Part shown: one piece after another, positions 1 to 64,000 of the stretch
Position numbering within the stretch: the first letter of the stretch is position 1
Layout: each line of letters opens with the position of its first letter
Source of the DNA: Paenibacillus sp. FJAT-26967
Lineage (GTDB): Bacteria; Bacillota; Bacilli; Paenibacillales; NBRC-103111
Assembly: GCF_001541095.1 (NCBI RefSeq)
Contig: NZ_LMXH01000001.1
Coordinates: 1,948,842-2,012,841 of the forward strand
Direction: 5' to 3'
Length of the DNA: 64,000 nucleotides
Position numbers and translations under genes: made by a program
Notes under the pieces: model-generated
Seen by the model: the letters and a program-made list of their open reading frames with translations, nothing else
Database searches by the model: none
What the model was told of the DNA's origin: nothing

Positions 1-2
1 AC

Positions 3-260
3 TGTGCTGCACGCAAAGGAGTGACCGGGGCGAAGACTTCATTCGGTACGGAGACGGACGAATTTTTAAACCGCGTTCGTAAGGTCTCCACAAAACCGAT
101 TGCAGTCGGATTCGGCATCCAGAGCGGAGAGGATTTACAATTCTTGCAGGGAAAATGCGATATCGCTATCATCGGAACACAGCTGCTCAAAGTGTTGGAG
201 CGAGAGGGGCTGGGCGGAGTCAGCCAGTATTTGAAATCCATGTCTGCTTTCAAGGGATAA
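3..260 (+). CDS. trpA: Tryptophan synthase alpha chain, C-terminal end (partial)
   Basis: The open frame runs in from the window edge and ends at TAA 258-260, leaving about 85 C-terminal residues. Seen: the VTGA stretch, then PIAVGFGI and a phosphate-loop-like IIGTQLLK segment. These match the last strands and helices of the TrpA TIM barrel, where indole-3-glycerol phosphate is cleaved to indole for the beta subunit. The catalytic Glu and Asp lie upstream, outside the window. A small GCGGC/GCCGC hairpin follows at 271-282 without a good T-run. TrpA is usually the last trp operon gene, which fits the change of subject downstream. Confidence 0.88.
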   Translation, partial: CAARKGVTGAKTSFGTETDEFLNRVRKVSTKPIAVGFGIQSGEDLQFLQGKCDIAIIGTQLLKVLEREGLGGVSQYLKSMSAFKG

Positions 261-289
261 GCGTAATGTAGGCGGCAGCCGCTTTGGGG

Positions 290-318
290 TTGCAAGCCTA
301 AACCGGTCATGCTAGAAT
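290..318 (+). promoter_or_regulatory. Promoter of the macrolide phosphotransferase unit
   Basis: TTGCAA at 290-295 and TAGAAT at 313-318 are separated by exactly 17 bases, a good sigma-A type promoter. A transcript from it would begin just before the leader peptide at 350. Confidence 0.6.
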
Positions 319-349
319 GGCAATACTTGAAGAGAACGGAGGGTTACGT

Positions 350-388
350 GTGATAGATTATTCCCGATTGAGAAAGTCATGCAGCTAA
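350..388 (+). CDS. Leader peptide MIDYSRLRKSCS with RLR stalling motif
   Basis: A 12-codon frame starts at GTG 350 and stops at TAA 386-388. A strong ribosome binding site, GGAGGG at 338-343, lies six bases upstream. The peptide contains Arg-Leu-Arg followed by Lys. Arg/Lys-X-Arg/Lys is the known motif at which macrolide-bound ribosomes stall, as in the ErmD leader. It sits before a macrolide phosphotransferase gene, and its codons 5-7 overlap the left arm of a long-range stem (363-369). The inference is a drug-sensing leader that controls the downstream gene. It encodes no product of its own beyond regulation. Confidence 0.6.
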   Translation: MIDYSRLRKSCS

Positions 389-524
389 TTGCAGCTTACT
401 TAAGCTCTGTCTGTGCAGAGTAATCGGGTTTGGTATGTCTATCCACGGATACCCCTAATGATCGATAGGCTTTAAAGTAAAGAGCTTAACCGGATAAGTC
501 CGGAAGCTTTCGTTTACTTTTATT
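363..524 (+). promoter_or_regulatory. Transcription attenuator upstream of the macrolide phosphotransferase gene
   Basis: Two mutually exclusive folds can be read. Resting fold: CCCGATT (363-369, inside the leader peptide) pairs with AATCGGG (422-428), and CTCTG (405-409) pairs with CAGAG (416-420). This leaves a strong hairpin at 474-520 with outer stem AAAGTAAA/TTTACTTT, inner CCGGA/TCCGG and a weak T-run. Alternative fold: TTAAGCTCT (400-408) is perfectly complementary to AGAGCTTAA (481-489) and would break the terminator-like hairpin. A ribosome stalled at the RLR codons would cover 363-369 and favour the alternative. The folds were read by eye and no energies were computed. Confidence 0.55.
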
Positions 525-630
525 CGCTTATGATACGATTTATGGGACGGTCCTTTTCCGATTACGAGAACACAGGCAGCAGCATGTCTGTGTTTTTTAA
601 TTTGTTTTTAGAAGAGGAGTGTATGGATCA

Positions 631-1560
631 ATGACAAATTTTCCTTTGAACGGCAATCAAACGATGATACAAGCAATGTTAGACTTGGCTAAAGAGCATG
701 GGCTAACATTAAACCCCGAAAGTGCAGAATTGAACGAATCGGGGATGGATTTCCTCGTCGTATTCGCTGCGGATGCCGCTGGTACCGTTTGGGTGCTGCG
801 CAAGCCAAGACGTGACGATGTATGGGAACGTGCGGAAAATGAGCACAAGGTCCTGAAGTTAGTCCGGCGTCATTTACCGATTCAGGTGCCGGACTGGCGT
901 ATTTTCACTCCGGAGCTTATCGCTTATCCGCTTGTAGAAGGGAATCCTGTAGCGACTGTCGATCCGGCGGGCGCTGGTTATTCCTGGTTGTACGAACAAC
1001 ATTCGCTGAACAATATTTTCTTCGATTCGCTTGCGGAAGCTCTATCTGGTCTGCATGGCGTTGATCATAAAAACGCCGCTGAAGCGGGTATTCGTATCAA
1101 GACCCCGCAGGAAGCCCGTCAGGCTTTTGCCGCCAATATAGAAGAGATTAAGAGCGAATTTACAATTCCCGTTAAGCTGTATGAAAGGTGGATGAGATGG
1201 TTATCAACAGACTCTTATTGGCCCCAGCACTCTGTGTTTAACCACGGTGATTTGCATCCTCCCCATATACTTGTGGATGAGACCCATCGTGTAACGGGAT
1301 TTTTGGACTGGACGGAGGCGGAGATCGGCGATCCCGGCAAAGATTTTGTGATTTATTATGCTCTGTTCGGCGAGGAAGGGCTGCTTGACTTGTTAGGGCG
1401 CTACGAGAAAGCGGGAGGGAAAGTATGGCCGCGTATGCACGAGCATATTGCGGAGCAGTGGGCTGCTTATCCGGCGATAGTAGCTAAGTTTGCTCTTGTT
1501 ACGGGAACAGAAAGCAATATGGAGATGGCAAGAGGTATGCTGGCTAACTGGAATGTATAA
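631..1560 (+). CDS. Macrolide 2'-phosphotransferase (Mph family)
   Basis: The protein of about 309 residues belongs to the aminoglycoside phosphotransferase-like fold. It would transfer phosphate from GTP or ATP to the 2'-OH of the desosamine of macrolides, inactivating them in the cytoplasm. Seen: an N-terminal ESGMDF segment as in MphB-like enzymes, the kinase catalytic loop HGDLHPPH, and the metal-binding FLDWTEAEIGDP. ATG 631 was chosen because AGGAG at 615-619 precedes it with an 11-base spacer; an in-frame GTG at 619 overlaps that site. The attenuator and RLR leader peptide upstream support a macrolide role. Transferred copies exist in Bacillus and Paenibacillus, but nothing here marks recent transfer. 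Confidence 0.85.
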   Translation: MTNFPLNGNQTMIQAMLDLAKEHGLTLNPESAELNESGMDFLVVFAADAAGTVWVLRKPRRDDVWERAENEHKVLKLVRRHLPIQVPDWRIFTPELIAYPLVEGNPVATVDPAGAGYSWLYEQHSLNNIFFDSLAEALSGLHGVDHKNAAEAGIRIKTPQEARQAFAANIEEIKSEFTIPVKLYERWMRWLSTDSYWPQHSVFNHGDLHPPHILVDETHRVTGFLDWTEAEIGDPGKDFVIYYALFGEEGLLDLLGRYEKAGGKVWPRMHEHIAEQWAAYPAIVAKFALVTGTESNMEMARGMLANWNV

Positions 1561-1623
1561 GAGAGTCCTGCCGATGATCAGCGTATAGGAGAGGTATGGT
1601 GGTTAGTTCAAAGGTATAAGAAT

Positions 1624-1707
1624 AACAGGCTTATTTGTGCCTGCACCCATGCTGTTAGACTTAACTGACATGAGCTGCGGGTCACATTTAAGCCTGTTTT
1701 TTATTTT
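1624..1707 (+). terminator. Long hairpin terminator after the phosphotransferase gene
   Basis: AACAGGCTTA (1624-1633) pairs with TAAGCCTGTT (1689-1698), followed by a T-rich run to 1707. The 55-base loop has further pairing potential (CCCATG with CATGAGCTGCGGG), so the element is longer than a usual terminator. Confidence 0.65.
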
Positions 1708-1732
1708 GGAGGACTATAGAAGGCAACTAGGC

Positions 1733-2491
1733 TTATGAATCTGCTGATTTTTCTGCTAATTCCGCTATACGTTTATTGCAATCCCGGTCATACAGGCCTC
1801 CATGGAAACAAATCACCTGCCGGATATCATAGTTCAGGAATTGCTGTATGGAAGTGTTGGCTAATTCGAAGTCATGACAATATAGAGGGTCCGGGGCAGC
1901 TAATACACCCTGCTCAACGATTAGAGCGTCAGCGGCAATGAGAGTTCTACTCGCCTTGTGATACAGACTAAGATGCCCGGGCGTGTGTCCGGGTGTATGA
2001 ATGATAATAATACCGCCGCAGACCGGAAGCTCCTCCTCGTTAGCGACTGTTGTATCTACATGAGCTTTGGGGGGATTCTCAAGCGTATGTTTGAATGCTG
2101 ACTTCCACTCATCCGGAACTCCTTCCGGCAATGAGTTTACGGCTTCGGCTATGGCATCGGGCGTTAGTTTTAACAGTCTTTTGTCCCCTTGTATATAAGG
2201 TTGGTCAATTGCGCTTGCGATGACCTCGACATCCGGAAATTGCTCTTTAATAGCAGGTAAACCGCCGATATGGTCCAAATCCTGATGCGAAATGATGACT
2301 TTACTCAGTCTCTCCATGGACAAACCTGCACTTGATATTGCTTGAGCTAATAGAGGAAATTGACCGGGGTAGGCCGTATCCACTAATATCAGTTCGTTAC
2401 GGTCCCAAATTACCGTGGGATGAATCGTTACAGTTTTACCCATGACTTCCGCTGAAATGCTAAGCATTTTAATTCCTTGATCCTGGGGCAT
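1733..2491 (-). CDS. MBL-fold metallo-hydrolase
   Basis: A 252-residue protein with the metallo-beta-lactamase fold. Seen: the metal-binding SHQDLDHIGG (HxDxDH type), the later HTPGHTPGH histidine, AADAL with the bridging Asp, and a final FHGG histidine. The family hydrolyses diverse esters, thioesters or lactones; the substrate cannot be told. The start at 2491 was preferred over an upstream ATG at 2545 because AGGAGG lies seven bases before it on the minus strand. It is transcribed away from the GNAT group, with an AT-rich divergent promoter region at 2546-2795. Confidence 0.8.
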   Translation of the reverse strand: MPQDQGIKMLSISAEVMGKTVTIHPTVIWDRNELILVDTAYPGQFPLLAQAISSAGLSMERLSKVIISHQDLDHIGGLPAIKEQFPDVEVIASAIDQPYIQGDKRLLKLTPDAIAEAVNSLPEGVPDEWKSAFKHTLENPPKAHVDTTVANEEELPVCGGIIIIHTPGHTPGHLSLYHKASRTLIAADALIVEQGVLAAPDPLYCHDFELANTSIQQFLNYDIRQVICFHGGLYDRDCNKRIAELAEKSADS

Positions 2492-2795
2492 GACAGGTCC
2501 TCCTCTAGGTAATCTACATTTCGTGATAAGGTTTCTTGAATTCACAAGATTATAGTACCAAATTACCGGAGGATATCAATGTGGGTAACCATATATTATA
2601 ACACAAAAATATTTTTTTGTAAATAGAGTATGCGTGAACATTATATGTATTTTTCAAAAGAATGATAAGGGAATTAGGGATAATTCCCAAAAATATAATG
2701 CTATAATAATGAATTAGAAGAAGAGTCTTAGATCAAGGAAAGCACTAGTACGGCTGATACATAAATTATAATTTTCATCTAAGGGGAGATATGCT

Positions 2796-3227
2796 GTGAT
2801 TCAAATTCGTCCATACAACAGAACTGATTTAGAAGAGATGACTGCTTTGATGACCGATTTGGGTTCGCCTACATCAGTAGAAGACATGCAGAAGCGAATG
2901 GAATTAATAGAATTGAATCCGTATTTTTATACATTTGTAGCGGTCCTGGATGATAAAGTAGTCGGAATGATCGGAGTGCGCCTTAATCTTACCTATACGA
3001 GTAATCTGCTTAAAACTCAAATCGCATCTCTCGTAACCAAAAAGGAATACCAGGGGCAGGGCATTGGCCGAGCACTCCTTGATTTTATTGAGGAATGGGC
3101 GCAGCAACAAGGATCGAAATTTATATATCTGACCAGTGGAGCATCGGAAGAACGACAAAACGCCCATGCATTTTATAAAAAAAGAGGTTTTGAAATCACG
3201 GGGTATAGATTCGTCAAGAAATTCTAA
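2796..3227 (+). CDS. GNAT family N-acetyltransferase
   Basis: A 143-residue GNAT protein starting at GTG 2796 behind AAGGGGAG. The acetyl-CoA pyrophosphate loop is visible as QGQGIGRALL near residue 90, and the C-terminal AFYKKRGFE is the usual last helix-strand. It would transfer an acetyl group from acetyl-CoA to an amine; the acceptor is unknown. It leads a co-directional group with a DUF4241 protein and two more GNAT proteins. TATAAT-like hexamers near 2690-2705 may serve as its promoter. Confidence 0.82.
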   Translation: MIQIRPYNRTDLEEMTALMTDLGSPTSVEDMQKRMELIELNPYFYTFVAVLDDKVVGMIGVRLNLTYTSNLLKTQIASLVTKKEYQGQGIGRALLDFIEEWAQQQGSKFIYLTSGASEERQNAHAFYKKRGFEITGYRFVKKF

Positions 3228-3250
3228 GATCAAGGGAGGGCGTAACAGAT

Positions 3251-3856
3251 ATGTCAAAAATATTAGATCAATTATCGAATTCTGCTGATGGAGTACTGCG
3301 TTCTGAAATAATTGATTACTTAAAAATTACTTCTGGTAAAGTGGTTGCCTGCGACCCGCTTCTTGCACAAGCCAGCCCGTTTGGAAAGACGATTCAGCCA
3401 GGCACCTATCCGGTTGCTATATGGCGGCATACCGCAGAAGAACGGATCGCCGCGGCCGAATTGAAGTTATCCGATTCGAAAGCGGTTCGATGGGAAATGG
3501 CCGTAAGGCCCGGTCAGAACTTAAGCGAGTTGGAGGAAGGAAGCCTATTCGGTTATCCTGTGGATACGGGGCTGGGCTGCTTTGCTGATGTGGAAGCGAT
3601 CCTTAAGCTGGACGAACTGGAAGCCACATTAATGCGGGAGCTCGGGGAAGAATTTATCAGCTTATACGACAACCTGATTGATGATGTGTTGACTGAGCAT
3701 GACGATGAGTGGGGTTCCCTGATCGTTAGTGAGGACCCTGCACTCAATGTAATTATGTTCAGATCCGGATACGGCGACGGGTATTATGCATCTTACTGGG
3801 GAATCGATGACGACGGGCAAATTGTATCGCTGGTGACTGATTTTAATATATTGTAA
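3251..3856 (+). CDS. DUF4241 domain protein
   Basis: A 201-residue protein without signal peptide or membrane segment, starting after GGGAGGG. Features recalled from DUF4241 are visible: an N-terminal SGKVVACDP, a central RIAAAELKLSD and VRWEMA, FGYPVDTGLGCF, and a C-terminal SGYGDGYYASYWG. The biochemical role of the family is not known to me. Spacing of 23 bases after the first GNAT gene suggests cotranscription. Confidence 0.75.
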   Translation: MSKILDQLSNSADGVLRSEIIDYLKITSGKVVACDPLLAQASPFGKTIQPGTYPVAIWRHTAEERIAAAELKLSDSKAVRWEMAVRPGQNLSELEEGSLFGYPVDTGLGCFADVEAILKLDELEATLMRELGEEFISLYDNLIDDVLTEHDDEWGSLIVSEDPALNVIMFRSGYGDGYYASYWGIDDDGQIVSLVTDFNIL

Positions 3857-3916
3857 AGCGGGCTAACCAGAAACTTAATGAGATAGGTGTTGTAGTGGGA
3901 TAAATGGAGGAAACAG

Positions 3917-4444
3917 ATGATTACCTATCAATTCATGACTATAGACCAATCTTGCAAACTCAAAGAAATTGACCGGTCGGAAGCGATTGATCTCATTTAC
4001 GAAATGCGTGATGGCAAGCTCAGCACCATAGAAGCTAACCACGAGTGCCCAAATTGGACTCATGATATGCTAATCGAGCTTGAAGATAGATTTCGCTTTG
4101 AACTGGAGCATGGCGGAATGGCGGTAGGAGCTTTTGATGGAGAGACGCTGGTAGGGTTTGGTGTACTCGCTCATAAATTTCGGGGCGCTAATCAAAATCA
4201 GCTTCAAGTGGATTTAATGTATGTGTCAAGGAAATACAGAAGACAGGGAATCGGGACTCGAATCATGAAGGAGATCATTACGGAAGCGCAGAAAAAAGGT
4301 GCGAAGTATCTCTACATCTCTTCTACAGAAACTCAATCAGCTGTTTCATTTTATAGGAGCAATGGAAGTGAAATCACAGATACGGTGGATGAGGAGCTTT
4401 TTGTAAAAGAACCGCTTGATATTCATATGCTTAAGAAGCTATAA
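3917..4444 (+). CDS. GNAT family N-acetyltransferase
   Basis: A 175-residue protein starting at ATG 3917 after GGAGG. The acetyl-CoA loop RRQGIGTRIM lies at about residue 110, followed by AVSFYRSNGSE. The N-terminal about 45 residues precede the GNAT core. It is only distantly similar to its two GNAT neighbours and so is not an obvious recent duplicate. The substrate is unknown. Confidence 0.82.
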   Translation: MITYQFMTIDQSCKLKEIDRSEAIDLIYEMRDGKLSTIEANHECPNWTHDMLIELEDRFRFELEHGGMAVGAFDGETLVGFGVLAHKFRGANQNQLQVDLMYVSRKYRRQGIGTRIMKEIITEAQKKGAKYLYISSTETQSAVSFYRSNGSEITDTVDEELFVKEPLDIHMLKKL

Positions 4445-4461
4445 ATACTTTGGAGGATTAG

Positions 4462-4902
4462 ATGAAGCTGCTGGTTAGATCTGGACAGATCGAGGATGTA
4501 GAGATCATAGTAAGTAAAGATCCGGGTATTCAGAGAAAGATTCTGGAATGGAAGTTGAATAACGGGGAAATCATTGTGGCGGAACATCATACAGGAGTAG
4601 TCGGTTATTTAAGAGTGGAGTATTTATGGTCGAAATATCCATACATAGGTCTTATTAAGGTTGATCATGAGCTGCGCAATCAAGGAATTGGGAGAGCCCT
4701 GTTAAGTTTCGCAGAAGAAGAATTTCGAAGGCAAGGAATAGCCGTTCTCTATAGCTCGTCTCAAGTAAATGAAGCAGAGCCCCAGGAGTGGCATCGGAGA
4801 ATGGGGTTCCAGGAGTGCGGGATTATTAACGGCATTAATGAAGGGGAGATCGGAGAAGTATTTTTTGCCAAGCGTCTAACAAGCGGATTGGATAAACTAT
4901 GA
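4462..4902 (+). CDS. GNAT family N-acetyltransferase
   Basis: A 146-residue GNAT protein, ATG 4462 behind GGAGG, 17 bases after the previous gene and so probably in one transcript. The acetyl-CoA loop reads RNQGIGRALL near residue 74, and the C-terminal part has EWHRRMGFQECG. The function beyond acyl transfer is unknown. Confidence 0.82.
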   Translation: MKLLVRSGQIEDVEIIVSKDPGIQRKILEWKLNNGEIIVAEHHTGVVGYLRVEYLWSKYPYIGLIKVDHELRNQGIGRALLSFAEEEFRRQGIAVLYSSSQVNEAEPQEWHRRMGFQECGIINGINEGEIGEVFFAKRLTSGLDKL

Positions 4903-5016
4903 TTGGCTGTAATGTTCCCATCTTGATGCATCAGCTCTATTCCGGACCAGAATCGGAACAACGAATAAATGATAAACAATTGAAATACGGGCCGGTTTGT
5001 CCCTGACTATAGACTA

Positions 5017-5121
5017 TACAATTCAAGCTATTCATCCTATGGGTGAATGGCTGTTTCATTTCATTTTCACTCTAAGCAAATCTGTTTACAATTTAGAAAC
5101 AAAAAGTCTATACAATTTAGA
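5017..5121 (+). promoter_or_regulatory. Three TACAATTTA-like repeats before the two-component operon
   Basis: TACAATTCA at 5017, TACAATTTAGA at 5087 and TACAATTTAGA at 5111 lie in the same orientation in the 306-base gap before the response regulator gene. The last two are 24 bases apart. An inverted repeat ATTCATCC/GGGTGAAT sits at 5030-5049. TTTACA at 5085-5090 could act as a -35 box. Repeats like these are typical binding sites for an autoregulating OmpR-type regulator, which is an inference. No convincing gene lies in the gap. Confidence 0.4.
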
Positions 5122-5208
5122 TCATACGGTCATGCTGAATATCAACAAAAAAATGCTAGATTTCGATCTGCTACGAAATGATTCTTTTTACCTTAAGGAG
5201 CGGCATAT

Positions 5209-5910
5209 ATGCCACACAAGATCTTAGTTATCGACGATGAGAAACAGATTGTTGAGATTCTTTCTTATGCCTTTGTCCGGGAAGGGCTGGAGGTGCTTAC
5301 GGCTTTTAGTGGTCAAGAGGCACTTGATGTAATTGCGACCAGCAGACCGCAGCTGATTGTGCTGGATCTGATGCTACCGGATATGACGGGTTTTGAAGTG
5401 TGCCGGAGGATGGATCAGACGAAGGAAACCGGTATTATTCTGCTGACCGCAAAGGACGATATTGTCGATAAGGTAGTAGGATTCGAGCTGGGCGCGGATG
5501 ATTATATCACGAAGCCTTTTCATATCCGGGAGGTGCTCGCCCGTGTTCAATCCTTACTGAGAAGAATACACAAACGCAATGAACAACCGGACGGAGATCT
5601 GTTCACATACGGTGAGCTGCAGCTCATCCGCTCTAAGCGCAAGGTCACGGTTTCCGGACAACCGATTATCTTAACTCCTAAAGAATTTGATCTACTGAAC
5701 TTGTTCGTTAGTCATATAGATCGCGTGTATACACGTGATGAGTTGCTCGATATTCTCTGGGGCTTTGATTACGCGGGCAGTGCGCGGACGGTGGATATTC
5801 ATCTGCAGCGGCTGCGCAAGAAGCTGGGGACAGACTTCCAGCACTTACTAGTGACTGTACATGGGGTCGGTTATAAAGCTTCCAGAAATACTGGATCTGA
5901 TGAGTCTTAA
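5209..5910 (+). CDS. OmpR/PhoB-type response regulator
   Basis: A 233-residue regulator. The receiver domain spans residues 1-120 with the acidic pair D9/D10, phosphoacceptor D53 in VLDLMLPD and the conserved Lys in ITKPF. The C-terminal winged helix covers about 130-228, with TPKEFDLL and the RTVDIHLQRLRKK recognition helix. ATG 5209 follows AAGGAG. It overlaps the sensor kinase gene. The genes that follow suggest that the regulon includes cell-wall and beta-lactam functions. Confidence 0.93.
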   Translation: MPHKILVIDDEKQIVEILSYAFVREGLEVLTAFSGQEALDVIATSRPQLIVLDLMLPDMTGFEVCRRMDQTKETGIILLTAKDDIVDKVVGFELGADDYITKPFHIREVLARVQSLLRRIHKRNEQPDGDLFTYGELQLIRSKRKVTVSGQPIILTPKEFDLLNLFVSHIDRVYTRDELLDILWGFDYAGSARTVDIHLQRLRKKLGTDFQHLLVTVHGVGYKASRNTGSDES

Positions 5911-7357
5911 AAGTAAATCGCAGTGGTTTCTTGCCGTCCATCTTCTGCTAACGGTTAGCGTGCTCAGTTTTATCGTCTTGCAGGGGATTCAAAAATATCA
6001 AAAGCTGCAGGTGGAAGAAATGCTTGCTCAGCATAGTCATACGGCCAACCTTTTTGTCAGGCAGGCTATTTTGGAGCCTAAAACCGCTTCGAAGGATCCG
6101 TTTGCGGAAAAGGGTAACGAGATAGCGCGGCAGCTTGGGTTAATTAGCGGCATTCATACGATTCTATATGACCTGCGGGGAGAGATCTTAGGGGACTCTT
6201 TACCTTTGTCTGCTTCTGTAGATATACAGGATCTCCTCCCTTATGTAGGGAAAGGGCAGTCTGCCTATGAAACAACAGGCAGCAAAGTCATTTATTTGTC
6301 ACCTCTTGCTGATTCGAAGGAACTGATTGGAGCGGTCGGTTTTGAATATTCATTGGCGATGAATCAATCGTTCTATACGTCAATAAGGGGAATGCTGCTT
6401 TATGCCGGCGGTGCCATTCTACTCTTCAGCTTCTGGCTAGGCTCGCTTTACTACAATCGGTTATCTAGCGGGGTTATGAAACTTACGAAAGCCACTCAAG
6501 AAATTCAAAAGGGACGATACCATGCTGTCCAGCGTCTCAAGACCGGAGATGAACTTGGTGTACTGAGTGAAAACATTTATTATATGGGGCAGGAAATTAA
6601 GAATCATCTGGAGTCGATGAAGAGTAAGCAGGCTCAGTTGGAAAGAAGCGTCGAGCGGCTGACTGATTTGGAAAAGCGGCAAAAGGATTTTATCGGAATG
6701 ATTTCACATGAATTTAAAACCCCTTTGACGGTGATCAAAGCTTATCTGGAACTGGTGACGCTGTACAAAGAGGATGAGAGGCTATTCGAGAAAGCGACAA
6801 CCAGTATGGACAAAGAAGCCACGAGACTTCAAGAAATGGTTGAGAACATTCTGCGGTTGGCCGCACTTGATAGGTATAATCTGGAATCCCATGCAGAGTA
6901 TTTTAGTATAGGTCGATTTCTTGAGGAGCTTAAAGAGAGGCTGAGCGGGAAAGCAAGTAAAATGTCCGTTCAATTGACAGTTGAAATGCCGGAAATATGG
7001 ATCTGTGCGGATAAAGAAATTTTGTCGGTTGTTTTTTTAAATTTGTTGGATAACGCGATTAAATATAACCGTCCGGGAGGTTATGTGAAGGTTACTGGAG
7101 TATCCGACGCCGTACATATCCAAGTCGAAATTCGCGACACGGGAATAGGCATACCTTCCGAGCTTAGAGAAGTTATTTTTGAACCTTTTGCAACCGCTCA
7201 TAAAAGTCTATACCGTGAGATGGGAGGGACGGGACTGGGGCTTGCACTTGTCCGTCCTCTAATCGGAAGAATAGGAGGCTCTATTGAGCTGACTTCTCAT
7301 GAAGAGGGAAGCTCATTTATAGTTATCCTTCCGAAGCCATGCCCAGGAGATGAATGA
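5900..7357 (+). CDS. Sensor histidine kinase of the cell-wall locus
   Basis: A 485-residue membrane kinase. Order: TM1 at about 7-30, an extracytoplasmic sensor domain of about 130 residues, TM2 near 165-188, a HAMP-like linker, the HisKA box ISHEFKTPLT with His near 269, then the ATPase domain with NLLDNAIKYN, DTGIGI and GGTGLGLAL. ATG 5900 overlaps the regulator stop by 11 bases, implying translational coupling; an upstream ATG at 5861 has no good binding site. The ligand is unknown, but the downstream penicillin-binding and beta-lactamase genes suggest sensing of cell-wall stress or beta-lactam. Confidence 0.92.
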   Translation: MSLKSKSQWFLAVHLLLTVSVLSFIVLQGIQKYQKLQVEEMLAQHSHTANLFVRQAILEPKTASKDPFAEKGNEIARQLGLISGIHTILYDLRGEILGDSLPLSASVDIQDLLPYVGKGQSAYETTGSKVIYLSPLADSKELIGAVGFEYSLAMNQSFYTSIRGMLLYAGGAILLFSFWLGSLYYNRLSSGVMKLTKATQEIQKGRYHAVQRLKTGDELGVLSENIYYMGQEIKNHLESMKSKQAQLERSVERLTDLEKRQKDFIGMISHEFKTPLTVIKAYLELVTLYKEDERLFEKATTSMDKEATRLQEMVENILRLAALDRYNLESHAEYFSIGRFLEELKERLSGKASKMSVQLTVEMPEIWICADKEILSVVFLNLLDNAIKYNRPGGYVKVTGVSDAVHIQVEIRDTGIGIPSELREVIFEPFATAHKSLYREMGGTGLGLALVRPLIGRIGGSIELTSHEEGSSFIVILPKPCPGDE

Positions 7358-7428
7358 TCAGAGCATGCAGCTGCCGGTTAAATGGCATTAACCGATGTCT
7401 ATAAGCAGAGAAGGAAGGAGGGAAAGTT

Positions 7429-8511
7429 ATGCGGAAATGCTTTGCAGTCCTGCTGTTGACATTGCCATGGATAGTTGTCTCCGGATGCGGATCGGATGAG
7501 TCCCGGGAGCGGGTAGTTATTCAGAAACCGGGAAAAACAATCACGGTGCTTGCGAATAAAAATGATCTGCTGGTTAATAAAGCGGCGTTCAGCCGAATGT
7601 CACGCTACCCGGAACGGATTGGTCTTGGATGGGTGGATGAGAATACGCTGCTTGTAGCTGTAAATCATGCGAAAGATGGAGCTCCAGTTATCGGGCAGTA
7701 TATGATCGAGATGAACTTGATAACCGGGCAGGAAGAATCGCTGCCATCCGACTCCTTAAACCAGGTAGAGGCAGAGCTCTCACCGGATAGAAAGTCGGTT
7801 TACTATAAGGTAACCGAAGGGATCAATGCCTCCGCAACCGGATACATCCTAAACCTGGAGCGAAGAATACCGGTCCGGGTGACGGAGGAGAATGCGGTAT
7901 TTGTCAAAGAAGGCTCCTGGACAGACAACGGCCATGTCGTCTATGCGGATTTAGAAGGAAGCATCTATAAGGCGGACGGGACAGGAGCGATTGAGAAACA
8001 GCTGGTACCGGGGGAAGAAGGGGTCAAGCAAGTATTTCAGTGGAATGAAACCTTTTATTATTTAAAAAGTGGCGGGCAATTAACCGCTGTTCAAGAGAAT
8101 GGGTCTGCTACTGAATTATCGGATCATGTCGAGGAAGTTATCCCCTCCCCTGACAAGACTCAGGCCGCTTTAATTAAATCCGAGGCTTCAGGGGGATCTT
8201 CCCTGGTTATTCTTTCCATGGATTCCCGCAAAGAACGGACAATTGCCAAGGGACAAAGCTTTTATAGTCCGGCATGGTCACCGGATGGCAGTAAGCTGGC
8301 ATTCTCGGTCATCTCAAACGAAATAGGTCAAGGCGGCCTGTTCCTGGCGCATGGCGGGGCGACTCAGCAGCTCGTACAGCTTTCTTCGGATGTATTTACG
8401 GGTTACCCGATCCGTTTCAGTCCGTCAGGCAATCAGCTCTTGGCTACGAAGGTGATCGAGGAACAGCAAAGGAATATGACGGTAACTTATGTGATGACGT
8501 TCACGAATTAA
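7429..8511 (+). CDS. Lipoprotein with TolB-like beta-propeller
   Basis: A 360-residue protein with a lipoprotein signal: charged start, hydrophobic core and lipobox VSGC, so it should be anchored outside the membrane. The body shows repeated strands such as SPDRKSVYY, SPDKTQAAL, SPDGSKLAF and SPSGNQLLA, typical of TolB/WD40-like propeller blades. No catalytic motif is visible. It lies 71 bases after the kinase gene and 25 before a class D beta-lactamase gene. It may be a sensory partner of the kinase or a cell-wall binding protein; both are guesses. Confidence 0.75.
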   Translation: MRKCFAVLLLTLPWIVVSGCGSDESRERVVIQKPGKTITVLANKNDLLVNKAAFSRMSRYPERIGLGWVDENTLLVAVNHAKDGAPVIGQYMIEMNLITGQEESLPSDSLNQVEAELSPDRKSVYYKVTEGINASATGYILNLERRIPVRVTEENAVFVKEGSWTDNGHVVYADLEGSIYKADGTGAIEKQLVPGEEGVKQVFQWNETFYYLKSGGQLTAVQENGSATELSDHVEEVIPSPDKTQAALIKSEASGGSSLVILSMDSRKERTIAKGQSFYSPAWSPDGSKLAFSVISNEIGQGGLFLAHGGATQQLVQLSSDVFTGYPIRFSPSGNQLLATKVIEEQQRNMTVTYVMTFTN

Positions 8512-8536
8512 CCATATGACCTCGGAAGGATTATGA

Positions 8537-9451
8537 ATGATGCGGAAACGATCTGGAATCTTTACGGGTTTGTTGATAGGGACGGCAGCCTTAATTGCCA
8601 TTATTGCTGTGTGGAACTTAACAGTTAGCCGTGCACCTCAAACTATAGCTCCCGTGAGTCCTAAACCGGCCGAGCCAGTTGGCACTAATCGGCTTTTGAC
8701 AAGTGAGAAAGTAGAAATTCTGGACTTGGCTTCCGAATTTGCCGGATACCAGGGATGCTTTCTTCTCTATGATACTTCAGAGAAAAACTACCGTACGTAT
8801 AACCCTATACAGTGTGAGAAACGGTTAACCCCAGCCTCGACTTTTAAGATTCTGAATTCACTTATCGGTCTGGAGACGGGGGCGGTTCAGAGTGTAGACA
8901 CCCTATTGCCCTGGGATGGTCATCCCTATGTGTTCCCGGCCTGGAACAGGGATCATACGATGGCCTCCGCCCTGACTAATTCCGTTACCTGGTATTATAA
9001 AAAACTGGCCATCCGGATAGGTAAGGAGCAGATGGAGCATTATGTCCGGGCAGCGAATTACGGAAACTCGGACACTTCGGGAGGAGTGGATTCTTTCTGG
9101 CTCGGCTCCTCTTTGCAGATCTCTGCATTGGAGCAGATTCATTTTATATCCAAACTGTACGAAGGCACTCTTCCGTTTTCCCCGGAAACGATGGATGGGG
9201 TTAAGAAAATGCTGATCTTAGAACAGCAGGGGGAGAATGTTCTGGCCGGCAAAACCGGCACTTGCAATGCCGGAAATTGTTACTCCGAACAGCCCCAGAA
9301 CGATAACCTCGGATGGTTCGTCGGACAGGTGCAAGCGGATGGGAAATCGTACATTTTCGCTGTCAATTTAGAGGCGGACCACAAAGCCAACGGCAGCGTA
9401 GCTAAACAAAAAGCCGTAAGCATCTTGAAGAAATTGAATCTATGGGAGTAA
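8537..9451 (+). CDS. Class D (OXA-type) beta-lactamase-like protein, first copy
   Basis: A 304-residue protein with an N-terminal membrane segment (about residues 10-28) and a class D serine hydrolase domain. Seen: ASTFK with the acylated Ser and Lys near residue 100, YGNSD, and AGKTGT. The usual SxV motif reads SVT, so its third position is altered. The domain is shared by OXA enzymes and by the BlaR1/MecR1 sensor domain, so either hydrolysis or ligand sensing is possible. No zinc-protease part is present. It is separated from the next gene by a terminator. Confidence 0.82.
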   Translation: MMRKRSGIFTGLLIGTAALIAIIAVWNLTVSRAPQTIAPVSPKPAEPVGTNRLLTSEKVEILDLASEFAGYQGCFLLYDTSEKNYRTYNPIQCEKRLTPASTFKILNSLIGLETGAVQSVDTLLPWDGHPYVFPAWNRDHTMASALTNSVTWYYKKLAIRIGKEQMEHYVRAANYGNSDTSGGVDSFWLGSSLQISALEQIHFISKLYEGTLPFSPETMDGVKKMLILEQQGENVLAGKTGTCNAGNCYSEQPQNDNLGWFVGQVQADGKSYIFAVNLEADHKANGSVAKQKAVSILKKLNLWE

Positions 9452-9498
9452 TGCGACTGCTGAATACCGCATCATTTCGCTGTTTTGTTCATTGCAAG

Positions 9499-9530
9499 AA
9501 GCTGCAGGAAACGCTGCGGCTTTTTTATTT
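9499..9530 (+). terminator. Terminator after the first class D gene
   Basis: AAGCTGCAG (9499-9507) pairs with CTGCGGCTT (9514-9522) with one mismatch and is followed by TTTTTT. Confidence 0.7.
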
Positions 9531-9570
9531 TGTAAGGATACATTTTAGAAACATCCGGTGTGCAGAAACG

Positions 9571-9587
9571 TTACACGCAGCATGTAA
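9571..9587 (+). promoter_or_regulatory. Inverted repeat TTACA-N7-TGTAA before the PBP gene
   Basis: TTACACGCAGCATGTAA is a nearly perfect palindrome in the 260-base gap before the penicillin-binding protein gene. It is a plausible operator for a repressor or for the local response regulator, which is an inference. A separate transcript for the PBP and second beta-lactamase genes fits the terminator just upstream. Confidence 0.35.
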
Positions 9588-9711
9588 GATTTAGTTGGAC
9601 TCAGGGAAAGGGAGGAGGAGTAAGAGCCGGGAGGTCATCGATCAAACCTCTATAACCGATTCGAACGAATGAAAGGATACAGCTTCTGTGAACTGGAGAT
9701 GAGTAGGAACG

Positions 9712-11706
9712 ATGTATATCAGAATCGCGGCCGTATGTCTGCTGCTCCTGTTTCCCGCCAGCATACTTGCGGGATGTGAGCAGGATCTAGCACCCGAGCA
9801 AATTTTTGAACGGTATTTAAGTGAGTGGAGGAATCAGCAATATGACAGAATGTACACTCTCTTAAGCGGCACAGCAAAGAATGTAATTACCAGAGAGGAA
9901 TTTGCAAAGAAATACAGTTCCATTTATGAAGGCATCGGGATTTCTGAGCTGTCGATTCAAATCATATCTGCGGATAAACCGGCAGGAAAAGATCTGAAAG
10001 AAGTTAAAATCCCCTTTCATGTTCAAATGAATACGATGGCAGGTCCGATCGCTTTTAAGCATGAGGCCAAACTGGTGAAAAGCAAGGGAGGAACGCAGGA
10101 CGGATGGGAAGTGGAATGGAATCCATCTCTCATTTTCCCAAGCATGGGGGAGGGGGATAAGGTCAGATACGAAACGCGGCAAGCTGTAAGAGGTGAAATC
10201 ACAGACCGTCATGGAAACGGCTTAGCAGTCAATGAAACCATGTTGCAGATCGGCCTCGTCCCCGGACAACTGGGTGATCATGCAGAGCAAACGAAGAGCA
10301 GTCTGTCGCGTAAATCCGGAATCCCTATCGGAGAGTTGAATAACAAGCTGTCTGCGGTGTGGGTTAAATCAGATTCTTTTGTCCCCCTCTTTGTAGCAGA
10401 GAAAGATGAACTGGCCGACTACAAGAAACTTCCGGGTGTTAAGTATCAGAATATAACGATAAGAACCTATCCCTATAAGGAAGCAGCGGCTCATTTGACG
10501 GGCTATATCGCACCCATTAACGAGGAAGAATTGAAGAAGAACAAGAATTACAGCTCGGATGATCGGATCGGTAAAACCGGACTGGAGCAAATTTACGAGG
10601 CACGATTAAGAGGGCAGAATGGGGCAAGGATTTTTATTGTGAATGCTGCCGGACAAGAAAAAATGACGCTTGCCAGTAAGGAAACCGTCCCCGGGGAGAA
10701 CATACAATTATCACTGGATGCGGATCTTCAGCAAACAATATACGAACAAATGAAACGGGATGCCGGGTCAGCCGCAGCTATCCATCCGCGGAGCGGAGAA
10801 GTATTGGCGCTGGTCAGCACGCCATCCTTTGATCCTAATCTTTTTGTCCGCGGTGTTCCGGCGGCTGTGTATAAGCAATGGTCGGATGACCCGGACAAGC
10901 CGCTTCTTAACCGTTTCACTAAAGGCTATTCTCCGGGTTCTGGTTTTAAACTTCTGACAGCTGCCATGGGGATAGATCAGGGGATATTAAGACCGGAGGC
11001 TACCAAGACCATTCATGGTTTGCGCTGGACCAAAGATGCCTCATGGGGTAATTATTACGTCACCCGTGTTCATGATGTGAGGGAGGTTAACTTGCAGCAG
11101 GCAATCACTTATTCCGACAATATTTATTTTGCACAGACTGCCCTTGATATGGGGAAGGAACGTTTTATGGAAATGTCAGGTGACTTTGGCATAGGAGAAA
11201 AAATTCCATTGACTTATCCATTTGAACCATCGCGGCTTTATAATAAAGAAATTTCCAACGAAATTCAGCTTGCAGATTCCGGTTACGGACAAGGTGAGGT
11301 GACGATGACTTCCCTGCATATAGCCATTATTTATTCTGCCATTGTCAATCAAGGCAATATTCATTCTCCAACACTGCTGAAAGAAGATCTAGACAAACAG
11401 AAGCTTTGGAAAAGGGCTGTAATGAAACCGGATACGGCGGAATTGTTACAGAAAATACTAATTCAGGCAGTCCAAGATCCGGCCGGAGTCGGGCATGGAG
11501 CATTTATTAAGGGCAAGCAAATTGCAGGTAAAACAGGAACATCGGAGCTGAAAAAAAGAAAAGGTGAAATTGGACAGGAAAACGGATGGTTTATAGGTTT
11601 TGATGCGGCGAATCCGGATCTTATGGTGGCTGTCATGATTGAAAATGTGAAAGAACGCGGGGGCAGCAACTATGTTACCTCTAAGGTGAAAAGTGTATTT
11701 CAGTAA
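9712..11706 (+). CDS. PBP2a/PBP3-like class B transpeptidase lipoprotein
   Basis: A 664-residue penicillin-binding protein. Order: lipoprotein-type signal with ILAGC, a MecA_N/NTF2-like domain (about 25-140), a dimerisation domain (about 155-330), and a transpeptidase domain (about 345-660). The active-site motifs are SGFK (usual form STFK), SDN and KTGT. It would crosslink peptidoglycan outside the membrane. The MecA_N domain is the mark of low-affinity enzymes such as MecA and Bacillus PBP3. Flanking class D genes and the two-component system argue for a role in beta-lactam tolerance. The methionine at 9712 is close to the lipoprotein signal, supporting the start. Confidence 0.85.
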   Translation: MYIRIAAVCLLLLFPASILAGCEQDLAPEQIFERYLSEWRNQQYDRMYTLLSGTAKNVITREEFAKKYSSIYEGIGISELSIQIISADKPAGKDLKEVKIPFHVQMNTMAGPIAFKHEAKLVKSKGGTQDGWEVEWNPSLIFPSMGEGDKVRYETRQAVRGEITDRHGNGLAVNETMLQIGLVPGQLGDHAEQTKSSLSRKSGIPIGELNNKLSAVWVKSDSFVPLFVAEKDELADYKKLPGVKYQNITIRTYPYKEAAAHLTGYIAPINEEELKKNKNYSSDDRIGKTGLEQIYEARLRGQNGARIFIVNAAGQEKMTLASKETVPGENIQLSLDADLQQTIYEQMKRDAGSAAAIHPRSGEVLALVSTPSFDPNLFVRGVPAAVYKQWSDDPDKPLLNRFTKGYSPGSGFKLLTAAMGIDQGILRPEATKTIHGLRWTKDASWGNYYVTRVHDVREVNLQQAITYSDNIYFAQTALDMGKERFMEMSGDFGIGEKIPLTYPFEPSRLYNKEISNEIQLADSGYGQGEVTMTSLHIAIIYSAIVNQGNIHSPTLLKEDLDKQKLWKRAVMKPDTAELLQKILIQAVQDPAGVGHGAFIKGKQIAGKTGTSELKKRKGEIGQENGWFIGFDAANPDLMVAVMIENVKERGGSNYVTSKVKSVFQ

Positions 11707-11756
11707 TTGAAATAGTCATGTATGGATTTGGGGAAGATGATAAGGAGGAAGCATTC

Positions 11757-12614
11757 ATGTCTAAAATAAAGGTACTGCTAGGCTGCTTGGCCGCCGTTCT
11801 GCTTGTGGCTCTTTGGGGAGGCACGTCTACAGGTTATGCTCAGAAGACCCAAATGATGAAGAATGAAAAGGAGCCCGTTTATCTTTACGAGGACCTCTCG
11901 GAGTATTTCAAAGGTTATTCCGGAACCTTTTTGCTTCTGGACATTAAAAAGAACCGGTACACGATTTATAATGAAGAGCAAAGTGAGAAAGCGGTATCTC
12001 CGGCTTCTACATTCAAGATCCCGCATGCCCTAATCGGCCTGGAAACCGGGGTTCTGCACAATGCGAATACGACTTTTAGATGGGACGGAACGGTATATCC
12101 GTTTGTGAACTGGAATGAGGACCAGACACTGGCTACATCTATAAGCAGATCGGTTATCTGGTATTTTCAAAGAGTTGCAGAACAAGTAGGCGTTAAGAAG
12201 GAACAGTACTATCTGGATGCTATTCAATATGGTAATAGAGATATTTCCGGCGGTCTTACCGAGTTCTGGCTCCAGTCTTCTCTGACCATTTCTCCTCGCG
12301 AACAGCTTGAGTTTCTGAAGAAATTTTACAGCTATAAGCTTCCGTTTGCCAAATGCAATATCGATGCGGTTAAACAGATGATTATACTGGACAAGAATAA
12401 GAAAGCAGTTCTGTCAGGTAAGACGGGTACAGGTTGGGCGGATAATGTGATAAATGGTACGCCTGTTAACGGTTGGTTTATCGGATATGTCGAAAAAAAT
12501 CACAACGTATACTTATTCGTCACTAATATTCAAGCCAGCGGCCAAGCAAGCAGTTCCAAAGCGAAAGAAATTACTCTGAAAATATTAGCCGATAAAAAGA
12601 TTTACATAAAATAA
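11757..12614 (+). CDS. Class D (OXA-type) beta-lactamase, second copy
   Basis: A 285-residue secreted protein. A signal peptide with cleavage near GYAQ is followed by the class D domain: ASTFK, SVIW in place of SxV, YGNRD, SGKTGTG and GWFIGY. ATG 11757 was chosen because AAGGAGG lies seven bases upstream; a longer frame from 11718 has no such site. It follows the PBP gene closely and is probably cotranscribed. The domain resembles the first copy, suggesting an old duplication; this one looks freely secreted while the first keeps a membrane anchor. Confidence 0.87.
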   Translation: MSKIKVLLGCLAAVLLVALWGGTSTGYAQKTQMMKNEKEPVYLYEDLSEYFKGYSGTFLLLDIKKNRYTIYNEEQSEKAVSPASTFKIPHALIGLETGVLHNANTTFRWDGTVYPFVNWNEDQTLATSISRSVIWYFQRVAEQVGVKKEQYYLDAIQYGNRDISGGLTEFWLQSSLTISPREQLEFLKKFYSYKLPFAKCNIDAVKQMIILDKNKKAVLSGKTGTGWADNVINGTPVNGWFIGYVEKNHNVYLFVTNIQASGQASSSKAKEITLKILADKKIYIK

Positions 12615-12647
12615 GGCGTTTTATAGACCCTGCTACAGCGTCATCCG

Positions 12648-12674
12648 AAACCACTGGGAAACCAGTGGTTTTTC
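12648..12674 (+). terminator. Terminator of the beta-lactam locus
   Basis: AACCACTGG and CCAGTGGTT pair perfectly around a short loop and are followed by TTTCC. Confidence 0.75.
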
Positions 12675-12775
12675 CCTGTGCGGGATAAATGGAAATACGT
12701 CCAAGTTTGGCACTATGCTCTGAGGGTTAATTTATATAGATATTCATGAAAGATTTCATGTAAGGAGTGGACACG

Positions 12776-14131
12776 ATGACAACTGAACACAATTATGATC
12801 TTATTGTAATCGGTACAGGTTCCGGAGCATCCTCCGCGGCCTCTATGTGTAATAAAGCAGGCTGGAAAGTAGCTATGGTCGACTCCCGTCCCTTTGGAGG
12901 GACTTGTGCACTTAGAGGATGTGATCCCAAAAAAGTATTAGTCGGAGCAGCCGAAATTATAGAACGGGCCCAGCGGATGAGAGGGAAAGGAATCAGCGGA
13001 GAATTTTCGATTAATTGGCCGGATTTAATGGCATTTAAACGGACGTTTACGGATCAAATGCCGGAAAGCAGTGAAAAGAGGTTTAAGGAACAAGGGATTC
13101 ATACGTTTCACGGCAAAGCTTCTTTTGTCAGTGAAGACCGGATTCAAGTGGGTGAGAATATCCTCCATGGCCGCAAGTTCTTAATTGCAGCCGGGGCCAA
13201 GCCCGCTCCTCTTCCGATCGATGGCGCTGAACATTTGACTTACAGTGACGGTTTCATGGAACTGGATGACCTGCCGAAGACACTCGTATTTATCGGCGGC
13301 GGTTATATTTCATTTGAATTCGCGCACATTGCAGCAAGAGCGGGCGCTGAAGTGCATATCATTCATAGAAGCGATAGACCTCTTGCCGGCTTTGATCCCG
13401 AACTGGTTGATTTACTCCTTCAAAAATCGGAGGAAATCGGTATCCGTCTCCATTTGAATACGGATGTGAAATCGGTCGAGAAGAAAGGCTCCGGCTATCT
13501 TGTCAAAGGGATTCGTAACGGGCAGACGGAGCAATGGGAATGCGGCTTAGTTGTTCATGGAGCCGGGAGGATTCCGGATCTGGACGGTTTGGATCTCGAT
13601 AAAGGGAAGGTCGAGCGGGATAAAAAAGGAGTTGTGGTCAACGAGTACCTTCAAAGTACCTCTAACCCCAAAGTTTATGCTGCCGGAGATGCCGCATCGA
13701 CGGACGGTCTTCCTCTAACCCCTGTGGCGAGTATGGAATCACAGGCTGCAGGGAAGAACCTGTTGAACGGCAATGAGGAGGTACCGGATTATAAGGTAAT
13801 GCCTACTGTTGTGTTCACCCTTCCCAAGCTGGCTTCTGTCGGACTATCCGAGCAACAGGCGAAAGAACTCGGTCGTCCGGTTACCATTAACAAAATGGAC
13901 ACTTCCGAATGGTACACGTATAGACGGACGAATGAAACGCATACGATGGCCAAAGTGATTATCGATAAAGAGAACGAGAAGATACTAGGTGCACATTTAA
14001 TCAGTGATGAAGCGGATGAGCTGATTAACCATTTTGCTGCGGCTATTCAGTTTAATTTAACGGTTCAAGATCTTAAGAAAATGAAATCCGCTTACCCTAC
14101 TCCTATTTCTGATTTGGGCTACATGCTGTAA
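12776..14131 (+). CDS. FAD/NAD(P) disulfide oxidoreductase
   Basis: A 451-residue flavoprotein of the glutathione reductase / dihydrolipoamide dehydrogenase / mercuric reductase superfamily. Seen: FAD-binding GTGSGASSAA near the start, the redox-active CALRGC (CxxxxC), a second dinucleotide site GGGYISFEFA, the AAGDAA FAD motif, and a C-terminal dimer domain. The usual His-Glu pair near the C-terminus is not obvious: the last residues read KKMKSAYPTPISD. The substrate disulfide is therefore uncertain. ATG 12776 follows AAGGAG with an eight-base spacer; a GTG at 12767 overlaps that site. It is a single gene between terminators. Confidence 0.85.
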   Translation: MTTEHNYDLIVIGTGSGASSAASMCNKAGWKVAMVDSRPFGGTCALRGCDPKKVLVGAAEIIERAQRMRGKGISGEFSINWPDLMAFKRTFTDQMPESSEKRFKEQGIHTFHGKASFVSEDRIQVGENILHGRKFLIAAGAKPAPLPIDGAEHLTYSDGFMELDDLPKTLVFIGGGYISFEFAHIAARAGAEVHIIHRSDRPLAGFDPELVDLLLQKSEEIGIRLHLNTDVKSVEKKGSGYLVKGIRNGQTEQWECGLVVHGAGRIPDLDGLDLDKGKVERDKKGVVVNEYLQSTSNPKVYAAGDAASTDGLPLTPVASMESQAAGKNLLNGNEEVPDYKVMPTVVFTLPKLASVGLSEQQAKELGRPVTINKMDTSEWYTYRRTNETHTMAKVIIDKENEKILGAHLISDEADELINHFAAAIQFNLTVQDLKKMKSAYPTPISDLGYML

Positions 14132-14151
14132 CCGGAAACTTAAAGAATAAC

Positions 14152-14187
14152 GGCTCTGTCGCATAAATGCGGATAGAGCCTTTTTTT
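14152..14187 (+). terminator. Terminator after the oxidoreductase gene
   Basis: GGCTCTGTCGCA and TGCGGATAGAGCC form a strong hairpin with a seven-T run. Confidence 0.85.
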
Positions 14188-14274
14188 ACAGGCAGAACAA
14201 AACAAGGAGTCATGACAAATTTCCTTCTTTTTATAGATGAAGCGATTTCATAGGACAAGTCTCTGTATTTAGAG

Positions 14275-14304
14275 TTGAATTTCGAATTGGGTTATGAGTA
14301 GAAT
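14275..14304 (+). promoter_or_regulatory. Promoter for the 97-residue protein gene
   Basis: TTGAAT (14275-14280) and TAGAAT (14299-14304) are 18 bases apart, about 90 bases before the next start. Confidence 0.5.
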
Positions 14305-14394
14305 AAGGGTATTAAATCCAGATCCTATTATTACCCGCAGTATGTCTCCATCCTTAGCAAGTCAAGTTCATCACGATGAGAGGGGCACTTTGAA

Positions 14395-14688
14395 ATGGAA
14401 TGGAATTTTTTATTTCGCGTAGATCATCTGAATCAGAAGGGGGAAGAGAGGAACTTAAAGGGATTGGTATTCACAGAAGGTAAAAATCCCCCGTCCGTTA
14501 ATGACATTCAGTCTTTCCTGAAAGAATGCGGCTTCAACGTTAAAGTAAAGGATATGAACCAACTGATCTTTATCGACGATAACCCGCAAGACCCTGTACA
14601 AATCCGTATTGTCAAAATGGGAAATGAGCAAGCGGAGCACCATGATGCGGAACTGCGCTATTTATTGGAACAATTCCGGCGCACCTAG
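14395..14688 (+). CDS. Small hypothetical protein, 97 residues
   Basis: I do not recognise this family. The 97-residue product has no signal peptide or membrane segment. It alternates strands and helices (WNFLFRVDHL, SFLKECGFNV, QLIFIDD, a charged C-terminal helix) and is fairly acidic. It has its own promoter and terminator and so looks like an expressed single-gene unit. The start at ATG 14395 has only a weak GAGGGG upstream. Confidence 0.6.
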   Translation: MEWNFLFRVDHLNQKGEERNLKGLVFTEGKNPPSVNDIQSFLKECGFNVKVKDMNQLIFIDDNPQDPVQIRIVKMGNEQAEHHDAELRYLLEQFRRT

Positions 14689-14729
14689 CGAAATTATGCA
14701 GTCATGTACAATACACATCTATTCAGGAT

Positions 14730-14770
14730 AAGCCAGTATTTTCCCGAGCGGATAAATACTGGCTTTTATT
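14730..14770 (+). terminator. Terminator after the 97-residue protein gene
   Basis: AAGCCAGTATTT and AAATACTGGCTT are perfect arms around an 11-base loop, followed by TTATT. Confidence 0.8.
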
Positions 14771-14839
14771 AGGATGAGGACAACGCGGCGTGCCGCAGAA
14801 CATTCTGATTTATTTCTGTTATAAATTTTGTTTCTCACG

Positions 14840-14869
14840 TTGAGTTGTTCCCCCTATAACGCTTATAAT
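14840..14869 (+). promoter_or_regulatory. Promoter of the ABC-F gene
   Basis: TTGAGT (14840-14845) and a perfect TATAAT (14864-14869) are 18 bases apart and about 38 bases before the start codon. The short leader leaves no room for the attenuator seen before some antibiotic-resistance ABC-F genes. Confidence 0.65.
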
Positions 14870-14906
14870 AAAACGAGTAAAAAGTATAAAAGAAAAGGTG
14901 TCATTC

Positions 14907-16463
14907 ATGAGCATATTAAATGTAGAAAGATTGAGCCACGGCTTTGGAGACCGCGCTATCTTCAATGACGTGTCCTTCCGCCTGCTCAAAGGCGAGCATA
15001 TCGGACTGATTGGCGCTAACGGAGAAGGCAAGTCCACCTTCATGAACATCATTACGGGTAAACTCCAGCCGGACGACGGCAAGATCGAGTGGTCTAAACG
15101 TATGCGTGTGGGGTATCTGGACCAGCATGCGGTGCTTAGCAAAGGCATGACTATCCGCGACGTCCTTAGAGGAGCCTTCCAATACTTGTTCGATATGGAA
15201 CAAGAGATGAACGATATGTACGCCAAAATGGGCGATGTAACTCCTGAGGAGCTTGAGCAGCTTCTGGAGGACGTCGGCACGATTCAAGATACATTGACGA
15301 ATCAAGACTTCTATATGATCGATGCCAAGATCGAAGAAACCGCACGCGGCTTGGGTCTGACCGATATCGGTCTGGATAAGGATGTTAACGATCTTAGCGG
15401 CGGACAGCGGACTAAGGTGTTGCTGGCGAAGCTGCTGCTTGAGAAGCCCGACATTCTGCTCCTCGATGAGCCGACCAACTATCTGGATGAGCAGCATATC
15501 GAGTGGCTGAGACGCTACCTCCAAGAGTACGAGAATGCGTTCATTCTAATCTCGCACGATATTCCATTCCTTAATAGCGTCATTAACCTGATTTATCATA
15601 TGGAAAATCAGGAGCTCAACCGCTATGTTGGCGATTACGACTATTTCCAGCAGGTTCATGAAATGAAGAAACAGCAGCTGGAATCGGCTTTTAAGCGTCA
15701 GCAGCAGGAAATTGCGGATCTGAAAGACTTCGTAGCACGGAACAAGGCAAGTGTTGCCACGCGTAATATGGCCATGTCCAGACAGAAAAAGCTCGACAAG
15801 ATGGATGTAATTGAACTGGCTAAGGAAAAGCCGAAGCCACAGTTCAACTTCAAAGATGCAAGAACATCCGGCAAGATGATATTCGAGGCAAAGGATCTTG
15901 TAATCGGTTATGAAGAGCCGTTATCCAGATCCCTTAACCTGCGCATGGAGCGGGGGCAGAAAATCGCGCTCGTGGGTGCTAACGGTATTGGTAAGACGAC
16001 TCTGCTTAAGAGCATCCTGGGTGAGATCAAGGCTTTGTCCGGCTCTGTGCAGCTCGGGGAGAACCTGAGCATCGGTTATTTTGAACAAGAAATGAAAGAT
16101 GCCAATTATAATACATGCATCGAAGAAGTGTGGAAAGAGTTCCCGTCCTATTCACAGTTTGAAGTGCGCGCGGCATTAGCCAAATGCGGGCTGACGACTA
16201 AGCATATCGAGAGCAAAATCGCTGTACTTAGCGGTGGTGAGAAGGCGAAAGTCCGTCTGTGCAAACTGATCAACAACGAAACGAATCTGCTCGTGCTTGA
16301 TGAGCCGACGAACCACTTGGATGTAGATGCTAAAGACGAGCTCAAACGTGCTCTTAAAGCATACAAGGGCAGTATCCTTCTGATTTCTCACGAACCTGAT
16401 TTTTATCGTGATGTCGTTACAGAAACATGGAACTGTGAATCCTGGACGACAAAAGTATTCTAA
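14907..16463 (+). CDS. ABC-F family ATPase
   Basis: A 518-residue protein with two ATP-binding cassettes and no membrane segments. Domain 1: Walker A GANGEGKST, signature LSGGQ and Walker B LLLDEPTNYLD. Then comes a charged linker of about 80 residues (interdomain arm). Domain 2: Walker A GANGIGKTT, signature LSGGE and LVLDEPTNHLD. ABC-F proteins act on the ribosome, either as housekeeping translation factors or by displacing antibiotics. The plain promoter and short leader favour a housekeeping YfmM/YkpA-like role. ATG 14907 was chosen over GTG 14898. Confidence 0.88.
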   Translation: MSILNVERLSHGFGDRAIFNDVSFRLLKGEHIGLIGANGEGKSTFMNIITGKLQPDDGKIEWSKRMRVGYLDQHAVLSKGMTIRDVLRGAFQYLFDMEQEMNDMYAKMGDVTPEELEQLLEDVGTIQDTLTNQDFYMIDAKIEETARGLGLTDIGLDKDVNDLSGGQRTKVLLAKLLLEKPDILLLDEPTNYLDEQHIEWLRRYLQEYENAFILISHDIPFLNSVINLIYHMENQELNRYVGDYDYFQQVHEMKKQQLESAFKRQQQEIADLKDFVARNKASVATRNMAMSRQKKLDKMDVIELAKEKPKPQFNFKDARTSGKMIFEAKDLVIGYEEPLSRSLNLRMERGQKIALVGANGIGKTTLLKSILGEIKALSGSVQLGENLSIGYFEQEMKDANYNTCIEEVWKEFPSYSQFEVRAALAKCGLTTKHIESKIAVLSGGEKAKVRLCKLINNETNLLVLDEPTNHLDVDAKDELKRALKAYKGSILLISHEPDFYRDVVTETWNCESWTTKVF

Positions 16464-16474
16464 AGAAGTTCTGC

Positions 16475-16512
16475 AAGCCTGTCCGGCCTTATCGGCCGGA
16501 TAGGCTTTTTTA
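16475..16512 (+). terminator. Terminator after the ABC-F gene
   Basis: AAGCCTGTCCGGCC pairs with GGCCGGATAGGCTT with one mismatch, followed by TTTTTT. Confidence 0.85.
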
Positions 16513-16575
16513 TTAACGAAAAAAGCATGACTGCCTTGTCCTTGCGGGACATTGGCAGTCATGCTTACCGGGTAC

Positions 16576-16968
16576 TTATTTGGTTTCTTCATAATCTTCG
16601 TAGAACCATAAGGGATCGTCGCAATCCTCTTCGCCATTATAATTGATGAGGATCTCATCACCGGCGGCTATGTCCGTATATGCAAAAAAGTCTACGGTAT
16701 GGTTATCGAAGTTAAGATCATAAGTGGCATTTGGGGTATAGGAGTGATTAAACAGCATCCCGTAGCCTAACAGAAGAGCCGTATGGTTAGCTCCATATTC
16801 GAACATGTAATCCGCAAGCAAAGTCTTTTCTATATGAACATGTTGTTCATTAGGGTAGGGAATGACTGGCGCTTCATGAATGAGCTCCCCCTTGGCTATA
16901 TCCCGTGTTGCAAAAACTCCTCGGTTGAACTCGCCATCGCTAAGCTTGGATGCCTTAATTTCAATCAT
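16576..16968 (-). CDS. SET domain protein
   Basis: A 130-residue protein that is almost entirely a SET domain: N-terminal RGVFATRDIAKGE, the catalytic-core FNHSYTPNA (NHS motif) and GDEILINY. SET domains use S-adenosylmethionine to methylate protein lysines. The bacterial target is unknown. It lacks pre-SET and post-SET cysteine clusters. The start at 16968 has AGGAG on the minus strand. It is a single gene, convergent with the ABC-F gene. Confidence 0.82.
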   Translation of the reverse strand: MIEIKASKLSDGEFNRGVFATRDIAKGELIHEAPVIPYPNEQHVHIEKTLLADYMFEYGANHTALLLGYGMLFNHSYTPNATYDLNFDNHTVDFFAYTDIAAGDEILINYNGEEDCDDPLWFYEDYEETK

Positions 16969-17093
16969 GTTTATCTCCTATGTGTTCATTAGTTTTATAA
17001 GTCTGTTCTCATTAAAGGATACCGGTCAAAATAATTATTATATCTTACCGTTAATATTTTGGCAAGAACAGGTGCGATTATACAACCGTTGGG

Positions 17094-18077
17094 CTAGTCT
17101 CCGCCGCCGCATCCACTTCCGCAACTGCTGTTGCATGAAGACCCGCTGCAACTGCCAGCTGAACAGCTTGACTTGTTACAATCGTCACTCCCAGAGTTGC
17201 AGGAAGAAGCTGCTGTACAATTTGAAGCACCGTCTTTGCGATTCCGACTGTCGGCGGGGGTCATCTGTTCCGCAAAGCCGGTAGGATTATGGATGGAGAA
17301 GAACACGGCAGAGGCAAGCAGTAATTCCGTATTGTTGTAATTCATTTTTGTTTTGTTGTTAGAAAATTGTTGGACGGATAAGTTTGTCCTATAATTTAAA
17401 GAACTTCTTATGGAATCGATTAGTTTACGTGCTTCAGGTAAATGCTCATAGGTCCGGGAATTAAACCTGTTCTGCGTATGCAGCATCAGGTTGTCATTTC
17501 TATATAAGTTTAATTCTTCCCGGGGAAGAGGATTCCTGAAGAAGACTCCCCAGATCGCTTCGCTGTAGGGATTCCACCCAAACATTTCGACATAGACAAG
17601 ATCGAACCAGGCCCGTTCATCGGGCTGTGGTTTGGATGGTTCACCGCTGGGGGCATGATGCAGCATTTGTCCGAGAAATTTAGTCGAAAACCTCTGGTAC
17701 TCCTGGGTATACATCAACATTTCATGCCAGACCTCATCGACGGTGCGGCTAAACATAGGAACCTGTTTCAGAACCGCGCACATCATAAAAAACCGTTTCA
17801 GCTCCAGCCAGCGCCAATCGTACTCGCGTTCCGAAATGCCAGAATGTTCACTTAGTACCCGTTGTTTGAGAGCATAGGCCCAGTCCGCAGGTATGGAGTC
17901 TTCCAGCTTGGCAGCTAGTTCATATGAAACACTTCCCGGTTCGGCTAGAGCGGGGACAGCAGGCGCATTGTGCAAACGACGGGGGGATGATTTACGTTTT
18001 TTGCTCTTTAGGATGTTCTTTAGGACTATAAAGCCGACGATACTAATCAGGATGAAGAAAATAACTCCAGTACTCAT
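17094..18077 (-). CDS. Membrane-anchored protein with WH...Y core and Cys-rich tail
   Basis: A 327-residue protein. Residues 4-22 form a single membrane segment, followed by a basic patch. The core (about 50-215) contains VDEVWHEMLMYTQEYQRF and MLHHAP, resembling the W-H...Y...F...G..HH.P pattern of glycine-rich-domain (GRDP/DUF1399-like) proteins. The last about 60 residues are almost only Ser, Cys, Gly, Asn and Asp, ending CGSGCGGGD. That tail could bind metal or be crosslinked; nothing shows which. The start has AAGGGGA. The function is unknown. Confidence 0.65.
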   Translation of the reverse strand: MSTGVIFFILISIVGFIVLKNILKSKKRKSSPRRLHNAPAVPALAEPGSVSYELAAKLEDSIPADWAYALKQRVLSEHSGISEREYDWRWLELKRFFMMCAVLKQVPMFSRTVDEVWHEMLMYTQEYQRFSTKFLGQMLHHAPSGEPSKPQPDERAWFDLVYVEMFGWNPYSEAIWGVFFRNPLPREELNLYRNDNLMLHTQNRFNSRTYEHLPEARKLIDSIRSSLNYRTNLSVQQFSNNKTKMNYNNTELLLASAVFFSIHNPTGFAEQMTPADSRNRKDGASNCTAASSCNSGSDDCNKSSCSAGSCSGSSCNSSCGSGCGGGD

Positions 18078-18358
18078 TAAGGATTCCCCTTTTACGAAAG
18101 GATGCAGAACTTACTTGGTGTACGTGATTCTGTAAGAATATTATATGTTAACATTATATGGAACGCCCCGCAAGAAAGGAATGATCCTTTCTCTATTGTA
18201 GAAGTGATTAGTCATAGATTCAAACGGGTGGCTCTATAAATTTTAACGATGTTACGGTTTTCCTTACATGAAAAATATGGTAATATAAATGAGAACATTT
18301 GATCTATATTTTGGGAATGCCTTATGTAATGATTATGTTTGATTCGTGAGGAGTTTAC

Positions 18359-19162
18359 TTGAAAGGTGAAAGAATAATGACCGATCTGTATACAGAAATA
18401 GACGAGGTGATCGCCTATATTCATCGGCATATAGATGAGCCGCTTCCACTCAATCAATTAGCCCGTTACGCTGCTTATAGCCCTTACCACTTTGCCCGTA
18501 TTTTCAAAGAAAAGATCGGGTTAACCCCACACTATTACATATCATCACTCCGCCTGCAAAAAGCAAAAGACTTATTATTACACACGAATTTAACTATACG
18601 TGATATCGGCCTCGAAATCGGCCAACAAAGCTTAGGGACATTCACGACCCGCTTTACGGAAAGGGTAGGTGTAACGCCTTCTCTTTTCCGGAATTCCCTG
18701 CAACAAGCGGACAATCACATGCGATGTCTGCAAAGTCTTTCTGACTGGACAACATCGGACGATCAGCCGGGCCCGAATGCTAGAATTAGAGGTACTGTGC
18801 GGGCGACCGTCCCGTTTGAAGGCTTTATTCTGATCGGTTTATTCGCCAAACCCATTCCAGAGGGAGTTCCGCTTCATGGAACATTGCTTTCATCTTTAGG
18901 TGATTTCAGTTTTACCGACGTTAAACCCGGAACCTATTATTTGATGGCTACATCGGTTTCCTGGGAGATGCAAGCCGTTGATTTTCTTCTTCCCTACCGG
19001 ACACTGCGTACCCGCTGCAAGGAGCCTATCACGGTGACTGCGTGTACTCCGGTTCCTCATCAGCAAGTGATGCTTCACGTTCCGCGTTTAGATGATCCGC
19101 CTATTCTGATCTCGCTGCCTCTGCTGATGAATAATTTTCTTAATAAAATTAAACAAAAATAA
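18359..19162 (+). CDS. AraC-family transcription regulator with GyrI-like C-terminus
   Basis: A 267-residue regulator with an unusual order: the AraC DNA-binding domain (two helix-turn-helix motifs, QLARYAAYSPYHFARIF and IRDIGLEIGQQSLGTFTTRF) is N-terminal, and the C-terminal half resembles an effector-binding GyrI-like domain. This order is that of Rob/SoxS-type and TipAS-like regulators. TTG 18359 has GAGGAG five bases upstream; ATG 18377 with AAAGGTG is an equal alternative (261 residues). The targets are unknown; the next gene encodes a VOC protein. Confidence 0.82.
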   Translation: MKGERIMTDLYTEIDEVIAYIHRHIDEPLPLNQLARYAAYSPYHFARIFKEKIGLTPHYYISSLRLQKAKDLLLHTNLTIRDIGLEIGQQSLGTFTTRFTERVGVTPSLFRNSLQQADNHMRCLQSLSDWTTSDDQPGPNARIRGTVRATVPFEGFILIGLFAKPIPEGVPLHGTLLSSLGDFSFTDVKPGTYYLMATSVSWEMQAVDFLLPYRTLRTRCKEPITVTACTPVPHQQVMLHVPRLDDPPILISLPLLMNNFLNKIKQK

Positions 19163-19273
19163 ACAACGGCGGACGCGGATACCACTCATGTAAACCAGCA
19201 ATCGAAGAGAAAGCGCGCTATTATGGGAATGTTAGAATCAAATTCAATAATGATATCGAGAGGATGAAGAAAC

Positions 19274-19684
19274 ATGGCTAAGTTTTTTAATTATATTTTC
19301 TCGGAAAATGCTACAGTTCAAGCGGAATTTTATACACAAGCACTCGGGGGCGAGATCTTATCTGTCATGACTCACGGACAGCTTCCGGGGGCAAAAGAAG
19401 AGCTGAAAGACAAAGTGCTTAACTTAAGTTTTGTAGCGGCGGGAGTTAACTTCTTAATTTGCGACAGCATAGGGGAGCCGGTAGTTCAAGGCAATGCGAT
19501 AAACCTGTGCCTGGAATATGGAACGGAAAGCGAAGCTCATGAGGCTTTTGACAAGTTATCGGAAGGCGGGAACGTCCAGCATCCACTGCAGCCGGCATTC
19601 TGGGGATCATTATTCGGTCAAGTTGAGGATAAATTTGGTGTGAAATGGATGGTTACCACTGAAGCGGTTGAGAATTCTCAATAA
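19274..19684 (+). CDS. PhnB-like VOC-fold protein
   Basis: A 136-residue protein with the vicinal oxygen chelate fold of PhnB/3-demethylubiquinone methyltransferase-like proteins. Seen: the NATVQAEFYTQALGGE start, a central strand NFLICDS, and WGSLFGQVEDKFGVKW at the end. ATG 19274 follows GAGAGGA. Members are often annotated as glyoxalase-like, but the true activity is unknown. It may be controlled by the AraC-type regulator immediately upstream. Confidence 0.8.
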   Translation: MAKFFNYIFSENATVQAEFYTQALGGEILSVMTHGQLPGAKEELKDKVLNLSFVAAGVNFLICDSIGEPVVQGNAINLCLEYGTESEAHEAFDKLSEGGNVQHPLQPAFWGSLFGQVEDKFGVKWMVTTEAVENSQ

Positions 19685-19796
19685 ACTTAGCGGTTGATAT
19701 ATTCCCACATGATCCTCGCAGTTTATGCCGATTTCAGGGAACTGAACTGGACTACCACGCCGCTGACGTCCGGTATGCAATACAGCTTGTATGATG

Positions 19797-19828
19797 AACC
19801 ATCGCAGATTTTGTGCGATGGTTTTTTG
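19797..19828 (+). terminator. Terminator after the VOC gene
   Basis: AACCATCGCA and TGCGATGGTT are perfect arms followed by TTTT. Confidence 0.8.
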
Positions 19829-19907
19829 TGAGGAGTGGAATGTTATCACGTCTTTGGAGGCATATTACCAGTAAAATCAATACTTGTTGATTAGAGGAGG
19901 GTTTTGT

Positions 19908-20690
19908 ATGAAACGTTTGGTGATGTTTTGGGCTGTACTGATGTTGACCGTATCTCTGTTTTCTATGACGGTATCGGCATCCCAAAGAGATCAACCTTAT
20001 CATTTCGGATTCAAAAAGAGTAAAAAAGGGGAGCTGCCTTCTATCAATGAAGAAGGATTTAAGGAGCTCCTCCAAAAAAACGGAGCGATATTCCTGGGCG
20101 ATACCAAGCAAAAAGAACTCTATCTTACCTTTGACAACGGATATGAGAATGGTTATACGGTCAAGGTATTGGACATTCTTAAGGAAAAGAAGGTTCCGGC
20201 CGCTTTTTTTATCACGGGGCATTATGTCGAGGACCAGCCGGAACTAGTGAAGCGGATGGTGAATGAAGGGCACATTGTAGGGAATCATTCCTGGAGTCAT
20301 CCGGATATGACCCGGATTTCTGACGAGAAAATAAAAGCGGAGTTAGATAAATTGAAGGAACAGGTGACAAGCCTAACCGGACAGAAAACCATGAATTATA
20401 TGAGACCACCTCGAGGGATTTTCAGTGAACGGATGTTGTCGGTCAGCAAAGACCTCGGCTATGTCAATGTCTATTGGTCAGTTGCCTATAAAGATTGGGA
20501 TGTTAAAGATCAAAAAGGCGGGGAATACGCCTACGAGAAAGTGACCGCTCAACTTCATCCCGGTGCTGTAATTCTGCTCCATTCCGTTTCGAAGGATAAT
20601 ACGGAAGCCCTGGATAAAATCATTGATTACGCACGCAAACAAGGATATGAATTCAAAAGCTTGGATAAATTATCCTTCAAAAATTACTAA
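19908..20690 (+). CDS. pdaA: Delta-lactam-biosynthetic polysaccharide deacetylase
   Basis: A 260-residue secreted carbohydrate esterase 4 protein. A signal peptide with cleavage near VSAS is followed by the NodB domain: YLTFDNGYENG (motif 1, TFDNGYENG form as in PdaA), HSWSHPDMT (motif 2), MRPPRG (motif 3) and HPGAVILLHSVS (His motif). PdaA deacetylates N-acetylmuramic acid in the spore cortex so that muramic-delta-lactam forms, needed for germination. ATG 19908 follows GAGGAGGG; the longer frame from 19884 lacks a site. Its presence supports an endospore former. Confidence 0.88.
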   Translation: MKRLVMFWAVLMLTVSLFSMTVSASQRDQPYHFGFKKSKKGELPSINEEGFKELLQKNGAIFLGDTKQKELYLTFDNGYENGYTVKVLDILKEKKVPAAFFITGHYVEDQPELVKRMVNEGHIVGNHSWSHPDMTRISDEKIKAELDKLKEQVTSLTGQKTMNYMRPPRGIFSERMLSVSKDLGYVNVYWSVAYKDWDVKDQKGGEYAYEKVTAQLHPGAVILLHSVSKDNTEALDKIIDYARKQGYEFKSLDKLSFKNY

Positions 20691-20720
20691 ATTAAAAGTA
20701 AATATTTTTTTCTATATTAC

Positions 20721-20751
20721 AAGCCATTTGCAGGAGCAAACGGCTTTTTTT
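20721..20751 (+). terminator. Terminator after pdaA
   Basis: AAGCCATTTGC pairs with GCAAACGGCTT with one mismatch, followed by a T-run. Confidence 0.8.
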
Positions 20752-20799
20752 GATAGAATAATATGGTTAGGATACAAATAATATCTTAATATAATTTTG

Positions 20800-20829
20800 T
20801 TGACTCTTTAATGTAACATTTGGTATCTT
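20800..20829 (+). promoter_or_regulatory. Likely promoter of the NRPS/PKS operon
   Basis: TTGACT (20800-20805) and TATCTT (20824-20829) are 18 bases apart, in an AT-rich 220-base gap just before the first biosynthetic gene. TGTAACATT, ATTACAATTACA and ATTACATTTTGT-like words repeat here and could bind a regulator such as AbrB, but this is unproven. No internal terminator was found until after the last cluster gene. Confidence 0.4.
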
Positions 20830-20911
20830 TATATTACAATTACACAATTCTACTAAATATTACATTTTGTCGATAATACTGGATGCCGAATCACGATGGA
20901 GGTCATAAGAA

Positions 20912-23900
20912 ATGCTAGTCTCGGCAGCGACTTTATCTAATTCTTCTGTTAAACATCCTTTAACTCATCCCCAGAAGCGGATTTGGTATATTGAGAATAT
21001 TTACCCAAATTCTTCATTGTACAATATCGGTGGCCCTGTGCGAATCAAGGAGACGGTTGATTTCGGTTTGCTGGAGGAAGCCATCCAGAGTTTCATTCGA
21101 AGACATGACGGCACAAGAATTCAGATTATCGGAGATCATGGTGAAGCTCATCAATATGTAATCCCATATGAGCACAAGAAATTAGATTTTCATGACTTTT
21201 CCAATTGCGAGAATCCTGTTGAAGCATTTCAGAACTGGGTAAATCTTGAGGCTTCCAAGCCGATACGTTTGGGGATAGACCCGCTATATTATTTTGGAAT
21301 GTTTCGCATATCCGAGCGTGACAACGGATATTTGGTCAAATGTCATCATATCATTGCCGATGGTTGGTCCAACCACATCTTGACGGATCAAATAGCCCAG
21401 GAATATTGGAAGCTGTTAGCGGGAGATACGGCAAATATTGCTGAATCTGCCCCTTCTTATTTTGATTATCTAGATTCTGAACAGAAATATTTACAATCAG
21501 ACAGGTTTGTTAAGAACAAGCTATTCTGGAATGAAAAGTTCAAAGTTCTGCCGGAAGGATTAATGTACAGCACTTCGGATCGTACAAACGGCAGAAGGAA
21601 AACCTTCGAATTAGAACCACTACTTTCTTCAAGAATCCGAACTTACGCGAATTCATTCAACATCTCGTTGAATACCTTTTTTGTTTTCATTTACTTCCTT
21701 TATATACAAAAAACTACGCAGCAAAATGACATCGTTATAGGAACACCGGTATTAAACCGATCCGGCAGAAAAGAAAAAAGCACTTTCGGCATGTTCACAA
21801 GTACGATGCCTTTTCGGTTCAGGCTCGATGACCGTGCAACGGTTGCAGATACGTTAACCCGGATTCAAAAAGAACTGATGGAATGTTATTTTCATCAACG
21901 TTATCCCTATGATCTTCTCATAAAGGATCTGGAGTTGAAAAAACTAGGTTATAACAATTTGTTCGAAACTTGTGTCAACTACTACAATACAAAGCTGTCA
22001 TCGAATATGAACGGTACATCCATTCAAAATGTAGAATTTTACAACGGACATCAATTGTTCTCTCTACAGCTGGTCATTAAAGATTGGTCGGAGTCGGGCA
22101 GCTTGACACTGGATATAGACTATAAGATCGATGATTACACGGAAGAACAGATTGAAGAAATGGGTTTGCGGCTGCAAATTATAATTGATCAAATTATAGA
22201 AGATTCGGAAGCTTGCTTAAGTAAGATCGGCCTTGTGTCAGCGGCGGAGAAGACGGAGCAAATTGTGACGTTTAATGCGACGCAAACGAATTATCCCAGC
22301 GATAAAACAATTTATCAGTTGTTTGAAGAACAAGTCGAACGGACACCGGATCGAGTTGCGATCCGCTTCGAGCAAGATCAATTGACTTACATTGAGCTTA
22401 ACGAGAAGGCTAACAAGCTTGCGCGTTACTTGATAAGCAGAGATGTTACAAAGGAAACGATAGTTGGCTTATGGACACATCATTCTATTGAAACCGTTGT
22501 TGCCATCCTAGGCATACTAAAAGCGGGTGCAGCTTATCTGCCTATTGATCCTGCTTATCCGAATGAACGAATTCGGTATATGCTGGAGGACTCAGGCACG
22601 GGTTTGGTACTCACCAACGTGGATATGGACGGCGATTTCGACTTTACATTAGAAATCGTCCATTTGAATGATCCGACTATTTACACACAAGCGTCTTCTA
22701 ACCTGGCGGTTACAAATAATCGGAACGATCTTGTTTATGTGATTTATACATCGGGTTCGACAGGCAAACCCAAAGGAACGATGATCGAGCATCAAGGTCT
22801 TACGAATTACATCTGGTGGGCGACGCTTAAGTACGTGTCCGAGGACACGGAAGTGTTCCCGCTCTATACATCTTTAGCTTTTGATCTTACCGTTACGTCC
22901 GTCTTCACGCCGCTAATTAGTGGGGGAACCATACTCGTTTACCGGGATTACGGCGATGAATTTGTGCTGCATCGTATTATGAGGGATAACGAGGCAACCG
23001 TAATCAAGCTTACTCCTGCACATTTGTCTTTACTGAAAGAAATGGACAATCGGAATTCATCCGTTCAGCGTTTTATCGTGGGTGGTGAAGATCTCAAAGT
23101 TAGTTTGGCCCAAAGTATAACGGATAGTTTTGACGGAAAAATCGAGATCTATAACGAATACGGTCCTACTGAAACTGTAGTGGGCTGCATGATACATAAA
23201 TATGAGAGTGAACAGGATCATAGAGCTTCCGTGCCTATCGGCATACCTGCGGATAATGTCATGATCTATATTCTTGATCCCGGAATGAATCCCGTACCCG
23301 TCGGTACAATTGGCGAAATGTACATTTCAGGAGACGGAGTTGCAAGAGGATATTTGAATCGAGACGATCTGACGACAGATAGATTCATAGACAATCCTTT
23401 TGAAACAGATAAAAGAATGTACCGGACGGGAGACCTGGCGAAACGGCTTCCGTCGGGCAGAATAGAATATTGTGGGCGTGTCGATCATCAAGTCAAGATA
23501 CGCGGATACCGGATAGAACTTGCTGAGATTGAGAAGCATCTGCTGCAGCACGAAGCCGTGCAAGATGCGGTCGTCATTGACCGCGAGCATGAGAATCAAA
23601 CCAAATATCTTTGTGCCTACATGGTACTGAATTTGGATATTCCAATAGAAAACTTAAGAAAGCATTTAATAGATGCATTGCCCGAATACATGGTGCCATC
23701 TTTTTTCATAGAAATGGACGAGATTCCGTTGAATGTGAACGGCAAAGTGAATCGGAGCCGGCTCCCCGAACCCGATATGAGCGGCGGGGCGACTACTGAA
23801 TTCATTTCCAGCCGCAATGAACATGAGGAACTTTTGGCGCGTGCACTTGAAGAAATTCTTCAGATTGACCAAATTGGAATGACGAACAATTTTTATCATC

Positions 23901-25435
23901 TTGGCGGAGATTCCATCAAAGCGATCCAGGTTGCTTCCAAGCTGAATAGTGTAGGCTGCACAATCAGAGTGAAAGACATTCTCTCTAATCCGATTATTGA
24001 GAATATGGCGAAATTCCTCGAAACCAAAGTCAAGGATCGTACCCTGCAGCAGCAGAAATGTGAGGGTATCATAGAGAATACGCCCATTTCATCCTGGTTT
24101 TTTAAGCAAAATTTTAATTCGCCTGAGCATTATCATCAATCGGTGCTTCTGAATCTGAAACATGAGATTGATGCCTCTGAGCTGGAGCATATTCTTCGCA
24201 CACTCATTCAGCACCATGATGCGTTAAGAATCAATGTTGATGCAGAGAACGGGCAGTTGTTTTACAACAATCAGTTGGATGACCATGCCTTTATTGAAGT
24301 GAATGTATTCCGGCTCTCTAGTTACCCGGCCCGGGAGCAGGCGGAACGAATAGCTCAATTGGGACAATCGTTTAAGGCGGCTATGAGTTTACAAAATGAC
24401 AGGTTAATCAAAGCCTGCATCTTCGATCTTGGACACAGCGGCCAAAAGCTGCTGATAGCCGCTCATCATTTGGTAGTTGACGGTATATCATGGCGTATTC
24501 TTCTTGAAGATCTGGCATCTATGTTGACGAGCACCCGTAACGGAGCAGAAGCTTCTCTGCCTTTAAAAACAGATTCCATGCAAAGCTGGGCCCGATTCTT
24601 ACAAAACTATCAGCAAGAAGCCTTTAAGGAGCAGAGCTACTGGCAGACGGTCGTCGGTGATTTGGCGACGATTCCCGTGGATGCTGATTGTGACGAAGAT
24701 ACCGTGGCAACTTCCAGTACGCTGACGCATCATTTCTCAGTCGTGGAAACAAACCAGCTGCTCCTTCAGGCTCACAACGCATACGGAACAGAACCCAAAG
24801 ATTTAATGATTGCGGCACTTGCGGGAACAATTTATGACTACTTTAAGCTAGATCAAGCTGTGATTGAACTTGAAGGTCACGGACGTGAGGAATTAGACGA
24901 ATTAATTGATGTCTCTAGAACCGTTGGCTGGTTTACGACCATGTATCCTGTTAAATTGAGCAGAAATTCTGATGAGCTGTCCGGCTTAATCAAATCAGTT
25001 AAAGAACAGATTCGCAGGATACCGAATAACGGCATCGGTTTCGGCGTACTCCAGCACATATCCGGTGTTTTCCCTGATTACGGCAAGCATAAACTTGTCC
25101 GCTTTAATTACTTAGGAGACTTTGACGCTGTAATGAACAACAGTTGGTTTTCGTACGCGAACGAGGACAGCGGAGCGGATTCATCCCCCGCTAACCAGAT
25201 GACTTCACTGCTCGATGTAAATGCGCTCGTAGTAAATCGCCAGCTGAGCTTGACTATAAGCTATAGCCGTAATCGCTTCAAAGATGAAACAGTAGTAGGG
25301 TTCTTGTCAGCCTATGTTACGAGGTTACAAGCGATCCTTCAGCACTGCTGTGAGAAAGATGATACCGAATATACACCATCAGATTTTGAAACCATAGAAC
25401 TTTCTCAAGACGAATTGGATAGCCTTTTGTTTTAA
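20912..25435 (+). CDS. NRPS C-A(Asn)-PCP-E: N-acyl-D-Asn prodrug module
   Basis: A 1507-residue synthetase. Condensation domain (about 10-440) with HHIIADG near 143-149. Adenylation domain (about 470-960) with YTSGSTGKPKG near 611, RTGDL and IRGYRIE. Carrier domain with LGGDSIKA, Ser near 999. Epimerization domain (about 1065-1490) with HHLVVDG, EGHGREE, RTVGWFTTMYP and FNYLGD. Reading the ten pocket positions by alignment to GrsA gives D-L-T-K-I-G-E-V-G-K, essentially the known Asn code. A first module made of C, A(Asn), PCP and E is the signature of prodrug systems (XcnA, ZmaO, ClbN, AmiA), where a starter C domain adds a fatty acyl group and E makes D-Asn. The peptidase two genes downstream fits. 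Confidence 0.9.
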   Translation: MLVSAATLSNSSVKHPLTHPQKRIWYIENIYPNSSLYNIGGPVRIKETVDFGLLEEAIQSFIRRHDGTRIQIIGDHGEAHQYVIPYEHKKLDFHDFSNCENPVEAFQNWVNLEASKPIRLGIDPLYYFGMFRISERDNGYLVKCHHIIADGWSNHILTDQIAQEYWKLLAGDTANIAESAPSYFDYLDSEQKYLQSDRFVKNKLFWNEKFKVLPEGLMYSTSDRTNGRRKTFELEPLLSSRIRTYANSFNISLNTFFVFIYFLYIQKTTQQNDIVIGTPVLNRSGRKEKSTFGMFTSTMPFRFRLDDRATVADTLTRIQKELMECYFHQRYPYDLLIKDLELKKLGYNNLFETCVNYYNTKLSSNMNGTSIQNVEFYNGHQLFSLQLVIKDWSESGSLTLDIDYKIDDYTEEQIEEMGLRLQIIIDQIIEDSEACLSKIGLVSAAEKTEQIVTFNATQTNYPSDKTIYQLFEEQVERTPDRVAIRFEQDQLTYIELNEKANKLARYLISRDVTKETIVGLWTHHSIETVVAILGILKAGAAYLPIDPAYPNERIRYMLEDSGTGLVLTNVDMDGDFDFTLEIVHLNDPTIYTQASSNLAVTNNRNDLVYVIYTSGSTGKPKGTMIEHQGLTNYIWWATLKYVSEDTEVFPLYTSLAFDLTVTSVFTPLISGGTILVYRDYGDEFVLHRIMRDNEATVIKLTPAHLSLLKEMDNRNSSVQRFIVGGEDLKVSLAQSITDSFDGKIEIYNEYGPTETVVGCMIHKYESEQDHRASVPIGIPADNVMIYILDPGMNPVPVGTIGEMYISGDGVARGYLNRDDLTTDRFIDNPFETDKRMYRTGDLAKRLPSGRIEYCGRVDHQVKIRGYRIELAEIEKHLLQHEAVQDAVVIDREHENQTKYLCAYMVLNLDIPIENLRKHLIDALPEYMVPSFFIEMDEIPLNVNGKVNRSRLPEPDMSGGATTEFISSRNEHEELLARALEEILQIDQIGMTNNFYHLGGDSIKAIQVASKLNSVGCTIRVKDILSNPIIENMAKFLETKVKDRTLQQQKCEGIIENTPISSWFFKQNFNSPEHYHQSVLLNLKHEIDASELEHILRTLIQHHDALRINVDAENGQLFYNNQLDDHAFIEVNVFRLSSYPAREQAERIAQLGQSFKAAMSLQNDRLIKACIFDLGHSGQKLLIAAHHLVVDGISWRILLEDLASMLTSTRNGAEASLPLKTDSMQSWARFLQNYQQEAFKEQSYWQTVVGDLATIPVDADCDEDTVATSSTLTHHFSVVETNQLLLQAHNAYGTEPKDLMIAALAGTIYDYFKLDQAVIELEGHGREELDELIDVSRTVGWFTTMYPVKLSRNSDELSGLIKSVKEQIRRIPNNGIGFGVLQHISGVFPDYGKHKLVRFNYLGDFDAVMNNSWFSYANEDSGADSSPANQMTSLLDVNALVVNRQLSLTISYSRNRFKDETVVGFLSAYVTRLQAILQHCCEKDDTEYTPSDFETIELSQDELDSLLF

Positions 25436-25463
25436 ATGACGGAACGGATGCTGGAGGGACCGT

Positions 25464-26714
25464 ATGGCTAAAGTCATTTTTTTCGGAGTTGACTTGCATG
25501 GACATGTTAATCCGACACTTGGATTAATTCATAAGTTGATCGAACGCGGAGAAGAAGTTGTCTATTACTGCAGCGATGCGTTTCAAGACAAGATTGAACA
25601 AACCGGCGCGACTTTTCGAAGTTACAGAGGACTGCTTGGATTTGGCACAAATGATGGAACAGGCATCGATACCTTCATGGTATTTGCTGATTTTATCGTG
25701 AACAAAAGTCACATTATTATAGAGGCTCTTCAAGAAGAAGTTACTCAATGGCAGCCGGACTATATCATACATGATGCCTTTTCCCTTTGGGGCAAGCAAT
25801 TTGCCGAACAATTGGGCATTCCGGGCATTTCTGTCTTTGCAAACTTCCCATTTATAGATGAGATGGCAGATCTCGATCCGGATTTTTTTATGGAATATGT
25901 ACTACGAGCTGCCGACGATCCTATTTATAAGAAGTACAAGGGACAGCACGACATGTACCGGAAGCTGCTCGACAAGCTGTCTAGAATGCTTTCTATAAAG
26001 CACGGGTTGCATAATGTTAATGTCATTAACGATATATTCTGCAGCAAGGAAGCTTTGAATATTCTATTTACTTCCCGGGAATTTCAGATCTATGCCGATG
26101 CTTTTGATGAAAGTCATTTATTTGCAGGGTATTCTTTATATTCACGCACGGAATCAGTTGAATTTCCTTACGAACAGCTGGATGGCAGGCCTTTAATTTA
26201 TATCGCTTTCGGTACGATATACAACGAGCTGGAAGAAATTTATAAAACCTGTTTAGAAGCGTTCGGAAGCAGAGAGCATCAAGTTATCTTGTCTGTGGGC
26301 AATAAAATAAATCTGCAGGAACTGGGCGAAATACCGGATAACTTCATCGTTCGGCCGTATGTCCCGCAGCTCGAAATTCTGAAACGTGCGGATGTATTCA
26401 TTAGTCACGGCGGCGCCAACAGCATCTATGAAGGGTTATGCAATCATGTTCCTTTGGTTGTCATGCCACAAGTATTTGATGAATACATGGGAGCGTTAAT
26501 GGTTGAGAAGGCGGGAGCGGGAATCTATCTCCGTCAGGCAGAAGTAAGTGCAGCCGAGCTTAAAGAAGCAGTCGAACAGGTGCTAATGACACCGTCCTAT
26601 CGTGATAATTGCTGCAGGATTAAGCAATCGTTTGAAGCGACGGGCGGTTTGGACTATGCAGTTGATGGAATTTTAAAATTTGCTAAGCAGAGGGTTGCTC
26701 ATGAGACGTTATAG
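25464..26714 (+). CDS. Macrolide-type (GT1/MGT) glycosyltransferase
   Basis: A 416-residue GT-B enzyme of the MGT/YjiC type. The N-terminal KVIFFGVDLHGHVNPTLGL acceptor domain and the C-terminal donor site SHGGANSIYEGLCNHVPLV with PQVFDEYMGA are visible. It would transfer a sugar from a UDP-type donor to the peptide-polyketide or an intermediate. Relatives both decorate natural products and inactivate them for self-protection. ATG 25464 follows GGAGGG, 28 bases after the first NRPS gene, and the end overlaps the next gene, so it belongs to the operon. No sugar-biosynthesis genes are present, implying a common UDP-sugar donor. Confidence 0.87.
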   Translation: MAKVIFFGVDLHGHVNPTLGLIHKLIERGEEVVYYCSDAFQDKIEQTGATFRSYRGLLGFGTNDGTGIDTFMVFADFIVNKSHIIIEALQEEVTQWQPDYIIHDAFSLWGKQFAEQLGIPGISVFANFPFIDEMADLDPDFFMEYVLRAADDPIYKKYKGQHDMYRKLLDKLSRMLSIKHGLHNVNVINDIFCSKEALNILFTSREFQIYADAFDESHLFAGYSLYSRTESVEFPYEQLDGRPLIYIAFGTIYNELEEIYKTCLEAFGSREHQVILSVGNKINLQELGEIPDNFIVRPYVPQLEILKRADVFISHGGANSIYEGLCNHVPLVVMPQVFDEYMGALMVEKAGAGIYLRQAEVSAAELKEAVEQVLMTPSYRDNCCRIKQSFEATGGLDYAVDGILKFAKQRVAHETL

Positions 26715-29700
26715 TTGGTATCTCTTGTTATTCACCATGGTCATTAATCTTCTACTTCCGATAAGCCCGGTGATTGCTGCTGGAGAAGAGATTACAGCGA
26801 AAGAAAAAGAGATTGAGAATTATATCGAGAAGAATTGGAAGAAGTCAGATATACCCGGCTTATCAGTTGTCATTGTAAACGGCAGTGATACGTTGTATCA
26901 GAAAAGCTTCGGTTATGCGGATGTAAAGAACGATGTGCCGGTCACACCGGAGACATTATTTGAGCTCGGGTCGACAAGTAAAGCATTTACGGCTCTGGCC
27001 GTGCTGCAGCTTGAAGAAAAAGGGCTTCTGAATTTGAATGATCCCGTAACCAAATATCTTCCTTGGTTCACGATGAATTTTGAGAAGCAGCCTGCGGAGA
27101 TTACATTAAACCAATTTCTTCATCATACCAGCGGGGTTCCTTTCAAAACCATCGGTGATATTCCAATCGCTAAGGGTGAAGAAGCACTCGAAGATACGGT
27201 TAGAGTCTTAACCGGGCAGGAACTGGATCACAAACCCGGTGAAAAATACTTGTATGCAACGATTAACTACGATGTGCTCGGTCTGATCATTCAGAAGGTT
27301 TCGGGTCAGACATACGAACAATATGTTAAAGAAAACGTACTGAAGCCCTTAGGTCTGAATCAGACCTTCGTCTTCAGGGAAGAAGCTCCTCAAGAGCTTA
27401 TGTCCAAAGGTTACAAGTTCAATCTGTTAAGGCCTGCTGTTTATGATGCGCCTATGTACAGAGGTAATACGCCTGCAGGCTATTACATTACAAATGCGGT
27501 AGATATGGCCAAATGGCTGAAAATTCAGCTGGCGCCAGCTTCAGCGGCACCTTCAATGGCTACTTTGATAGGCAAATCCCATGAACCTGATCGGTCCGTA
27601 GCTCCGGATTTTGACGGAGGCTCTTATGCGGCAGGCTGGAGTATTTATCAGAGTGGAACCGGACAGGTCTCGCATGCAGGGGCTAACCCTAACTTTTCCT
27701 CTCATATTGTGCTTCGTCCTCAAGACAATATTGGTATCGCTGTATTGACCAATCTTAATTCCCCTTACACGCAAACGATTGCCCAGGGGATTATGAATAT
27801 TATCCATGATAAGAAATTACCAGAGCCTATTAGTGATATGTATAAGAGTATCGACAATACCGCTTCGGCTGTTCTTTTTATCACAATACCTGTCATGCTG
27901 CTTATTCTATGGTTTACCGGGAATGTGGTTAGACAGATGATCAGGAAAGAACGTGTTTTCCAAGGCAGTGTCTTCTCGGTAGGTTTAAGCCTGTTCATCT
28001 TTAGCTGTTTTATGGCAGCGTTCATTTACTGCCTCTACCGGATACCAGACGTTATTTATTGGGAGCTGAACTGGGATTTCGTTAAAGTCTGGGCACCGCA
28101 AACCCTGATCTTAGCCGTTCTTTCCTTAATCGTGACCGTATTTTGTTTCAGTCTTTATTTCATTCTTACCAATTTGTTTCCAAAGTCCGACGACAGATCG
28201 TTATTTGTTCTTACACTGCTGAGCATAGCAAGCGGATTCGGAAATGCTGTCGTCATTTTTATCGTAAACGAGACGTTAAACCGGGATATCGAGACATTCC
28301 AAAGCGGGCTGCTGCTCTATTTTGTACTTGGGATTGCCGTGTATGTATTCGGTCAGAGGCTGGTAAGGACGAAGCTTGTCCGGGTTGCCAACAATATGGT
28401 GTACGACAAGAGAACCGAATTGCTGGAGAAGATTCTTGACACGTCTTACGAGAAAATAGAGGGATTAGAAGACGGGACCATTCAAGCCTCACTGAATAAT
28501 GATACGGAAACGATAAGCGATTTTTCTAATATTGTGATTACGGGTGCTACCAGCTTCGTTACGCTCATCTGCTGCTTTGTCTATATGGGGATTATTAGTT
28601 TTTACGGTATGCTGATCGCGATTCTCGTAATTGCCCTGGCGGCCGGCCTTCACTATGTTATCGGTCTTCAAGCCAACAAGCTCTGGGAGCAGACGCGGGA
28701 TATTCAAAATATCTTTTTTAAATTTATTAATGATCTCCTGAAAGGGTTTAAAGAACTCAGCATGCATCGCGGCAAACGGCAAGATTTTCAGGAAGATATG
28801 CAAGACAGCTGCAATACTTACCGGGATAAACGGATTCAAGGCGATTTGAAATTTGCCAATGTCAACGTTTTCGGTGAGTTATTGTTTACTTTCGTTATTG
28901 GAGCCGTTGCATTTCTGTTTCCGCTTCTCTTTAGTGAATTAAAGGTCGATGCACTTCGGAGCTATGTGTTTATCTTGCTGTATATGACCGGTCCCGTTCA
29001 CGGGATTCTAGGTACGATTCCGAATATATTCAGAGTTCGGATCAGCTGGAACCGGCTCCAGACCCTTTCCAAAGAGCTTGATTCGTTGAGAGACCATCAG
29101 CAGGCGGCGACAGAGATACAGCCGATTGCTTCCAAATCTATAGAGCTCGAGCTGAAGTCCGTTCAGTATCATTACAGCACCAAAGATGGAGAGAGTTTTG
29201 CGGTAGGTCCTTTCAACTATGCTTTCCGTACCGGAGAAATCATTTTCATTACAGGCGGTAACGGCAGCGGTAAATCCACCCTGGCTAAACTGATTACCGG
29301 ACTCTATGTTCCGGCTCAGGGAGAAATTCTCATCAATGGTGAGAAGGTTAGCGCCGCACAGTTAGGCCAGCAGTATTCCGCCATTTTCAGCGATTTTCAT
29401 TTATTCGAGAAAATGTATGGAATCGACTATAAGTCTAAGCAGAAGGATATTGAGCATTTCCTGAAGGTGCTGCATTTAGAGGATAAGGTTCAAATCCAAG
29501 ACGGTGTTTTCCAATCAATCAAGCTCTCGACAGGACAACGGAAAAGACTTGCACTTCTTGTCAGTTACTTGGAGGATCGTCCGGTCTATCTCTTTGATGA
29601 ATGGGCGGCGGATCAGGATCCGGAATATCGCTCATTCTTCTATCATACGCTGCTGCCTGAATTGAAAAATCGCGGGAAATGTGTCATTGCCATTACGCAT

Positions 29701-29811
29701 GATGATCGCTTCTTCCATTTGGCGGATCGTGTAATCAAGATGGAGATGGGGAAAATGGTACAAAGTGATTCACAGCCTTCAGCGCAAGACATGCACTATG
29801 CAACCATTTAG
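26701..29811 (+). CDS. D-Asn prodrug peptidase fused to ABC exporter (ZmaM-like)
   Basis: A 1036-residue fusion. Residues 1-28 are a signal/anchor. The serine hydrolase domain of peptidase family S12 (about 35-375) has S91-T-S-K94, Y185 in YATINY and HAGAN; the spacing parallels S95/K98/Y186 of ClbP. Three membrane helices follow (about 395-500), then an ABC membrane domain and a C-terminal ATPase with GGNGSGKST, LSTGQ and YLFDEW. This is the architecture of ZmaM, which cuts the N-acyl-D-Asn cap at the outer membrane face during export. ATG 26701 (after GAGGG) overlaps the glycosyltransferase stop by 14 bases. The YxN motif reads YAT. Confidence 0.88.
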   Translation: MRRYSWYLLLFTMVINLLLPISPVIAAGEEITAKEKEIENYIEKNWKKSDIPGLSVVIVNGSDTLYQKSFGYADVKNDVPVTPETLFELGSTSKAFTALAVLQLEEKGLLNLNDPVTKYLPWFTMNFEKQPAEITLNQFLHHTSGVPFKTIGDIPIAKGEEALEDTVRVLTGQELDHKPGEKYLYATINYDVLGLIIQKVSGQTYEQYVKENVLKPLGLNQTFVFREEAPQELMSKGYKFNLLRPAVYDAPMYRGNTPAGYYITNAVDMAKWLKIQLAPASAAPSMATLIGKSHEPDRSVAPDFDGGSYAAGWSIYQSGTGQVSHAGANPNFSSHIVLRPQDNIGIAVLTNLNSPYTQTIAQGIMNIIHDKKLPEPISDMYKSIDNTASAVLFITIPVMLLILWFTGNVVRQMIRKERVFQGSVFSVGLSLFIFSCFMAAFIYCLYRIPDVIYWELNWDFVKVWAPQTLILAVLSLIVTVFCFSLYFILTNLFPKSDDRSLFVLTLLSIASGFGNAVVIFIVNETLNRDIETFQSGLLLYFVLGIAVYVFGQRLVRTKLVRVANNMVYDKRTELLEKILDTSYEKIEGLEDGTIQASLNNDTETISDFSNIVITGATSFVTLICCFVYMGIISFYGMLIAILVIALAAGLHYVIGLQANKLWEQTRDIQNIFFKFINDLLKGFKELSMHRGKRQDFQEDMQDSCNTYRDKRIQGDLKFANVNVFGELLFTFVIGAVAFLFPLLFSELKVDALRSYVFILLYMTGPVHGILGTIPNIFRVRISWNRLQTLSKELDSLRDHQQAATEIQPIASKSIELELKSVQYHYSTKDGESFAVGPFNYAFRTGEIIFITGGNGSGKSTLAKLITGLYVPAQGEILINGEKVSAAQLGQQYSAIFSDFHLFEKMYGIDYKSKQKDIEHFLKVLHLEDKVQIQDGVFQSIKLSTGQRKRLALLVSYLEDRPVYLFDEWAADQDPEYRSFFYHTLLPELKNRGKCVIAITHDDRFFHLADRVIKMEMGKMVQSDSQPSAQDMHYATI

Positions 29812-29864
29812 CCGCTGACCTGCCAACTGCTGCAATCAGAAACGGATAAAAGGACGGGAGAAGC

Positions 29865-32800
29865 ATGAGGCAAGAACAATCACATAAAATTGATAAAACA
29901 AATGTTGAAGATATCTTGGCATTAACTCCAACGCAGGAAGGAATGCTGTTTCACCATGTGAGCAGTCAAGACAAAGGATATTACGTACAGCAGCTTACGG
30001 TTACAATTTCCGGCGATTTGTGCTCGCGTACATTTCAAAAAGCATGGGATACCGTGATTCATAACAATGAAATGCTCAGAACGGTGTATCGGTGGGTCAA
30101 ACTTGTACGTCCCGTTCAAATTGTGCTGAAAAGCCGTGAAATTCTGGTCGTGGAGCATGATTTTTCGTATTGCACACCCGAAGAGAGCAAAAAACATGCA
30201 CAAGCGATCAAAGACAAGGATAGGCAGCTTGAGCCAGATCTGGAAAAGGAGCCTTTCCGAATTACCTTGTGTAAGCTGGGTTCTTCGACTTCTGACATGA
30301 TCTTAACCTGGCATCATATTTTGTTTGATGGATGGAGTAACGGGATTCTGCTAAAAGAATTTCTTGATGCTTATCGGGCATTGGCGTCCGGAATTGATCC
30401 CATTGTTCCTGAGAAGTCCAAATTCAAAGAGTTTATTAAATGGAAAAGTATGCAAGATAAAGCTTCGCAGGAGTTATTCTGGAAAGATTACCTGCACGGC
30501 CTGGAAGAACGGACATCTTTGCCTGAATCCCAAGAGAGCAGGAACTCTTCGGAACCGTTAGCTGCGGGCAAATTAGTTTCCGTATTAACGGAATCCGAGA
30601 CTGAAGATATATCCCGTTTCGTAAGCCGACACGAGCTGACATTAGCATCCTTAATCTACACGACTTGGGGAATCCTGCTCAGTAAATATAATCAAACGGA
30701 TGATGTGATGTTCGGCACTACTGTTTCGGGTAGAGTTCCGAAAATCCAAGCTATTGAGAATATGGTCGGAATGTTCATTAATACCATCCCTCTGCGATTT
30801 CAATCCAAACCGGATGAGAGGGTTCAAGATGTTCTCAGGAATGTGAACGAGCAACTGCAAAAGCGGGAGGAATTCGAGAACACGCCACTGCCGGACATAG
30901 GAGGTTACAGTGGTCTGGGTAATCACGAGCCGCTGTTTAATTCGATTGTAGTGCTGGAGAATTATCCGCTTGACAGCAGCATCCAAGGTGATGAAGCTCT
31001 GAAGCTGATGCACTACCAAATGTATGAAACAACGCATTACGGGCTGACACTGGGTGTTCAGACATCCGGGGCGTTGGAACTGGATTTTTCCTATGATCCT
31101 GCATTATTCACTAGCTGCACGGTAGAGAGGATGGCGGGACATTTCAAACAAATCTTGAAACAGATGCTCCGTCAATCCGATATGCAGCTGCGTGATATTG
31201 TAATCCTCACATCTGAGGAACAGAATCAGATTTTAACTGTGTTTAATTCATCATCAGCACCTGCACCTTCCGAATTGGTGCACACATTGTTTGAAAGACA
31301 AACAGAACAGGCGCCCGATCAAACGGCTGTTACCTTTAATGGAAGAAGCTGCACCTACCGGGAGATTAACGAGCGATCCAACCGGCTTGCAAGATATTTA
31401 AGACTTCAAGGCGTACAGCCCGATCAGCTTGTAGCCATTGTTATGGAACGATCCGACGCCTTTATAGTTGCTATGCTGGCCGTCCTGAAGGCGGGCGCCG
31501 CCTATGTCCCTGTTGATCATGAATATTCGCAAGCAAGAATCGAGTATATCCTGCAGGATAGCCAAGCCGATATCTTACTTATTCAGACGGGTTTAGCCGA
31601 TAATGTTTCGTTTGAAGGCAGGATTATACTGGCAGATAGTGAAGAAATCGATACCTGTAATCCCGCTAATCTGGAAAGTCTGAATTCGTCCGAGCATGCA
31701 GCCTATGTTATTTATACATCAGGATCAACCGGCAATCCCAAAGGAGTTGTAGTTGAGCACCGGAACCTGCTGGCATACGTACAAGCGTTTCAACGAGAAT
31801 TCCTATTGAGCAGTCGTGATGTGTTTTTGCAGCAGGCTTCCTGTTCGTTTGATGTATTCATTGAAGAGGTATATCCGATTCTGGTAGCCGGAGGCGGGAT
31901 AGTAATTGCCGCTAGAATGGATGTCATGGACATTCGCCAACTGATCCAATTGATACAGGTTCATCAAGTCACGATGGTCTCTTGTTCTCCGCTTTTGCTG
32001 AATGAGTTGAACAAACAACAGGGGATGAACAGCGTTCATACCTACATCAGTGGCGGCGATGTTCTGAAACCTGAATATATATCGGATCTTATTAAGCGGG
32101 CAAAAATCTACAATACGTATGGACCAACCGAAGCAACCGTCTGCGCTACTTATTATAGATGCACCAGCTCGCTTGCCAAGAATATACCAATCGGCAGGCC
32201 GATTTTGAATTATCAGGTTTATATTCTGGACGTGAACGATAATCTGCTGCCAATTGGAATTTCCGGAGAAATCTGCATAGCCGGTAACGGAGTGGCACGC
32301 GGATATTGGAATCAGCCGGATCTGACCGCCCAGAAGTTTGTAGCCAATCCCTACTTTCCCGGCGTCCGGATGTACCGGACCGGGGATGTCGGGAGGTGGC
32401 TGCCGGATGGTAATATCCAATTTGCCGGAAGAAATGACGAACAAATCAAAATCCGCGGGTTTCGGATCGAACCGGGGGAAGTCGAGCACGGACTTCAGAC
32501 ACATGCGGATATAGAAGAAGCCGTCGTGCTGCCGGTCGAAGATGCCAATGGAGCGAAAAGTCTTGCGGCTTATTTAAAAACAAGCAGAGAGTTAGATACC
32601 AGTGAAGTGCGTAACTACTTGTCTGAACGTCTTCCGCATTACATGATTCCTTCCTTGTTCTACCGGATAGATGCTATTCCGAAGACGACGAATGGAAAAG
32701 TAGACAAAAAATCCTTGATGCAGTGTAACCATTTATTAAACAACGGGAAGGAGGAAGAGAGTGCTGTAAACGATACAGAAGATAAAATCCGCAGAGTCTG

Positions 32801-33614
32801 GAAAGACGTTCTAAAAGTAAACAACGTTGGACTCCACGACAGTTTTTTTGATATCGGCGGCAACTCAATTCTTCTTATGCAAATGCACGCCAAGCTGGAA
32901 AAAGAATATGACTGGGGAACTCAAATTGTAGATCTTTTCTCCCATACAACCATACACAAGCTTGCCCAGTGGATTGATCAGAAAGATCAGAAGCTGAATG
33001 AATCAGTATTCATCCAATATCAGGCACTGCCTGAGAATTACTTTGAGCGGAACATGCAGGCAAGCGGAGCAGGCGTCATGCGTTTTCTTCTGCCGCTGCC
33101 TATCCGGGAGAAGTTAAAGCTAATCGCCCGAGATAATCGGGTAGAAGAATTCGATTTGCTTTTGGCGATGATGATCTATCTTTTGTCTGAATTAAGCGGG
33201 GAGAAGAATGCCGTTGTCCAATGTCTTCAAACTAACGGGGAACAAGTAGTGCCTCTGCAGATAGATTTAGCTGAAATGAACAATTTTGAGCAGCTGTTTA
33301 CTGTTGTTCATAAGAAAAGAATGGATGAGACTGAGCAGACATACGCCCTGAAAGATACGGGCAGGATCCATATGTCTAAAGGGCAGCACTCGATTTTACC
33401 GTTCGTATCTAAAAACTCCGACTTATCCGTCGATGCCGCATTCCTTGAAATTTACGATATGGCGTTATGCTTCGATGAGGCCGCGGACGGGCATCCGTTA
33501 TCCGTTACCTGCAAATTCAATGACAAAAGGATTAAAAAAGAAGCCATGAATTTGATAATCAAAGGTTATCTGGATCTGATTCAGCAACTGACCAAAAGTC
33601 ATGTAATGTCATGA
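29865..33614 (+). CDS. NRPS C-A-PCP with truncated condensation-like tail
   Basis: A 1249-residue synthetase. Condensation domain (about 15-440) with HHILFDG near 149-155. Adenylation domain (about 465-960) with YTSGSTGNPKG near 618. Carrier domain with IGGNSILL, Ser near 1001. The pocket residues read by alignment are D-V-E-S-I-G-T-V-C-K. This differs at two positions from the bacitracin Lys code DAESIGSVCK, so a basic residue (Lys, Orn or similar) is a moderate-confidence guess. The last about 210 residues resemble only the C-terminal half of a condensation domain and lack HHxxxDG. It should extend acyl-D-Asn by one residue and pass the chain to the PKS proteins. Confidence 0.88.
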   Translation: MRQEQSHKIDKTNVEDILALTPTQEGMLFHHVSSQDKGYYVQQLTVTISGDLCSRTFQKAWDTVIHNNEMLRTVYRWVKLVRPVQIVLKSREILVVEHDFSYCTPEESKKHAQAIKDKDRQLEPDLEKEPFRITLCKLGSSTSDMILTWHHILFDGWSNGILLKEFLDAYRALASGIDPIVPEKSKFKEFIKWKSMQDKASQELFWKDYLHGLEERTSLPESQESRNSSEPLAAGKLVSVLTESETEDISRFVSRHELTLASLIYTTWGILLSKYNQTDDVMFGTTVSGRVPKIQAIENMVGMFINTIPLRFQSKPDERVQDVLRNVNEQLQKREEFENTPLPDIGGYSGLGNHEPLFNSIVVLENYPLDSSIQGDEALKLMHYQMYETTHYGLTLGVQTSGALELDFSYDPALFTSCTVERMAGHFKQILKQMLRQSDMQLRDIVILTSEEQNQILTVFNSSSAPAPSELVHTLFERQTEQAPDQTAVTFNGRSCTYREINERSNRLARYLRLQGVQPDQLVAIVMERSDAFIVAMLAVLKAGAAYVPVDHEYSQARIEYILQDSQADILLIQTGLADNVSFEGRIILADSEEIDTCNPANLESLNSSEHAAYVIYTSGSTGNPKGVVVEHRNLLAYVQAFQREFLLSSRDVFLQQASCSFDVFIEEVYPILVAGGGIVIAARMDVMDIRQLIQLIQVHQVTMVSCSPLLLNELNKQQGMNSVHTYISGGDVLKPEYISDLIKRAKIYNTYGPTEATVCATYYRCTSSLAKNIPIGRPILNYQVYILDVNDNLLPIGISGEICIAGNGVARGYWNQPDLTAQKFVANPYFPGVRMYRTGDVGRWLPDGNIQFAGRNDEQIKIRGFRIEPGEVEHGLQTHADIEEAVVLPVEDANGAKSLAAYLKTSRELDTSEVRNYLSERLPHYMIPSLFYRIDAIPKTTNGKVDKKSLMQCNHLLNNGKEEESAVNDTEDKIRRVWKDVLKVNNVGLHDSFFDIGGNSILLMQMHAKLEKEYDWGTQIVDLFSHTTIHKLAQWIDQKDQKLNESVFIQYQALPENYFERNMQASGAGVMRFLLPLPIREKLKLIARDNRVEEFDLLLAMMIYLLSELSGEKNAVVQCLQTNGEQVVPLQIDLAEMNNFEQLFTVVHKKRMDETEQTYALKDTGRIHMSKGQHSILPFVSKNSDLSVDAAFLEIYDMALCFDEAADGHPLSVTCKFNDKRIKKEAMNLIIKGYLDLIQQLTKSHVMS

Positions 33615-33627
33615 GAGGAGAAGGGTC

Positions 33628-34911
33628 ATGAGAAAGCTGGTACATGTTTTTCCAGGGCAAGGTTCCCAATATGTTGGTATGGGCAAAGAATGGTACAACA
33701 GCTTTCCCGAAGCAAGAGCTGTTTTCGAAGAGGCCAATGACACTCTGACATTTGACTTAACGAAGCTGATTTTTGAAGGAAGTCAGGAAATGCTTACTTT
33801 AACCGAGAATGCGCAGCCTGCTTTATTAACGGTTAGTGTTGCGGCCTATCGGGTGTATATGCAGGAGGTTGGAATAGAGCCTGCTTATTCTGCGGGCCAC
33901 AGTCTGGGTGAATTCTCAGCGTTAACTTGTGCAGGCGTAATAATGTTCCCGGATGCTCTGCGTATTGTACGGCAAAGAGGGATATATATGCAGGAAGCAG
34001 CTGCTGAAGGTACTGGGTCGATGTGCGCTGTCATTGGCGTCAGCAAAGAAAGGATTGAAGAAGAATGTAATTCGGCATCTGCATGGAATCCGGATCAAAT
34101 GGTTGTAGTATCCAACTATAATTCTTCTGAACAAATTGTTATCTCCGGACATCAGGAGGCCGTGACCAGAGCGGCTGCACGCTTGGAGGAACAAGGGGCA
34201 CGGGTATCCTTTCTTAAAGTCAGCGCTCCATTTCACAGTCCATTAATGAAAACGGCAGCTGCCAAATTCGAAGAAGAGCTGCAGAACTATTCGTATCATG
34301 CGTTCAAGTGGCCTGTTATCTCGAATGTCACCGGCTTGCCATACGATAGTCCGGATCAGGTTATCGTTAACTTAACCGCACAGATGACTGCCCCCGTTAA
34401 ATGGGATCTATCTATGCATTATGTACATCAAAAAGGCGTATCGGTCGGGATTGAACTCGGAGCCAGGAACATTCTCACTAATTTAATGAAGCTGAACGTC
34501 AAATCGGTGGCTTGTTATCCGCTCGACAAACCCGGACAGCTGGACATAATCCGTGAAGATCTGGCTGTAGAAATCGTTGAACAGCGACGCAAGGACAAAG
34601 TAAATAATGTCGTGACTAAGTGTCTTACGACGGCCGTCTGCACCCGCAATCGCAACTGGGATCAAACGGAATACGAACGTGGAGTTCTTGAGCCGTATCG
34701 TAAAATCCAACTTCTCCAAGAAAAGTTGGATGCCCCGGGTGAGACAGGAAGTCCTACGCTCAGTCAAATGAAAGAAGCTCTTGATCTATTGAAGCTTATT
34801 CTGGACACAAAGAAGGTTCCGGCAACCGAGCAAAAGGAAAGATTTCAAATCATTTTGAGGGATACCCATACGGTCTCTTTGTTCCCTGAATTTACTCATA
34901 TTGGTGCTTAA
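33628..34911 (+). CDS. Free-standing malonyl-CoA:ACP transacylase
   Basis: A 427-residue protein. The FabD-like domain (1 to about 300) has FPGQGSQYVGMG, the nucleophile motif GHSLGEFSAL and SAPFHSPLM; the Phe before the catalytic-region His points to malonyl rather than methylmalonyl units. About 120 further residues form an extension not found in FabD. Both downstream PKS proteins lack AT domains, so this enzyme most likely loads their carrier domains in trans. It starts 13 bases after the second NRPS gene. Confidence 0.9.
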   Translation: MRKLVHVFPGQGSQYVGMGKEWYNSFPEARAVFEEANDTLTFDLTKLIFEGSQEMLTLTENAQPALLTVSVAAYRVYMQEVGIEPAYSAGHSLGEFSALTCAGVIMFPDALRIVRQRGIYMQEAAAEGTGSMCAVIGVSKERIEEECNSASAWNPDQMVVVSNYNSSEQIVISGHQEAVTRAAARLEEQGARVSFLKVSAPFHSPLMKTAAAKFEEELQNYSYHAFKWPVISNVTGLPYDSPDQVIVNLTAQMTAPVKWDLSMHYVHQKGVSVGIELGARNILTNLMKLNVKSVACYPLDKPGQLDIIREDLAVEIVEQRRKDKVNNVVTKCLTTAVCTRNRNWDQTEYERGVLEPYRKIQLLQEKLDAPGETGSPTLSQMKEALDLLKLILDTKKVPATEQKERFQIILRDTHTVSLFPEFTHIGA

Positions 34912-34948
34912 ACGAAGGTTAAGCTTATTACATCGGGAGGTGGACCGA

Positions 34949-37900
34949 ATGGACTTTCGCTCGATTAAGTTAGGCGATATGACTTTGGGAAGTTCGAATG
35001 ACTTCAGTGAGATAGCTATAGAAGAAATCTCTGAGCAAGATATTGCGATTATCGGTATTTCACTTAAGCTGCCGCTAGCCGAGACTCCAGAGGAATTCTG
35101 GCATAATTTGAGAACGGGCCTTGATTGCGTAAGAGGCATTCCTCCTGCGCGGCAGCAGGATGTAGACCGCTATTTGGAGTTCATCGGGCAGAACCCTGAT
35201 CAGATCACTTATGGAGAAGCGGCTTATCTCGATGAGATCGACAAGTTTGATTACTCTTTCTTTAAGTTGTCCCCCAAAGAGGCAAGCTTGCTAGATCCGA
35301 ACCAGAGATTGTTCCTGCAAACGGCCTGGAAAGCGATCGAGGATGCGGGATATGGCGGTTCTAAGCTTGAAGGAAGCCGCACGGGAGTTTACTTGGGATT
35401 TGGCTCCGATTCGGATTATAAGAAGATGATTCATGAAGTAGAGCCCGAATTCGTTTCACTCTCTATGCCCGGAAATGTGCGTCCGATCATCGCTAGCCGA
35501 CTGTCTTATTTAATGGACTTGAATGGTCCGAGTATGGTCGTGGATACGACTTGTTCCTCTTCGCTTGTGGCAGTGCATTTGGCCTGCCAGGCCATACGCA
35601 ATGGAGAGTGCGATTTGGCTTTGGCCGGTGGCATACAAGTTCATCTGATTCCGGTCCGCGATTTTGAGGTAGGAATCGAGTCGTCTACATCCCGTGCAAG
35701 GACGTTCGACGATGACTCCGATGGTACAGGAACAGGCGAAGGTGTCGTTGCGATGCTATTAAAGCCCCTGTCAAAAGCTCAAGAGGACCGCGATCACGTC
35801 TATGCTGTGATTAAATCCAGCGCGGTCAATCAGGATGGCAGTTCCGTTGGCATTACGGCACCAAATGCAAAAGCACAGGAGGCTGTCATTGTAGAAGCTT
35901 GGAAAAGAGCGGGCATTGATCCCAGAACGATATCTTATATAGAAGCACACGGCACGGGGACCAAGCTGGGAGACCCGATTGAAATCGAAGGGATCCAGAG
36001 AGCTTTCCGCAGATACACGGACGACAAGCAATTTTGTGCCGTCAGTGCCGTGAAAAGCAATATCGGTCATTTAGATAATACAGCCGGTATAGCCGGGCTG
36101 CTAAAAGCGGTCTTGTCTCTTAAGTACAAGGAACTCATCCCTACGCTGCATTTTGAGAAGCCGAACAGTAAAATCGCATTCGAAGAGTCGCCTGTTTATG
36201 TGAATAACCGGCTGGAGAAGTGGGAGAGCGAATCGGATCAGCGAAGGTGTGGCGTCAGTTCCTTTGGATTAAGTGGCACGAATTGTCATCTTGTTCTGGA
36301 GGAAGCGCCCGCCGCGAACCCGACACAAATTGCCGGAGCGGCCGCAAGGCCTGAGTTGTTCGTACTTTCCGCCAAAACGGAGCCCGCACTGCAAAGCCAT
36401 ATCCATAACTATATAGCGTTTCTGAAAAATCATCCGTCTCTGTCTCTCGGTGATCTTTGTTATACCGCTTGCACAGGACGCGGGCACTATCTTTACCGGG
36501 TAGCTTTTGCTGTGGAAGATGTCCGAGAATTGATTCGTGTGCTGGAAGAATGCGCGCAAGCCGGACTGCGAGAACAAACGGATTCTCTTACAAGGAATAA
36601 CTTTGTCGATCCAGACCCGTTGAATGATAAAGTCAGACGTGTATCGGACGTAAACCGGCTAAGGGAAATGAATGTGACAGCAGAAGCTGAACTGTCGAAG
36701 TTTTTGGATTCGGGAAAGCGGAACATAGCTGTCCTTCATGAACTTTGCAGCCTCTACGTTCAAGGGGCGACCATAGAGTGGGACCGGTTGTACAAGCAGG
36801 AGAAGAGAAAAAGGATCAGTCTTCCGACTTATCCTTTCGATAAACACCGGTGCTGGCTGGATCTTCCTGAACTTAGGGAAGAAGAGAATGAGCCGGGGAC
36901 CGATAGCTTGTATCAGCAGGTCTGGTTGAAGCAGCCATTTAATGATCTTATCGCTGCACACAAGCCAGGGTGCTATCTGGTCTTCAATGACCGAAGCGGA
37001 ATCGGCTCCAGACTGGCGCAGAAGCTAAGAATAGCGGGCTCGCAAGTCTTTGAAGTCGGGCTGGGTGACAGTTATGAGAAGCGCAGCGATTCCTCATTTG
37101 TCATCGGGGGGGGACAGGCGGATTACGAACGATTGCTCCGGGACCTTAGCGGCAAACCGATCGACCGGATTGTTCATCTTTTTTCCTTGTCCTCACCGGA
37201 TGACGGATATTCGCGGAATGACTTGGAGCGCCGTTTGAATCACAGTGTGTACAGTTTGTTTTACCTGGTGCAAGCCTTAGTCAAAATTCGAGCTTCAGAG
37301 CAAGTCGACTTAGTGATCATAACGGATCGGGCGGATGAAGTCATTTCGGCGCAGGATACAGTTGTTCCTGAGAATACCGCCTTAATCGGCCTGGGTAAGG
37401 TCGTTCGGTGGGAATCTTCAAATCTTAAAGTCCGCTGTATTGATGTCGAGCCCACTGAAAATGCCGCTGATACTATCTGGACAGAACTGCATTGCGATAC
37501 CAAGGAATACAAAATCGCATATCGCCATGGTGTACGGTATATCGAAAGAATCGATACGCTGAATATGGAAATTGTTGAATCAAGCCCGGTTGCTTTTAAA
37601 TCCGATGGAGTCTATCTCATTACTGGGGGTTTGGGCGGGATCGGTCTGCATATCGGCAGACATCTGGCGTCGCAGGAGAAGGTTCATCTCGCGATGATAA
37701 ACCGGACCGGCCTGCCGCATAGGTCTGAGTGGGACGGACTTTTACGAGGCGGCCATAGCAGCGATAAGCAAACCAGAGTCCTGCGCGCAGTCCTGGAAAT
37801 CGAGCGGATGGGCTCACAGGTGGATATCATTCAAGCGGACGCAGCCAATGAAGCGCAAATGCGGGCTGCCCTCGATTTACTGCGTGAAAAACATGGGCAC

Positions 37901-38851
37901 ATCCGAGGTGTCATTCATGCAGCCGGCATCGGTGAAGGGAATCTTCTAGGGAAGCTAACCGAGGATGAATTTAGACAAATCATTGCATCAAAAGTACAGG
38001 GTACTTGGCTGTTGGACCGATTGACTGAACAAGATCAGCTGGAGTTTTTCGTTATGTTCTCCTCTGCTATTACTTTAATGGGCGGCATGGGATCCGGGCC
38101 TTATACTGCAGGCAATGCCTATTTGGAAGGTTTCGCTTCTTACAGAGCAAGCCAGGGGAAACGGACGCTCGCAATAAGCTGGCCGGCCTGGGACAATACA
38201 GGATTGGCTGAGGGGGAATCGGTACAGGAAGAGAAGGAATTGTTCCGTGTTCTTCCCGTAAAGCAGGGAATAAATGCATTCCACCGCTCGTTGAATCATA
38301 CAATCAAGCACCTGTTCGTCGGTGAACTCAATCATCAAAGCGATCTTTATGCACTCGGGGAACTGCTGCCGTTCAGGCTGGCGCCTGCACTTCAACCGGA
38401 TGGGAAGACGGCGCCCAAAGCACCGGCAGCGGCAAAATTAAAAGAGAACATCTCGATTCGCCTAAAAGGGAAGGCGGACAGCCAATATACGGAAGCCGAG
38501 CAGAAAGTGGCTCAAGCCTGGAAACAGGTGCTTGGTTACGATGAACTGGATGTCCAGGCGAACTTTTTCGAAATCGGCGGAGACTCCATTCTCATTACGA
38601 AAGTCCATGCCCTCATCGAAGAACAGTTTCCGGGCAGGACGACGATAGCTGATTTGTTCTCCTATCCGACTATTGCGAAGATAGCGGAGCATCTAAGTTA
38701 TGCCGCTTTGCCGGAGGCAGGCGCCTTACTCGCTTCGGAAGAGGCATTCAGACAAGAGATGTTGAGAATACTCGATCATCTTGGTAATCAAGAGCTCACC
38801 ATTGATGAAGCTCTGGACAGATACCACTGCCTGGAGGTGGCGAATGGATAA
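34949..38851 (+). CDS. AT-less type I PKS: KS-KR-ACP
   Basis: A 1300-residue protein. Ketosynthase (about 30-460) with DTTCSSS (Cys near 202), EAHGTGTKLGDP and KSNIGHLD. A linker ends with LPTYPFDKHRCW. The ketoreductase (about 885-1110) has NADPH-binding TGGLGGIG, FSSAIT and PYTAGNAY, so Ser and Tyr are present. The carrier has IGGDSILI, Ser near 1212. No AT or DH domain is visible. It should add one malonyl unit and reduce the keto group to hydroxyl. The start at 34949 follows GGGAGGTGG; an upstream ATG at 34901 overlaps the AT gene. It ends with a short docking-type helix and overlaps the next gene by eight bases. Confidence 0.9.
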   Translation: MDFRSIKLGDMTLGSSNDFSEIAIEEISEQDIAIIGISLKLPLAETPEEFWHNLRTGLDCVRGIPPARQQDVDRYLEFIGQNPDQITYGEAAYLDEIDKFDYSFFKLSPKEASLLDPNQRLFLQTAWKAIEDAGYGGSKLEGSRTGVYLGFGSDSDYKKMIHEVEPEFVSLSMPGNVRPIIASRLSYLMDLNGPSMVVDTTCSSSLVAVHLACQAIRNGECDLALAGGIQVHLIPVRDFEVGIESSTSRARTFDDDSDGTGTGEGVVAMLLKPLSKAQEDRDHVYAVIKSSAVNQDGSSVGITAPNAKAQEAVIVEAWKRAGIDPRTISYIEAHGTGTKLGDPIEIEGIQRAFRRYTDDKQFCAVSAVKSNIGHLDNTAGIAGLLKAVLSLKYKELIPTLHFEKPNSKIAFEESPVYVNNRLEKWESESDQRRCGVSSFGLSGTNCHLVLEEAPAANPTQIAGAAARPELFVLSAKTEPALQSHIHNYIAFLKNHPSLSLGDLCYTACTGRGHYLYRVAFAVEDVRELIRVLEECAQAGLREQTDSLTRNNFVDPDPLNDKVRRVSDVNRLREMNVTAEAELSKFLDSGKRNIAVLHELCSLYVQGATIEWDRLYKQEKRKRISLPTYPFDKHRCWLDLPELREEENEPGTDSLYQQVWLKQPFNDLIAAHKPGCYLVFNDRSGIGSRLAQKLRIAGSQVFEVGLGDSYEKRSDSSFVIGGGQADYERLLRDLSGKPIDRIVHLFSLSSPDDGYSRNDLERRLNHSVYSLFYLVQALVKIRASEQVDLVIITDRADEVISAQDTVVPENTALIGLGKVVRWESSNLKVRCIDVEPTENAADTIWTELHCDTKEYKIAYRHGVRYIERIDTLNMEIVESSPVAFKSDGVYLITGGLGGIGLHIGRHLASQEKVHLAMINRTGLPHRSEWDGLLRGGHSSDKQTRVLRAVLEIERMGSQVDIIQADAANEAQMRAALDLLREKHGHIRGVIHAAGIGEGNLLGKLTEDEFRQIIASKVQGTWLLDRLTEQDQLEFFVMFSSAITLMGGMGSGPYTAGNAYLEGFASYRASQGKRTLAISWPAWDNTGLAEGESVQEEKELFRVLPVKQGINAFHRSLNHTIKHLFVGELNHQSDLYALGELLPFRLAPALQPDGKTAPKAPAAAKLKENISIRLKGKADSQYTEAEQKVAQAWKQVLGYDELDVQANFFEIGGDSILITKVHALIEEQFPGRTTIADLFSYPTIAKIAEHLSYAALPEAGALLASEEAFRQEMLRILDHLGNQELTIDEALDRYHCLEVANG

Positions 38852-41800
38852 GATAGCACGATTGATCTTAGAAAGTGTTGCTTCCGGCAAGTTAGATAAA
38901 GAAACCGGGGTCGAGCTGTTATGGACAATCAAGCAGCAAGATAAGAAGAATGTAGGGGATATCGCCATCGTCGGTCTTTCCTTGAAAATGCCGGATGCGG
39001 ACAACCTGGAGCAGTATTGGGATCATATCAGGAATAAGCGTGATTCGATACGGCAATTCCCTGCCGCAAGACAGCAGGACTCGAAGCGGTTTATAACTAA
39101 CTTCACCGGTTTGCGAGAGGAAGATATTCAATACAGTTACGGCGGCTATCTGAATGAAGTGGACGGGTTCGATTACGGATTCTTCCAGTTATCGCCGAAG
39201 GAAGCATCTTTAATGGACCCCAACCAGAGGCTTTTCCTGCAAACTGCCTGGGAAGCTATTGAAGATGCCGGTTATGGCGGGAAGCGGCTCACAGGCAGCA
39301 GGACCGGAGTTTATCTGGGATATGCCGACTGGCCGGTTTATGGGCAGTACATCACCAAAAATCAGCCATCGCATGTCGATACGGCCAGTGTAGGGAATAC
39401 ACCTTCCATAATTGCAAGCCGAATCTCGTACCTGCTTGATTTGAAAGGCCCTGCCTTTCTGGTCGATACTGCCTGCTCATCCTCTTTGGTGGCGGTGCAT
39501 CTGGCCTGCAAGGCTTTGAAAAATGATGAATGCGACTTGGCCATCGCAGGCGGAGTCAAGGTCTGTCTGATGCCGGTCGATGGTGTTTTTGAAATGGGCA
39601 TCGAATCGTCTAACCACCGGACGAGCACCTTCGATGACAGCTCCGACGGTACGGTGTGGGGAGAGGGTACCGTGGCCCTGCTGCTCAAGCCGTTGGATCA
39701 AGCACTGCGGGATCATGATCCGATTCATGCGGTGATTAAAGGCAGTGCGATCAACCAGGACGGGACTTCCGTAGGGATTACGGCTCCCAATGCTGCCTCC
39801 CAGGAGAAGCTGTTGATCCAAGCATGGGAAGATGCTGGCATAGATCCGGAAACGATCACTTATATCGAAGCGCATGGAACCGGCACGAGGTTGGGTGACC
39901 CGATTGAAGTGGACGGGATTCGCAGAGCTTTTCGACATTATACGGATAAAAAGCAGTTTTGCGCTCTGGGTTCAGTGAAAACGAATGTCGGCCATCTGGA
40001 CGCAGCTTCCGGTGTCGCCGGTCTCGCTAAAGCTATTGCGGCTTTGAAGAATAAAGAACTGCCCCCGACGATCCACTTCACTAAGCCGAACCGGAACATT
40101 CCGTTTGAGCATTCGCCGGTTTATGTGAACGATAGAGCTGAAGAATGGAATACGGACGGATTTCCGAGAAGATGCGGAGTAAGTTCATTTGGCTTCAGCG
40201 GGACGAATTGTCATGTGATTCTGGAAGAAGCGCCGGTTATAGAAAGCCGAGCGGGAGCATCAGTCGCCGATGAAGAAATTCTGGCGCTGTCTGCCAAAAG
40301 CAAAACTGCCCTTGAAGAGTTAATCCGTATGTATCTGAAAAATCTTCCGGATAACCAAGCAAGCTTATACGATATTTGCTGCACCGCCAATACGGGAAGA
40401 GGCCATTATAGCTTCAGACTGGCCATAATAGCCCGGAGCAAAGCAGAGTTGATTGGACAACTTCAAAGGGCCGCCGATGAAGGACTGGAGAAGTGTAATT
40501 CGTATGGAATGCCTTATGGAGAGCATCGTCTGATAAACGCGCAGCGGGATGACAAAACGGCCGGTGAGCTTACTGCGGATGAGCTGCGAAGATACACCCG
40601 GGAAGCGGGTGATCTGACCTTGCAAATCATCGAGCAGCCTCCCATAAGGGAACAATTAGAACAGTTAGGCAGGTACTATGTGCAGGGCGCGGATGTAAAC
40701 TGGGAGCTTTTCTACGGCACTGGTATCAGCAAGAAAGCACGCCTCCCGTATTATCCGTTTCAGAATAAGAGGTGTTGGATCGAGTTCGAACAAGATGTTG
40801 CTGCAGAAATACTTCCTCTGAGCCCTGCCGGGAGGGAGGACAGTCAGCTTCGAGCACGTGCAGCAAAATCCGCTCCGCAGATCCTTCTTAAAGGAAGGCA
40901 GGATGAAGTTTATTCTCCGATGGAGAAGAAACTGGCTCTTGTATGGGGACAGCTGCTGGGAATACAAGAAGTCGATATTTATGATGATTTTTTTGAACTG
41001 GGAGGCAATTCGATCTTAGCCATCAAGATGGAGGTTGACTTGGAAGGGGACGGCATTTCGTTCGATTCGAACGATATGTATTTGTACCGCACAATTAATG
41101 AAGCTGCAGCACACCTGATGGGTAAGGGGACGCAGCTGGATTCACAAGTTGAAAAGAAGCGGTATCCGGCCACCCCGACGAACGAGTCTGAACTGCTGAC
41201 CGGCATAAGACGGGATGAGGTTGCTTCTGAACAACTCCCGTCCGCAGTTGAAATTTTGCCGGATATGGAGCCGTTTAATGATATTTTCTACCGTAATTGT
41301 CTGTATAACTCTATGTTTCCCGTCGTTCAGCATTTCAACCGGAGCATTCTGCCTTTCTTACTCAACGATATGATTCTATTTACGGGCACGCAAGACGGGG
41401 ATCAGACACGGTATGCAGTCGAATACGTATCTGTTCATGCTATTGAAGAAGTATTTGCACAACTGATGCTTCAAGTGGATACAAGGTCGGATAACACAGA
41501 TATCCGCAAAGAAATTATCGCAAGCATATCTCAGGGCAAACCGGTCGTAGTATGGGTGGATTCTTATTACGAATCCATACGCAAGGACGCTTATCTAACG
41601 CAGCACTTGGATCACACTTTGCTGGTATACGGTTATAACGAGGAAGAGCGGCTTTTTCATATTATTGAACATGACCGGCGGGAGAACCTGTCGTATAAGA
41701 AATGTACGCTCTCCTACGAGGATATGGAGAAAGCTTGTCAAGGTTTTACGGAACATTATCTGCATCAGGATCACAGTGCGACTCACTATGTCTTTGATAC

Positions 41801-42281
41801 GATGATTTCTGAAGAATCAGCCGGTAATGAGTTGTCTGTTAACGCATTGCCAGCCTTATTAAGCCGTTTTGCACAGAACATGCTGTCCAACCGCAATAAG
41901 CTGAGTGAGAGTTTGAACGTGCTTAAGCGGTTTAGGGACGACTTTCAGTACTTCATTTCATCTGAGGATTTAATGAAAGAACATATAAATCATCTTGTTG
42001 AATTCGTTAATCAGGTTATCAATACAAAACATGTGGAAAACTACCGGTTGTCCTTACTGCTGCAGGATGAAGATGAAGTTTTAGTGCTTCTTGAGCGGCT
42101 TTTGAGTAAATGGGATCTCGTCAGAAAAGGAATTGTCAGGTACATGTATCTTCCGGTCTATCAGCTTCAATCGCTCCAAGCAATCTATGAGAAAGTGTGC
42201 GAGCTCGCTGAAGATGAAGCCGTATTTACCACACATCTGCTCTCAAAGCTTGAACCATATAGAGAGAAAACCACTGTATAG
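38844..42281 (+). CDS. PKS KS-ACP fused to BtrH-type acyltransferase domain
   Basis: A 1145-residue protein. An N-terminal docking-type helix is followed by a ketosynthase (about 38-465) with DTACSSS (Cys near 209), EAHGTGTRLGDP and KTNVGHLD. A carrier follows with LGGNSILA near 720. No AT, KR or thioesterase is present. From about 800 to 1140 lies a domain like butirosin BtrH N-terminal (PF14399), with VDSYY and HTLLVYGYN. Candidate catalytic residues are C819, D906 and H924. BtrH moves an acyl group from an ACP to an amine, so this domain may release the chain by amide formation. ATG 38844 follows GGAGGTGG. Confidence 0.82.
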   Translation: MDKIARLILESVASGKLDKETGVELLWTIKQQDKKNVGDIAIVGLSLKMPDADNLEQYWDHIRNKRDSIRQFPAARQQDSKRFITNFTGLREEDIQYSYGGYLNEVDGFDYGFFQLSPKEASLMDPNQRLFLQTAWEAIEDAGYGGKRLTGSRTGVYLGYADWPVYGQYITKNQPSHVDTASVGNTPSIIASRISYLLDLKGPAFLVDTACSSSLVAVHLACKALKNDECDLAIAGGVKVCLMPVDGVFEMGIESSNHRTSTFDDSSDGTVWGEGTVALLLKPLDQALRDHDPIHAVIKGSAINQDGTSVGITAPNAASQEKLLIQAWEDAGIDPETITYIEAHGTGTRLGDPIEVDGIRRAFRHYTDKKQFCALGSVKTNVGHLDAASGVAGLAKAIAALKNKELPPTIHFTKPNRNIPFEHSPVYVNDRAEEWNTDGFPRRCGVSSFGFSGTNCHVILEEAPVIESRAGASVADEEILALSAKSKTALEELIRMYLKNLPDNQASLYDICCTANTGRGHYSFRLAIIARSKAELIGQLQRAADEGLEKCNSYGMPYGEHRLINAQRDDKTAGELTADELRRYTREAGDLTLQIIEQPPIREQLEQLGRYYVQGADVNWELFYGTGISKKARLPYYPFQNKRCWIEFEQDVAAEILPLSPAGREDSQLRARAAKSAPQILLKGRQDEVYSPMEKKLALVWGQLLGIQEVDIYDDFFELGGNSILAIKMEVDLEGDGISFDSNDMYLYRTINEAAAHLMGKGTQLDSQVEKKRYPATPTNESELLTGIRRDEVASEQLPSAVEILPDMEPFNDIFYRNCLYNSMFPVVQHFNRSILPFLLNDMILFTGTQDGDQTRYAVEYVSVHAIEEVFAQLMLQVDTRSDNTDIRKEIIASISQGKPVVVWVDSYYESIRKDAYLTQHLDHTLLVYGYNEEERLFHIIEHDRRENLSYKKCTLSYEDMEKACQGFTEHYLHQDHSATHYVFDTMISEESAGNELSVNALPALLSRFAQNMLSNRNKLSESLNVLKRFRDDFQYFISSEDLMKEHINHLVEFVNQVINTKHVENYRLSLLLQDEDEVLVLLERLLSKWDLVRKGIVRYMYLPVYQLQSLQAIYEKVCELAEDEAVFTTHLLSKLEPYREKTTV

Positions 42282-42292
42282 GAGGAATAATA

Positions 42293-42556
42293 ATGACTAT
42301 CGAAACCAAAGACGAATTGAAGGAAAGAATCATTAACCTGCTTAAAGAGAATCTGGGTAATGCTGAAGAACTGGATCAACTGGGTCCGGATGATGATTTG
42401 TCGGTTCTTGGGGTGAATTCCATGACCTTTATTAAACTCGTGATTGCAACCGAAATGGAGTTTGGCGTGACCTGGAAGGATGAGGATCTCGATTTTCGTA
42501 ATTTTATGACGGTGAACAATATTATGAACTACATCTCCAGCTCCAGCAACGACTAA
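42293..42556 (+). CDS. Free-standing acyl carrier protein
   Basis: An 87-residue acidic protein with the phosphopantetheine site LGVNSMTF (Ser near residue 43). The sequence is an ordinary helical carrier fold. ATG 42293 follows AGGAGG, 11 bases after the PKS gene. In butirosin synthesis a free ACP (BtrI) carries the side chain that BtrH transfers. By analogy this ACP may carry a unit modified by the radical SAM enzyme or the BtrH-like protein encoded next to it. No phosphopantetheinyl transferase gene lies in the window. Confidence 0.85.
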   Translation: MTIETKDELKERIINLLKENLGNAEELDQLGPDDDLSVLGVNSMTFIKLVIATEMEFGVTWKDEDLDFRNFMTVNNIMNYISSSSND

Positions 42557-42586
42557 TCCAATTGAGGAAAGCGGGGAATATTCGCT

Positions 42587-43729
42587 ATGTTAACTAAAGC
42601 AGGAAGCGGCGTTTCACTTTTAGATCATGTACAAGATTTGACTCCGGAAATTAAACAATTGACTCTGTTTCCCTCCGAGCTGTGTAATTACCGCTGCAGC
42701 TTCTGCCATATTTGGGGCGAAACCGGATGGGCGCTCAAAGAGCCTCAGCGCGCTATTCGTGAACAGCTCGATATTAATGTGCTGAAGAGTTTTCTGGATG
42801 ATGTAACAGCGGTTAATAAAAATCTCGGTGTTATTATTACGGGCGGAGAACCTATGCTGTACAAGCATTTTACAGAGCTGGTCGAACATCTGCGCAGCAA
42901 AAAAGCGAACATCTACCTGTTGACCAACGGCTCGCTGATAAAGAACAAAGTTCAATTTATTATGGAGAATATCGTAGCATTAAACATTTCGATTGACGGT
43001 CCGGAGGAATTCCACGATTCTATTCGCGGTAAAGGCAGCTTCAAGACGATCTGTGAAAATATCGACGCATTAATTGAAGAGAAGCGCAAACGCAATAAAA
43101 TGTTTCCTTTTATCAACATCACGATGGTGCTTTCCAAATACAACTACCGGAGCATTAAAGATTTCATGGGAGCTTTGCGTGAACGCTTTAAAGATGCGAA
43201 TGTTGTCCTTCATGACTCGAAGAACCCTTGGATGAAACGCAGAGACCTCTCGGTTAACTTCGCGCCGCTGCTGTTCACATCACAGGAAAGAGGAATGAGC
43301 TATGCGGCTCAAATGAAAGAAAATCTGGATTGTGACGTATCCCCGGCATGGCAGGGCTTTGTGGAAGAAACAATCGATACCGACTTCGATACGGCGATTT
43401 TGAAGAGCGATCTGGAAGAGATCTGGCAGTCGGAGGGAATCGACACTTCCAGTTTTGTGGATATTCATGATTATTACACAGACATTGACAATGTATTTGG
43501 CCGCACGAAATGCGTAGCCCCTTGGCACGAAATGGTTATTCGCCGCACGGGCGAAGTCTATCCATGTGTGGACTTCCCGGATTATAAATATGGGAATATT
43601 TATGAGAATTCTTTCCAGGAAATGTGGGAAGGCGAACGTGCAGTCAAGTTCAGGAACTACTTAAAAACAAGCAATCTGATGGTATGCAACCGGTGTACCC
43701 GGATGTTTGCCGACAAGGAATCGTTCTAA
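42587..43729 (+). CDS. Radical SAM enzyme with SPASM-like C-terminus
   Basis: A 380-residue enzyme. The 4Fe-4S site for S-adenosylmethionine is C33-x3-C37-x2-C40 (CNYRCSFC), followed by the GGEP motif (ITGGEPML). The C-terminal part has further cysteines in KCVAPWHE, YPCVDF and VCNRC, a SPASM/twitch-type pattern for auxiliary clusters. Such enzymes oxidise or crosslink peptides, alcohols or carrier-bound substrates. It sits 30 bases after the free ACP gene and 30 before the BtrH-like gene, pointing to a shared substrate. The reaction cannot be read from the sequence. Confidence 0.86.
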   Translation: MLTKAGSGVSLLDHVQDLTPEIKQLTLFPSELCNYRCSFCHIWGETGWALKEPQRAIREQLDINVLKSFLDDVTAVNKNLGVIITGGEPMLYKHFTELVEHLRSKKANIYLLTNGSLIKNKVQFIMENIVALNISIDGPEEFHDSIRGKGSFKTICENIDALIEEKRKRNKMFPFINITMVLSKYNYRSIKDFMGALRERFKDANVVLHDSKNPWMKRRDLSVNFAPLLFTSQERGMSYAAQMKENLDCDVSPAWQGFVEETIDTDFDTAILKSDLEEIWQSEGIDTSSFVDIHDYYTDIDNVFGRTKCVAPWHEMVIRRTGEVYPCVDFPDYKYGNIYENSFQEMWEGERAVKFRNYLKTSNLMVCNRCTRMFADKESF

Positions 43730-43759
43730 GACGCGGGATGGACGCTAGGAGGAATAGCA

Positions 43760-44875
43760 ATGGTACAGCCAGGTTCTGAAGCTTCTGGAACGAACATCTT
43801 GATGCATGAGAAAATATTGCCTCTTACAGCACCGCAAGTATACGGATTTCTGGGACATGCTTATGTTCTTGGCATTCTTCAAAATTACAAGGAATGTAAA
43901 CCGTGGATCTATAACAATTACATTCAGCTGTATATTTCACAGCACTATATCGATATCAAGGAGTATAGGCTGGACTTTAATCCGGATCTGCTGATTATTT
44001 TCGGCAATGTGCCATGGCTGGAATACAACCGGACGGATAAAGGCACATTGGCCCGGTTAGGGGTAGACATTCACGCTTTTCTTAAAGATCACATCGATCG
44101 GGGTTTTTACTTTTTCTCTTATGTGAATGACTTTTATATTCCGAATTCAATCAGTTATCAAGAGTATCATTTTACGCATGATATTCTTGTGTACGGCTAT
44201 AATCTTGATAAACGCACGTACAATATTGCGATTTTCGATGATAACCGGCTATTTTCAATGCGCGAGATCAGTTATGAGGTCTTCGAACAAGCCTACTTCA
44301 GTGACACCAGGCAAGATTATATCAGCTTGATGCGCAAAGTCTCCCCGGATGAATACGATAGTTTCAAATATGACATGAAGCTTGGTAAATATGATTTGGA
44401 TCTGGAGCTCATGGTCGATATGATGGCAGATTATCTGCACGGCGTCAATACGGGGGACAGACTCAAATTCTATTTAAATCCGGAGCCTGGGTTCTACGGC
44501 ATGAAAGTGTATAAAGCCTTGAATGATTATTTCACTTTGCTGCTCCAGGATCAAATTAATCTGGATGTGCGGCAGATGCATATTTTGTGGGAGCACAAGA
44601 AAATGATGATTGCAAGAATCCGGTATTTGCAAGAACTGGGGTATTTGGGCGAGCCGGTTACCTCGTTGGAAGCATTTATCAAGATTGAGAAGGAAGTATT
44701 CACACTTCGCAATATGCTGCTGAAATTTTTTGTGAGCCGCAACAAAACTATTATTGAAAATATTATGAAAGCGCTGGCTGGAATTCATGATACGGAAAAA
44801 GAAGCCGTACAGGATTTGATTAATCAAATCTGCAAGGAAAACCGTTTGCATCATGCCGCCCGTTCTAATAAATAA
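43760..44875 (+). CDS. Stand-alone BtrH-like protein lacking the candidate Cys
   Basis: A 371-residue soluble protein. Residues 10-190 align by eye with the BtrH-type domain of the last PKS: VNDFY matches VDSYY and HDILVYGYN matches HTLLVYGYN. At the place of C819 in the PKS domain it has a non-cysteine residue (in the stretch GFLGHAYVLG), so the two paralogs may have different jobs. The rest is helical and unassigned. ATG 43760 follows AGGAGG. It is the last gene before the proS promoter and T-box. It may be an acyltransferase, a structural partner, or a non-catalytic binder. Confidence 0.68.
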   Translation: MVQPGSEASGTNILMHEKILPLTAPQVYGFLGHAYVLGILQNYKECKPWIYNNYIQLYISQHYIDIKEYRLDFNPDLLIIFGNVPWLEYNRTDKGTLARLGVDIHAFLKDHIDRGFYFFSYVNDFYIPNSISYQEYHFTHDILVYGYNLDKRTYNIAIFDDNRLFSMREISYEVFEQAYFSDTRQDYISLMRKVSPDEYDSFKYDMKLGKYDLDLELMVDMMADYLHGVNTGDRLKFYLNPEPGFYGMKVYKALNDYFTLLLQDQINLDVRQMHILWEHKKMMIARIRYLQELGYLGEPVTSLEAFIKIEKEVFTLRNMLLKFFVSRNKTIIENIMKALAGIHDTEKEAVQDLINQICKENRLHHAARSNK

Positions 44876-44931
44876 GCCGATATATGAATATCCGAATTAC
44901 ATCGTGATAACATAAAAATTCTAAAGAGAGC

Positions 44932-44960
44932 TTGACTGCCAAAGCGAATTCATGTAAGGT
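44932..44960 (+). promoter_or_regulatory. Promoter of the T-box/proS unit
   Basis: TTGACT (44932-44937) and TAAGGT (44955-44960) are 17 bases apart and lie just before the T-box leader, so proS can be transcribed separately from the biosynthetic operon. Confidence 0.5.
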
Positions 44961-44984
44961 AATGGAAATTATCATATTCAGGAA

Positions 44985-45213
44985 TTGCTTGGACCAAGGT
45001 CAACGAGTTCGATCATCGCCGTACAGAGAAGAAACCCATGGGCTGAAAGGTTTCTCGCAGCGAGTGAACTACTTCCCGCCTTGAGAGCTGTAGCGGAGTC
45101 AGCATCCGTTACCGGCAGCTGCCGTTATCAGAAGGAGGATCGCCTGCGTTATTAGTTGCGGTCAAATTAGGGTGGTACCACGACACATTCGTCCCTGACG
45201 GATGTGTCTTTTT
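44985..45213 (+). ncRNA. T-box leader, proline type
   Basis: The conserved T-box sequence AGGGTGGTACCACG is at 45169-45182; its GGTG bulge pairs with the uncharged tRNA 3' end. A strong terminator follows: GACACATTCGTC and GACGGATGTGTC with a T-run ending near 45213. The upstream part contains stem I. The specifier region ACTTCCCGCCTTGAG holds a proline triplet (CCC at 45075-45077, or CCG one base on), matching the proS gene. Uncharged proline tRNA would favour the antiterminator and switch on synthesis. The start of stem I is approximate. Confidence 0.85.
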
Positions 45214-45249
45214 GTTATTTTGCTGCATAAATAAAGGAGGCTGGACCGA

Positions 45250-46971
45250 ATGCGACAAAGTCAATTATTCCTATCCACAATGCGTGAATCGCCTGCCGAT
45301 GCTGAAGTGATTAGTCATCAGCTCATGTTGCGCGCTGGTTTGATCCGGCAGCTGGCCGCCGGGGTTTATACGTACCTGCCGCTCGGAAGAAGAGTGCTGC
45401 AGAAAGTCGAACACATCATAAGAGAAGAAATGGAGCGGGCCGGTGCACAAGAACTGCTGATGCCTGCTATGCAGCCTGCGGAACTGTGGCAAGAGTCGGG
45501 GCGTTATTCCGTGTATGGCCCTGAGTTAATACGGCTGCATGACCGGCATGAACGAGAGTTTGCACTAGGTCCTACACACGAGGAAGTCATCACTTCTCTG
45601 GTTAGAGAGGAGATTAACTCTTATCGCAGGCTGCCAGTTACGCTGTATCAAATTCAAACGAAATTTCGTGATGAACGGCGACCTCGCTTCGGCTTGCTGC
45701 GGAGCCGGGAGTTCCTGATGAAAGATGCTTATTCCTTCGATACCGACTGGGATGGTCTAGATCAATCCTACTGGAATATGTATCGTGCGTATAAGCGGAT
45801 ATTCGCCCGCTGTGGTCTTAATTTCCGTGCGGTCGAGGCGGATTCCGGTGCAATAGGGGGCGAAGGCGAAACCCATGAGTTCATGGCACTGGCTGAAATT
45901 GGCGAGGACGCAATCGCAGCTTGCAGCCAGTGTGACTATGCTGCGAATCTTGAGAAAGCACAGGCGGGCGTGCCAGCGTTCATAGAAGCAGACCAGCGGG
46001 CGGATGCCGGCATAGCAGAGAAGTTTCACACGCCAGGTCTTCGTACGATTGCTCAACTTGTTCAAGCTCTGCATATCGATCCTGCTGCGATCATCAAAAC
46101 GCTTATTTTTATTGCGGACAATAAAGCCGTTGCCGTAGCGGTTAGAGGTGATCATGACATCAATGAAATTAAGGTTAAGAATTATTTGGGTATCGAGAGC
46201 CTGACACTAGCCGATCCGGCAGCAGTAGCAAGATTAACCGGAGCAGCTCCAGGTTCTATCGGACCTCTTGGTTTAACGGTACCGGTCTTGATTGATGAGG
46301 AAGTCGCCCGTATGACGGATGGGATAGCCGGAGCCAACGAACAGGACTACCACTACAGGCATGTTTATCCTGCGAGAGATTTCGAACTTAAGCACGTAGG
46401 GGACTTCCGCAATATAGTCGAAGGTGATTCGTGCCCACGGTGTGAAGAAGGGAGGCTGAATATTTACAAGGGAATCGAGATCGGTCATGTGTTTAAGCTG
46501 GGAACGAAATACAGCGCAAGATTAGGGGCCTCTTTCTTAAATGCGGACGGGCAAGTACAGACGATGGTAATGGGATGCTACGGCATTGGAGTTTCACGGA
46601 TACTCTCTGCGGTGATTGAACAGAATCATGATGAGCATGGAATCATATGGCCAGCTGCCTTAGCTCCTTATCGCGTCCATTTAATTCCGGTTTCTGTTAA
46701 AAGCGACTTTCAAATGCAGGCGGCGATGGATCTGTACAGCGAGCTTCTTGCTCAAGGGATTGAAGTGCTGATCGACGATAGGGATGAACGTCCGGGCGTG
46801 AAATTCAAAGACTCCGATTTATTGGGTCTGCCTGTAAGAATCATAATCGGTAGGGATGCCGAGCAGGGTATGGTGGAAGTAGTTGAACGGAAGAGTAATA
46901 AGAAGGAGCTCATTTATAAGGACGAGGTGTTAAAAAGGGTAAGAGAGTTTGTAGAAAAAAGCGTCGTGTGA
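45250..46971 (+). CDS. proS: Prolyl-tRNA synthetase next to the NRPS/PKS cluster
   Basis: A 573-residue bacterial-type class II synthetase. Motif 2 is FRDERRPRFGLLRSREF, the insertion (editing) domain spans about 225-400 with the conserved Lys in IIKTLIF, motif 3 is MGCYGIGVSRIL, and the anticodon-binding domain is C-terminal. It charges proline tRNA in the cytoplasm. ATG 45250 follows GGAGG. In Bacilli the main proS gene normally lies next to the rasP and polC genes; here its neighbours are a natural-product cluster and SMR genes, so this may be a second copy that protects against the product. That needs the rest of the genome to confirm. Confidence 0.93.
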   Translation: MRQSQLFLSTMRESPADAEVISHQLMLRAGLIRQLAAGVYTYLPLGRRVLQKVEHIIREEMERAGAQELLMPAMQPAELWQESGRYSVYGPELIRLHDRHEREFALGPTHEEVITSLVREEINSYRRLPVTLYQIQTKFRDERRPRFGLLRSREFLMKDAYSFDTDWDGLDQSYWNMYRAYKRIFARCGLNFRAVEADSGAIGGEGETHEFMALAEIGEDAIAACSQCDYAANLEKAQAGVPAFIEADQRADAGIAEKFHTPGLRTIAQLVQALHIDPAAIIKTLIFIADNKAVAVAVRGDHDINEIKVKNYLGIESLTLADPAAVARLTGAAPGSIGPLGLTVPVLIDEEVARMTDGIAGANEQDYHYRHVYPARDFELKHVGDFRNIVEGDSCPRCEEGRLNIYKGIEIGHVFKLGTKYSARLGASFLNADGQVQTMVMGCYGIGVSRILSAVIEQNHDEHGIIWPAALAPYRVHLIPVSVKSDFQMQAAMDLYSELLAQGIEVLIDDRDERPGVKFKDSDLLGLPVRIIIGRDAEQGMVEVVERKSNKKELIYKDEVLKRVREFVEKSVV

Positions 46972-47008
46972 GAAGTTCCGCCAAATCGTAAATGATATGA
47001 AAATGAGT

Positions 47009-47042
47009 AAGCCGACCTGCAGTATACAGGTCGGCTTGGTTA
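47009..47042 (+). terminator. Terminator after proS
   Basis: AAGCCGACCTG and CAGGTCGGCTT are perfect arms, but the tail GGTTATT has few T residues. It may also serve the convergent SMR operon. Confidence 0.65.
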
Positions 47043-47095
47043 TTCGTGTAGCTAACCTAATATGGACGTAGGCAGCCGAGTGAGGGGATAAAGAC

Positions 47096-47410
47096 CTAAC
47101 CGAGCAATTTTAAGCCTAACACACAGCAGATTACACCTGCCATACAAAATAATCGAAGAGGACTTGTGGACTCCCTGTAGAGGAGTATCCCAACGATTGC
47201 CGCACCGACCGTACCGATTCCTGTCCATACCGCATAGGCGGTAGACAAGTCAATGGATTTCATAGCCTCCGACAGTAAAGTGAAGCTGACAATGAATCCG
47301 CCGATCAGGATCAGATTATTGGACAGGTTATTGGTCTCCGACACACGCTTAATCCCAATCACTCCGATAATTTCCATCATTCCGGCAAAAATTAATAAAC
47401 CCCATGCCAT
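47096..47410 (-). CDS. Small multidrug resistance (SMR) transporter subunit
   Basis: A 104-residue protein with four membrane helices. The key Glu lies in helix 1 (MMEIIGV), and SIDLSTAYAVWTGIGTVGAA is the SMR signature. SMR proteins export cationic drugs or guanidinium in exchange for protons. Its ATG shares one base with the stop of the preceding SMR gene (TGATG), so the two are translationally coupled and probably form a hetero-dimeric pump like YkkCD or EbrAB. Confidence 0.92.
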   Translation of the reverse strand: MAWGLLIFAGMMEIIGVIGIKRVSETNNLSNNLILIGGFIVSFTLLSEAMKSIDLSTAYAVWTGIGTVGAAIVGILLYRESTSPLRLFCMAGVICCVLGLKLLG

Positions 47411-48129
47411 CAGCTGTTCTCCTTTCTGCCGCTCGTTTGTTTCAACAGGATGATAAATACCAGCAGGAGCAAAATGATTCCGACTTTCAAGGGACGGATG
47501 TAACCTTCCATCATGGCTTCCATAATGACCAGACCTACCGTTCCAATGCCGGTAAACACTCCGTATACAGTGCCGATCGGTATAATTTTGACGGCCCGGA
47601 TCAATAAATCAAAGCTGAGTAATAAAGCGGCAAGAACAAGGATGGAAGGAACATAATCGTACTTTAAGCTGGACGCCCATACAATTTCCAGTGCTCCGGC
47701 TACAAGCACATAGGTCCAGCCCCGCCGGTTACTGATAGGCGGCTTTTCCTGTTTTTTCACGGGTACAGCAGCCAGCGGTACCTCCAGTGTATGCTGCATT
47801 CCGGACAAGTTATCTACTTGTACGGGTTTATTTGTCGTCTTGTCATTATTTTTTTTACTAGGGAACAGGAGATAAGACAAATCGATAACACCATGAATAA
47901 TAAGAACCGTCTTCCATACCTGGCTCATTTTGTTGACCGGATCATTCAAATAAATGTCAACTCCCCGATTCCAAAAATGTCTGGATAGATGATCCACATA
48001 AGAACCTTCGGTTAAGTCAGAGGCAGGCACCACCCCAATGACGAATATAAGCAGCACATGTGCTAAGGCAAAGATTATCAAATGGTAAATGAAACTGAAT
48101 CCGACTCTTCGTGACTTAACTGCTTCCAT
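47410..48129 (-). CDS. SMR subunit with extra N-terminal membrane domain
   Basis: A 239-residue fusion. The C-terminal 105 residues are an SMR unit: the helix-1 Glu in GALEIVWASSLKY and IIPIGTVYGVFTGIGTVG. The N-terminal 130 residues add two likely membrane helices (about 10-33 and 70-88) and a linker rich in Lys, Pro and Val. I do not recognise the N-terminal domain. Its ATG overlaps the MerR stop by one base. It presumably pairs with the plain SMR subunit encoded next. Confidence 0.82.
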   Translation of the reverse strand: MEAVKSRRVGFSFIYHLIIFALAHVLLIFVIGVVPASDLTEGSYVDHLSRHFWNRGVDIYLNDPVNKMSQVWKTVLIIHGVIDLSYLLFPSKKNNDKTTNKPVQVDNLSGMQHTLEVPLAAVPVKKQEKPPISNRRGWTYVLVAGALEIVWASSLKYDYVPSILVLAALLLSFDLLIRAVKIIPIGTVYGVFTGIGTVGLVIMEAMMEGYIRPLKVGIILLLLVFIILLKQTSGRKENS

Positions 48130-48905
48130 CAGCCGATATCTCCTTCCTCTGTAAACTGGAGATAATAATCCACAATTTTATCTACATAAGCCATCATTTC
48201 TACATCCATTCCATAGAGCCGAGGCTGTTCTCCCGCAGCAGGTCGCATCGACTCCCAGTACTTTTCGGTTAACGCCTCATCACCCTGGAATAACTGATCC
48301 GACAGGCTCAGAATTTCCTTAGCAAGCTCTTGCGATCGGGCAGAGTTCTCCGGCTCATGGACAAGCTCCCGGATTTTCTTGAGGAGCCGGGTCCATTCTT
48401 GAATCAGGGGATCATTGAGATCATCAGAAGGGAGTTTGGCGATCTCCTCGGGAGTAAAGAACTGAGTGCGCCATTTATTTTTATTCTCGGGCTCTATAGT
48501 CTGGATTTCCTTAATAAAATGAAGCATTTCCTCGAGCCGGACTTCGTCATTCACTTCTATGGAGTACAGAGAGCCCTGCAATAGCTGTTCGATTCGAAAA
48601 AGCCTGCGCTGCTCATCCCGAAGCGAGCTGATTTGAGAAATTATCGCTTCTTTCCAGACATCCTCTCTGGTTTCGCTCTTCGAATTCCGGTTATTCTGAT
48701 CGAGGATGTTCTTTATGGCTGACAATGAGAAACCCATTTCTTTTAAAACGAATATCTCCTGTAGTTTCAAAATATCAGTGCTGTCATAGATCCGATAACC
48801 GGTATCGGATTGTCTGGCCGGTTGAAGCAAGCCCACCCGGTCATAATAATGAAGCGTTCTAATGGTAACACCTGTTTTGGCTGACAGTTCGCCTACAAGG
48901 TACAT
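48129..48905 (-). CDS. MerR-family regulator of the SMR operon
   Basis: A 258-residue MerR regulator. The N-terminal winged helix-turn-helix begins YLVGELSAKTGVTIRTLHYYDRVGLL, followed by the dimerisation coil and a long C-terminal ligand-binding region (about 150 residues, TipAL-like in length). The start at 48905 has AGGAGG upstream. The first gene of a three-gene operon with the SMR pair, it probably senses a toxic cation or drug. Its own promoter carries a perfect 18-base palindrome typical of MerR sites. Confidence 0.9.
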   Translation of the reverse strand: MYLVGELSAKTGVTIRTLHYYDRVGLLQPARQSDTGYRIYDSTDILKLQEIFVLKEMGFSLSAIKNILDQNNRNSKSETREDVWKEAIISQISSLRDEQRRLFRIEQLLQGSLYSIEVNDEVRLEEMLHFIKEIQTIEPENKNKWRTQFFTPEEIAKLPSDDLNDPLIQEWTRLLKKIRELVHEPENSARSQELAKEILSLSDQLFQGDEALTEKYWESMRPAAGEQPRLYGMDVEMMAYVDKIVDYYLQFTEEGDIG

Positions 48906-48946
48906 CTGTTCTTTCCTCCTCAGCAAGCTTTCATTTCTCTCTCTAG

Positions 48947-48976
48947 ATTAAAGCCTCCCCTATAGGGGAGGGTCAA
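48947..48976 (-). promoter_or_regulatory. MerR-type promoter with palindromic operator
   Basis: On the minus strand TTGACC (48971-48976) is followed by the perfect palindrome CCTCCCCTATAGGGGAGG (48954-48971) and a TTTAAT or TAATCT -10 box, giving an 18-20 base spacer. A dyad inside an over-long spacer is the known layout of MerR-activated promoters. Confidence 0.65.
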
Positions 48977-49103
48977 GGTATTTTTTTATTAGGCGCAATA
49001 CAGTGGAATTTGGCCGCATTGTGTATCTGGTCGCGTGACTCTGGAGACTCCACTGGAATCGGAATCCGGAAGCCGCTGTACTTAATCATTTGCGTATGGC
49101 ATT

Positions 49104-49141
49104 GCAAAAACCCGGCAAGACCGATTGGTCTTGACCGGGTT
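49104..49141 (-). terminator. Terminator of the phytase-like gene
   Basis: On the minus strand AACCCGGTCAAGACC pairs with GGTCTTGCCGGGTT with one unpaired position and is followed by TTT. Confidence 0.8.
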
Positions 49142-49159
49142 AGACTGGTTACCAGTAAA

Positions 49160-50611
49160 TTATTGAAGGGTATACGGCAGTTTAAACGTCCATAGCTCTG
49201 TTCCGTTCTGCGGAGAAGTGCTGCCTACGCCAAAATCATTATCGTTGACAATGACAAGCTTATCGCCGTCAACCAGAGATAATCCTTCTACTTTCTCATA
49301 TGGATATTTAAAAGCGACCAGATCCAGGATGGTCTGTTTGGCTGGAGGGAGGATATGATGTTCTTCCAAATCCTGAACGGTCATTTGCTCCAGAGTTTTT
49401 CCAGCTTTGCTGTCGTCATATTTTCCAAGGATATTCGTTGCATTCGAGAGATTTATGGAAAAAATACTTTTCAGCTCTGATTTATCGCCTGCGTTTTTAT
49501 CGCGCTCGTCAATGAGGAGTGTGTTCTCATTCACGACTACAAGGTCGGAGATCACAATGTCGGCTTGCTTTAAACCCTTATAGGATTTGGCATCCTCCGT
49601 CATATAAAAGAATTCTGCCACGGGTTCCAGCGTAGTCAGATCAAACTTGATGAGGCGCAGCTGCCGTGAGTTATCGGTTTCCTTGCCGGGGCTGCGGAGC
49701 GGGCTCTGCATCGCCATGAACATGTACTTGCCATCTGGTGTAATTCCGACCGCTTCCGCGCCGCGGTTCTGGCGAAGCTTATTGTAGACCGCTGGCAGCG
49801 TTTCACGTGCCGGTACCAGCGGGGCCTCTACCTGAGCCGCCCAGCCCTTCGGTACGATACGTTCAATCACTGTGCCGTCACGTTTCACATGGACTAGGGA
49901 CGGGCCATACTCATCGGAAAGCCAGAAGGTATCGTCCTTCGGATTGTAAGCGATACCTTCGATATCAAGACCATAGGGATCGTAGGCAAGCTCTTCCTTT
50001 AGAACGGCATCATAAGGGACTTCGTCCCTCCCTTTGATGTTCGGAAGACCGGTAATGCCTGCATGGCCCGTTACTGGATTTTTACCGTTCACCTTCAGCG
50101 GTATCTCTTCAAGGATGTTGACTTGTCCGTCTTTCACTTCAATTTTGTAGATCGTGGGTGTATAGCCGACCAGCGGAAAAGTTCGTACAGTCGTTCCATT
50201 CACTTCAATTTCACCGTTTGGGCCGCGGTCTGCGGTTGAATAGAAGATGTTATCCGGATCGCCGGGCAGATGAGTGAGAGAGGAGCCGATGCCCATCTTG
50301 ATTCCTTCTGCCAAATCGGGTGCCGCAAGCGTATATTTGCCGGTAAGCTCAGGCTTGTCTGTCAGCGAGACGCGGCTGCGGAACGGGTCCCAATCCACGT
50401 ACTTGCCCAGTGCTTCGCTAAGCGCTCTTACCGGCAAGAACAGGTGCCCGTCAATGTTGACCCCAGGAGTGGAGGGGGATACTGTTTCACCGTTATTCGT
50501 GTACGTGATTGTATCGGCAGTCGTTCCAGTCACACCCGCCGCAAAGACATTCGCCGTTCCTCCCACAAGCGTTAGTGCTGCTGAAGCGGTAATAAGCCAT
50601 TTTTTCATCAT
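49160..50611 (-). CDS. Secreted esterase-like phytase-family protein with Cu-amine-oxidase-N stalk
   Basis: A 483-residue secreted protein. A signal peptide (cleavage near VFAA) is followed by a copper amine oxidase N-terminal-like domain (about 35-85; LPVRALSEALGKYVDWD), which binds cell-wall material in Paenibacillus proteins. The rest is a propeller of the esterase-like phytase family: DIEGIAYNPKDDTFWLSDEYGP, PAVYNKLRQNRGAEAVG, VEGLSLVDGDKLVIVNDND. The substrate could be a phosphate ester but is unproven. The start at 50611 lies behind AGAGGGGA; a methionine at 50665 has no site. Confidence 0.82.
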   Translation of the reverse strand: MMKKWLITASAALTLVGGTANVFAAGVTGTTADTITYTNNGETVSPSTPGVNIDGHLFLPVRALSEALGKYVDWDPFRSRVSLTDKPELTGKYTLAAPDLAEGIKMGIGSSLTHLPGDPDNIFYSTADRGPNGEIEVNGTTVRTFPLVGYTPTIYKIEVKDGQVNILEEIPLKVNGKNPVTGHAGITGLPNIKGRDEVPYDAVLKEELAYDPYGLDIEGIAYNPKDDTFWLSDEYGPSLVHVKRDGTVIERIVPKGWAAQVEAPLVPARETLPAVYNKLRQNRGAEAVGITPDGKYMFMAMQSPLRSPGKETDNSRQLRLIKFDLTTLEPVAEFFYMTEDAKSYKGLKQADIVISDLVVVNENTLLIDERDKNAGDKSELKSIFSINLSNATNILGKYDDSKAGKTLEQMTVQDLEEHHILPPAKQTILDLVAFKYPYEKVEGLSLVDGDKLVIVNDNDFGVGSTSPQNGTELWTFKLPYTLQ

Positions 50612-50757
50612 CCTGTCTGCTTCCCCTCTTTGGTAAATTCTAATCCTATGTATGTTCCTATCCATGACTATATCAAGGGTTTGTTAACGTTAAGTAAGAG
50701 GCTTGAGAAGATTATGTAAAGATTAGGAGGCATCCGTTTAAGGTTAGATGAGGGACA

Positions 50758-50785
50758 AAAAAAAGTAAGCCTTAAAGGCTTACTT
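50758..50785 (-). terminator. Terminator of the small secreted protein gene
   Basis: AAGTAAGCCTTTAAGGCTTACTT is an almost perfect palindrome, followed on the minus strand by a run of T. Confidence 0.8.
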
Positions 50786-50823
50786 GTAGGTATCCGCTTG
50801 TCCAATATATCCACGTAAGCGGA

Positions 50824-51144
50824 TTATTTGAAGTAATATTGCAAATTACTGATGGACAGCTGCGGACCGCCTATGGAGATTGTATAAGTACCACTTGGCA
50901 GGTTAGGTATGGATGCATATATAGTTCCGGTGCCGCCATAGCTTCCAAATGCTCGTGAGTAGACAACTTGACTGTTCTGGTTGGTTACCCATAGATCTGC
51001 CGTTGATCCCTGGAAAGATGCGGTGATCACCAGTTCTCCCTGGCCGCTGATCTGAGAGTTGCTAACTGCAGAAGCGGAGGTGATCGGAAGTATAGCAAAT
51101 AGGGCCAGGCAAATAAATAAAATCCCGAGTGTTCTTCTTTTCAT
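50824..51144 (-). CDS. Small secreted beta-rich protein
   Basis: A roughly 106-residue protein with an N-terminal signal peptide (KRRTLGILFICLALFAIL, cleavage near SASA). The mature part of about 80 residues is rich in Ser, Gly and Thr with beta-strand patterns ending NLQYYFK; it resembles small extracellular beta-sandwich domains. No catalytic motif is visible. I do not recognise the family. The start at 51144 follows AAAGGATGAG; ATG 51153 is the alternative. A cre-like palindrome lies just upstream. Confidence 0.65.
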   Translation of the reverse strand: MKRRTLGILFICLALFAILPITSASAVSNSQISGQGELVITASFQGSTADLWVTNQNSQVVYSRAFGSYGGTGTIYASIPNLPSGTYTISIGGPQLSISNLQYYFK

Positions 51145-51153
51145 CCATCTCAT

Positions 51154-51484
51154 CCTTTATTGGTTATTTTGTGGAGCAAAGCGCTTTCGATAGAAGCTGG
51201 CAAAACCACCTCCTCACAAGCCGGTGTAAAAGAAATGTATCTTTTAAATAGTCCTATGAATCGTGCCGCCCATTCTATAAATTTACATTTATACCATCAT
51301 ATTATAGGTTTCTTCGCTATTCTTCTATGATGAATAGCAACGATTATTTATATAAATCAATGTTTTCAGATTTTTTTCATTATATCTGCACGATCGTATT
51401 TCCCGTGTCATGTTAAAAAGTTTTAGGCTTCACTTGTACTCAGAAGTCAGGGCTTCTACGTTCTCGGGCTTCTGAGTACCCGGG
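51154..51484. other. 331-base gap with cre-like site and long inverted repeat
   Basis: No gene is seen. CAAAGCGCTTTC at 51177-51188 is a perfect 10-base core palindrome resembling a CcpA (cre) site, upstream of the small secreted protein gene. GTACTCAGAAG (51436-51446) and CTTCTGAGTAC (51469-51479) are perfect inverted arms around 22 bases; on the plus strand TTATTTTTTC follows, so it may terminate plus-strand transcripts or be a leftover of a mobile element. The rest is AT-rich. Confidence 0.4.
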
Positions 51485-52041
51485 TTATTTTTTCACAATG
51501 ATATACTGTCGTTCCTTCCACTCAAATTCATCTCCCAGCACAAAAGTATTCAGATCCAGCTTGAGATCAAGTGATCTCTGCGCGGTTCTGAGAATCTGTC
51601 CGATCCATATGCCCAGCCGGCATAGAGTTCTACAAACCCTCCTGACCCGAGATTGCTGTCGATATAAGAGAAAAGCTCTGATAAGCATTTTCTGCCGGTG
51701 AGATAGGCAGCGGGTGAGAACTCGCGGGACTGATTGCTGATACAAAAAGACCCTCCGTCAGGGTCGATCTGGTAGACAAACGGATGCTGAAAATAAGCAG
51801 ATGTATCCTGGTGGTGTAACGGCCCGCTCACATAGAGTCCGGCTGCATCTTCTTCCGTTTCATATACATCGGTCTCTTCTTCATACAAATGTGACAGGTC
51901 CACAATGGAATGAATAGGGGTAACGTCCATTTGAGGCGGACATAATTTGAGGGCATCTTGGAGCTTCATCGTCGTTTTCTTCATTCCAAAGGAGCCGGTA
52001 GGGAGTTCTTGGTCAGCAGCGATATAGTAGTAAAGTGTCAT
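51485..52041 (-). pseudogene. Hypothetical protein gene interrupted by a frameshift
   Basis: One frame gives 163 residues from 52041 (MTLYYYIAADQEL...) ending in a short out-of-family tail at 51550. Another frame then continues LDLKLDLNTFVLGDEFEWKERQYIIVKK to 51485. Together they read as one protein of about 185 residues broken near 51570-51590 by a single-base change, either a real frameshift or a sequencing error. I do not recognise the function; no signal or membrane segment is visible. Confidence 0.65.
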
Positions 52042-52086
52042 AAGATATCGGGACCTCCATCATATTTAAGTTTGATATTCAAAAGT

Positions 52087-52377
52087 TCTCTATATTCGTA
52101 CCATTATCCTGTCCACTTCACGAAGAAGTTGTTCGTGTCTTACATGAAAGACAACGAGCTGCTGCGGATTACCGTACCTACGCTTCTGCTTACCGGAGAT
52201 CAGGAGGTCCAGTATGATGCGGGGGATGCCGTGTTCCGTGCGCGAACCGTCATACCGGATATTGATGCGCAGATCGTGCCTAATGCGGGTCACGGACTTC
52301 CGCTGGAACAACCCGAAGAGGTGAACGGGCGAATTATTGCTTTTCTGGGACAACAAAAAGATGACCCTTATGAATAA
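52087..52377 (+). pseudogene. C-terminal remnant of an alpha/beta hydrolase
   Basis: The frame ends at 52377 and reads VPTLLLTGDQEV, then VPNAGHGLPLEQPEEVNGRI and AFLG. These are the last strand-Asp and the catalytic His segment of an alpha/beta hydrolase. The nucleophile elbow and the first two thirds of the fold are missing, and the upstream part overlaps the start of the frameshifted gene on the other strand. It is a decayed fragment, not a working gene. Confidence 0.65.
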
Positions 52378-52418
52378 GGATCATCTGATAGAGTGCAGGG
52401 CTGGATGGAATTCATCTA

Positions 52419-53321
52419 TCAATCAGCTATGTTCCCGGACATTTTAAGTCTTTTAGCGATTAGTTTAAAATCTTCCGCAGAAATGCCCGGGGCAAACTCT
52501 TCCTCTACAGCAGGAGCTTCTGGAATCGGGAATCCTTTAGGGGAACCCTGGATAACTTCAAGCTCAAGGCCGTCTTCCGGATGAGTTCCTTTCCAGATCT
52601 GGTCGATGGCCGTAAAATCATTTTCACTCCATGTATATAATTTGGTATGCACGCCTTTTTCCTCATATTTCCGCGCTTCATTAAAAGATTTGTTGCTTAG
52701 TGAAGGAATTGGAACCAGCTTGGTGACATCTACACCTGTTGCAATTTCCAGCGCTTTGGCATATGCAACGACGTGAACACCGCCACGGACAAGCAGGAAT
52801 CCGACAACCGTGCGTGCAGCCGGATGGTCGGTCATTTCATATACTTTCATTTTATGAGTTCGGGCACCACATTCTAAGAAGAAATTATGCAGCAAATCTT
52901 CTACTAGATTGCCGCTGTTAAAAACATTCGCGCCCGTCCACGGGTTCCCCATTGAATCGTAAGGCATCGCTCCTTGTGCACCCGCAAGAAAGTGATAGGA
53001 TAAGCGCGCGTCTTTAGCAGAGCCTAGCGGTGTTTTATCCGGTTCTTTATAATCTGTCGAACCTCTTAAGCATTTGTTAATGGCATGGGAAACCAATTCG
53101 ACATGGCCCAGCTCTTCTGCAGTGATACTCATAACCAAATCGTAAAAAGGCTTTAGTTTTTCTTTGGAACGAAAGTTAAAAGATTGGTATAAGTAATTAT
53201 TTAACGTCGACATTTCACCGAATTTGCCTCCGAGCAGTTCTTGAATGGCTGCTGCCGCATTCGGATCCGGCTTCTCAACGTCAGGAATCTCTATCATTAT
53301 TTCGTTCATTCTTCTAAACAT
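52419..53321 (-). CDS. Manganese catalase
   Basis: A 300-residue dimanganese catalase of the ferritin-like fold. Metal-ligand segments are visible: QELLGGKFGEMSTLNNYLYQSF, AEELGHVE, FLECGARTHKMKVYEM and RGGVHVVAYAKAL. It converts hydrogen peroxide to water and oxygen in the cytoplasm or spore coat. The start at 53321 follows GGAGG. Related proteins (YjqC, CotJC) are common in Bacilli. It is divergent from the oxidoreductase gene at 53483. Confidence 0.9.
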   Translation of the reverse strand: MFRRMNEIMIEIPDVEKPDPNAAAAIQELLGGKFGEMSTLNNYLYQSFNFRSKEKLKPFYDLVMSITAEELGHVELVSHAINKCLRGSTDYKEPDKTPLGSAKDARLSYHFLAGAQGAMPYDSMGNPWTGANVFNSGNLVEDLLHNFFLECGARTHKMKVYEMTDHPAARTVVGFLLVRGGVHVVAYAKALEIATGVDVTKLVPIPSLSNKSFNEARKYEEKGVHTKLYTWSENDFTAIDQIWKGTHPEDGLELEVIQGSPKGFPIPEAPAVEEEFAPGISAEDFKLIAKRLKMSGNIAD

Positions 53322-53482
53322 CGTTTCAGCCTCCTATTAGTTAAGTAACACTTACACTTTTAACCTCTTAATTTTTAATTCAAACAAGTCGGGATCATTC
53401 ACTTCCGTAAACATGTATTTCAACCCTCCGATTTATACGGTACTATGAATACGGGAGTTTTTTTAAAAGGAGACTTGTTATA

Positions 53483-54469
53483 GTGGAAGCCTTAGGTGTC
53501 AAGTTCTATGAATTTGGAGATCCTTGCGAAGTGTTACAAGTGGAAGCTGAAAAACTGCAGCAGCCGAGGAATGGTGAGGTTCTTGTCCGCATGACCGCAC
53601 GTCCTATCAATCCCTCCGACTTGCTGCCCGTGCGGGGAGCCTATTCTCATCGGATCTCGCTGCCAGGTGTTCCCGGCTACGAAGGAGTGGGTGTGGTGAC
53701 TGAGGTGGGTCCATCCGTACCGCAGCATCTTCTTGGGAAGCGGGTGCTCCCTATACGCGGAGAAGGAACCTGGAAGCAATTCGTAAGAACCTCAGCGGAT
53801 TTTGCAGTTCCTATACCTGACTCTATGGAGGATGAGACCGCAGCCCAGCTATACATCAATCCTATAACCGCATGGCTTATTTGTACGGAAGTACTGGCAC
53901 TTAAACCCCATGACACCTTGTTGGTCAATGCTTGCGGGTCCTCAATCGGCCGTATCTTTGCCCAGTTATCCAAGGTTCTCGGTTTTAAGCTGATTGCTGT
54001 AACTAGAAATAATGCCTATACGGAAGAATTGCTTGAACTCGGCGCCGAGTGTGTGGTGGATACATCCGAAACTCCTCTATATGGCGCAGTTATGGAGCTA
54101 ACCTATGGCCGCGGAGTTCATGCTGCGATAGATTCAATTGGAGGGGCGGACGGTACCGGCTTAGCATTGTGCGTACAGCCGCATGGCAGCTTAGTCACGA
54201 TCGGGCTGCTATCCGGGGTTTCGGTTAATTGGGCTGAAATCTCCAAGCAAGCGCAGGTGCATGTCCGGATGTTTCATCTGAGGCATTGGAATGAGCGAGT
54301 GTCTGTATCTGCATGGCAAGCAACCTTTAACCATTTGATAACGCTTATTCAACCTAACAAAATAAAGTTGAGGCCGCCTGCCGCACGGTACAGCTTAGTG
54401 GAGGTACAAGAAGCTGTGCGAATTGCAGGAGCTCACTTAAGTAATCAAGGGAAGATTTTTTTGATCTGA
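53483..54469 (+). CDS. MDR-family NAD(P)H oxidoreductase without zinc ligands
   Basis: A 328-residue medium-chain dehydrogenase/reductase resembling quinone oxidoreductase or trans-2-enoyl reductase (MECR). Seen: NPSDLLPVRGAY, the GYEGVGVV substrate-domain turn, and a nucleotide-binding segment LVNACGSSIGRIFAQL in which the usual GxGxxG is altered to CGSSIG. The zinc-binding cysteines are absent. GTG 53483 follows AAAAGGAG. The substrate is unknown. Confidence 0.82.
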   Translation: MEALGVKFYEFGDPCEVLQVEAEKLQQPRNGEVLVRMTARPINPSDLLPVRGAYSHRISLPGVPGYEGVGVVTEVGPSVPQHLLGKRVLPIRGEGTWKQFVRTSADFAVPIPDSMEDETAAQLYINPITAWLICTEVLALKPHDTLLVNACGSSIGRIFAQLSKVLGFKLIAVTRNNAYTEELLELGAECVVDTSETPLYGAVMELTYGRGVHAAIDSIGGADGTGLALCVQPHGSLVTIGLLSGVSVNWAEISKQAQVHVRMFHLRHWNERVSVSAWQATFNHLITLIQPNKIKLRPPAARYSLVEVQEAVRIAGAHLSNQGKIFLI

Positions 54470-54485
54470 GTTATCCCTTTCACCT

Positions 54486-54989
54486 CTAGAGTTTTAGAAC
54501 CATTAATTCCTCATCCCAATATTGCCCGTTGAATTTTAAGGCATTTTGTTCTATGCCATAAACCTCAAATCCCAAGGACTTATACAGCTTCTTGGCGGAG
54601 TCGTTGTCAGATACAACGGTTAAGTTAATTTGTTCCAAGCCATCGTGTTCTTTTGATTTGCTGATTAGCTCAAGCAAAAGCGATTTACCTAACCCTTTTC
54701 CTCTCATTTCAGGAGCTGTATACATCCCGTAAACATTTCCTTTATGAATAGTTTTAGGGCTGCTTTCGCGCATAAAAGTCACCATGCCAACTAATGAACC
54801 ATTATCATCAAAAGCTCCAAGTACAAATTTATCTGTAGTCGGCTTTATTCGTGCGGCTATAGTGTCTTGTGAAAACTTCACTTCCCTTTCATACGTTGAC
54901 CCGAATGCTTCCGGGTTGATTGTTAACGATTTCAATCGTAATTCTTGATACCGTTCAGCGTCTGCTTCTTGTAATAGACGTATATACAT
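54486..54989 (-). CDS. GNAT family N-acetyltransferase
   Basis: A 167-residue GNAT protein. The acetyl-CoA loop is RGKGLGKSLL near residue 97, followed by LTVVSDNDSAKKLYKSLGFE. The start at 54989 was chosen because GGAGG precedes it by eight bases on the minus strand; an upstream methionine at 55028 has no site. The acceptor is unknown. Confidence 0.85.
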   Translation of the reverse strand: MYIRLLQEADAERYQELRLKSLTINPEAFGSTYEREVKFSQDTIAARIKPTTDKFVLGAFDDNGSLVGMVTFMRESSPKTIHKGNVYGMYTAPEMRGKGLGKSLLLELISKSKEHDGLEQINLTVVSDNDSAKKLYKSLGFEVYGIEQNALKFNGQYWDEELMVLKL

Positions 54990-55127
54990 GCCTTCTACCT
55001 CCGTATAATTATTTGTGATAGCATACAAGATCCTTACACAAAACTCCTTAGTACAGAAAATTATTTCAATTTAAACGCTACACAAAATAGCAAGTAAAAC
55101 ATAGTGAAGAAGGGATTTGAAATAAAT

Positions 55128-55499
55128 ATGGGATTTACTTCCTGCCTGCAGATTTTCCCAACCCCAGACATGAATAAGACAGCTGAATTTTATGTACAGT
55201 TGGGATTTAGGGCCGTCTATTATCTCGATTCCGCTGAACCCCACGTATGTCTATATAAAGATCTGATCGAGATTGTTCTGACCCAATCCAAGGTGGAAAC
55301 CTATCTTCCGAATAGAGAAATTCATGGTTATGGGTATGATGCATATTTTATATCCGACACACAAGAAAAGATAGAACAGGAACTAATCCGGCTCGGCGTC
55401 AAAATTGTTCGTCCTTTAGGTGTAACAGACTACAATAATCATGAATTTGTATTTGAAGATGTGGATGGGCGATGGATTGCAGTGGGCACAAAGCTTTGA
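55128..55499 (+). CDS. VOC-fold (glyoxalase/bleomycin-resistance type) protein
   Basis: A 123-residue protein: PTPDMNKTAEFYVQLGF at the start, YDAYFISD, and HEFVFEDVDGRWIAVGTK at the end, matching one vicinal oxygen chelate repeat. Members bind drugs or act as dioxygenases and lyases; here the role is unknown. The start is uncertain: ATG 55128 has AGAAGGG upstream at long spacing, and GTG 55104 is the alternative. Confidence 0.75.
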   Translation: MGFTSCLQIFPTPDMNKTAEFYVQLGFRAVYYLDSAEPHVCLYKDLIEIVLTQSKVETYLPNREIHGYGYDAYFISDTQEKIEQELIRLGVKIVRPLGVTDYNNHEFVFEDVDGRWIAVGTKL

Positions 55500-55593
55500 A
55501 ATAAAGGCTATGTTAAACTTTGTTGTTCATATTTGATAATTACGAACGAGCGTTCTGTAATAAGGGCAATACAACTGTTCGGAGATGATTTGC

Positions 55594-56113
55594 CCATGGA
55601 TTTAAAGGAACTGAAAAAGCTTGCTTTTCTTTGAGGAAATGTGCAGAGCAGTTAAACGATGAAGTCACGCATGTCACCTTGTTTACTGGCGGCATAAGAT
55701 TCTTTCCGCTCTGAAGCAGATTCCAACCGAAGCATTTCAAGATATTGTTGAAATGGACGAGACCTACTTTCTTTACTCGGAAAAAGGCAAGCGGATTATT
55801 GCCGTTTAGCTCCTATGCGAATTCAAAAGGCATGACTCATTACCGATTCAAGTCCGACTGAAAACAACGTGTGAAAGCCGTCTACCATATCCAAAACGTA
55901 AACAGCTACCACAGCCGCTTGAAGAAATGGATGGATCGCTTCAATGGTGTTGCAACAAAGTATTTGCAGAATTACTTGGCGTGGTTTCGTTACTTAGACA
56001 GCAAGGAATATGAGAATACCGCATCGAATAAGAAAAATATGTTGGTCAAATCATGCCTGTATACTGTGACCAACACGAACACCAAACTTCGGCTTTCTGC
56101 TTATTCTTGTTAA
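55594..56113 (+). mobile_element. Degenerate IS1595-family transposase remnant
   Basis: Transposase pieces can be read across frames: YWRHKILSALK, then VEMDETYFLYSEKGKR (first catalytic Asp region), stop at 55807-55809, and then an open frame from 55871 reading [32 protein letters not shown]. These match the middle and end of IS1595/ISXO2-like transposases. The zinc ribbon and the second Asp region are missing or frameshifted. No terminal repeats or target duplication were found by eye. Confidence 0.7.
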
Positions 56114-56190
56114 GCTAACGGGCAGTTATGCGTAACTTCCAGGGAATGTAAACATCTAAATAACGTAAGGAACGAGGGGGCAGACAATTC

Positions 56191-57105
56191 ATGGGAGGAA
56201 CGAATGTATGGGATGCGGAGTGGGAGGTTAACGAAGAGCAGGCGCGGACGCTGATCGGCAGACAATTCCCTCAGCTGTCATCGAAGCAAGTAAAGCGATT
56301 GGGCTGGGGCTGGGACAATACGGTTTTTTTCATTGGTGACGAGTACGTGTTCCGGTTTCCAAGAAGAACGATTGCAGTTGGCTCGATTCGTATGGAAGGG
56401 AAGCTGCTGCCGAAGCTGGAGGCATTTATGACCATCCCCTATCCGAAACCGTTGTTTTATGGCGAAGCAAGTGACGAATACCCGGCACCATTTCTTGGCT
56501 ATGCCTACGTGCCAGGAGATTTCCCAATCGGTTTGACGGAAGAACGCCGGGCTTTATCGGCAGAGACGTTGGCGAAATTTTTGCGGAGATTGCATGAGTT
56601 TCCGGTGCAGGCGGCGCTGAAGTGCGGAGTTCAGCAAGATCATCGAAACTTGACGGACATAGCATCGCGCAAAGTGAAATTGGAGGGCTTTCTATCGAAG
56701 GTGGTTGAACACTTGTCGCCGGAGGAGTCCGGTGTGATCGAAGCGTATATTAGCAGGCTGCAAAAGGACCGTGTCGAGGCGGTGAATGCACTGCTACATG
56801 GTGATCTTCATTTCAAAAATATGCTTGTGAATGAGAACGGGATCGTTTCCGGCATCATTGATTGGGGCGATCTGAGCGTAGGCCATCCGGCTTGCGATTT
56901 GAGCGTTGCTTATAGTTTTTTACCACCTTACGCTCGCGGCGTGTTTTTCGAAACGTACGGAGGAGCGGACGAGGAAACGAAGCTGCTGGCGCGGCTGATC
57001 GCGGTATACATCCCCATACTGATCTTAATGCAAGCGGTCGATGACGGGAATGAAGCGATTGCTGTAGAGGCGAAATCCAACATCATGCGGGCACTGTCGG
57101 ATTAG
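56191..57105 (+). CDS. Aminoglycoside phosphotransferase-like kinase
   Basis: A 304-residue protein of the APH/choline-kinase fold: N-terminal NTVFFIGDEYVFRFPRR, the catalytic loop LLHGDLHFKNML, and the metal-binding IIDWGDLSVGHPACD. The substrate could be an aminoglycoside, another antibiotic, a sugar or an amino alcohol. ATG 56191 follows GAGGGGG. It resembles APH(3'')/MphB-like family members loosely, so resistance is not established. It is unlike the macrolide enzyme at 631. Confidence 0.8.
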   Translation: MGGTNVWDAEWEVNEEQARTLIGRQFPQLSSKQVKRLGWGWDNTVFFIGDEYVFRFPRRTIAVGSIRMEGKLLPKLEAFMTIPYPKPLFYGEASDEYPAPFLGYAYVPGDFPIGLTEERRALSAETLAKFLRRLHEFPVQAALKCGVQQDHRNLTDIASRKVKLEGFLSKVVEHLSPEESGVIEAYISRLQKDRVEAVNALLHGDLHFKNMLVNENGIVSGIIDWGDLSVGHPACDLSVAYSFLPPYARGVFFETYGGADEETKLLARLIAVYIPILILMQAVDDGNEAIAVEAKSNIMRALSD

Positions 57106-57294
57106 GCTCATTATTTCGTTGCGGCTATGGGGCTGGGCTATCGGGACACGATAGCAATAAACCGCCTTTTCAACAAATGCGGTTTTCTTATGGTCAAATA
57201 TCAACATTAGAATTTAACATAGCCGAAATCAAAAGCGAGGCTATCGCATTAACGGTTCTCAGCGCTCCGCAAGAATCGGCTATAGATCGCACAA

Positions 57295-57325
57295 AAGCCT
57301 CTGACCCGCTTATAGTCAGAGGCTT
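57295..57325 (-). terminator. Terminator of the SDR gene
   Basis: AAGCCTCTGAC and GTCAGAGGCTT are perfect arms; on the minus strand a short TTTTGTG follows. Confidence 0.7.
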
Positions 57326-57361
57326 GTTTCGTAAGATTACAATGATACTTGCAAGTAAGAA

Positions 57362-58186
57362 TTATGTATTTATTTGCGCATCTCTGATGACCCTGCAGAC
57401 CATACGCATCAGTTTTCTGTGCACAGACGGGAATAAGTTGAAGAAGAGATCCGTTGTTTTACGCAGAGGTAACGGGCAGAAAAGGGGTACATTTTTATCG
57501 ATTTTTTTCATCGCCAGAGCGGCAAATTTTTCGGGACTCATCATTTTACGCTCTTTCACAGATTGATTAATCTGATCTTTGTTCAAATTAATGGCATAGC
57601 CATTATCATAGATGGCTGTATCCACATGCCCCGGGCATAGTGTGGTAACCCGAATTCCATATTTCTCTGCTTCGTAATGAAGCGAAGTTGTGAAACCGAC
57701 AACGGCATGCTTGGTCGCACTATATGCGGTTACCATAGGGGTAGGTCCCAGTCCTGCGACTGAAGCTGTATTAATGATATGCCCAAATCCTTGTTTTTGC
57801 ATGAGCGGGTAAGCGGCATGAGTTCCATAGATGACTCCCCAGAAATTGATATCCACGATTTTGTTCCAGTCTTCCAGGCTCATATCATTAAATTCTCCAT
57901 ACATAGAGATTCCTGCATTGTTAAATAAATAGTCCAATCGTCCAAATTCCTCAGATACTTTCTGAACGACACTCTTGAACTGAGAGGCATCGGTTACATC
58001 CAGAAGAGTAAACCGTGCCTGGCCACCGAGATTTATAATTTCCCGGACGAGTTCTTCTCCTTGCGCAACATTAATATCGGATACGATTACATAAATATTC
58101 CTAGCGGATAACTGCTTGCACAAGGCCCTCCCGATACCGGAAGCTCCGCCTGTTACTATTGCAGTCTTAACAAAATTGTTCGTCAT
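57362..58186 (-). CDS. Short-chain dehydrogenase/reductase
   Basis: A 274-residue classical SDR: cofactor-binding TGGASGIGRAL, NNAG motif, and catalytic YSATK after NTASVAG. It would reduce or oxidise a carbonyl/alcohol with NAD(P)H; the substrate is unknown. The start at 58186 has GGGAGG upstream on the minus strand. The C-terminal about 40 residues are hydrophobic and basic, as in lipid-acting SDR proteins. Confidence 0.87.
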   Translation of the reverse strand: MTNNFVKTAIVTGGASGIGRALCKQLSARNIYVIVSDINVAQGEELVREIINLGGQARFTLLDVTDASQFKSVVQKVSEEFGRLDYLFNNAGISMYGEFNDMSLEDWNKIVDINFWGVIYGTHAAYPLMQKQGFGHIINTASVAGLGPTPMVTAYSATKHAVVGFTTSLHYEAEKYGIRVTTLCPGHVDTAIYDNGYAINLNKDQINQSVKERKMMSPEKFAALAMKKIDKNVPLFCPLPLRKTTDLFFNLFPSVHRKLMRMVCRVIRDAQINT

Positions 58187-58449
58187 ATAACTACCTCCCA
58201 GGAATAAGTTAGCAGGAGCAAGTAGAGCATCGCGTTTCTTGTTGTTATCTATAGATTGCCATATATTTCCTCATATAAACGACTATATTATTGGCGAAAT
58301 TTTGAATAAAAGGAAACAAATTTATGACTATTATTTAGTTAGTTTGCGAATTCATAAAAACCTTGGATTTTAATGACGCCAGGGCGGCTGGATGCTTTTG
58401 GCTGTTTATTTTGGTATCATTAAAGAAACCTAAGAAAGGGGATTACGAT

Positions 58450-59064
58450 ATGAATTCGACAATATCAGCACGATTAAAAGAAGAAACGGCACCCTTTCAT
58501 ATACAAATCGAGCAGAATTACTATGCCAAGGGCATTATGAATCAGGGACTAACTTTGGAGGAATATAGAACGTATCTTGAGAAATTTTATGGCTTTGTCA
58601 CCCCGGCAGAGCAAGCAATAACGGCTCTACCAGAGTGGGACGAGCTAGGTTTTGATATCGGGTCACGGATGAAGAGCCCATTGCTGGAACAAGATTTAAT
58701 AGAGCTAGGGCTCAAGCGGGCAGACTTGAATAATCTGGCTTCATGTAATGAAATTCCAGATTTATCCACCCTGCCGCGCGCTTTGGGCTATTTGTACGTA
58801 CTAGAGGGCTCAACGCTTGGCGGGCAGCTGATTACTAGACAATTGAAGCAGTTCCTGCCGGTTACCCCCGAGTCGGGCGGTCGATATTTCAGCAGCTACG
58901 GCACGGATTTACGTACCAAGTGGCTGGAGTTCCGTGAACTGCTGGAGCAGGAAGCCGTTACAGCCGGTCAGCAGGAGGAAGTATTGTCCGCGGCCAAACA
59001 AACGTTCATACTCTTGAACCAATGGCTTGTCCAAGAGCCGGTTCAACCATCCGTTCAACCATAA
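58450..59064 (+). CDS. Heme oxygenase (biliverdin-producing, BphO-like)
   Basis: A 204-residue heme oxygenase. The proximal His lies in APFHIQIEQ near residue 17, and the distal helix has YLYVLEGSTLGGQLI. It opens heme to biliverdin, the chromophore of the bacteriophytochrome encoded 20 bases downstream. ATG 58450 follows AAAGGGG; the longer frame from 58363 has no site. The pairing is the classic bphO-bphP operon. Confidence 0.88.
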   Translation: MNSTISARLKEETAPFHIQIEQNYYAKGIMNQGLTLEEYRTYLEKFYGFVTPAEQAITALPEWDELGFDIGSRMKSPLLEQDLIELGLKRADLNNLASCNEIPDLSTLPRALGYLYVLEGSTLGGQLITRQLKQFLPVTPESGGRYFSSYGTDLRTKWLEFRELLEQEAVTAGQQEEVLSAAKQTFILLNQWLVQEPVQPSVQP

Positions 59065-59084
59065 ATAAAGGGGCCGAAGCCTGC

Positions 59085-61643
59085 ATGTCCAAATCGGAAA
59101 AACAGAGAGACAAAGAAATTCTCAACCGTACACTTCTGACAGAGGGAAACTATGAATTAAACGAAGAGATCGATTTGACGAACTGCGACAAGGAACCGAT
59201 CCATATTCCGGGTCTCATTCAGCCCCATGGTGTTCTTCTGGCCGTGTCCTATTCCAGCGAACATCCGAGGATTGTTCAATGCAGTGTAAATACCGAGAAC
59301 TACCTGGGGATACCGGCATCTGAATTGCTGGGTACGCCGCTCACGGATCTATTTGGGAACGAGCAGGTAGCCGCCATTCAAGAAGAGCTTACGCGCCGTA
59401 CGTATGATTCTTCCAAGCTTCACTATCTTACTCTGCAGATTGACGTGAATACCCGGTCCGTCTTGTTTTATTGCATTCTTCATCAAAGTGAAGGTCTCCT
59501 CATTCTGGAGATGGAGCCCGCTTCCGGTCAGAATGAACCGGATAAAGATTATGAATGGATCCAGACATTCTTTTGCAGAATCAAAGAGGCGGGGGACCGC
59601 GCTGAAGCCAGTCAAATTGCGGCCGAGCAGATGAAGGAAATGCTGGGTTACGATAGAGTGATGGTTTATGAATTCGATGAGGAATGGAACGGCAAGGTAA
59701 TCGCTGAAGCGAAAGAAGAAGGGCTGGAGCCGTTTCTTGGTCATCATTATCCTGCAACTGATATCCCCAAACAGGCCAGAGAGCTTTACTTGCGTAATTG
59801 GCTCCGTACCATCGTCGATGTAAATTATGTCCCGGTCAAAATTATCCCGACCCTGCATCCGCAAACAGGCAAGCCTCTTAATTTGAGCTTATCTACCCTG
59901 CGGAGTGTTTCGCCACTTCACATCGAATATTTGCAAAATATGGGTGTCGGCGCTACGACGACTCTCTCCTTAATCCATGAGAATCAGCTTTGGGGCATGA
60001 TTACCTGCCATCATTATTCACCCAAATATATTTCTCACCGTATCCGTAATTTGTGTAATTTCTTAGGTTTCTTTTTCTCCAGTGAGCTCTATCAGAGACA
60101 GCAGTTGGATGATTACCAGTCAGAGATTGAACTGAAAACACTGGCCAACCGAATATCGAATATTTTCATCGGCAATACGAGTGCGCATCGGGTTATGGAG
60201 CAGCTTCAGCTGGAAGGAAAATCACTGCTGGATGTGATGAGTGCGACTGGAGCGGCTGTCAGTTACAAGGACAAACTTGTTGTGTTCGGACAGACGCCTG
60301 CCAAAGAAGAGATTCACAGCTTAGCTTCTTGGCTTGCTGAACAATCCGAAGATTACGAATACCATACCTCACGGTTGAGCCGCGAATATCTTCCTGCCCG
60401 ATTCTACAAGAATAAAGCATCGGGGGCGCTCTATCTGGCCTTATCGCCGGACCTTAAAGATTACATCATCTGGTTCCGCCCCGAGGTCGTTCAAATTGTA
60501 GAATGGGCGGGAGATCCTGCTAAAGCTGTCTTAAAAGAAAATGACGGATACCGTCTATCTCCCCGCAAGTCTTTTGAGAAATGGAGAGAGGTTGTCGAGT
60601 GTACGTCGGTTGCATGGAAAGCAAAAGAACTGAGGACGCTGCCGGACCTTAAATCTATTGTCCTCAAACAGACGGAGAATCAAATGCGCCACGCGGAGGA
60701 ACAGGCACAGCAGAACTCCAGGCAGCTTAAAGAAAATGAGAAGAGATACCTTCAGCTAATGGAGCATTCTCCCGTTGCATTCTTTACGATTACGGACAAT
60801 CGAATCCAGTACAGCAATCAACAGGGGACAGATCTTTTCAGAGCGGAATCCTCTGAAATTCTGACTGGCAGAGATATTTCAGAATTCATGCATACAGATT
60901 TTCGGTCTATCTTCCAAGCAAAGATGAATGAATTAACGGAATCTTCGATTCCTTTATACTCAACAGAAGGAATTATGAGGGATTTGACCGGAACCGAACA
61001 TCAGTTGGAAATTACACTCGCTCAAGTTACCTTTAGCGGCCAGCCCTCTTTTTTCGTCATTGCGCGTAAAAAAGAAGAAGAAGGACGCGAAGATTTCGCT
61101 AAGATCCGGAGCAGCTTGAACAACATGATTCACACGGACTCGCTGACTGAGATGCCTAACCGGTTTTCTTTTGACAAACATCTCACAGAAGAGTGGCAAC
61201 TGGGCTTGGATAATCAGAGCCCTTTGTCTGTTATTCTTATGGACATTGATCATTTTGAAGCCTATAACGCCATGCACGGCTTCCAGGGGGGAGATACGTG
61301 CCTCCAGTGGATATCGGACATCCTTATGGCGGTCGGCAAACCTTATGGAGCGATGATTGCGAGATACAGAGGGGACACTTTCGCACTTCAATTAAACGCA
61401 TCTCTGGAGAAGGCGGAGAATTTGGCTGAACAGATCCGCTTAGGCGTTCTGTCGATGCAGATCCCCCAGACGCATTCGGAAGGCGGCGAATTCCTGACCG
61501 TCACTCTAGGTGTATCTTCCGGTGTTCCTGAAGCTTCAGGAGGTTTGGACAGCAGTCCCGATCAATTACTTCATGCAGCTGAAAGAGCGCTGCAGCAGGC
61601 AAAGGATGAGGGCAGAAATCGTGTGGCGGCAGTAAGCGTGTAA
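59085..61643 (+). CDS. Bacteriophytochrome with PAS and degenerate GGDEF domain
   Basis: An 852-residue photoreceptor. The PAS domain has the biliverdin-binding C34 (LTNCDKEPIHIPG). The GAF domain (about 150-320) carries YPATDIP. The PHY domain ends with PRKSF near 490. A further PAS (about 555-665) and a GGDEF-type domain (about 685-850) follow. The active loop reads RGDTF instead of GGDEF near 760, so cyclic-di-GMP synthesis is doubtful; it may bind nucleotide or signal by protein contact. No histidine-kinase domain is present. ATG 59085 follows AAAGGGG. Confidence 0.9.
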   Translation: MSKSEKQRDKEILNRTLLTEGNYELNEEIDLTNCDKEPIHIPGLIQPHGVLLAVSYSSEHPRIVQCSVNTENYLGIPASELLGTPLTDLFGNEQVAAIQEELTRRTYDSSKLHYLTLQIDVNTRSVLFYCILHQSEGLLILEMEPASGQNEPDKDYEWIQTFFCRIKEAGDRAEASQIAAEQMKEMLGYDRVMVYEFDEEWNGKVIAEAKEEGLEPFLGHHYPATDIPKQARELYLRNWLRTIVDVNYVPVKIIPTLHPQTGKPLNLSLSTLRSVSPLHIEYLQNMGVGATTTLSLIHENQLWGMITCHHYSPKYISHRIRNLCNFLGFFFSSELYQRQQLDDYQSEIELKTLANRISNIFIGNTSAHRVMEQLQLEGKSLLDVMSATGAAVSYKDKLVVFGQTPAKEEIHSLASWLAEQSEDYEYHTSRLSREYLPARFYKNKASGALYLALSPDLKDYIIWFRPEVVQIVEWAGDPAKAVLKENDGYRLSPRKSFEKWREVVECTSVAWKAKELRTLPDLKSIVLKQTENQMRHAEEQAQQNSRQLKENEKRYLQLMEHSPVAFFTITDNRIQYSNQQGTDLFRAESSEILTGRDISEFMHTDFRSIFQAKMNELTESSIPLYSTEGIMRDLTGTEHQLEITLAQVTFSGQPSFFVIARKKEEEGREDFAKIRSSLNNMIHTDSLTEMPNRFSFDKHLTEEWQLGLDNQSPLSVILMDIDHFEAYNAMHGFQGGDTCLQWISDILMAVGKPYGAMIARYRGDTFALQLNASLEKAENLAEQIRLGVLSMQIPQTHSEGGEFLTVTLGVSSGVPEASGGLDSSPDQLLHAAERALQQAKDEGRNRVAAVSV

Positions 61644-61659
61644 ACATATCTCATCAGAA

Positions 61660-61687
61660 AAGTCCGCCTCCAGCAGGCGGACTTTTC
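61660..61687 (+). terminator. Terminator of the heme oxygenase/phytochrome operon
   Basis: AAGTCCGCCT and AGGCGGACTT are perfect arms followed by TTCTT. Confidence 0.85.
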
Positions 61688-61807
61688 TTCTTTGAAGCAA
61701 ACGACTCTTGAAATAAAGTTTCTTTTGCTATATGATTTGCAGGAAATTATTCATAGTATTTACATAGGAATACTAGAATGATTAACTGAAAGGTAGAGGT
61801 GATAATT

Positions 61808-63238
61808 ATGCGCATGATCTATTTGGATATTGATTCATTAAGACCTGATCACATGGGATGCTACGGCTATGCACGGAATACGACACCGAACATCGATGCC
61901 ATCGCAGCCAAGGGTGTAAGGTTCAATCATTGTTACTGTGCTTCATCTCCTTGTGTGCCTTCCAGAGCAAGTTTTATGAGCGGACGATTTGCTGTTAATC
62001 ACGGGGCTATGACACACTGGGGACCTGGCTATGATTTTTATTATCCAGAAGGTGAAACTCATAGTGAAACGTATGCTTTCTTTACAAGGAGACTGAGGGA
62101 AGCTGGATACAGGACGGTTACTTTCTCATCCTTCGGCGATCGTCATCATGCCTGGTGGTACTTTGCCGGCTGGAACGAGGTCCATACCCATACTCTGAAG
62201 GAAGGCAATGAAGATGCCGACGAGGTGAATGCAGCGGTAATCCCCTGGCTGCGAAGTCACGGCTTGGAGGAGAACTATTTTCTGCACATTCAGTATTGGG
62301 ACCCGCATACATTGTACACGTATCCGCAGGAATTTGCCGAGCAATGGAGAGAGCATCCGGCAAAGCCATACCCATCCGAAGAAGAGATCGCCGCACATCA
62401 AACGGACCGATTCCCGCATTCGGCGGCTTATTTGCATACGGACCGTGTGTTCCCGGCAACAATGCCGAATCGGATCGCAAACCGGAAGGATTATATTGAT
62501 CTCTTGAACGGTTATGACGGAGGCATCAGCTATATGGACAAGCATGTAGGCGAGATTGTCCAGACACTGCATGAGCTGGGCATTCAAGACGAGGTGTGCT
62601 TCATTATCAGCGCAGATCACGGTGAATCCCTGGGTGAGCATGGAATCTATGCCGAGCATGCGAGTGCCACGGAATCAGTTCACCATCTTCCGCTTATTAT
62701 TAAAGCGCCGGGGATCACGAAGCCCGGAACCGTTGTGAACGGCCTCATCTACAATGTAGATGTTGTGGCCACGATTACGGATCTGGCAGGATTGCCTGTC
62801 CCTTCAGGCTGGGATGGCGCTTCGTTCTCTGCGGTATTAAGAGGAGAACACTGGCAGGGGCGTGACTATTTGGTGATGGATCACGCCCTTTATACGTGCC
62901 AGCGGGCGGTCCGCGATCAGAAGTGGTATTTTATCCGGACCTACCATCCGGGTTTGTATAATTTCGAACCGGTCAGTTTGTATGACATGGAACACGATCC
63001 GAATCAGACCACTAATGTGGCTGATCTGCATCCCGATATAGTAAAAGAAATGGACCATCGTTTGTCACAATGGCTGCATGAGCACTTGGGCAAGCCGGGG
63101 CATTCAACAGATCCGCTGCAAAAAGTCGTTGAAACCGGACCTTGGAAATACGTTACGCTGGAGGACTGGGTACAAAGACTGCGTGATAAAGGCGATCATG
63201 AAGCTGCTAATCATTACGCGGGAGTTTACCGCGACTGA
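61808..63238 (+). CDS. Type I sulfatase (alkaline-phosphatase superfamily)
   Basis: A 476-residue hydrolase. The N-terminal metal site YLDIDSLRPDHMGCYG and the sulfatase signature CVPSR (Cys converted to formylglycine) are visible, with a later ISADHGESLGEHG metal motif. There is no signal peptide, so it acts in the cytoplasm or is only loosely assigned. It would cleave sulfate (possibly phosphonate) esters. ATG 61808 follows GGTAGAGGTG; GTG 61799 overlaps. It needs a maturase, which is not in the window. Confidence 0.88.
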   Translation: MRMIYLDIDSLRPDHMGCYGYARNTTPNIDAIAAKGVRFNHCYCASSPCVPSRASFMSGRFAVNHGAMTHWGPGYDFYYPEGETHSETYAFFTRRLREAGYRTVTFSSFGDRHHAWWYFAGWNEVHTHTLKEGNEDADEVNAAVIPWLRSHGLEENYFLHIQYWDPHTLYTYPQEFAEQWREHPAKPYPSEEEIAAHQTDRFPHSAAYLHTDRVFPATMPNRIANRKDYIDLLNGYDGGISYMDKHVGEIVQTLHELGIQDEVCFIISADHGESLGEHGIYAEHASATESVHHLPLIIKAPGITKPGTVVNGLIYNVDVVATITDLAGLPVPSGWDGASFSAVLRGEHWQGRDYLVMDHALYTCQRAVRDQKWYFIRTYHPGLYNFEPVSLYDMEHDPNQTTNVADLHPDIVKEMDHRLSQWLHEHLGKPGHSTDPLQKVVETGPWKYVTLEDWVQRLRDKGDHEAANHYAGVYRD

Positions 63239-63250
63239 AAATAAATGACG

Positions 63251-63277
63251 AAAAGCCGCTGATTAAAGCGGCTTCCT
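63251..63277. terminator. Shared terminator between convergent genes
   Basis: AAAAGCCGCT pairs with AGCGGCTT around a short loop between the sulfatase and the ROK-family genes. Confidence 0.65.
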
Positions 63278-63303
63278 GTCGTACGGCGGCTCCTGAATCT
63301 GAC

Positions 63304-64000
63304 TTAAGGCAGCAGGTGGGAGAAAGTCAGATGTCTGTCCAGCATGAAGTTTGCTGCTCCTAGCGCACCGCCGGTTTCTAGGAATCGGCTAAGCTTTACT
63401 TCCGTGTTACGTGACAACGTGCTCATGGCACGCTGCCTCATTACCTTCTCCGCCGCCTTAACATAGTAGGGACTGTCTGCAGGGACAGGTCCTCCCAGAA
63501 TTATCGCTTCGGGGTTGAGCAAGTTGACCAGATTGGCCATAGCAGTGCCCAAGTAAGCGGCTGCATTCCCGATAATCTGGAGTGCAAGCTCGTCGCCGTC
63601 TTCGGCTGCTTGGCAGATATGTTCGTACCGTAGCAGCTGCAGATCAAGCTCAGGCTGCTGAAGCAGGGAAGGTGTGCCCAAGCGGAGCTGTCTGCGGGCT
63701 TCCCTCTCAATCGCATGAGCGGCGGATACCATCTGGAGACAGCCCGTGTTGCCGCAGGGGCATAACGGTCCGTGGTCGGTCACGGTCGTATGTCCGATTT
63801 CACCGGCACCGCCTGCTGCACCGTGGATCAATTCCCGGTCGATGTAAATACCGGCCCCGATCCCGGCATCGATTCCGATGTAGATCATATGCCGGTACGA
63901 TTTGCCGGCCCCGTACCGGCACTCCGAGAGTCCACGGGCCCGGCTCCGGTTAAGAAGAGTGGTCGGCCAGCCAAGTTCGCGTTCGAATTCGCTGGCCCAA
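63304..64000 (-). CDS. ROK-family protein (repressor/kinase), 5' part outside window
   Basis: The reading frame is open to the right edge of the window, so about 232 C-terminal residues are seen. Seen: the glycine-rich IGIDAGIGAGIYIDRELIHGAAGGAGEIGHTTV, the zinc-binding CPCGNTGCLQ, and a late ILGGPVP. These fit sugar-responsive ROK repressors (XylR/NagC type) or ROK sugar kinases; the N-terminal DNA-binding region that would tell them apart is missing. An in-frame methionine at 63888 is internal, because family homology continues upstream of it. Confidence 0.85.
   Translation of the reverse strand, partial: WASEFERELGWPTTLLNRSRARGLSECRYGAGKSYRHMIYIGIDAGIGAGIYIDRELIHGAAGGAGEIGHTTVTDHGPLCPCGNTGCLQMVSAAHAIEREARRQLRLGTPSLLQQPELDLQLLRYEHICQAAEDGDELALQIIGNAAAYLGTAMANLVNLLNPEAIILGGPVPADSPYYVKAAEKVMRQRAMSTLSRNTEVKLSRFLETGGALGAANFMLDRHLTFSHLLP

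What the first reader, a model, noticed from the sequence alone, without database searches (positions are those of the whole stretch)
20912..44875. Uncharacterised hybrid NRPS/PKS operon with D-Asn prodrug logic and BtrH-type release
Ten co-directional genes combine parts that I do not recall together in one described cluster: an acyl-D-Asn NRPS module, a ZmaM-like peptidase-exporter, a glycosyltransferase, a second NRPS, a free AT, two AT-less PKS proteins, a BtrH-type domain fused to the last PKS, a free ACP, a radical SAM enzyme and a stand-alone BtrH-like protein. Colinear reading predicts acyl-D-Asn, a probably basic residue, one reduced and one unreduced malonyl unit, then transfer to an amine. 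The cap would be cut off on export.
Basis: partly seen in the sequence, partly recalled or inferred. Interest (0 to 1): 0.88.

Follow-up and report, generated by a model that had tools for sequence, protein, structure and literature searches.

The report
Conserved masked-antibiotic assembly line in Paenibacillus
A ten-gene Paenibacillus operon looks set to build a small peptide-polyketide carrying a protective cap that is cut off on export; closely similar operons occur in many related species, but the product and its last steps are unknown.

Summary
In detail: all ten co-directional genes are at 20912-44875. I read 18 further clusters with the same core in the same order, and all ten genes are under purifying selection, so it is not decayed. 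The acyl-D-Asn prodrug part is well supported: one Asn-type code in 18 of 18 NRPS1 proteins, and the residues that mark D-Asn prodrug peptidases in 18 of 18 peptidase-exporters. PKS1-PKS2 fusions in three genomes support the colinear order. The domain fused to PKS2 keeps a BtrH-type Cys and His in 19 of 19 (Asp in 18). Two points weaken. The stand-alone "BtrH-like" protein lacks the Cys in 13 of 13 and is missing from 6 of 19 clusters, five of which carry a different stand-alone BtrH_N protein. Transfer to an amine is not shown. PKS-sized open frames with BtrH_N recur across the order, so the fusion is not unique. My reading: the BtrH domain hands the chain on, perhaps to the adjacent free ACP, where a radical SAM enzyme with a BtrN-like auxiliary domain oxidises it; export removes the cap. 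Nine literature searches turned up no description. New variant of a known kind.

The parts
20912..25435 (+). NRPS1 (1507 aa): C-A(Asn)-T-E, makes acyl-D-Asn
   Evidence: two Condensation-type domains with HHxxxDG, A, T, NRPS-para261 at the C-end; code DLTKIGEVGK (Asn assignment recalled)
25464..26714 (+). MGT-family glycosyltransferase, probable self-protection or tailoring
   Evidence: TIGR01426 above cut-off; next to the peptidase-exporter in 13 of 13 genomes searched
26680..29811 (+). D-Asn prodrug peptidase fused to ABC exporter (ZmaM-like architecture); ORF as listed, likely start 26701
   Evidence: residue pattern from PMC9889268 passages
29865..33614 (+). NRPS2 (1249 aa): C-A-T plus ~200-aa fragment like the C-lobe of a condensation domain
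   Evidence: code DVESIGTVCK
33628..34911 (+). discrete malonyl-type acyltransferase (FabD-like)
   Evidence: TIGR00128 311.2 bits (cut-off 260.9)
34901..38851 (+). PKS1: KS-KR-ACP, no AT; ORF as listed, likely start 34949
   Evidence: KS Cys/His/His and KR motifs present
38781..42281 (+). PKS2: KS-ACP-BtrH domain, no AT, no KR; ORF as listed, likely start 38844
41166..42278 (+). stretch used as the BtrH-type domain: Cys840 (41298-41300), His945 (41613-41615), Asp965 (41673-41675) of the listed ORF
   Evidence: Cys and His 19 of 19, Asp 18 of 19 clusters; Cys and His line up with those of strong PF14399 proteins
42293..42556 (+). free acyl carrier protein (87 aa)
   Evidence: dN/dS 0.040, lowest of the ten
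42587..43729 (+). radical SAM enzyme, CX3CX2C plus four C-terminal Cys of a BtrN-like auxiliary-cluster domain
43760..44875 (+). stand-alone distant BtrH relative lacking the catalytic Cys (accessory, not universal)
   Evidence: no hit
45182..45208 (+). terminator-like hairpin before proS
   Evidence: 2 overlapping sites found, 0.4 expected

Best explanation
A conserved, apparently functional hybrid NRPS/AT-less-PKS gene cluster that makes a D-Asn-capped (inactive) amino-polyketide and uncaps it on export. Supported by sequence: NRPS1 builds acyl-D-Asn; NRPS2 adds one amino acid X; PKS1 adds a malonyl unit and reduces it to a hydroxyl; PKS2 adds a second malonyl unit left as a ketone; the S12 peptidase domain of the exporter cuts between D-Asn and X. 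Inferred: the Cys-His-Asp BtrH-type domain at the end of PKS2 takes the chain as an acyl-enzyme and passes it on, either to the free ACP encoded next (my preference) or directly to an amine as BtrH does; the radical SAM enzyme, whose C-terminal iron-sulphur domain resembles BtrN, oxidises the carrier-bound or released chain; the MGT-type glycosyltransferase protects the producer by capping the hydroxyl. X is probably a basic residue such as Lys (weak).
For: Same core operon in 18 further clusters; purifying selection on all ten genes, dN/dS 0.04-0.22 against P. lutrae. NRPS1 code DLTKIGEVGK in 18 of 18; that it means Asn is recalled, and PMC12283262 mentions the code in its Asp/Asn section (passage). 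Peptidase positions equivalent to ClbP E92, S95, K98, Y186, S/T188 (Thr), H/N257 (Asn), N331, W460, W466 fit in 18 of 18. KS Cys/His/His in 19 of 19 for both PKS modules; BtrH Cys and His 19 of 19. PKS1 and PKS2 are one protein in G593, G720 and G776, which supports the module order. The ACP gene lies directly before the radical SAM gene in 19 of 19, with 30 nt on each side of the radical SAM gene in the window, so there is no room for a RiPP precursor there; ACP and radical SAM have the lowest dN/dS of the ten (0.040, 0.047). All four C-terminal Cys line up with BtrN.
Against: No product, expression or biochemical data. Nothing shows what the BtrH domain's acceptor is, what the radical SAM enzyme acts on, or what the GT glycosylates. 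The X assignment rests on a recalled code that no paper in the library bears. The BtrN likeness covers only the ~70-residue auxiliary domain (E 4e-6), and that domain type occurs in enzymes of many functions (recalled). On the peptidase domain alone the best solved-structure match is not ClbP (218.7 bits) but protein Flp, 228.3 bits; the prodrug assignment rests on the residue set and the transmembrane part. No structure prediction could be run.
Confidence: 0.6

Rival explanations
1. BtrH-type release straight to a soluble amine (polyamine, amino acid or ammonia); the free ACP and radical SAM enzyme act elsewhere, for example on a separately loaded unit.
For: PF14399's prototype BtrH is an ACP:aminoglycoside acyltransferase (PMC10318531 passages). 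Paenilamicin, another prodrug-type compound of Paenibacillus, ends in spermidine (PMC9054821 passages). The sister subtype of the cluster has a second stand-alone BtrH_N protein beside it, so more than one acyl transfer is possible there.
Against: No amine-forming or acceptor gene among the ten, and no ligase to load the free ACP with another unit. Acceptor specificity cannot be read from sequence.
Confidence: 0.3
2. The BtrH domain is a cyclase or hydrolase (thioesterase substitute) that releases the chain as a lactone, lactam or acid.
For: No TE domain or TE gene among the ten, and papain-like enzymes include peptidases and amidases (PMC10318531 passages). The hydroxyl two carbons from the ketone could close a six-membered lactone (inference).
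Against: Characterised BtrH is an acyltransferase to an amine; the next gene is a free ACP that would then be unexplained.
Confidence: 0.25
3. Ordinary, already known prodrug cluster (a zwittermicin, edeine, paenilamicin, amicoumacin, xenocoumacin or colibactin relative) seen with minor changes.
For: Shares acyl-D-Asn module and ZmaM-type peptidase-exporter with such clusters.
Against: PMC9889268 (passages) names six known cluster types plus unidentified ones. GT, PKS-BtrH and ACP-radical SAM are not features I recall in any of the six, and nine literature searches (judged from listings, abstract starts and passages) showed no such set. MIBiG itself could not be searched.
Confidence: 0.1
4. 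Silent, decaying cluster.
For: None found.
Against: Catalytic motifs present; dN/dS 0.04-0.22 for all ten genes; radical SAM gene conserved in about 26 genomes.
Confidence: 0.02

Closest known systems
N-acyl-D-Asn prodrug clusters with ZmaM-type peptidase-exporters (zwittermicin ZmaM, edeine EdeA, paenilamicin PamJ)
   Same: acyl-D-Asn first module; S12 peptidase fused to an ABC exporter, with the D-Asn-binding residue set
   Different: short assembly line, adjacent MGT glycosyltransferase, AT-less PKS pair ending in a BtrH domain, free ACP and radical SAM enzyme (the comparison side is recalled; those clusters were not fetched)
Colibactin ClbP
   Same: peptidase domain and transmembrane part align over 36-493, 218.7 bits
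   Different: ClbP has no ABC part. PMC9889268 (passage) reports that uncapping precolibactin frees an amine that condenses to an imine, which this product might also do (inference)
Butirosin BtrH (PF14399) with its ACP BtrI and radical SAM enzyme BtrN
   Same: BtrH-type Cys and His in the PKS2 tail; free ACP; radical SAM auxiliary domain with all four Cys aligned to BtrN
   Different: domain fused to a PKS rather than free; no aminoglycoside genes among the ten; BtrN likeness limited to the auxiliary domain
Second cluster in the same genome (L028, G000:C1:549-569 kb)
   Same: PKS fused to BtrH_N, discrete AT, S12 peptidase
   Different: KS-DH-KR-ACP-BtrH in one protein, peptidase without ABC part, extra TE and NusG-like gene, no radical SAM hit in the stretch read

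Membership tests
N-acyl-D-Asn prodrug NRPS clusters | first module loads acyl chain and Asn and epimerises it | tested here: met
   C-A-T-E layout with HHxxxDG in first and last domains of the window protein; one code in 18 of 18, its Asn meaning recalled. The strict HHxxxDG pattern missed one of the two domains in G017, G593, G720 and G038 and both in the partial G776. The acyl chain is not readable
N-acyl-D-Asn prodrug NRPS clusters | S12 peptidase with E92, S95, K98, Y186, S/T188, H/N257, N331, W460, W466 equivalents | tested here: met
   hand mapping on the alignment; same residues in 18 of 18 (G046 not covered); criteria from PMC9889268 passages
N-acyl-D-Asn prodrug NRPS clusters | cleavage of the cap on export | not testable with these tools
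   needs knock-out and mass spectrometry
BtrH family (PF14399), PKS2 tail | profile match above cut-off | tested here: met
   36.4 bits, cut-off 29.7, C-terminal part of the profile 56-132 of 134
BtrH family (PF14399), PKS2 tail | papain-like catalytic Cys-His-Asp | tested here: met
   Cys and His 19 of 19, Asp 18 of 19 (Glu in G038); Cys and His aligned with six ORFs from five loci of strong members
BtrH family (PF14399), PKS2 tail | acyl transfer from ACP to an amine | not testable with these tools
   needs biochemistry
BtrH family, stand-alone protein 43760-44875 | catalytic Cys | tested here: not met
   absent in 13 of 13; no Pfam or NCBIfam hit; distant relation only (hhalign 95.8%)
PKS with discrete AT | KS modules without AT plus a free malonyl AT | tested here: met
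   the AT is missing from the taiwanensis and ACRRX clusters, which have homologues elsewhere
BtrN-like radical SAM dehydrogenases | CX3CX2C and one auxiliary cluster with four Cys | tested here: met
BtrN-like radical SAM dehydrogenases | whole-length relationship and alcohol oxidation | tested here: inconclusive
   only the auxiliary domain matches BtrN; best core matches are other radical SAM enzymes; NCBIfam twitch model 98 bits is below its cut-off 170. Oxidation not testable here
RiPP-maturing radical SAM enzymes | precursor peptide gene directly beside the radical SAM gene | tested here: not met
   30 nt between ACP and radical SAM genes and 30 nt between it and the next gene

The most novel reading that the evidence does not exclude
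A new way to end an assembly line: the BtrH-type cysteine domain hands the finished chain from PKS2 to a free ACP, a dedicated radical SAM oxidase modifies it there, and a hydroxyl-glycosylating enzyme and a D-Asn cap together keep it harmless. On export the cap is cut, and the freed amine of residue X closes onto the ketone three carbons away, giving a reactive hydroxy-pyrroline by the same capped-amine trick as colibactin but on an unrelated skeleton.
Probability: 0.25. Interest if true: 0.75.

Novelty: new variant of a known kind. Interest (0 to 1): 0.55.

Why it matters
It is a compact, intact and widespread gene cluster (its radical SAM gene is in about 26 genomes, and in 9 of 49 genera of the order sample) with the marks of a toxic or antibiotic product: a cap-and-cut prodrug system and a glycosyltransferase. 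It pairs an assembly line with a papain-like acyltransferase and a radical SAM enzyme next to a free carrier protein. That makes it a tractable place to ask what fused BtrH domains do in polyketide synthases, a recurring architecture in the order for which my searches showed no biochemical account.

Tried and rejected
Decay was considered and rejected. A non-elongating KS in PKS1 was suspected when a strict EAHGTGT pattern failed in 10 of 19 PKS1 modules; aligning all 19 showed the His is kept and neighbouring residues differ. In one search lutrae PKS1 reads ASAIT where the others read SSAIT; I treat its KR as intact, untested. A radical SAM fusion in G593 (open frame 2062 aa) was not accepted: several frames on both strands are open over the same stretch, probably unread bases, unverified. 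A RiPP role was rejected for lack of room. The promoter scan upstream gave nothing above shuffles. Searches of the BtrH-type parts against solved structures found nothing. Plasmid records hold no radical SAM relative at E 1e-40; for the exporter 50 records match, none over 80% of it, and the 15 rows listed cover the ABC half only. The phylum-wide sample gave only the own genome (1 of 398). Nine literature searches showed no description of this cluster; one search listed 25 of 43 and only 10 of 12,410 papers. MIBiG, antiSMASH and most subscription papers were not available.

Rows dropped: L041 (Chloroflexi contig, 33 residues matched) was left out of all counts. In one search a pattern missed several A domains; one search replaced it. 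In one search six reverse-strand loci were read in the wrong direction; redid all 18, of which 3 (L005, L008, L011) have a Cys near the site but not at the aligned position. In one search the Cys of the second stand-alone BtrH_N proteins was not placed on the PKS2 Cys by the aligner; I call it equivalent by its motif (GGDCF, like NDCF).

Full report
Anatomy. One search shows ten + strand ORFs at 20912-44875 and searches give their domains. NRPS1 is C-A-T-E, followed by an MGT-family glycosyltransferase, a peptidase-ABC exporter, NRPS2 (C-A-T with a weak C-lobe-like fragment at its end), a discrete AT, PKS1 (KS-KR-ACP), PKS2 (KS-ACP-BtrH_N), a free ACP, a radical SAM enzyme and a 371-aa protein without family hits. 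The window is C1:1948842-2012841 of a 5.46-Mb genome. A hairpin with a T run lies at 45182-45208 before proS.

Conservation. The one genome-contig scan, with the radical SAM protein, returned 13 loci; 12 are full-length or nearly full-length relatives (70-99% identity): 11 Paenibacillus and Chengkuizengella marina. At E 1e-40, 20 of 392 genomes of the order sample (9 of 49 genera) have it, 3 of 104 in the family sample and 1 of 398 in the phylum sample, the own genome. I read 19 clusters: 14 (window included) and 5 (G046 is cut by its contig end and shows nothing before its luciferase-like gene; G776 starts inside NRPS1). Of the 14, all ten genes in the same order occur in 11; taiwanensis and ACRRX lack the AT, and G017 lacks the stand-alone BtrH-like gene, as do the five. 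proS was found downstream only in P. lutrae among the stretches read. Percent identity to the window outside lutrae, by tblastn piece: radical SAM 68-88, ACP 49-73, peptidase-exporter 54-69, GT 52-68, AT 47-62, NRPS1 45-56, NRPS2 42-52, PKS1 46-61, PKS2 41-73. Against P. lutrae dN/dS is 0.04-0.07 for ACP, radical SAM, peptidase-exporter and GT and 0.15-0.22 for the other six.

Cap and cut. The NRPS1 code is DLTKIGEVGK in 18 of 18. That it stands for Asn is recalled; PMC12283262 (passage) mentions it in its Glu/Gln/Asp/Asn section, as also compatible with a Cya-3 moiety. The peptidase part aligns with ClbP over 36-493 (218.7 bits); protein Flp scores a little higher on the peptidase domain alone (228.3 bits). 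PMC9889268 (passages) says that prodrug peptidases keep Asn331, Trp460 and Trp466 and have Ser/Thr at 188 and His/Asn at 257, while the wider S12 family has Asn at 188. The window has the matching Asn, Trp, Trp, Thr and Asn, plus the Ser-Lys-Tyr triad and Glu92, as do all 18 proteins aligned. This is good evidence for membership in the D-Asn prodrug class.

Chain. The NRPS2 code is DQESIGTVCK in 11, DVESIGTVCK in 2 (window, lutrae) and DHET[IL]G[ST]VCK in 5 of 18. The first two go with the Cys-less stand-alone gene (13 of 13), the third with its absence (5 of 5). These are two subtypes, though shared ancestry alone could explain the link. In the second subtype a luciferase-like monooxygenase lies before the AT in 5 of 6 (G017, G593, G776, G038, G046; not G720) and a nitroreductase follows NRPS1 in the 4 tested (G593, G720, G776, G038). 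The nearest code I recall is bacitracin Lys, so a basic residue is plausible but weak. Both KS domains keep Cys-His-His in 19 of 19, and the KR Tyr and Asn are present in 19 of 19. PKS1 and PKS2 are one polypeptide in G593, G720 and G776, which supports the reading X, then hydroxyl-bearing unit, then keto unit.

Chain transfer. The PKS2 tail keeps Cys and His in 19 of 19 and Asp in 18 of 19 (Glu in G038). Its Cys and His line up with those of strong PF14399 proteins from other genomes. PMC10318531 (passages) describes BtrH as an ACP:aminoglycoside acyltransferase. The stand-alone protein of the window is a distant relative (hhalign 95.8%) that lacks the Cys in 13 of 13. It belongs to a large multicopy family: one search found relatives in 21 of 59 genomes, up to 13 matches in one. 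It is more likely a partner or binding protein than an enzyme of the BtrH type. The second subtype differs: beside the cluster lies another stand-alone protein of 519-577 aa above the BtrH_N cut-off, with a GGDCF Cys motif and a His (G017, G593, G720, G038, G046; in G776 the stretch that would show it on the NRPS1 side was not read). So a second, apparently complete BtrH-type enzyme goes with that subtype, and the Cys-less protein with the window's.

Not unique. In one search, PF14399 occurs in 199 of 392 genomes of the order, and 23 of the rows listed (the list was cut) lie in open frames of 900 aa or more. Fifteen of these 23 are in genomes with the radical SAM gene close by; the other eight are elsewhere, including one in the own genome (L028). 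I checked the PKS nature only for those and the named loci.

Radical SAM. CX3CX2C and four C-terminal Cys are invariant in the 13 and in the 14. The closest solved structure for the C-terminal domain is BtrN (E 4e-6), with all four Cys aligned; the core is closest to other radical SAM enzymes. With 30 nt on either side there is no room for a precursor peptide gene. The ACP gene precedes it in all 19 clusters. A carrier-bound substrate is the natural inference, not a result.

Literature. Searches showed no account of this cluster. I read passages only, of PMC9889268, PMC9054821, PMC2922099, PMC10318531 and PMC12283262; other papers were seen as listings. PMC9889268 mentions prodrug peptidases in clusters of unidentified products; this one may be among them.

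Noticed in passing
L028 (G000:C1:549000-568900): A second PKS-BtrH cluster in the same genome: A-T protein, KS-DH-KR-ACP-BtrH protein of 1908 aa, NusG-like gene, S12 peptidase without ABC part (43% to the window's peptidase domain), thioesterase, C-A-T NRPS and AT.
   Followed up: partly
window 32991-33611: The last ~200 residues of NRPS2 weakly resemble the C-terminal lobe of a condensation domain (E 0.0009 in the window, 2e-8 in G017) without the HHxxxDG half; NRPS2 matches reach within 3 residues of its end in all 14 clusters. Perhaps a docking element towards PKS1.
   Followed up: partly
L003-L020 and window 43760-44872: A large family of mostly Cys-less BtrH relatives, many copies per genome (13 matches in G046, 9 in G017). 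Function unknown.
   Followed up: partly
L035 and L036 clusters: Two clusters lack the discrete AT; homologues at 45-46% lie about 120 kb away in the same genomes, so the AT may be supplied from elsewhere.
   Followed up: partly
window 58363-61643: Heme oxygenase next to a phytochrome-GGDEF protein: a light-sensing pair with its chromophore enzyme.
   Followed up: no
window 47410-48129: 239-aa protein whose C-terminal part matches small multidrug resistance transporters; longer than a usual SMR protein.
   Followed up: no
window 17094-18077: 327-aa ORF on the minus strand with no Pfam hit.
   Followed up: no
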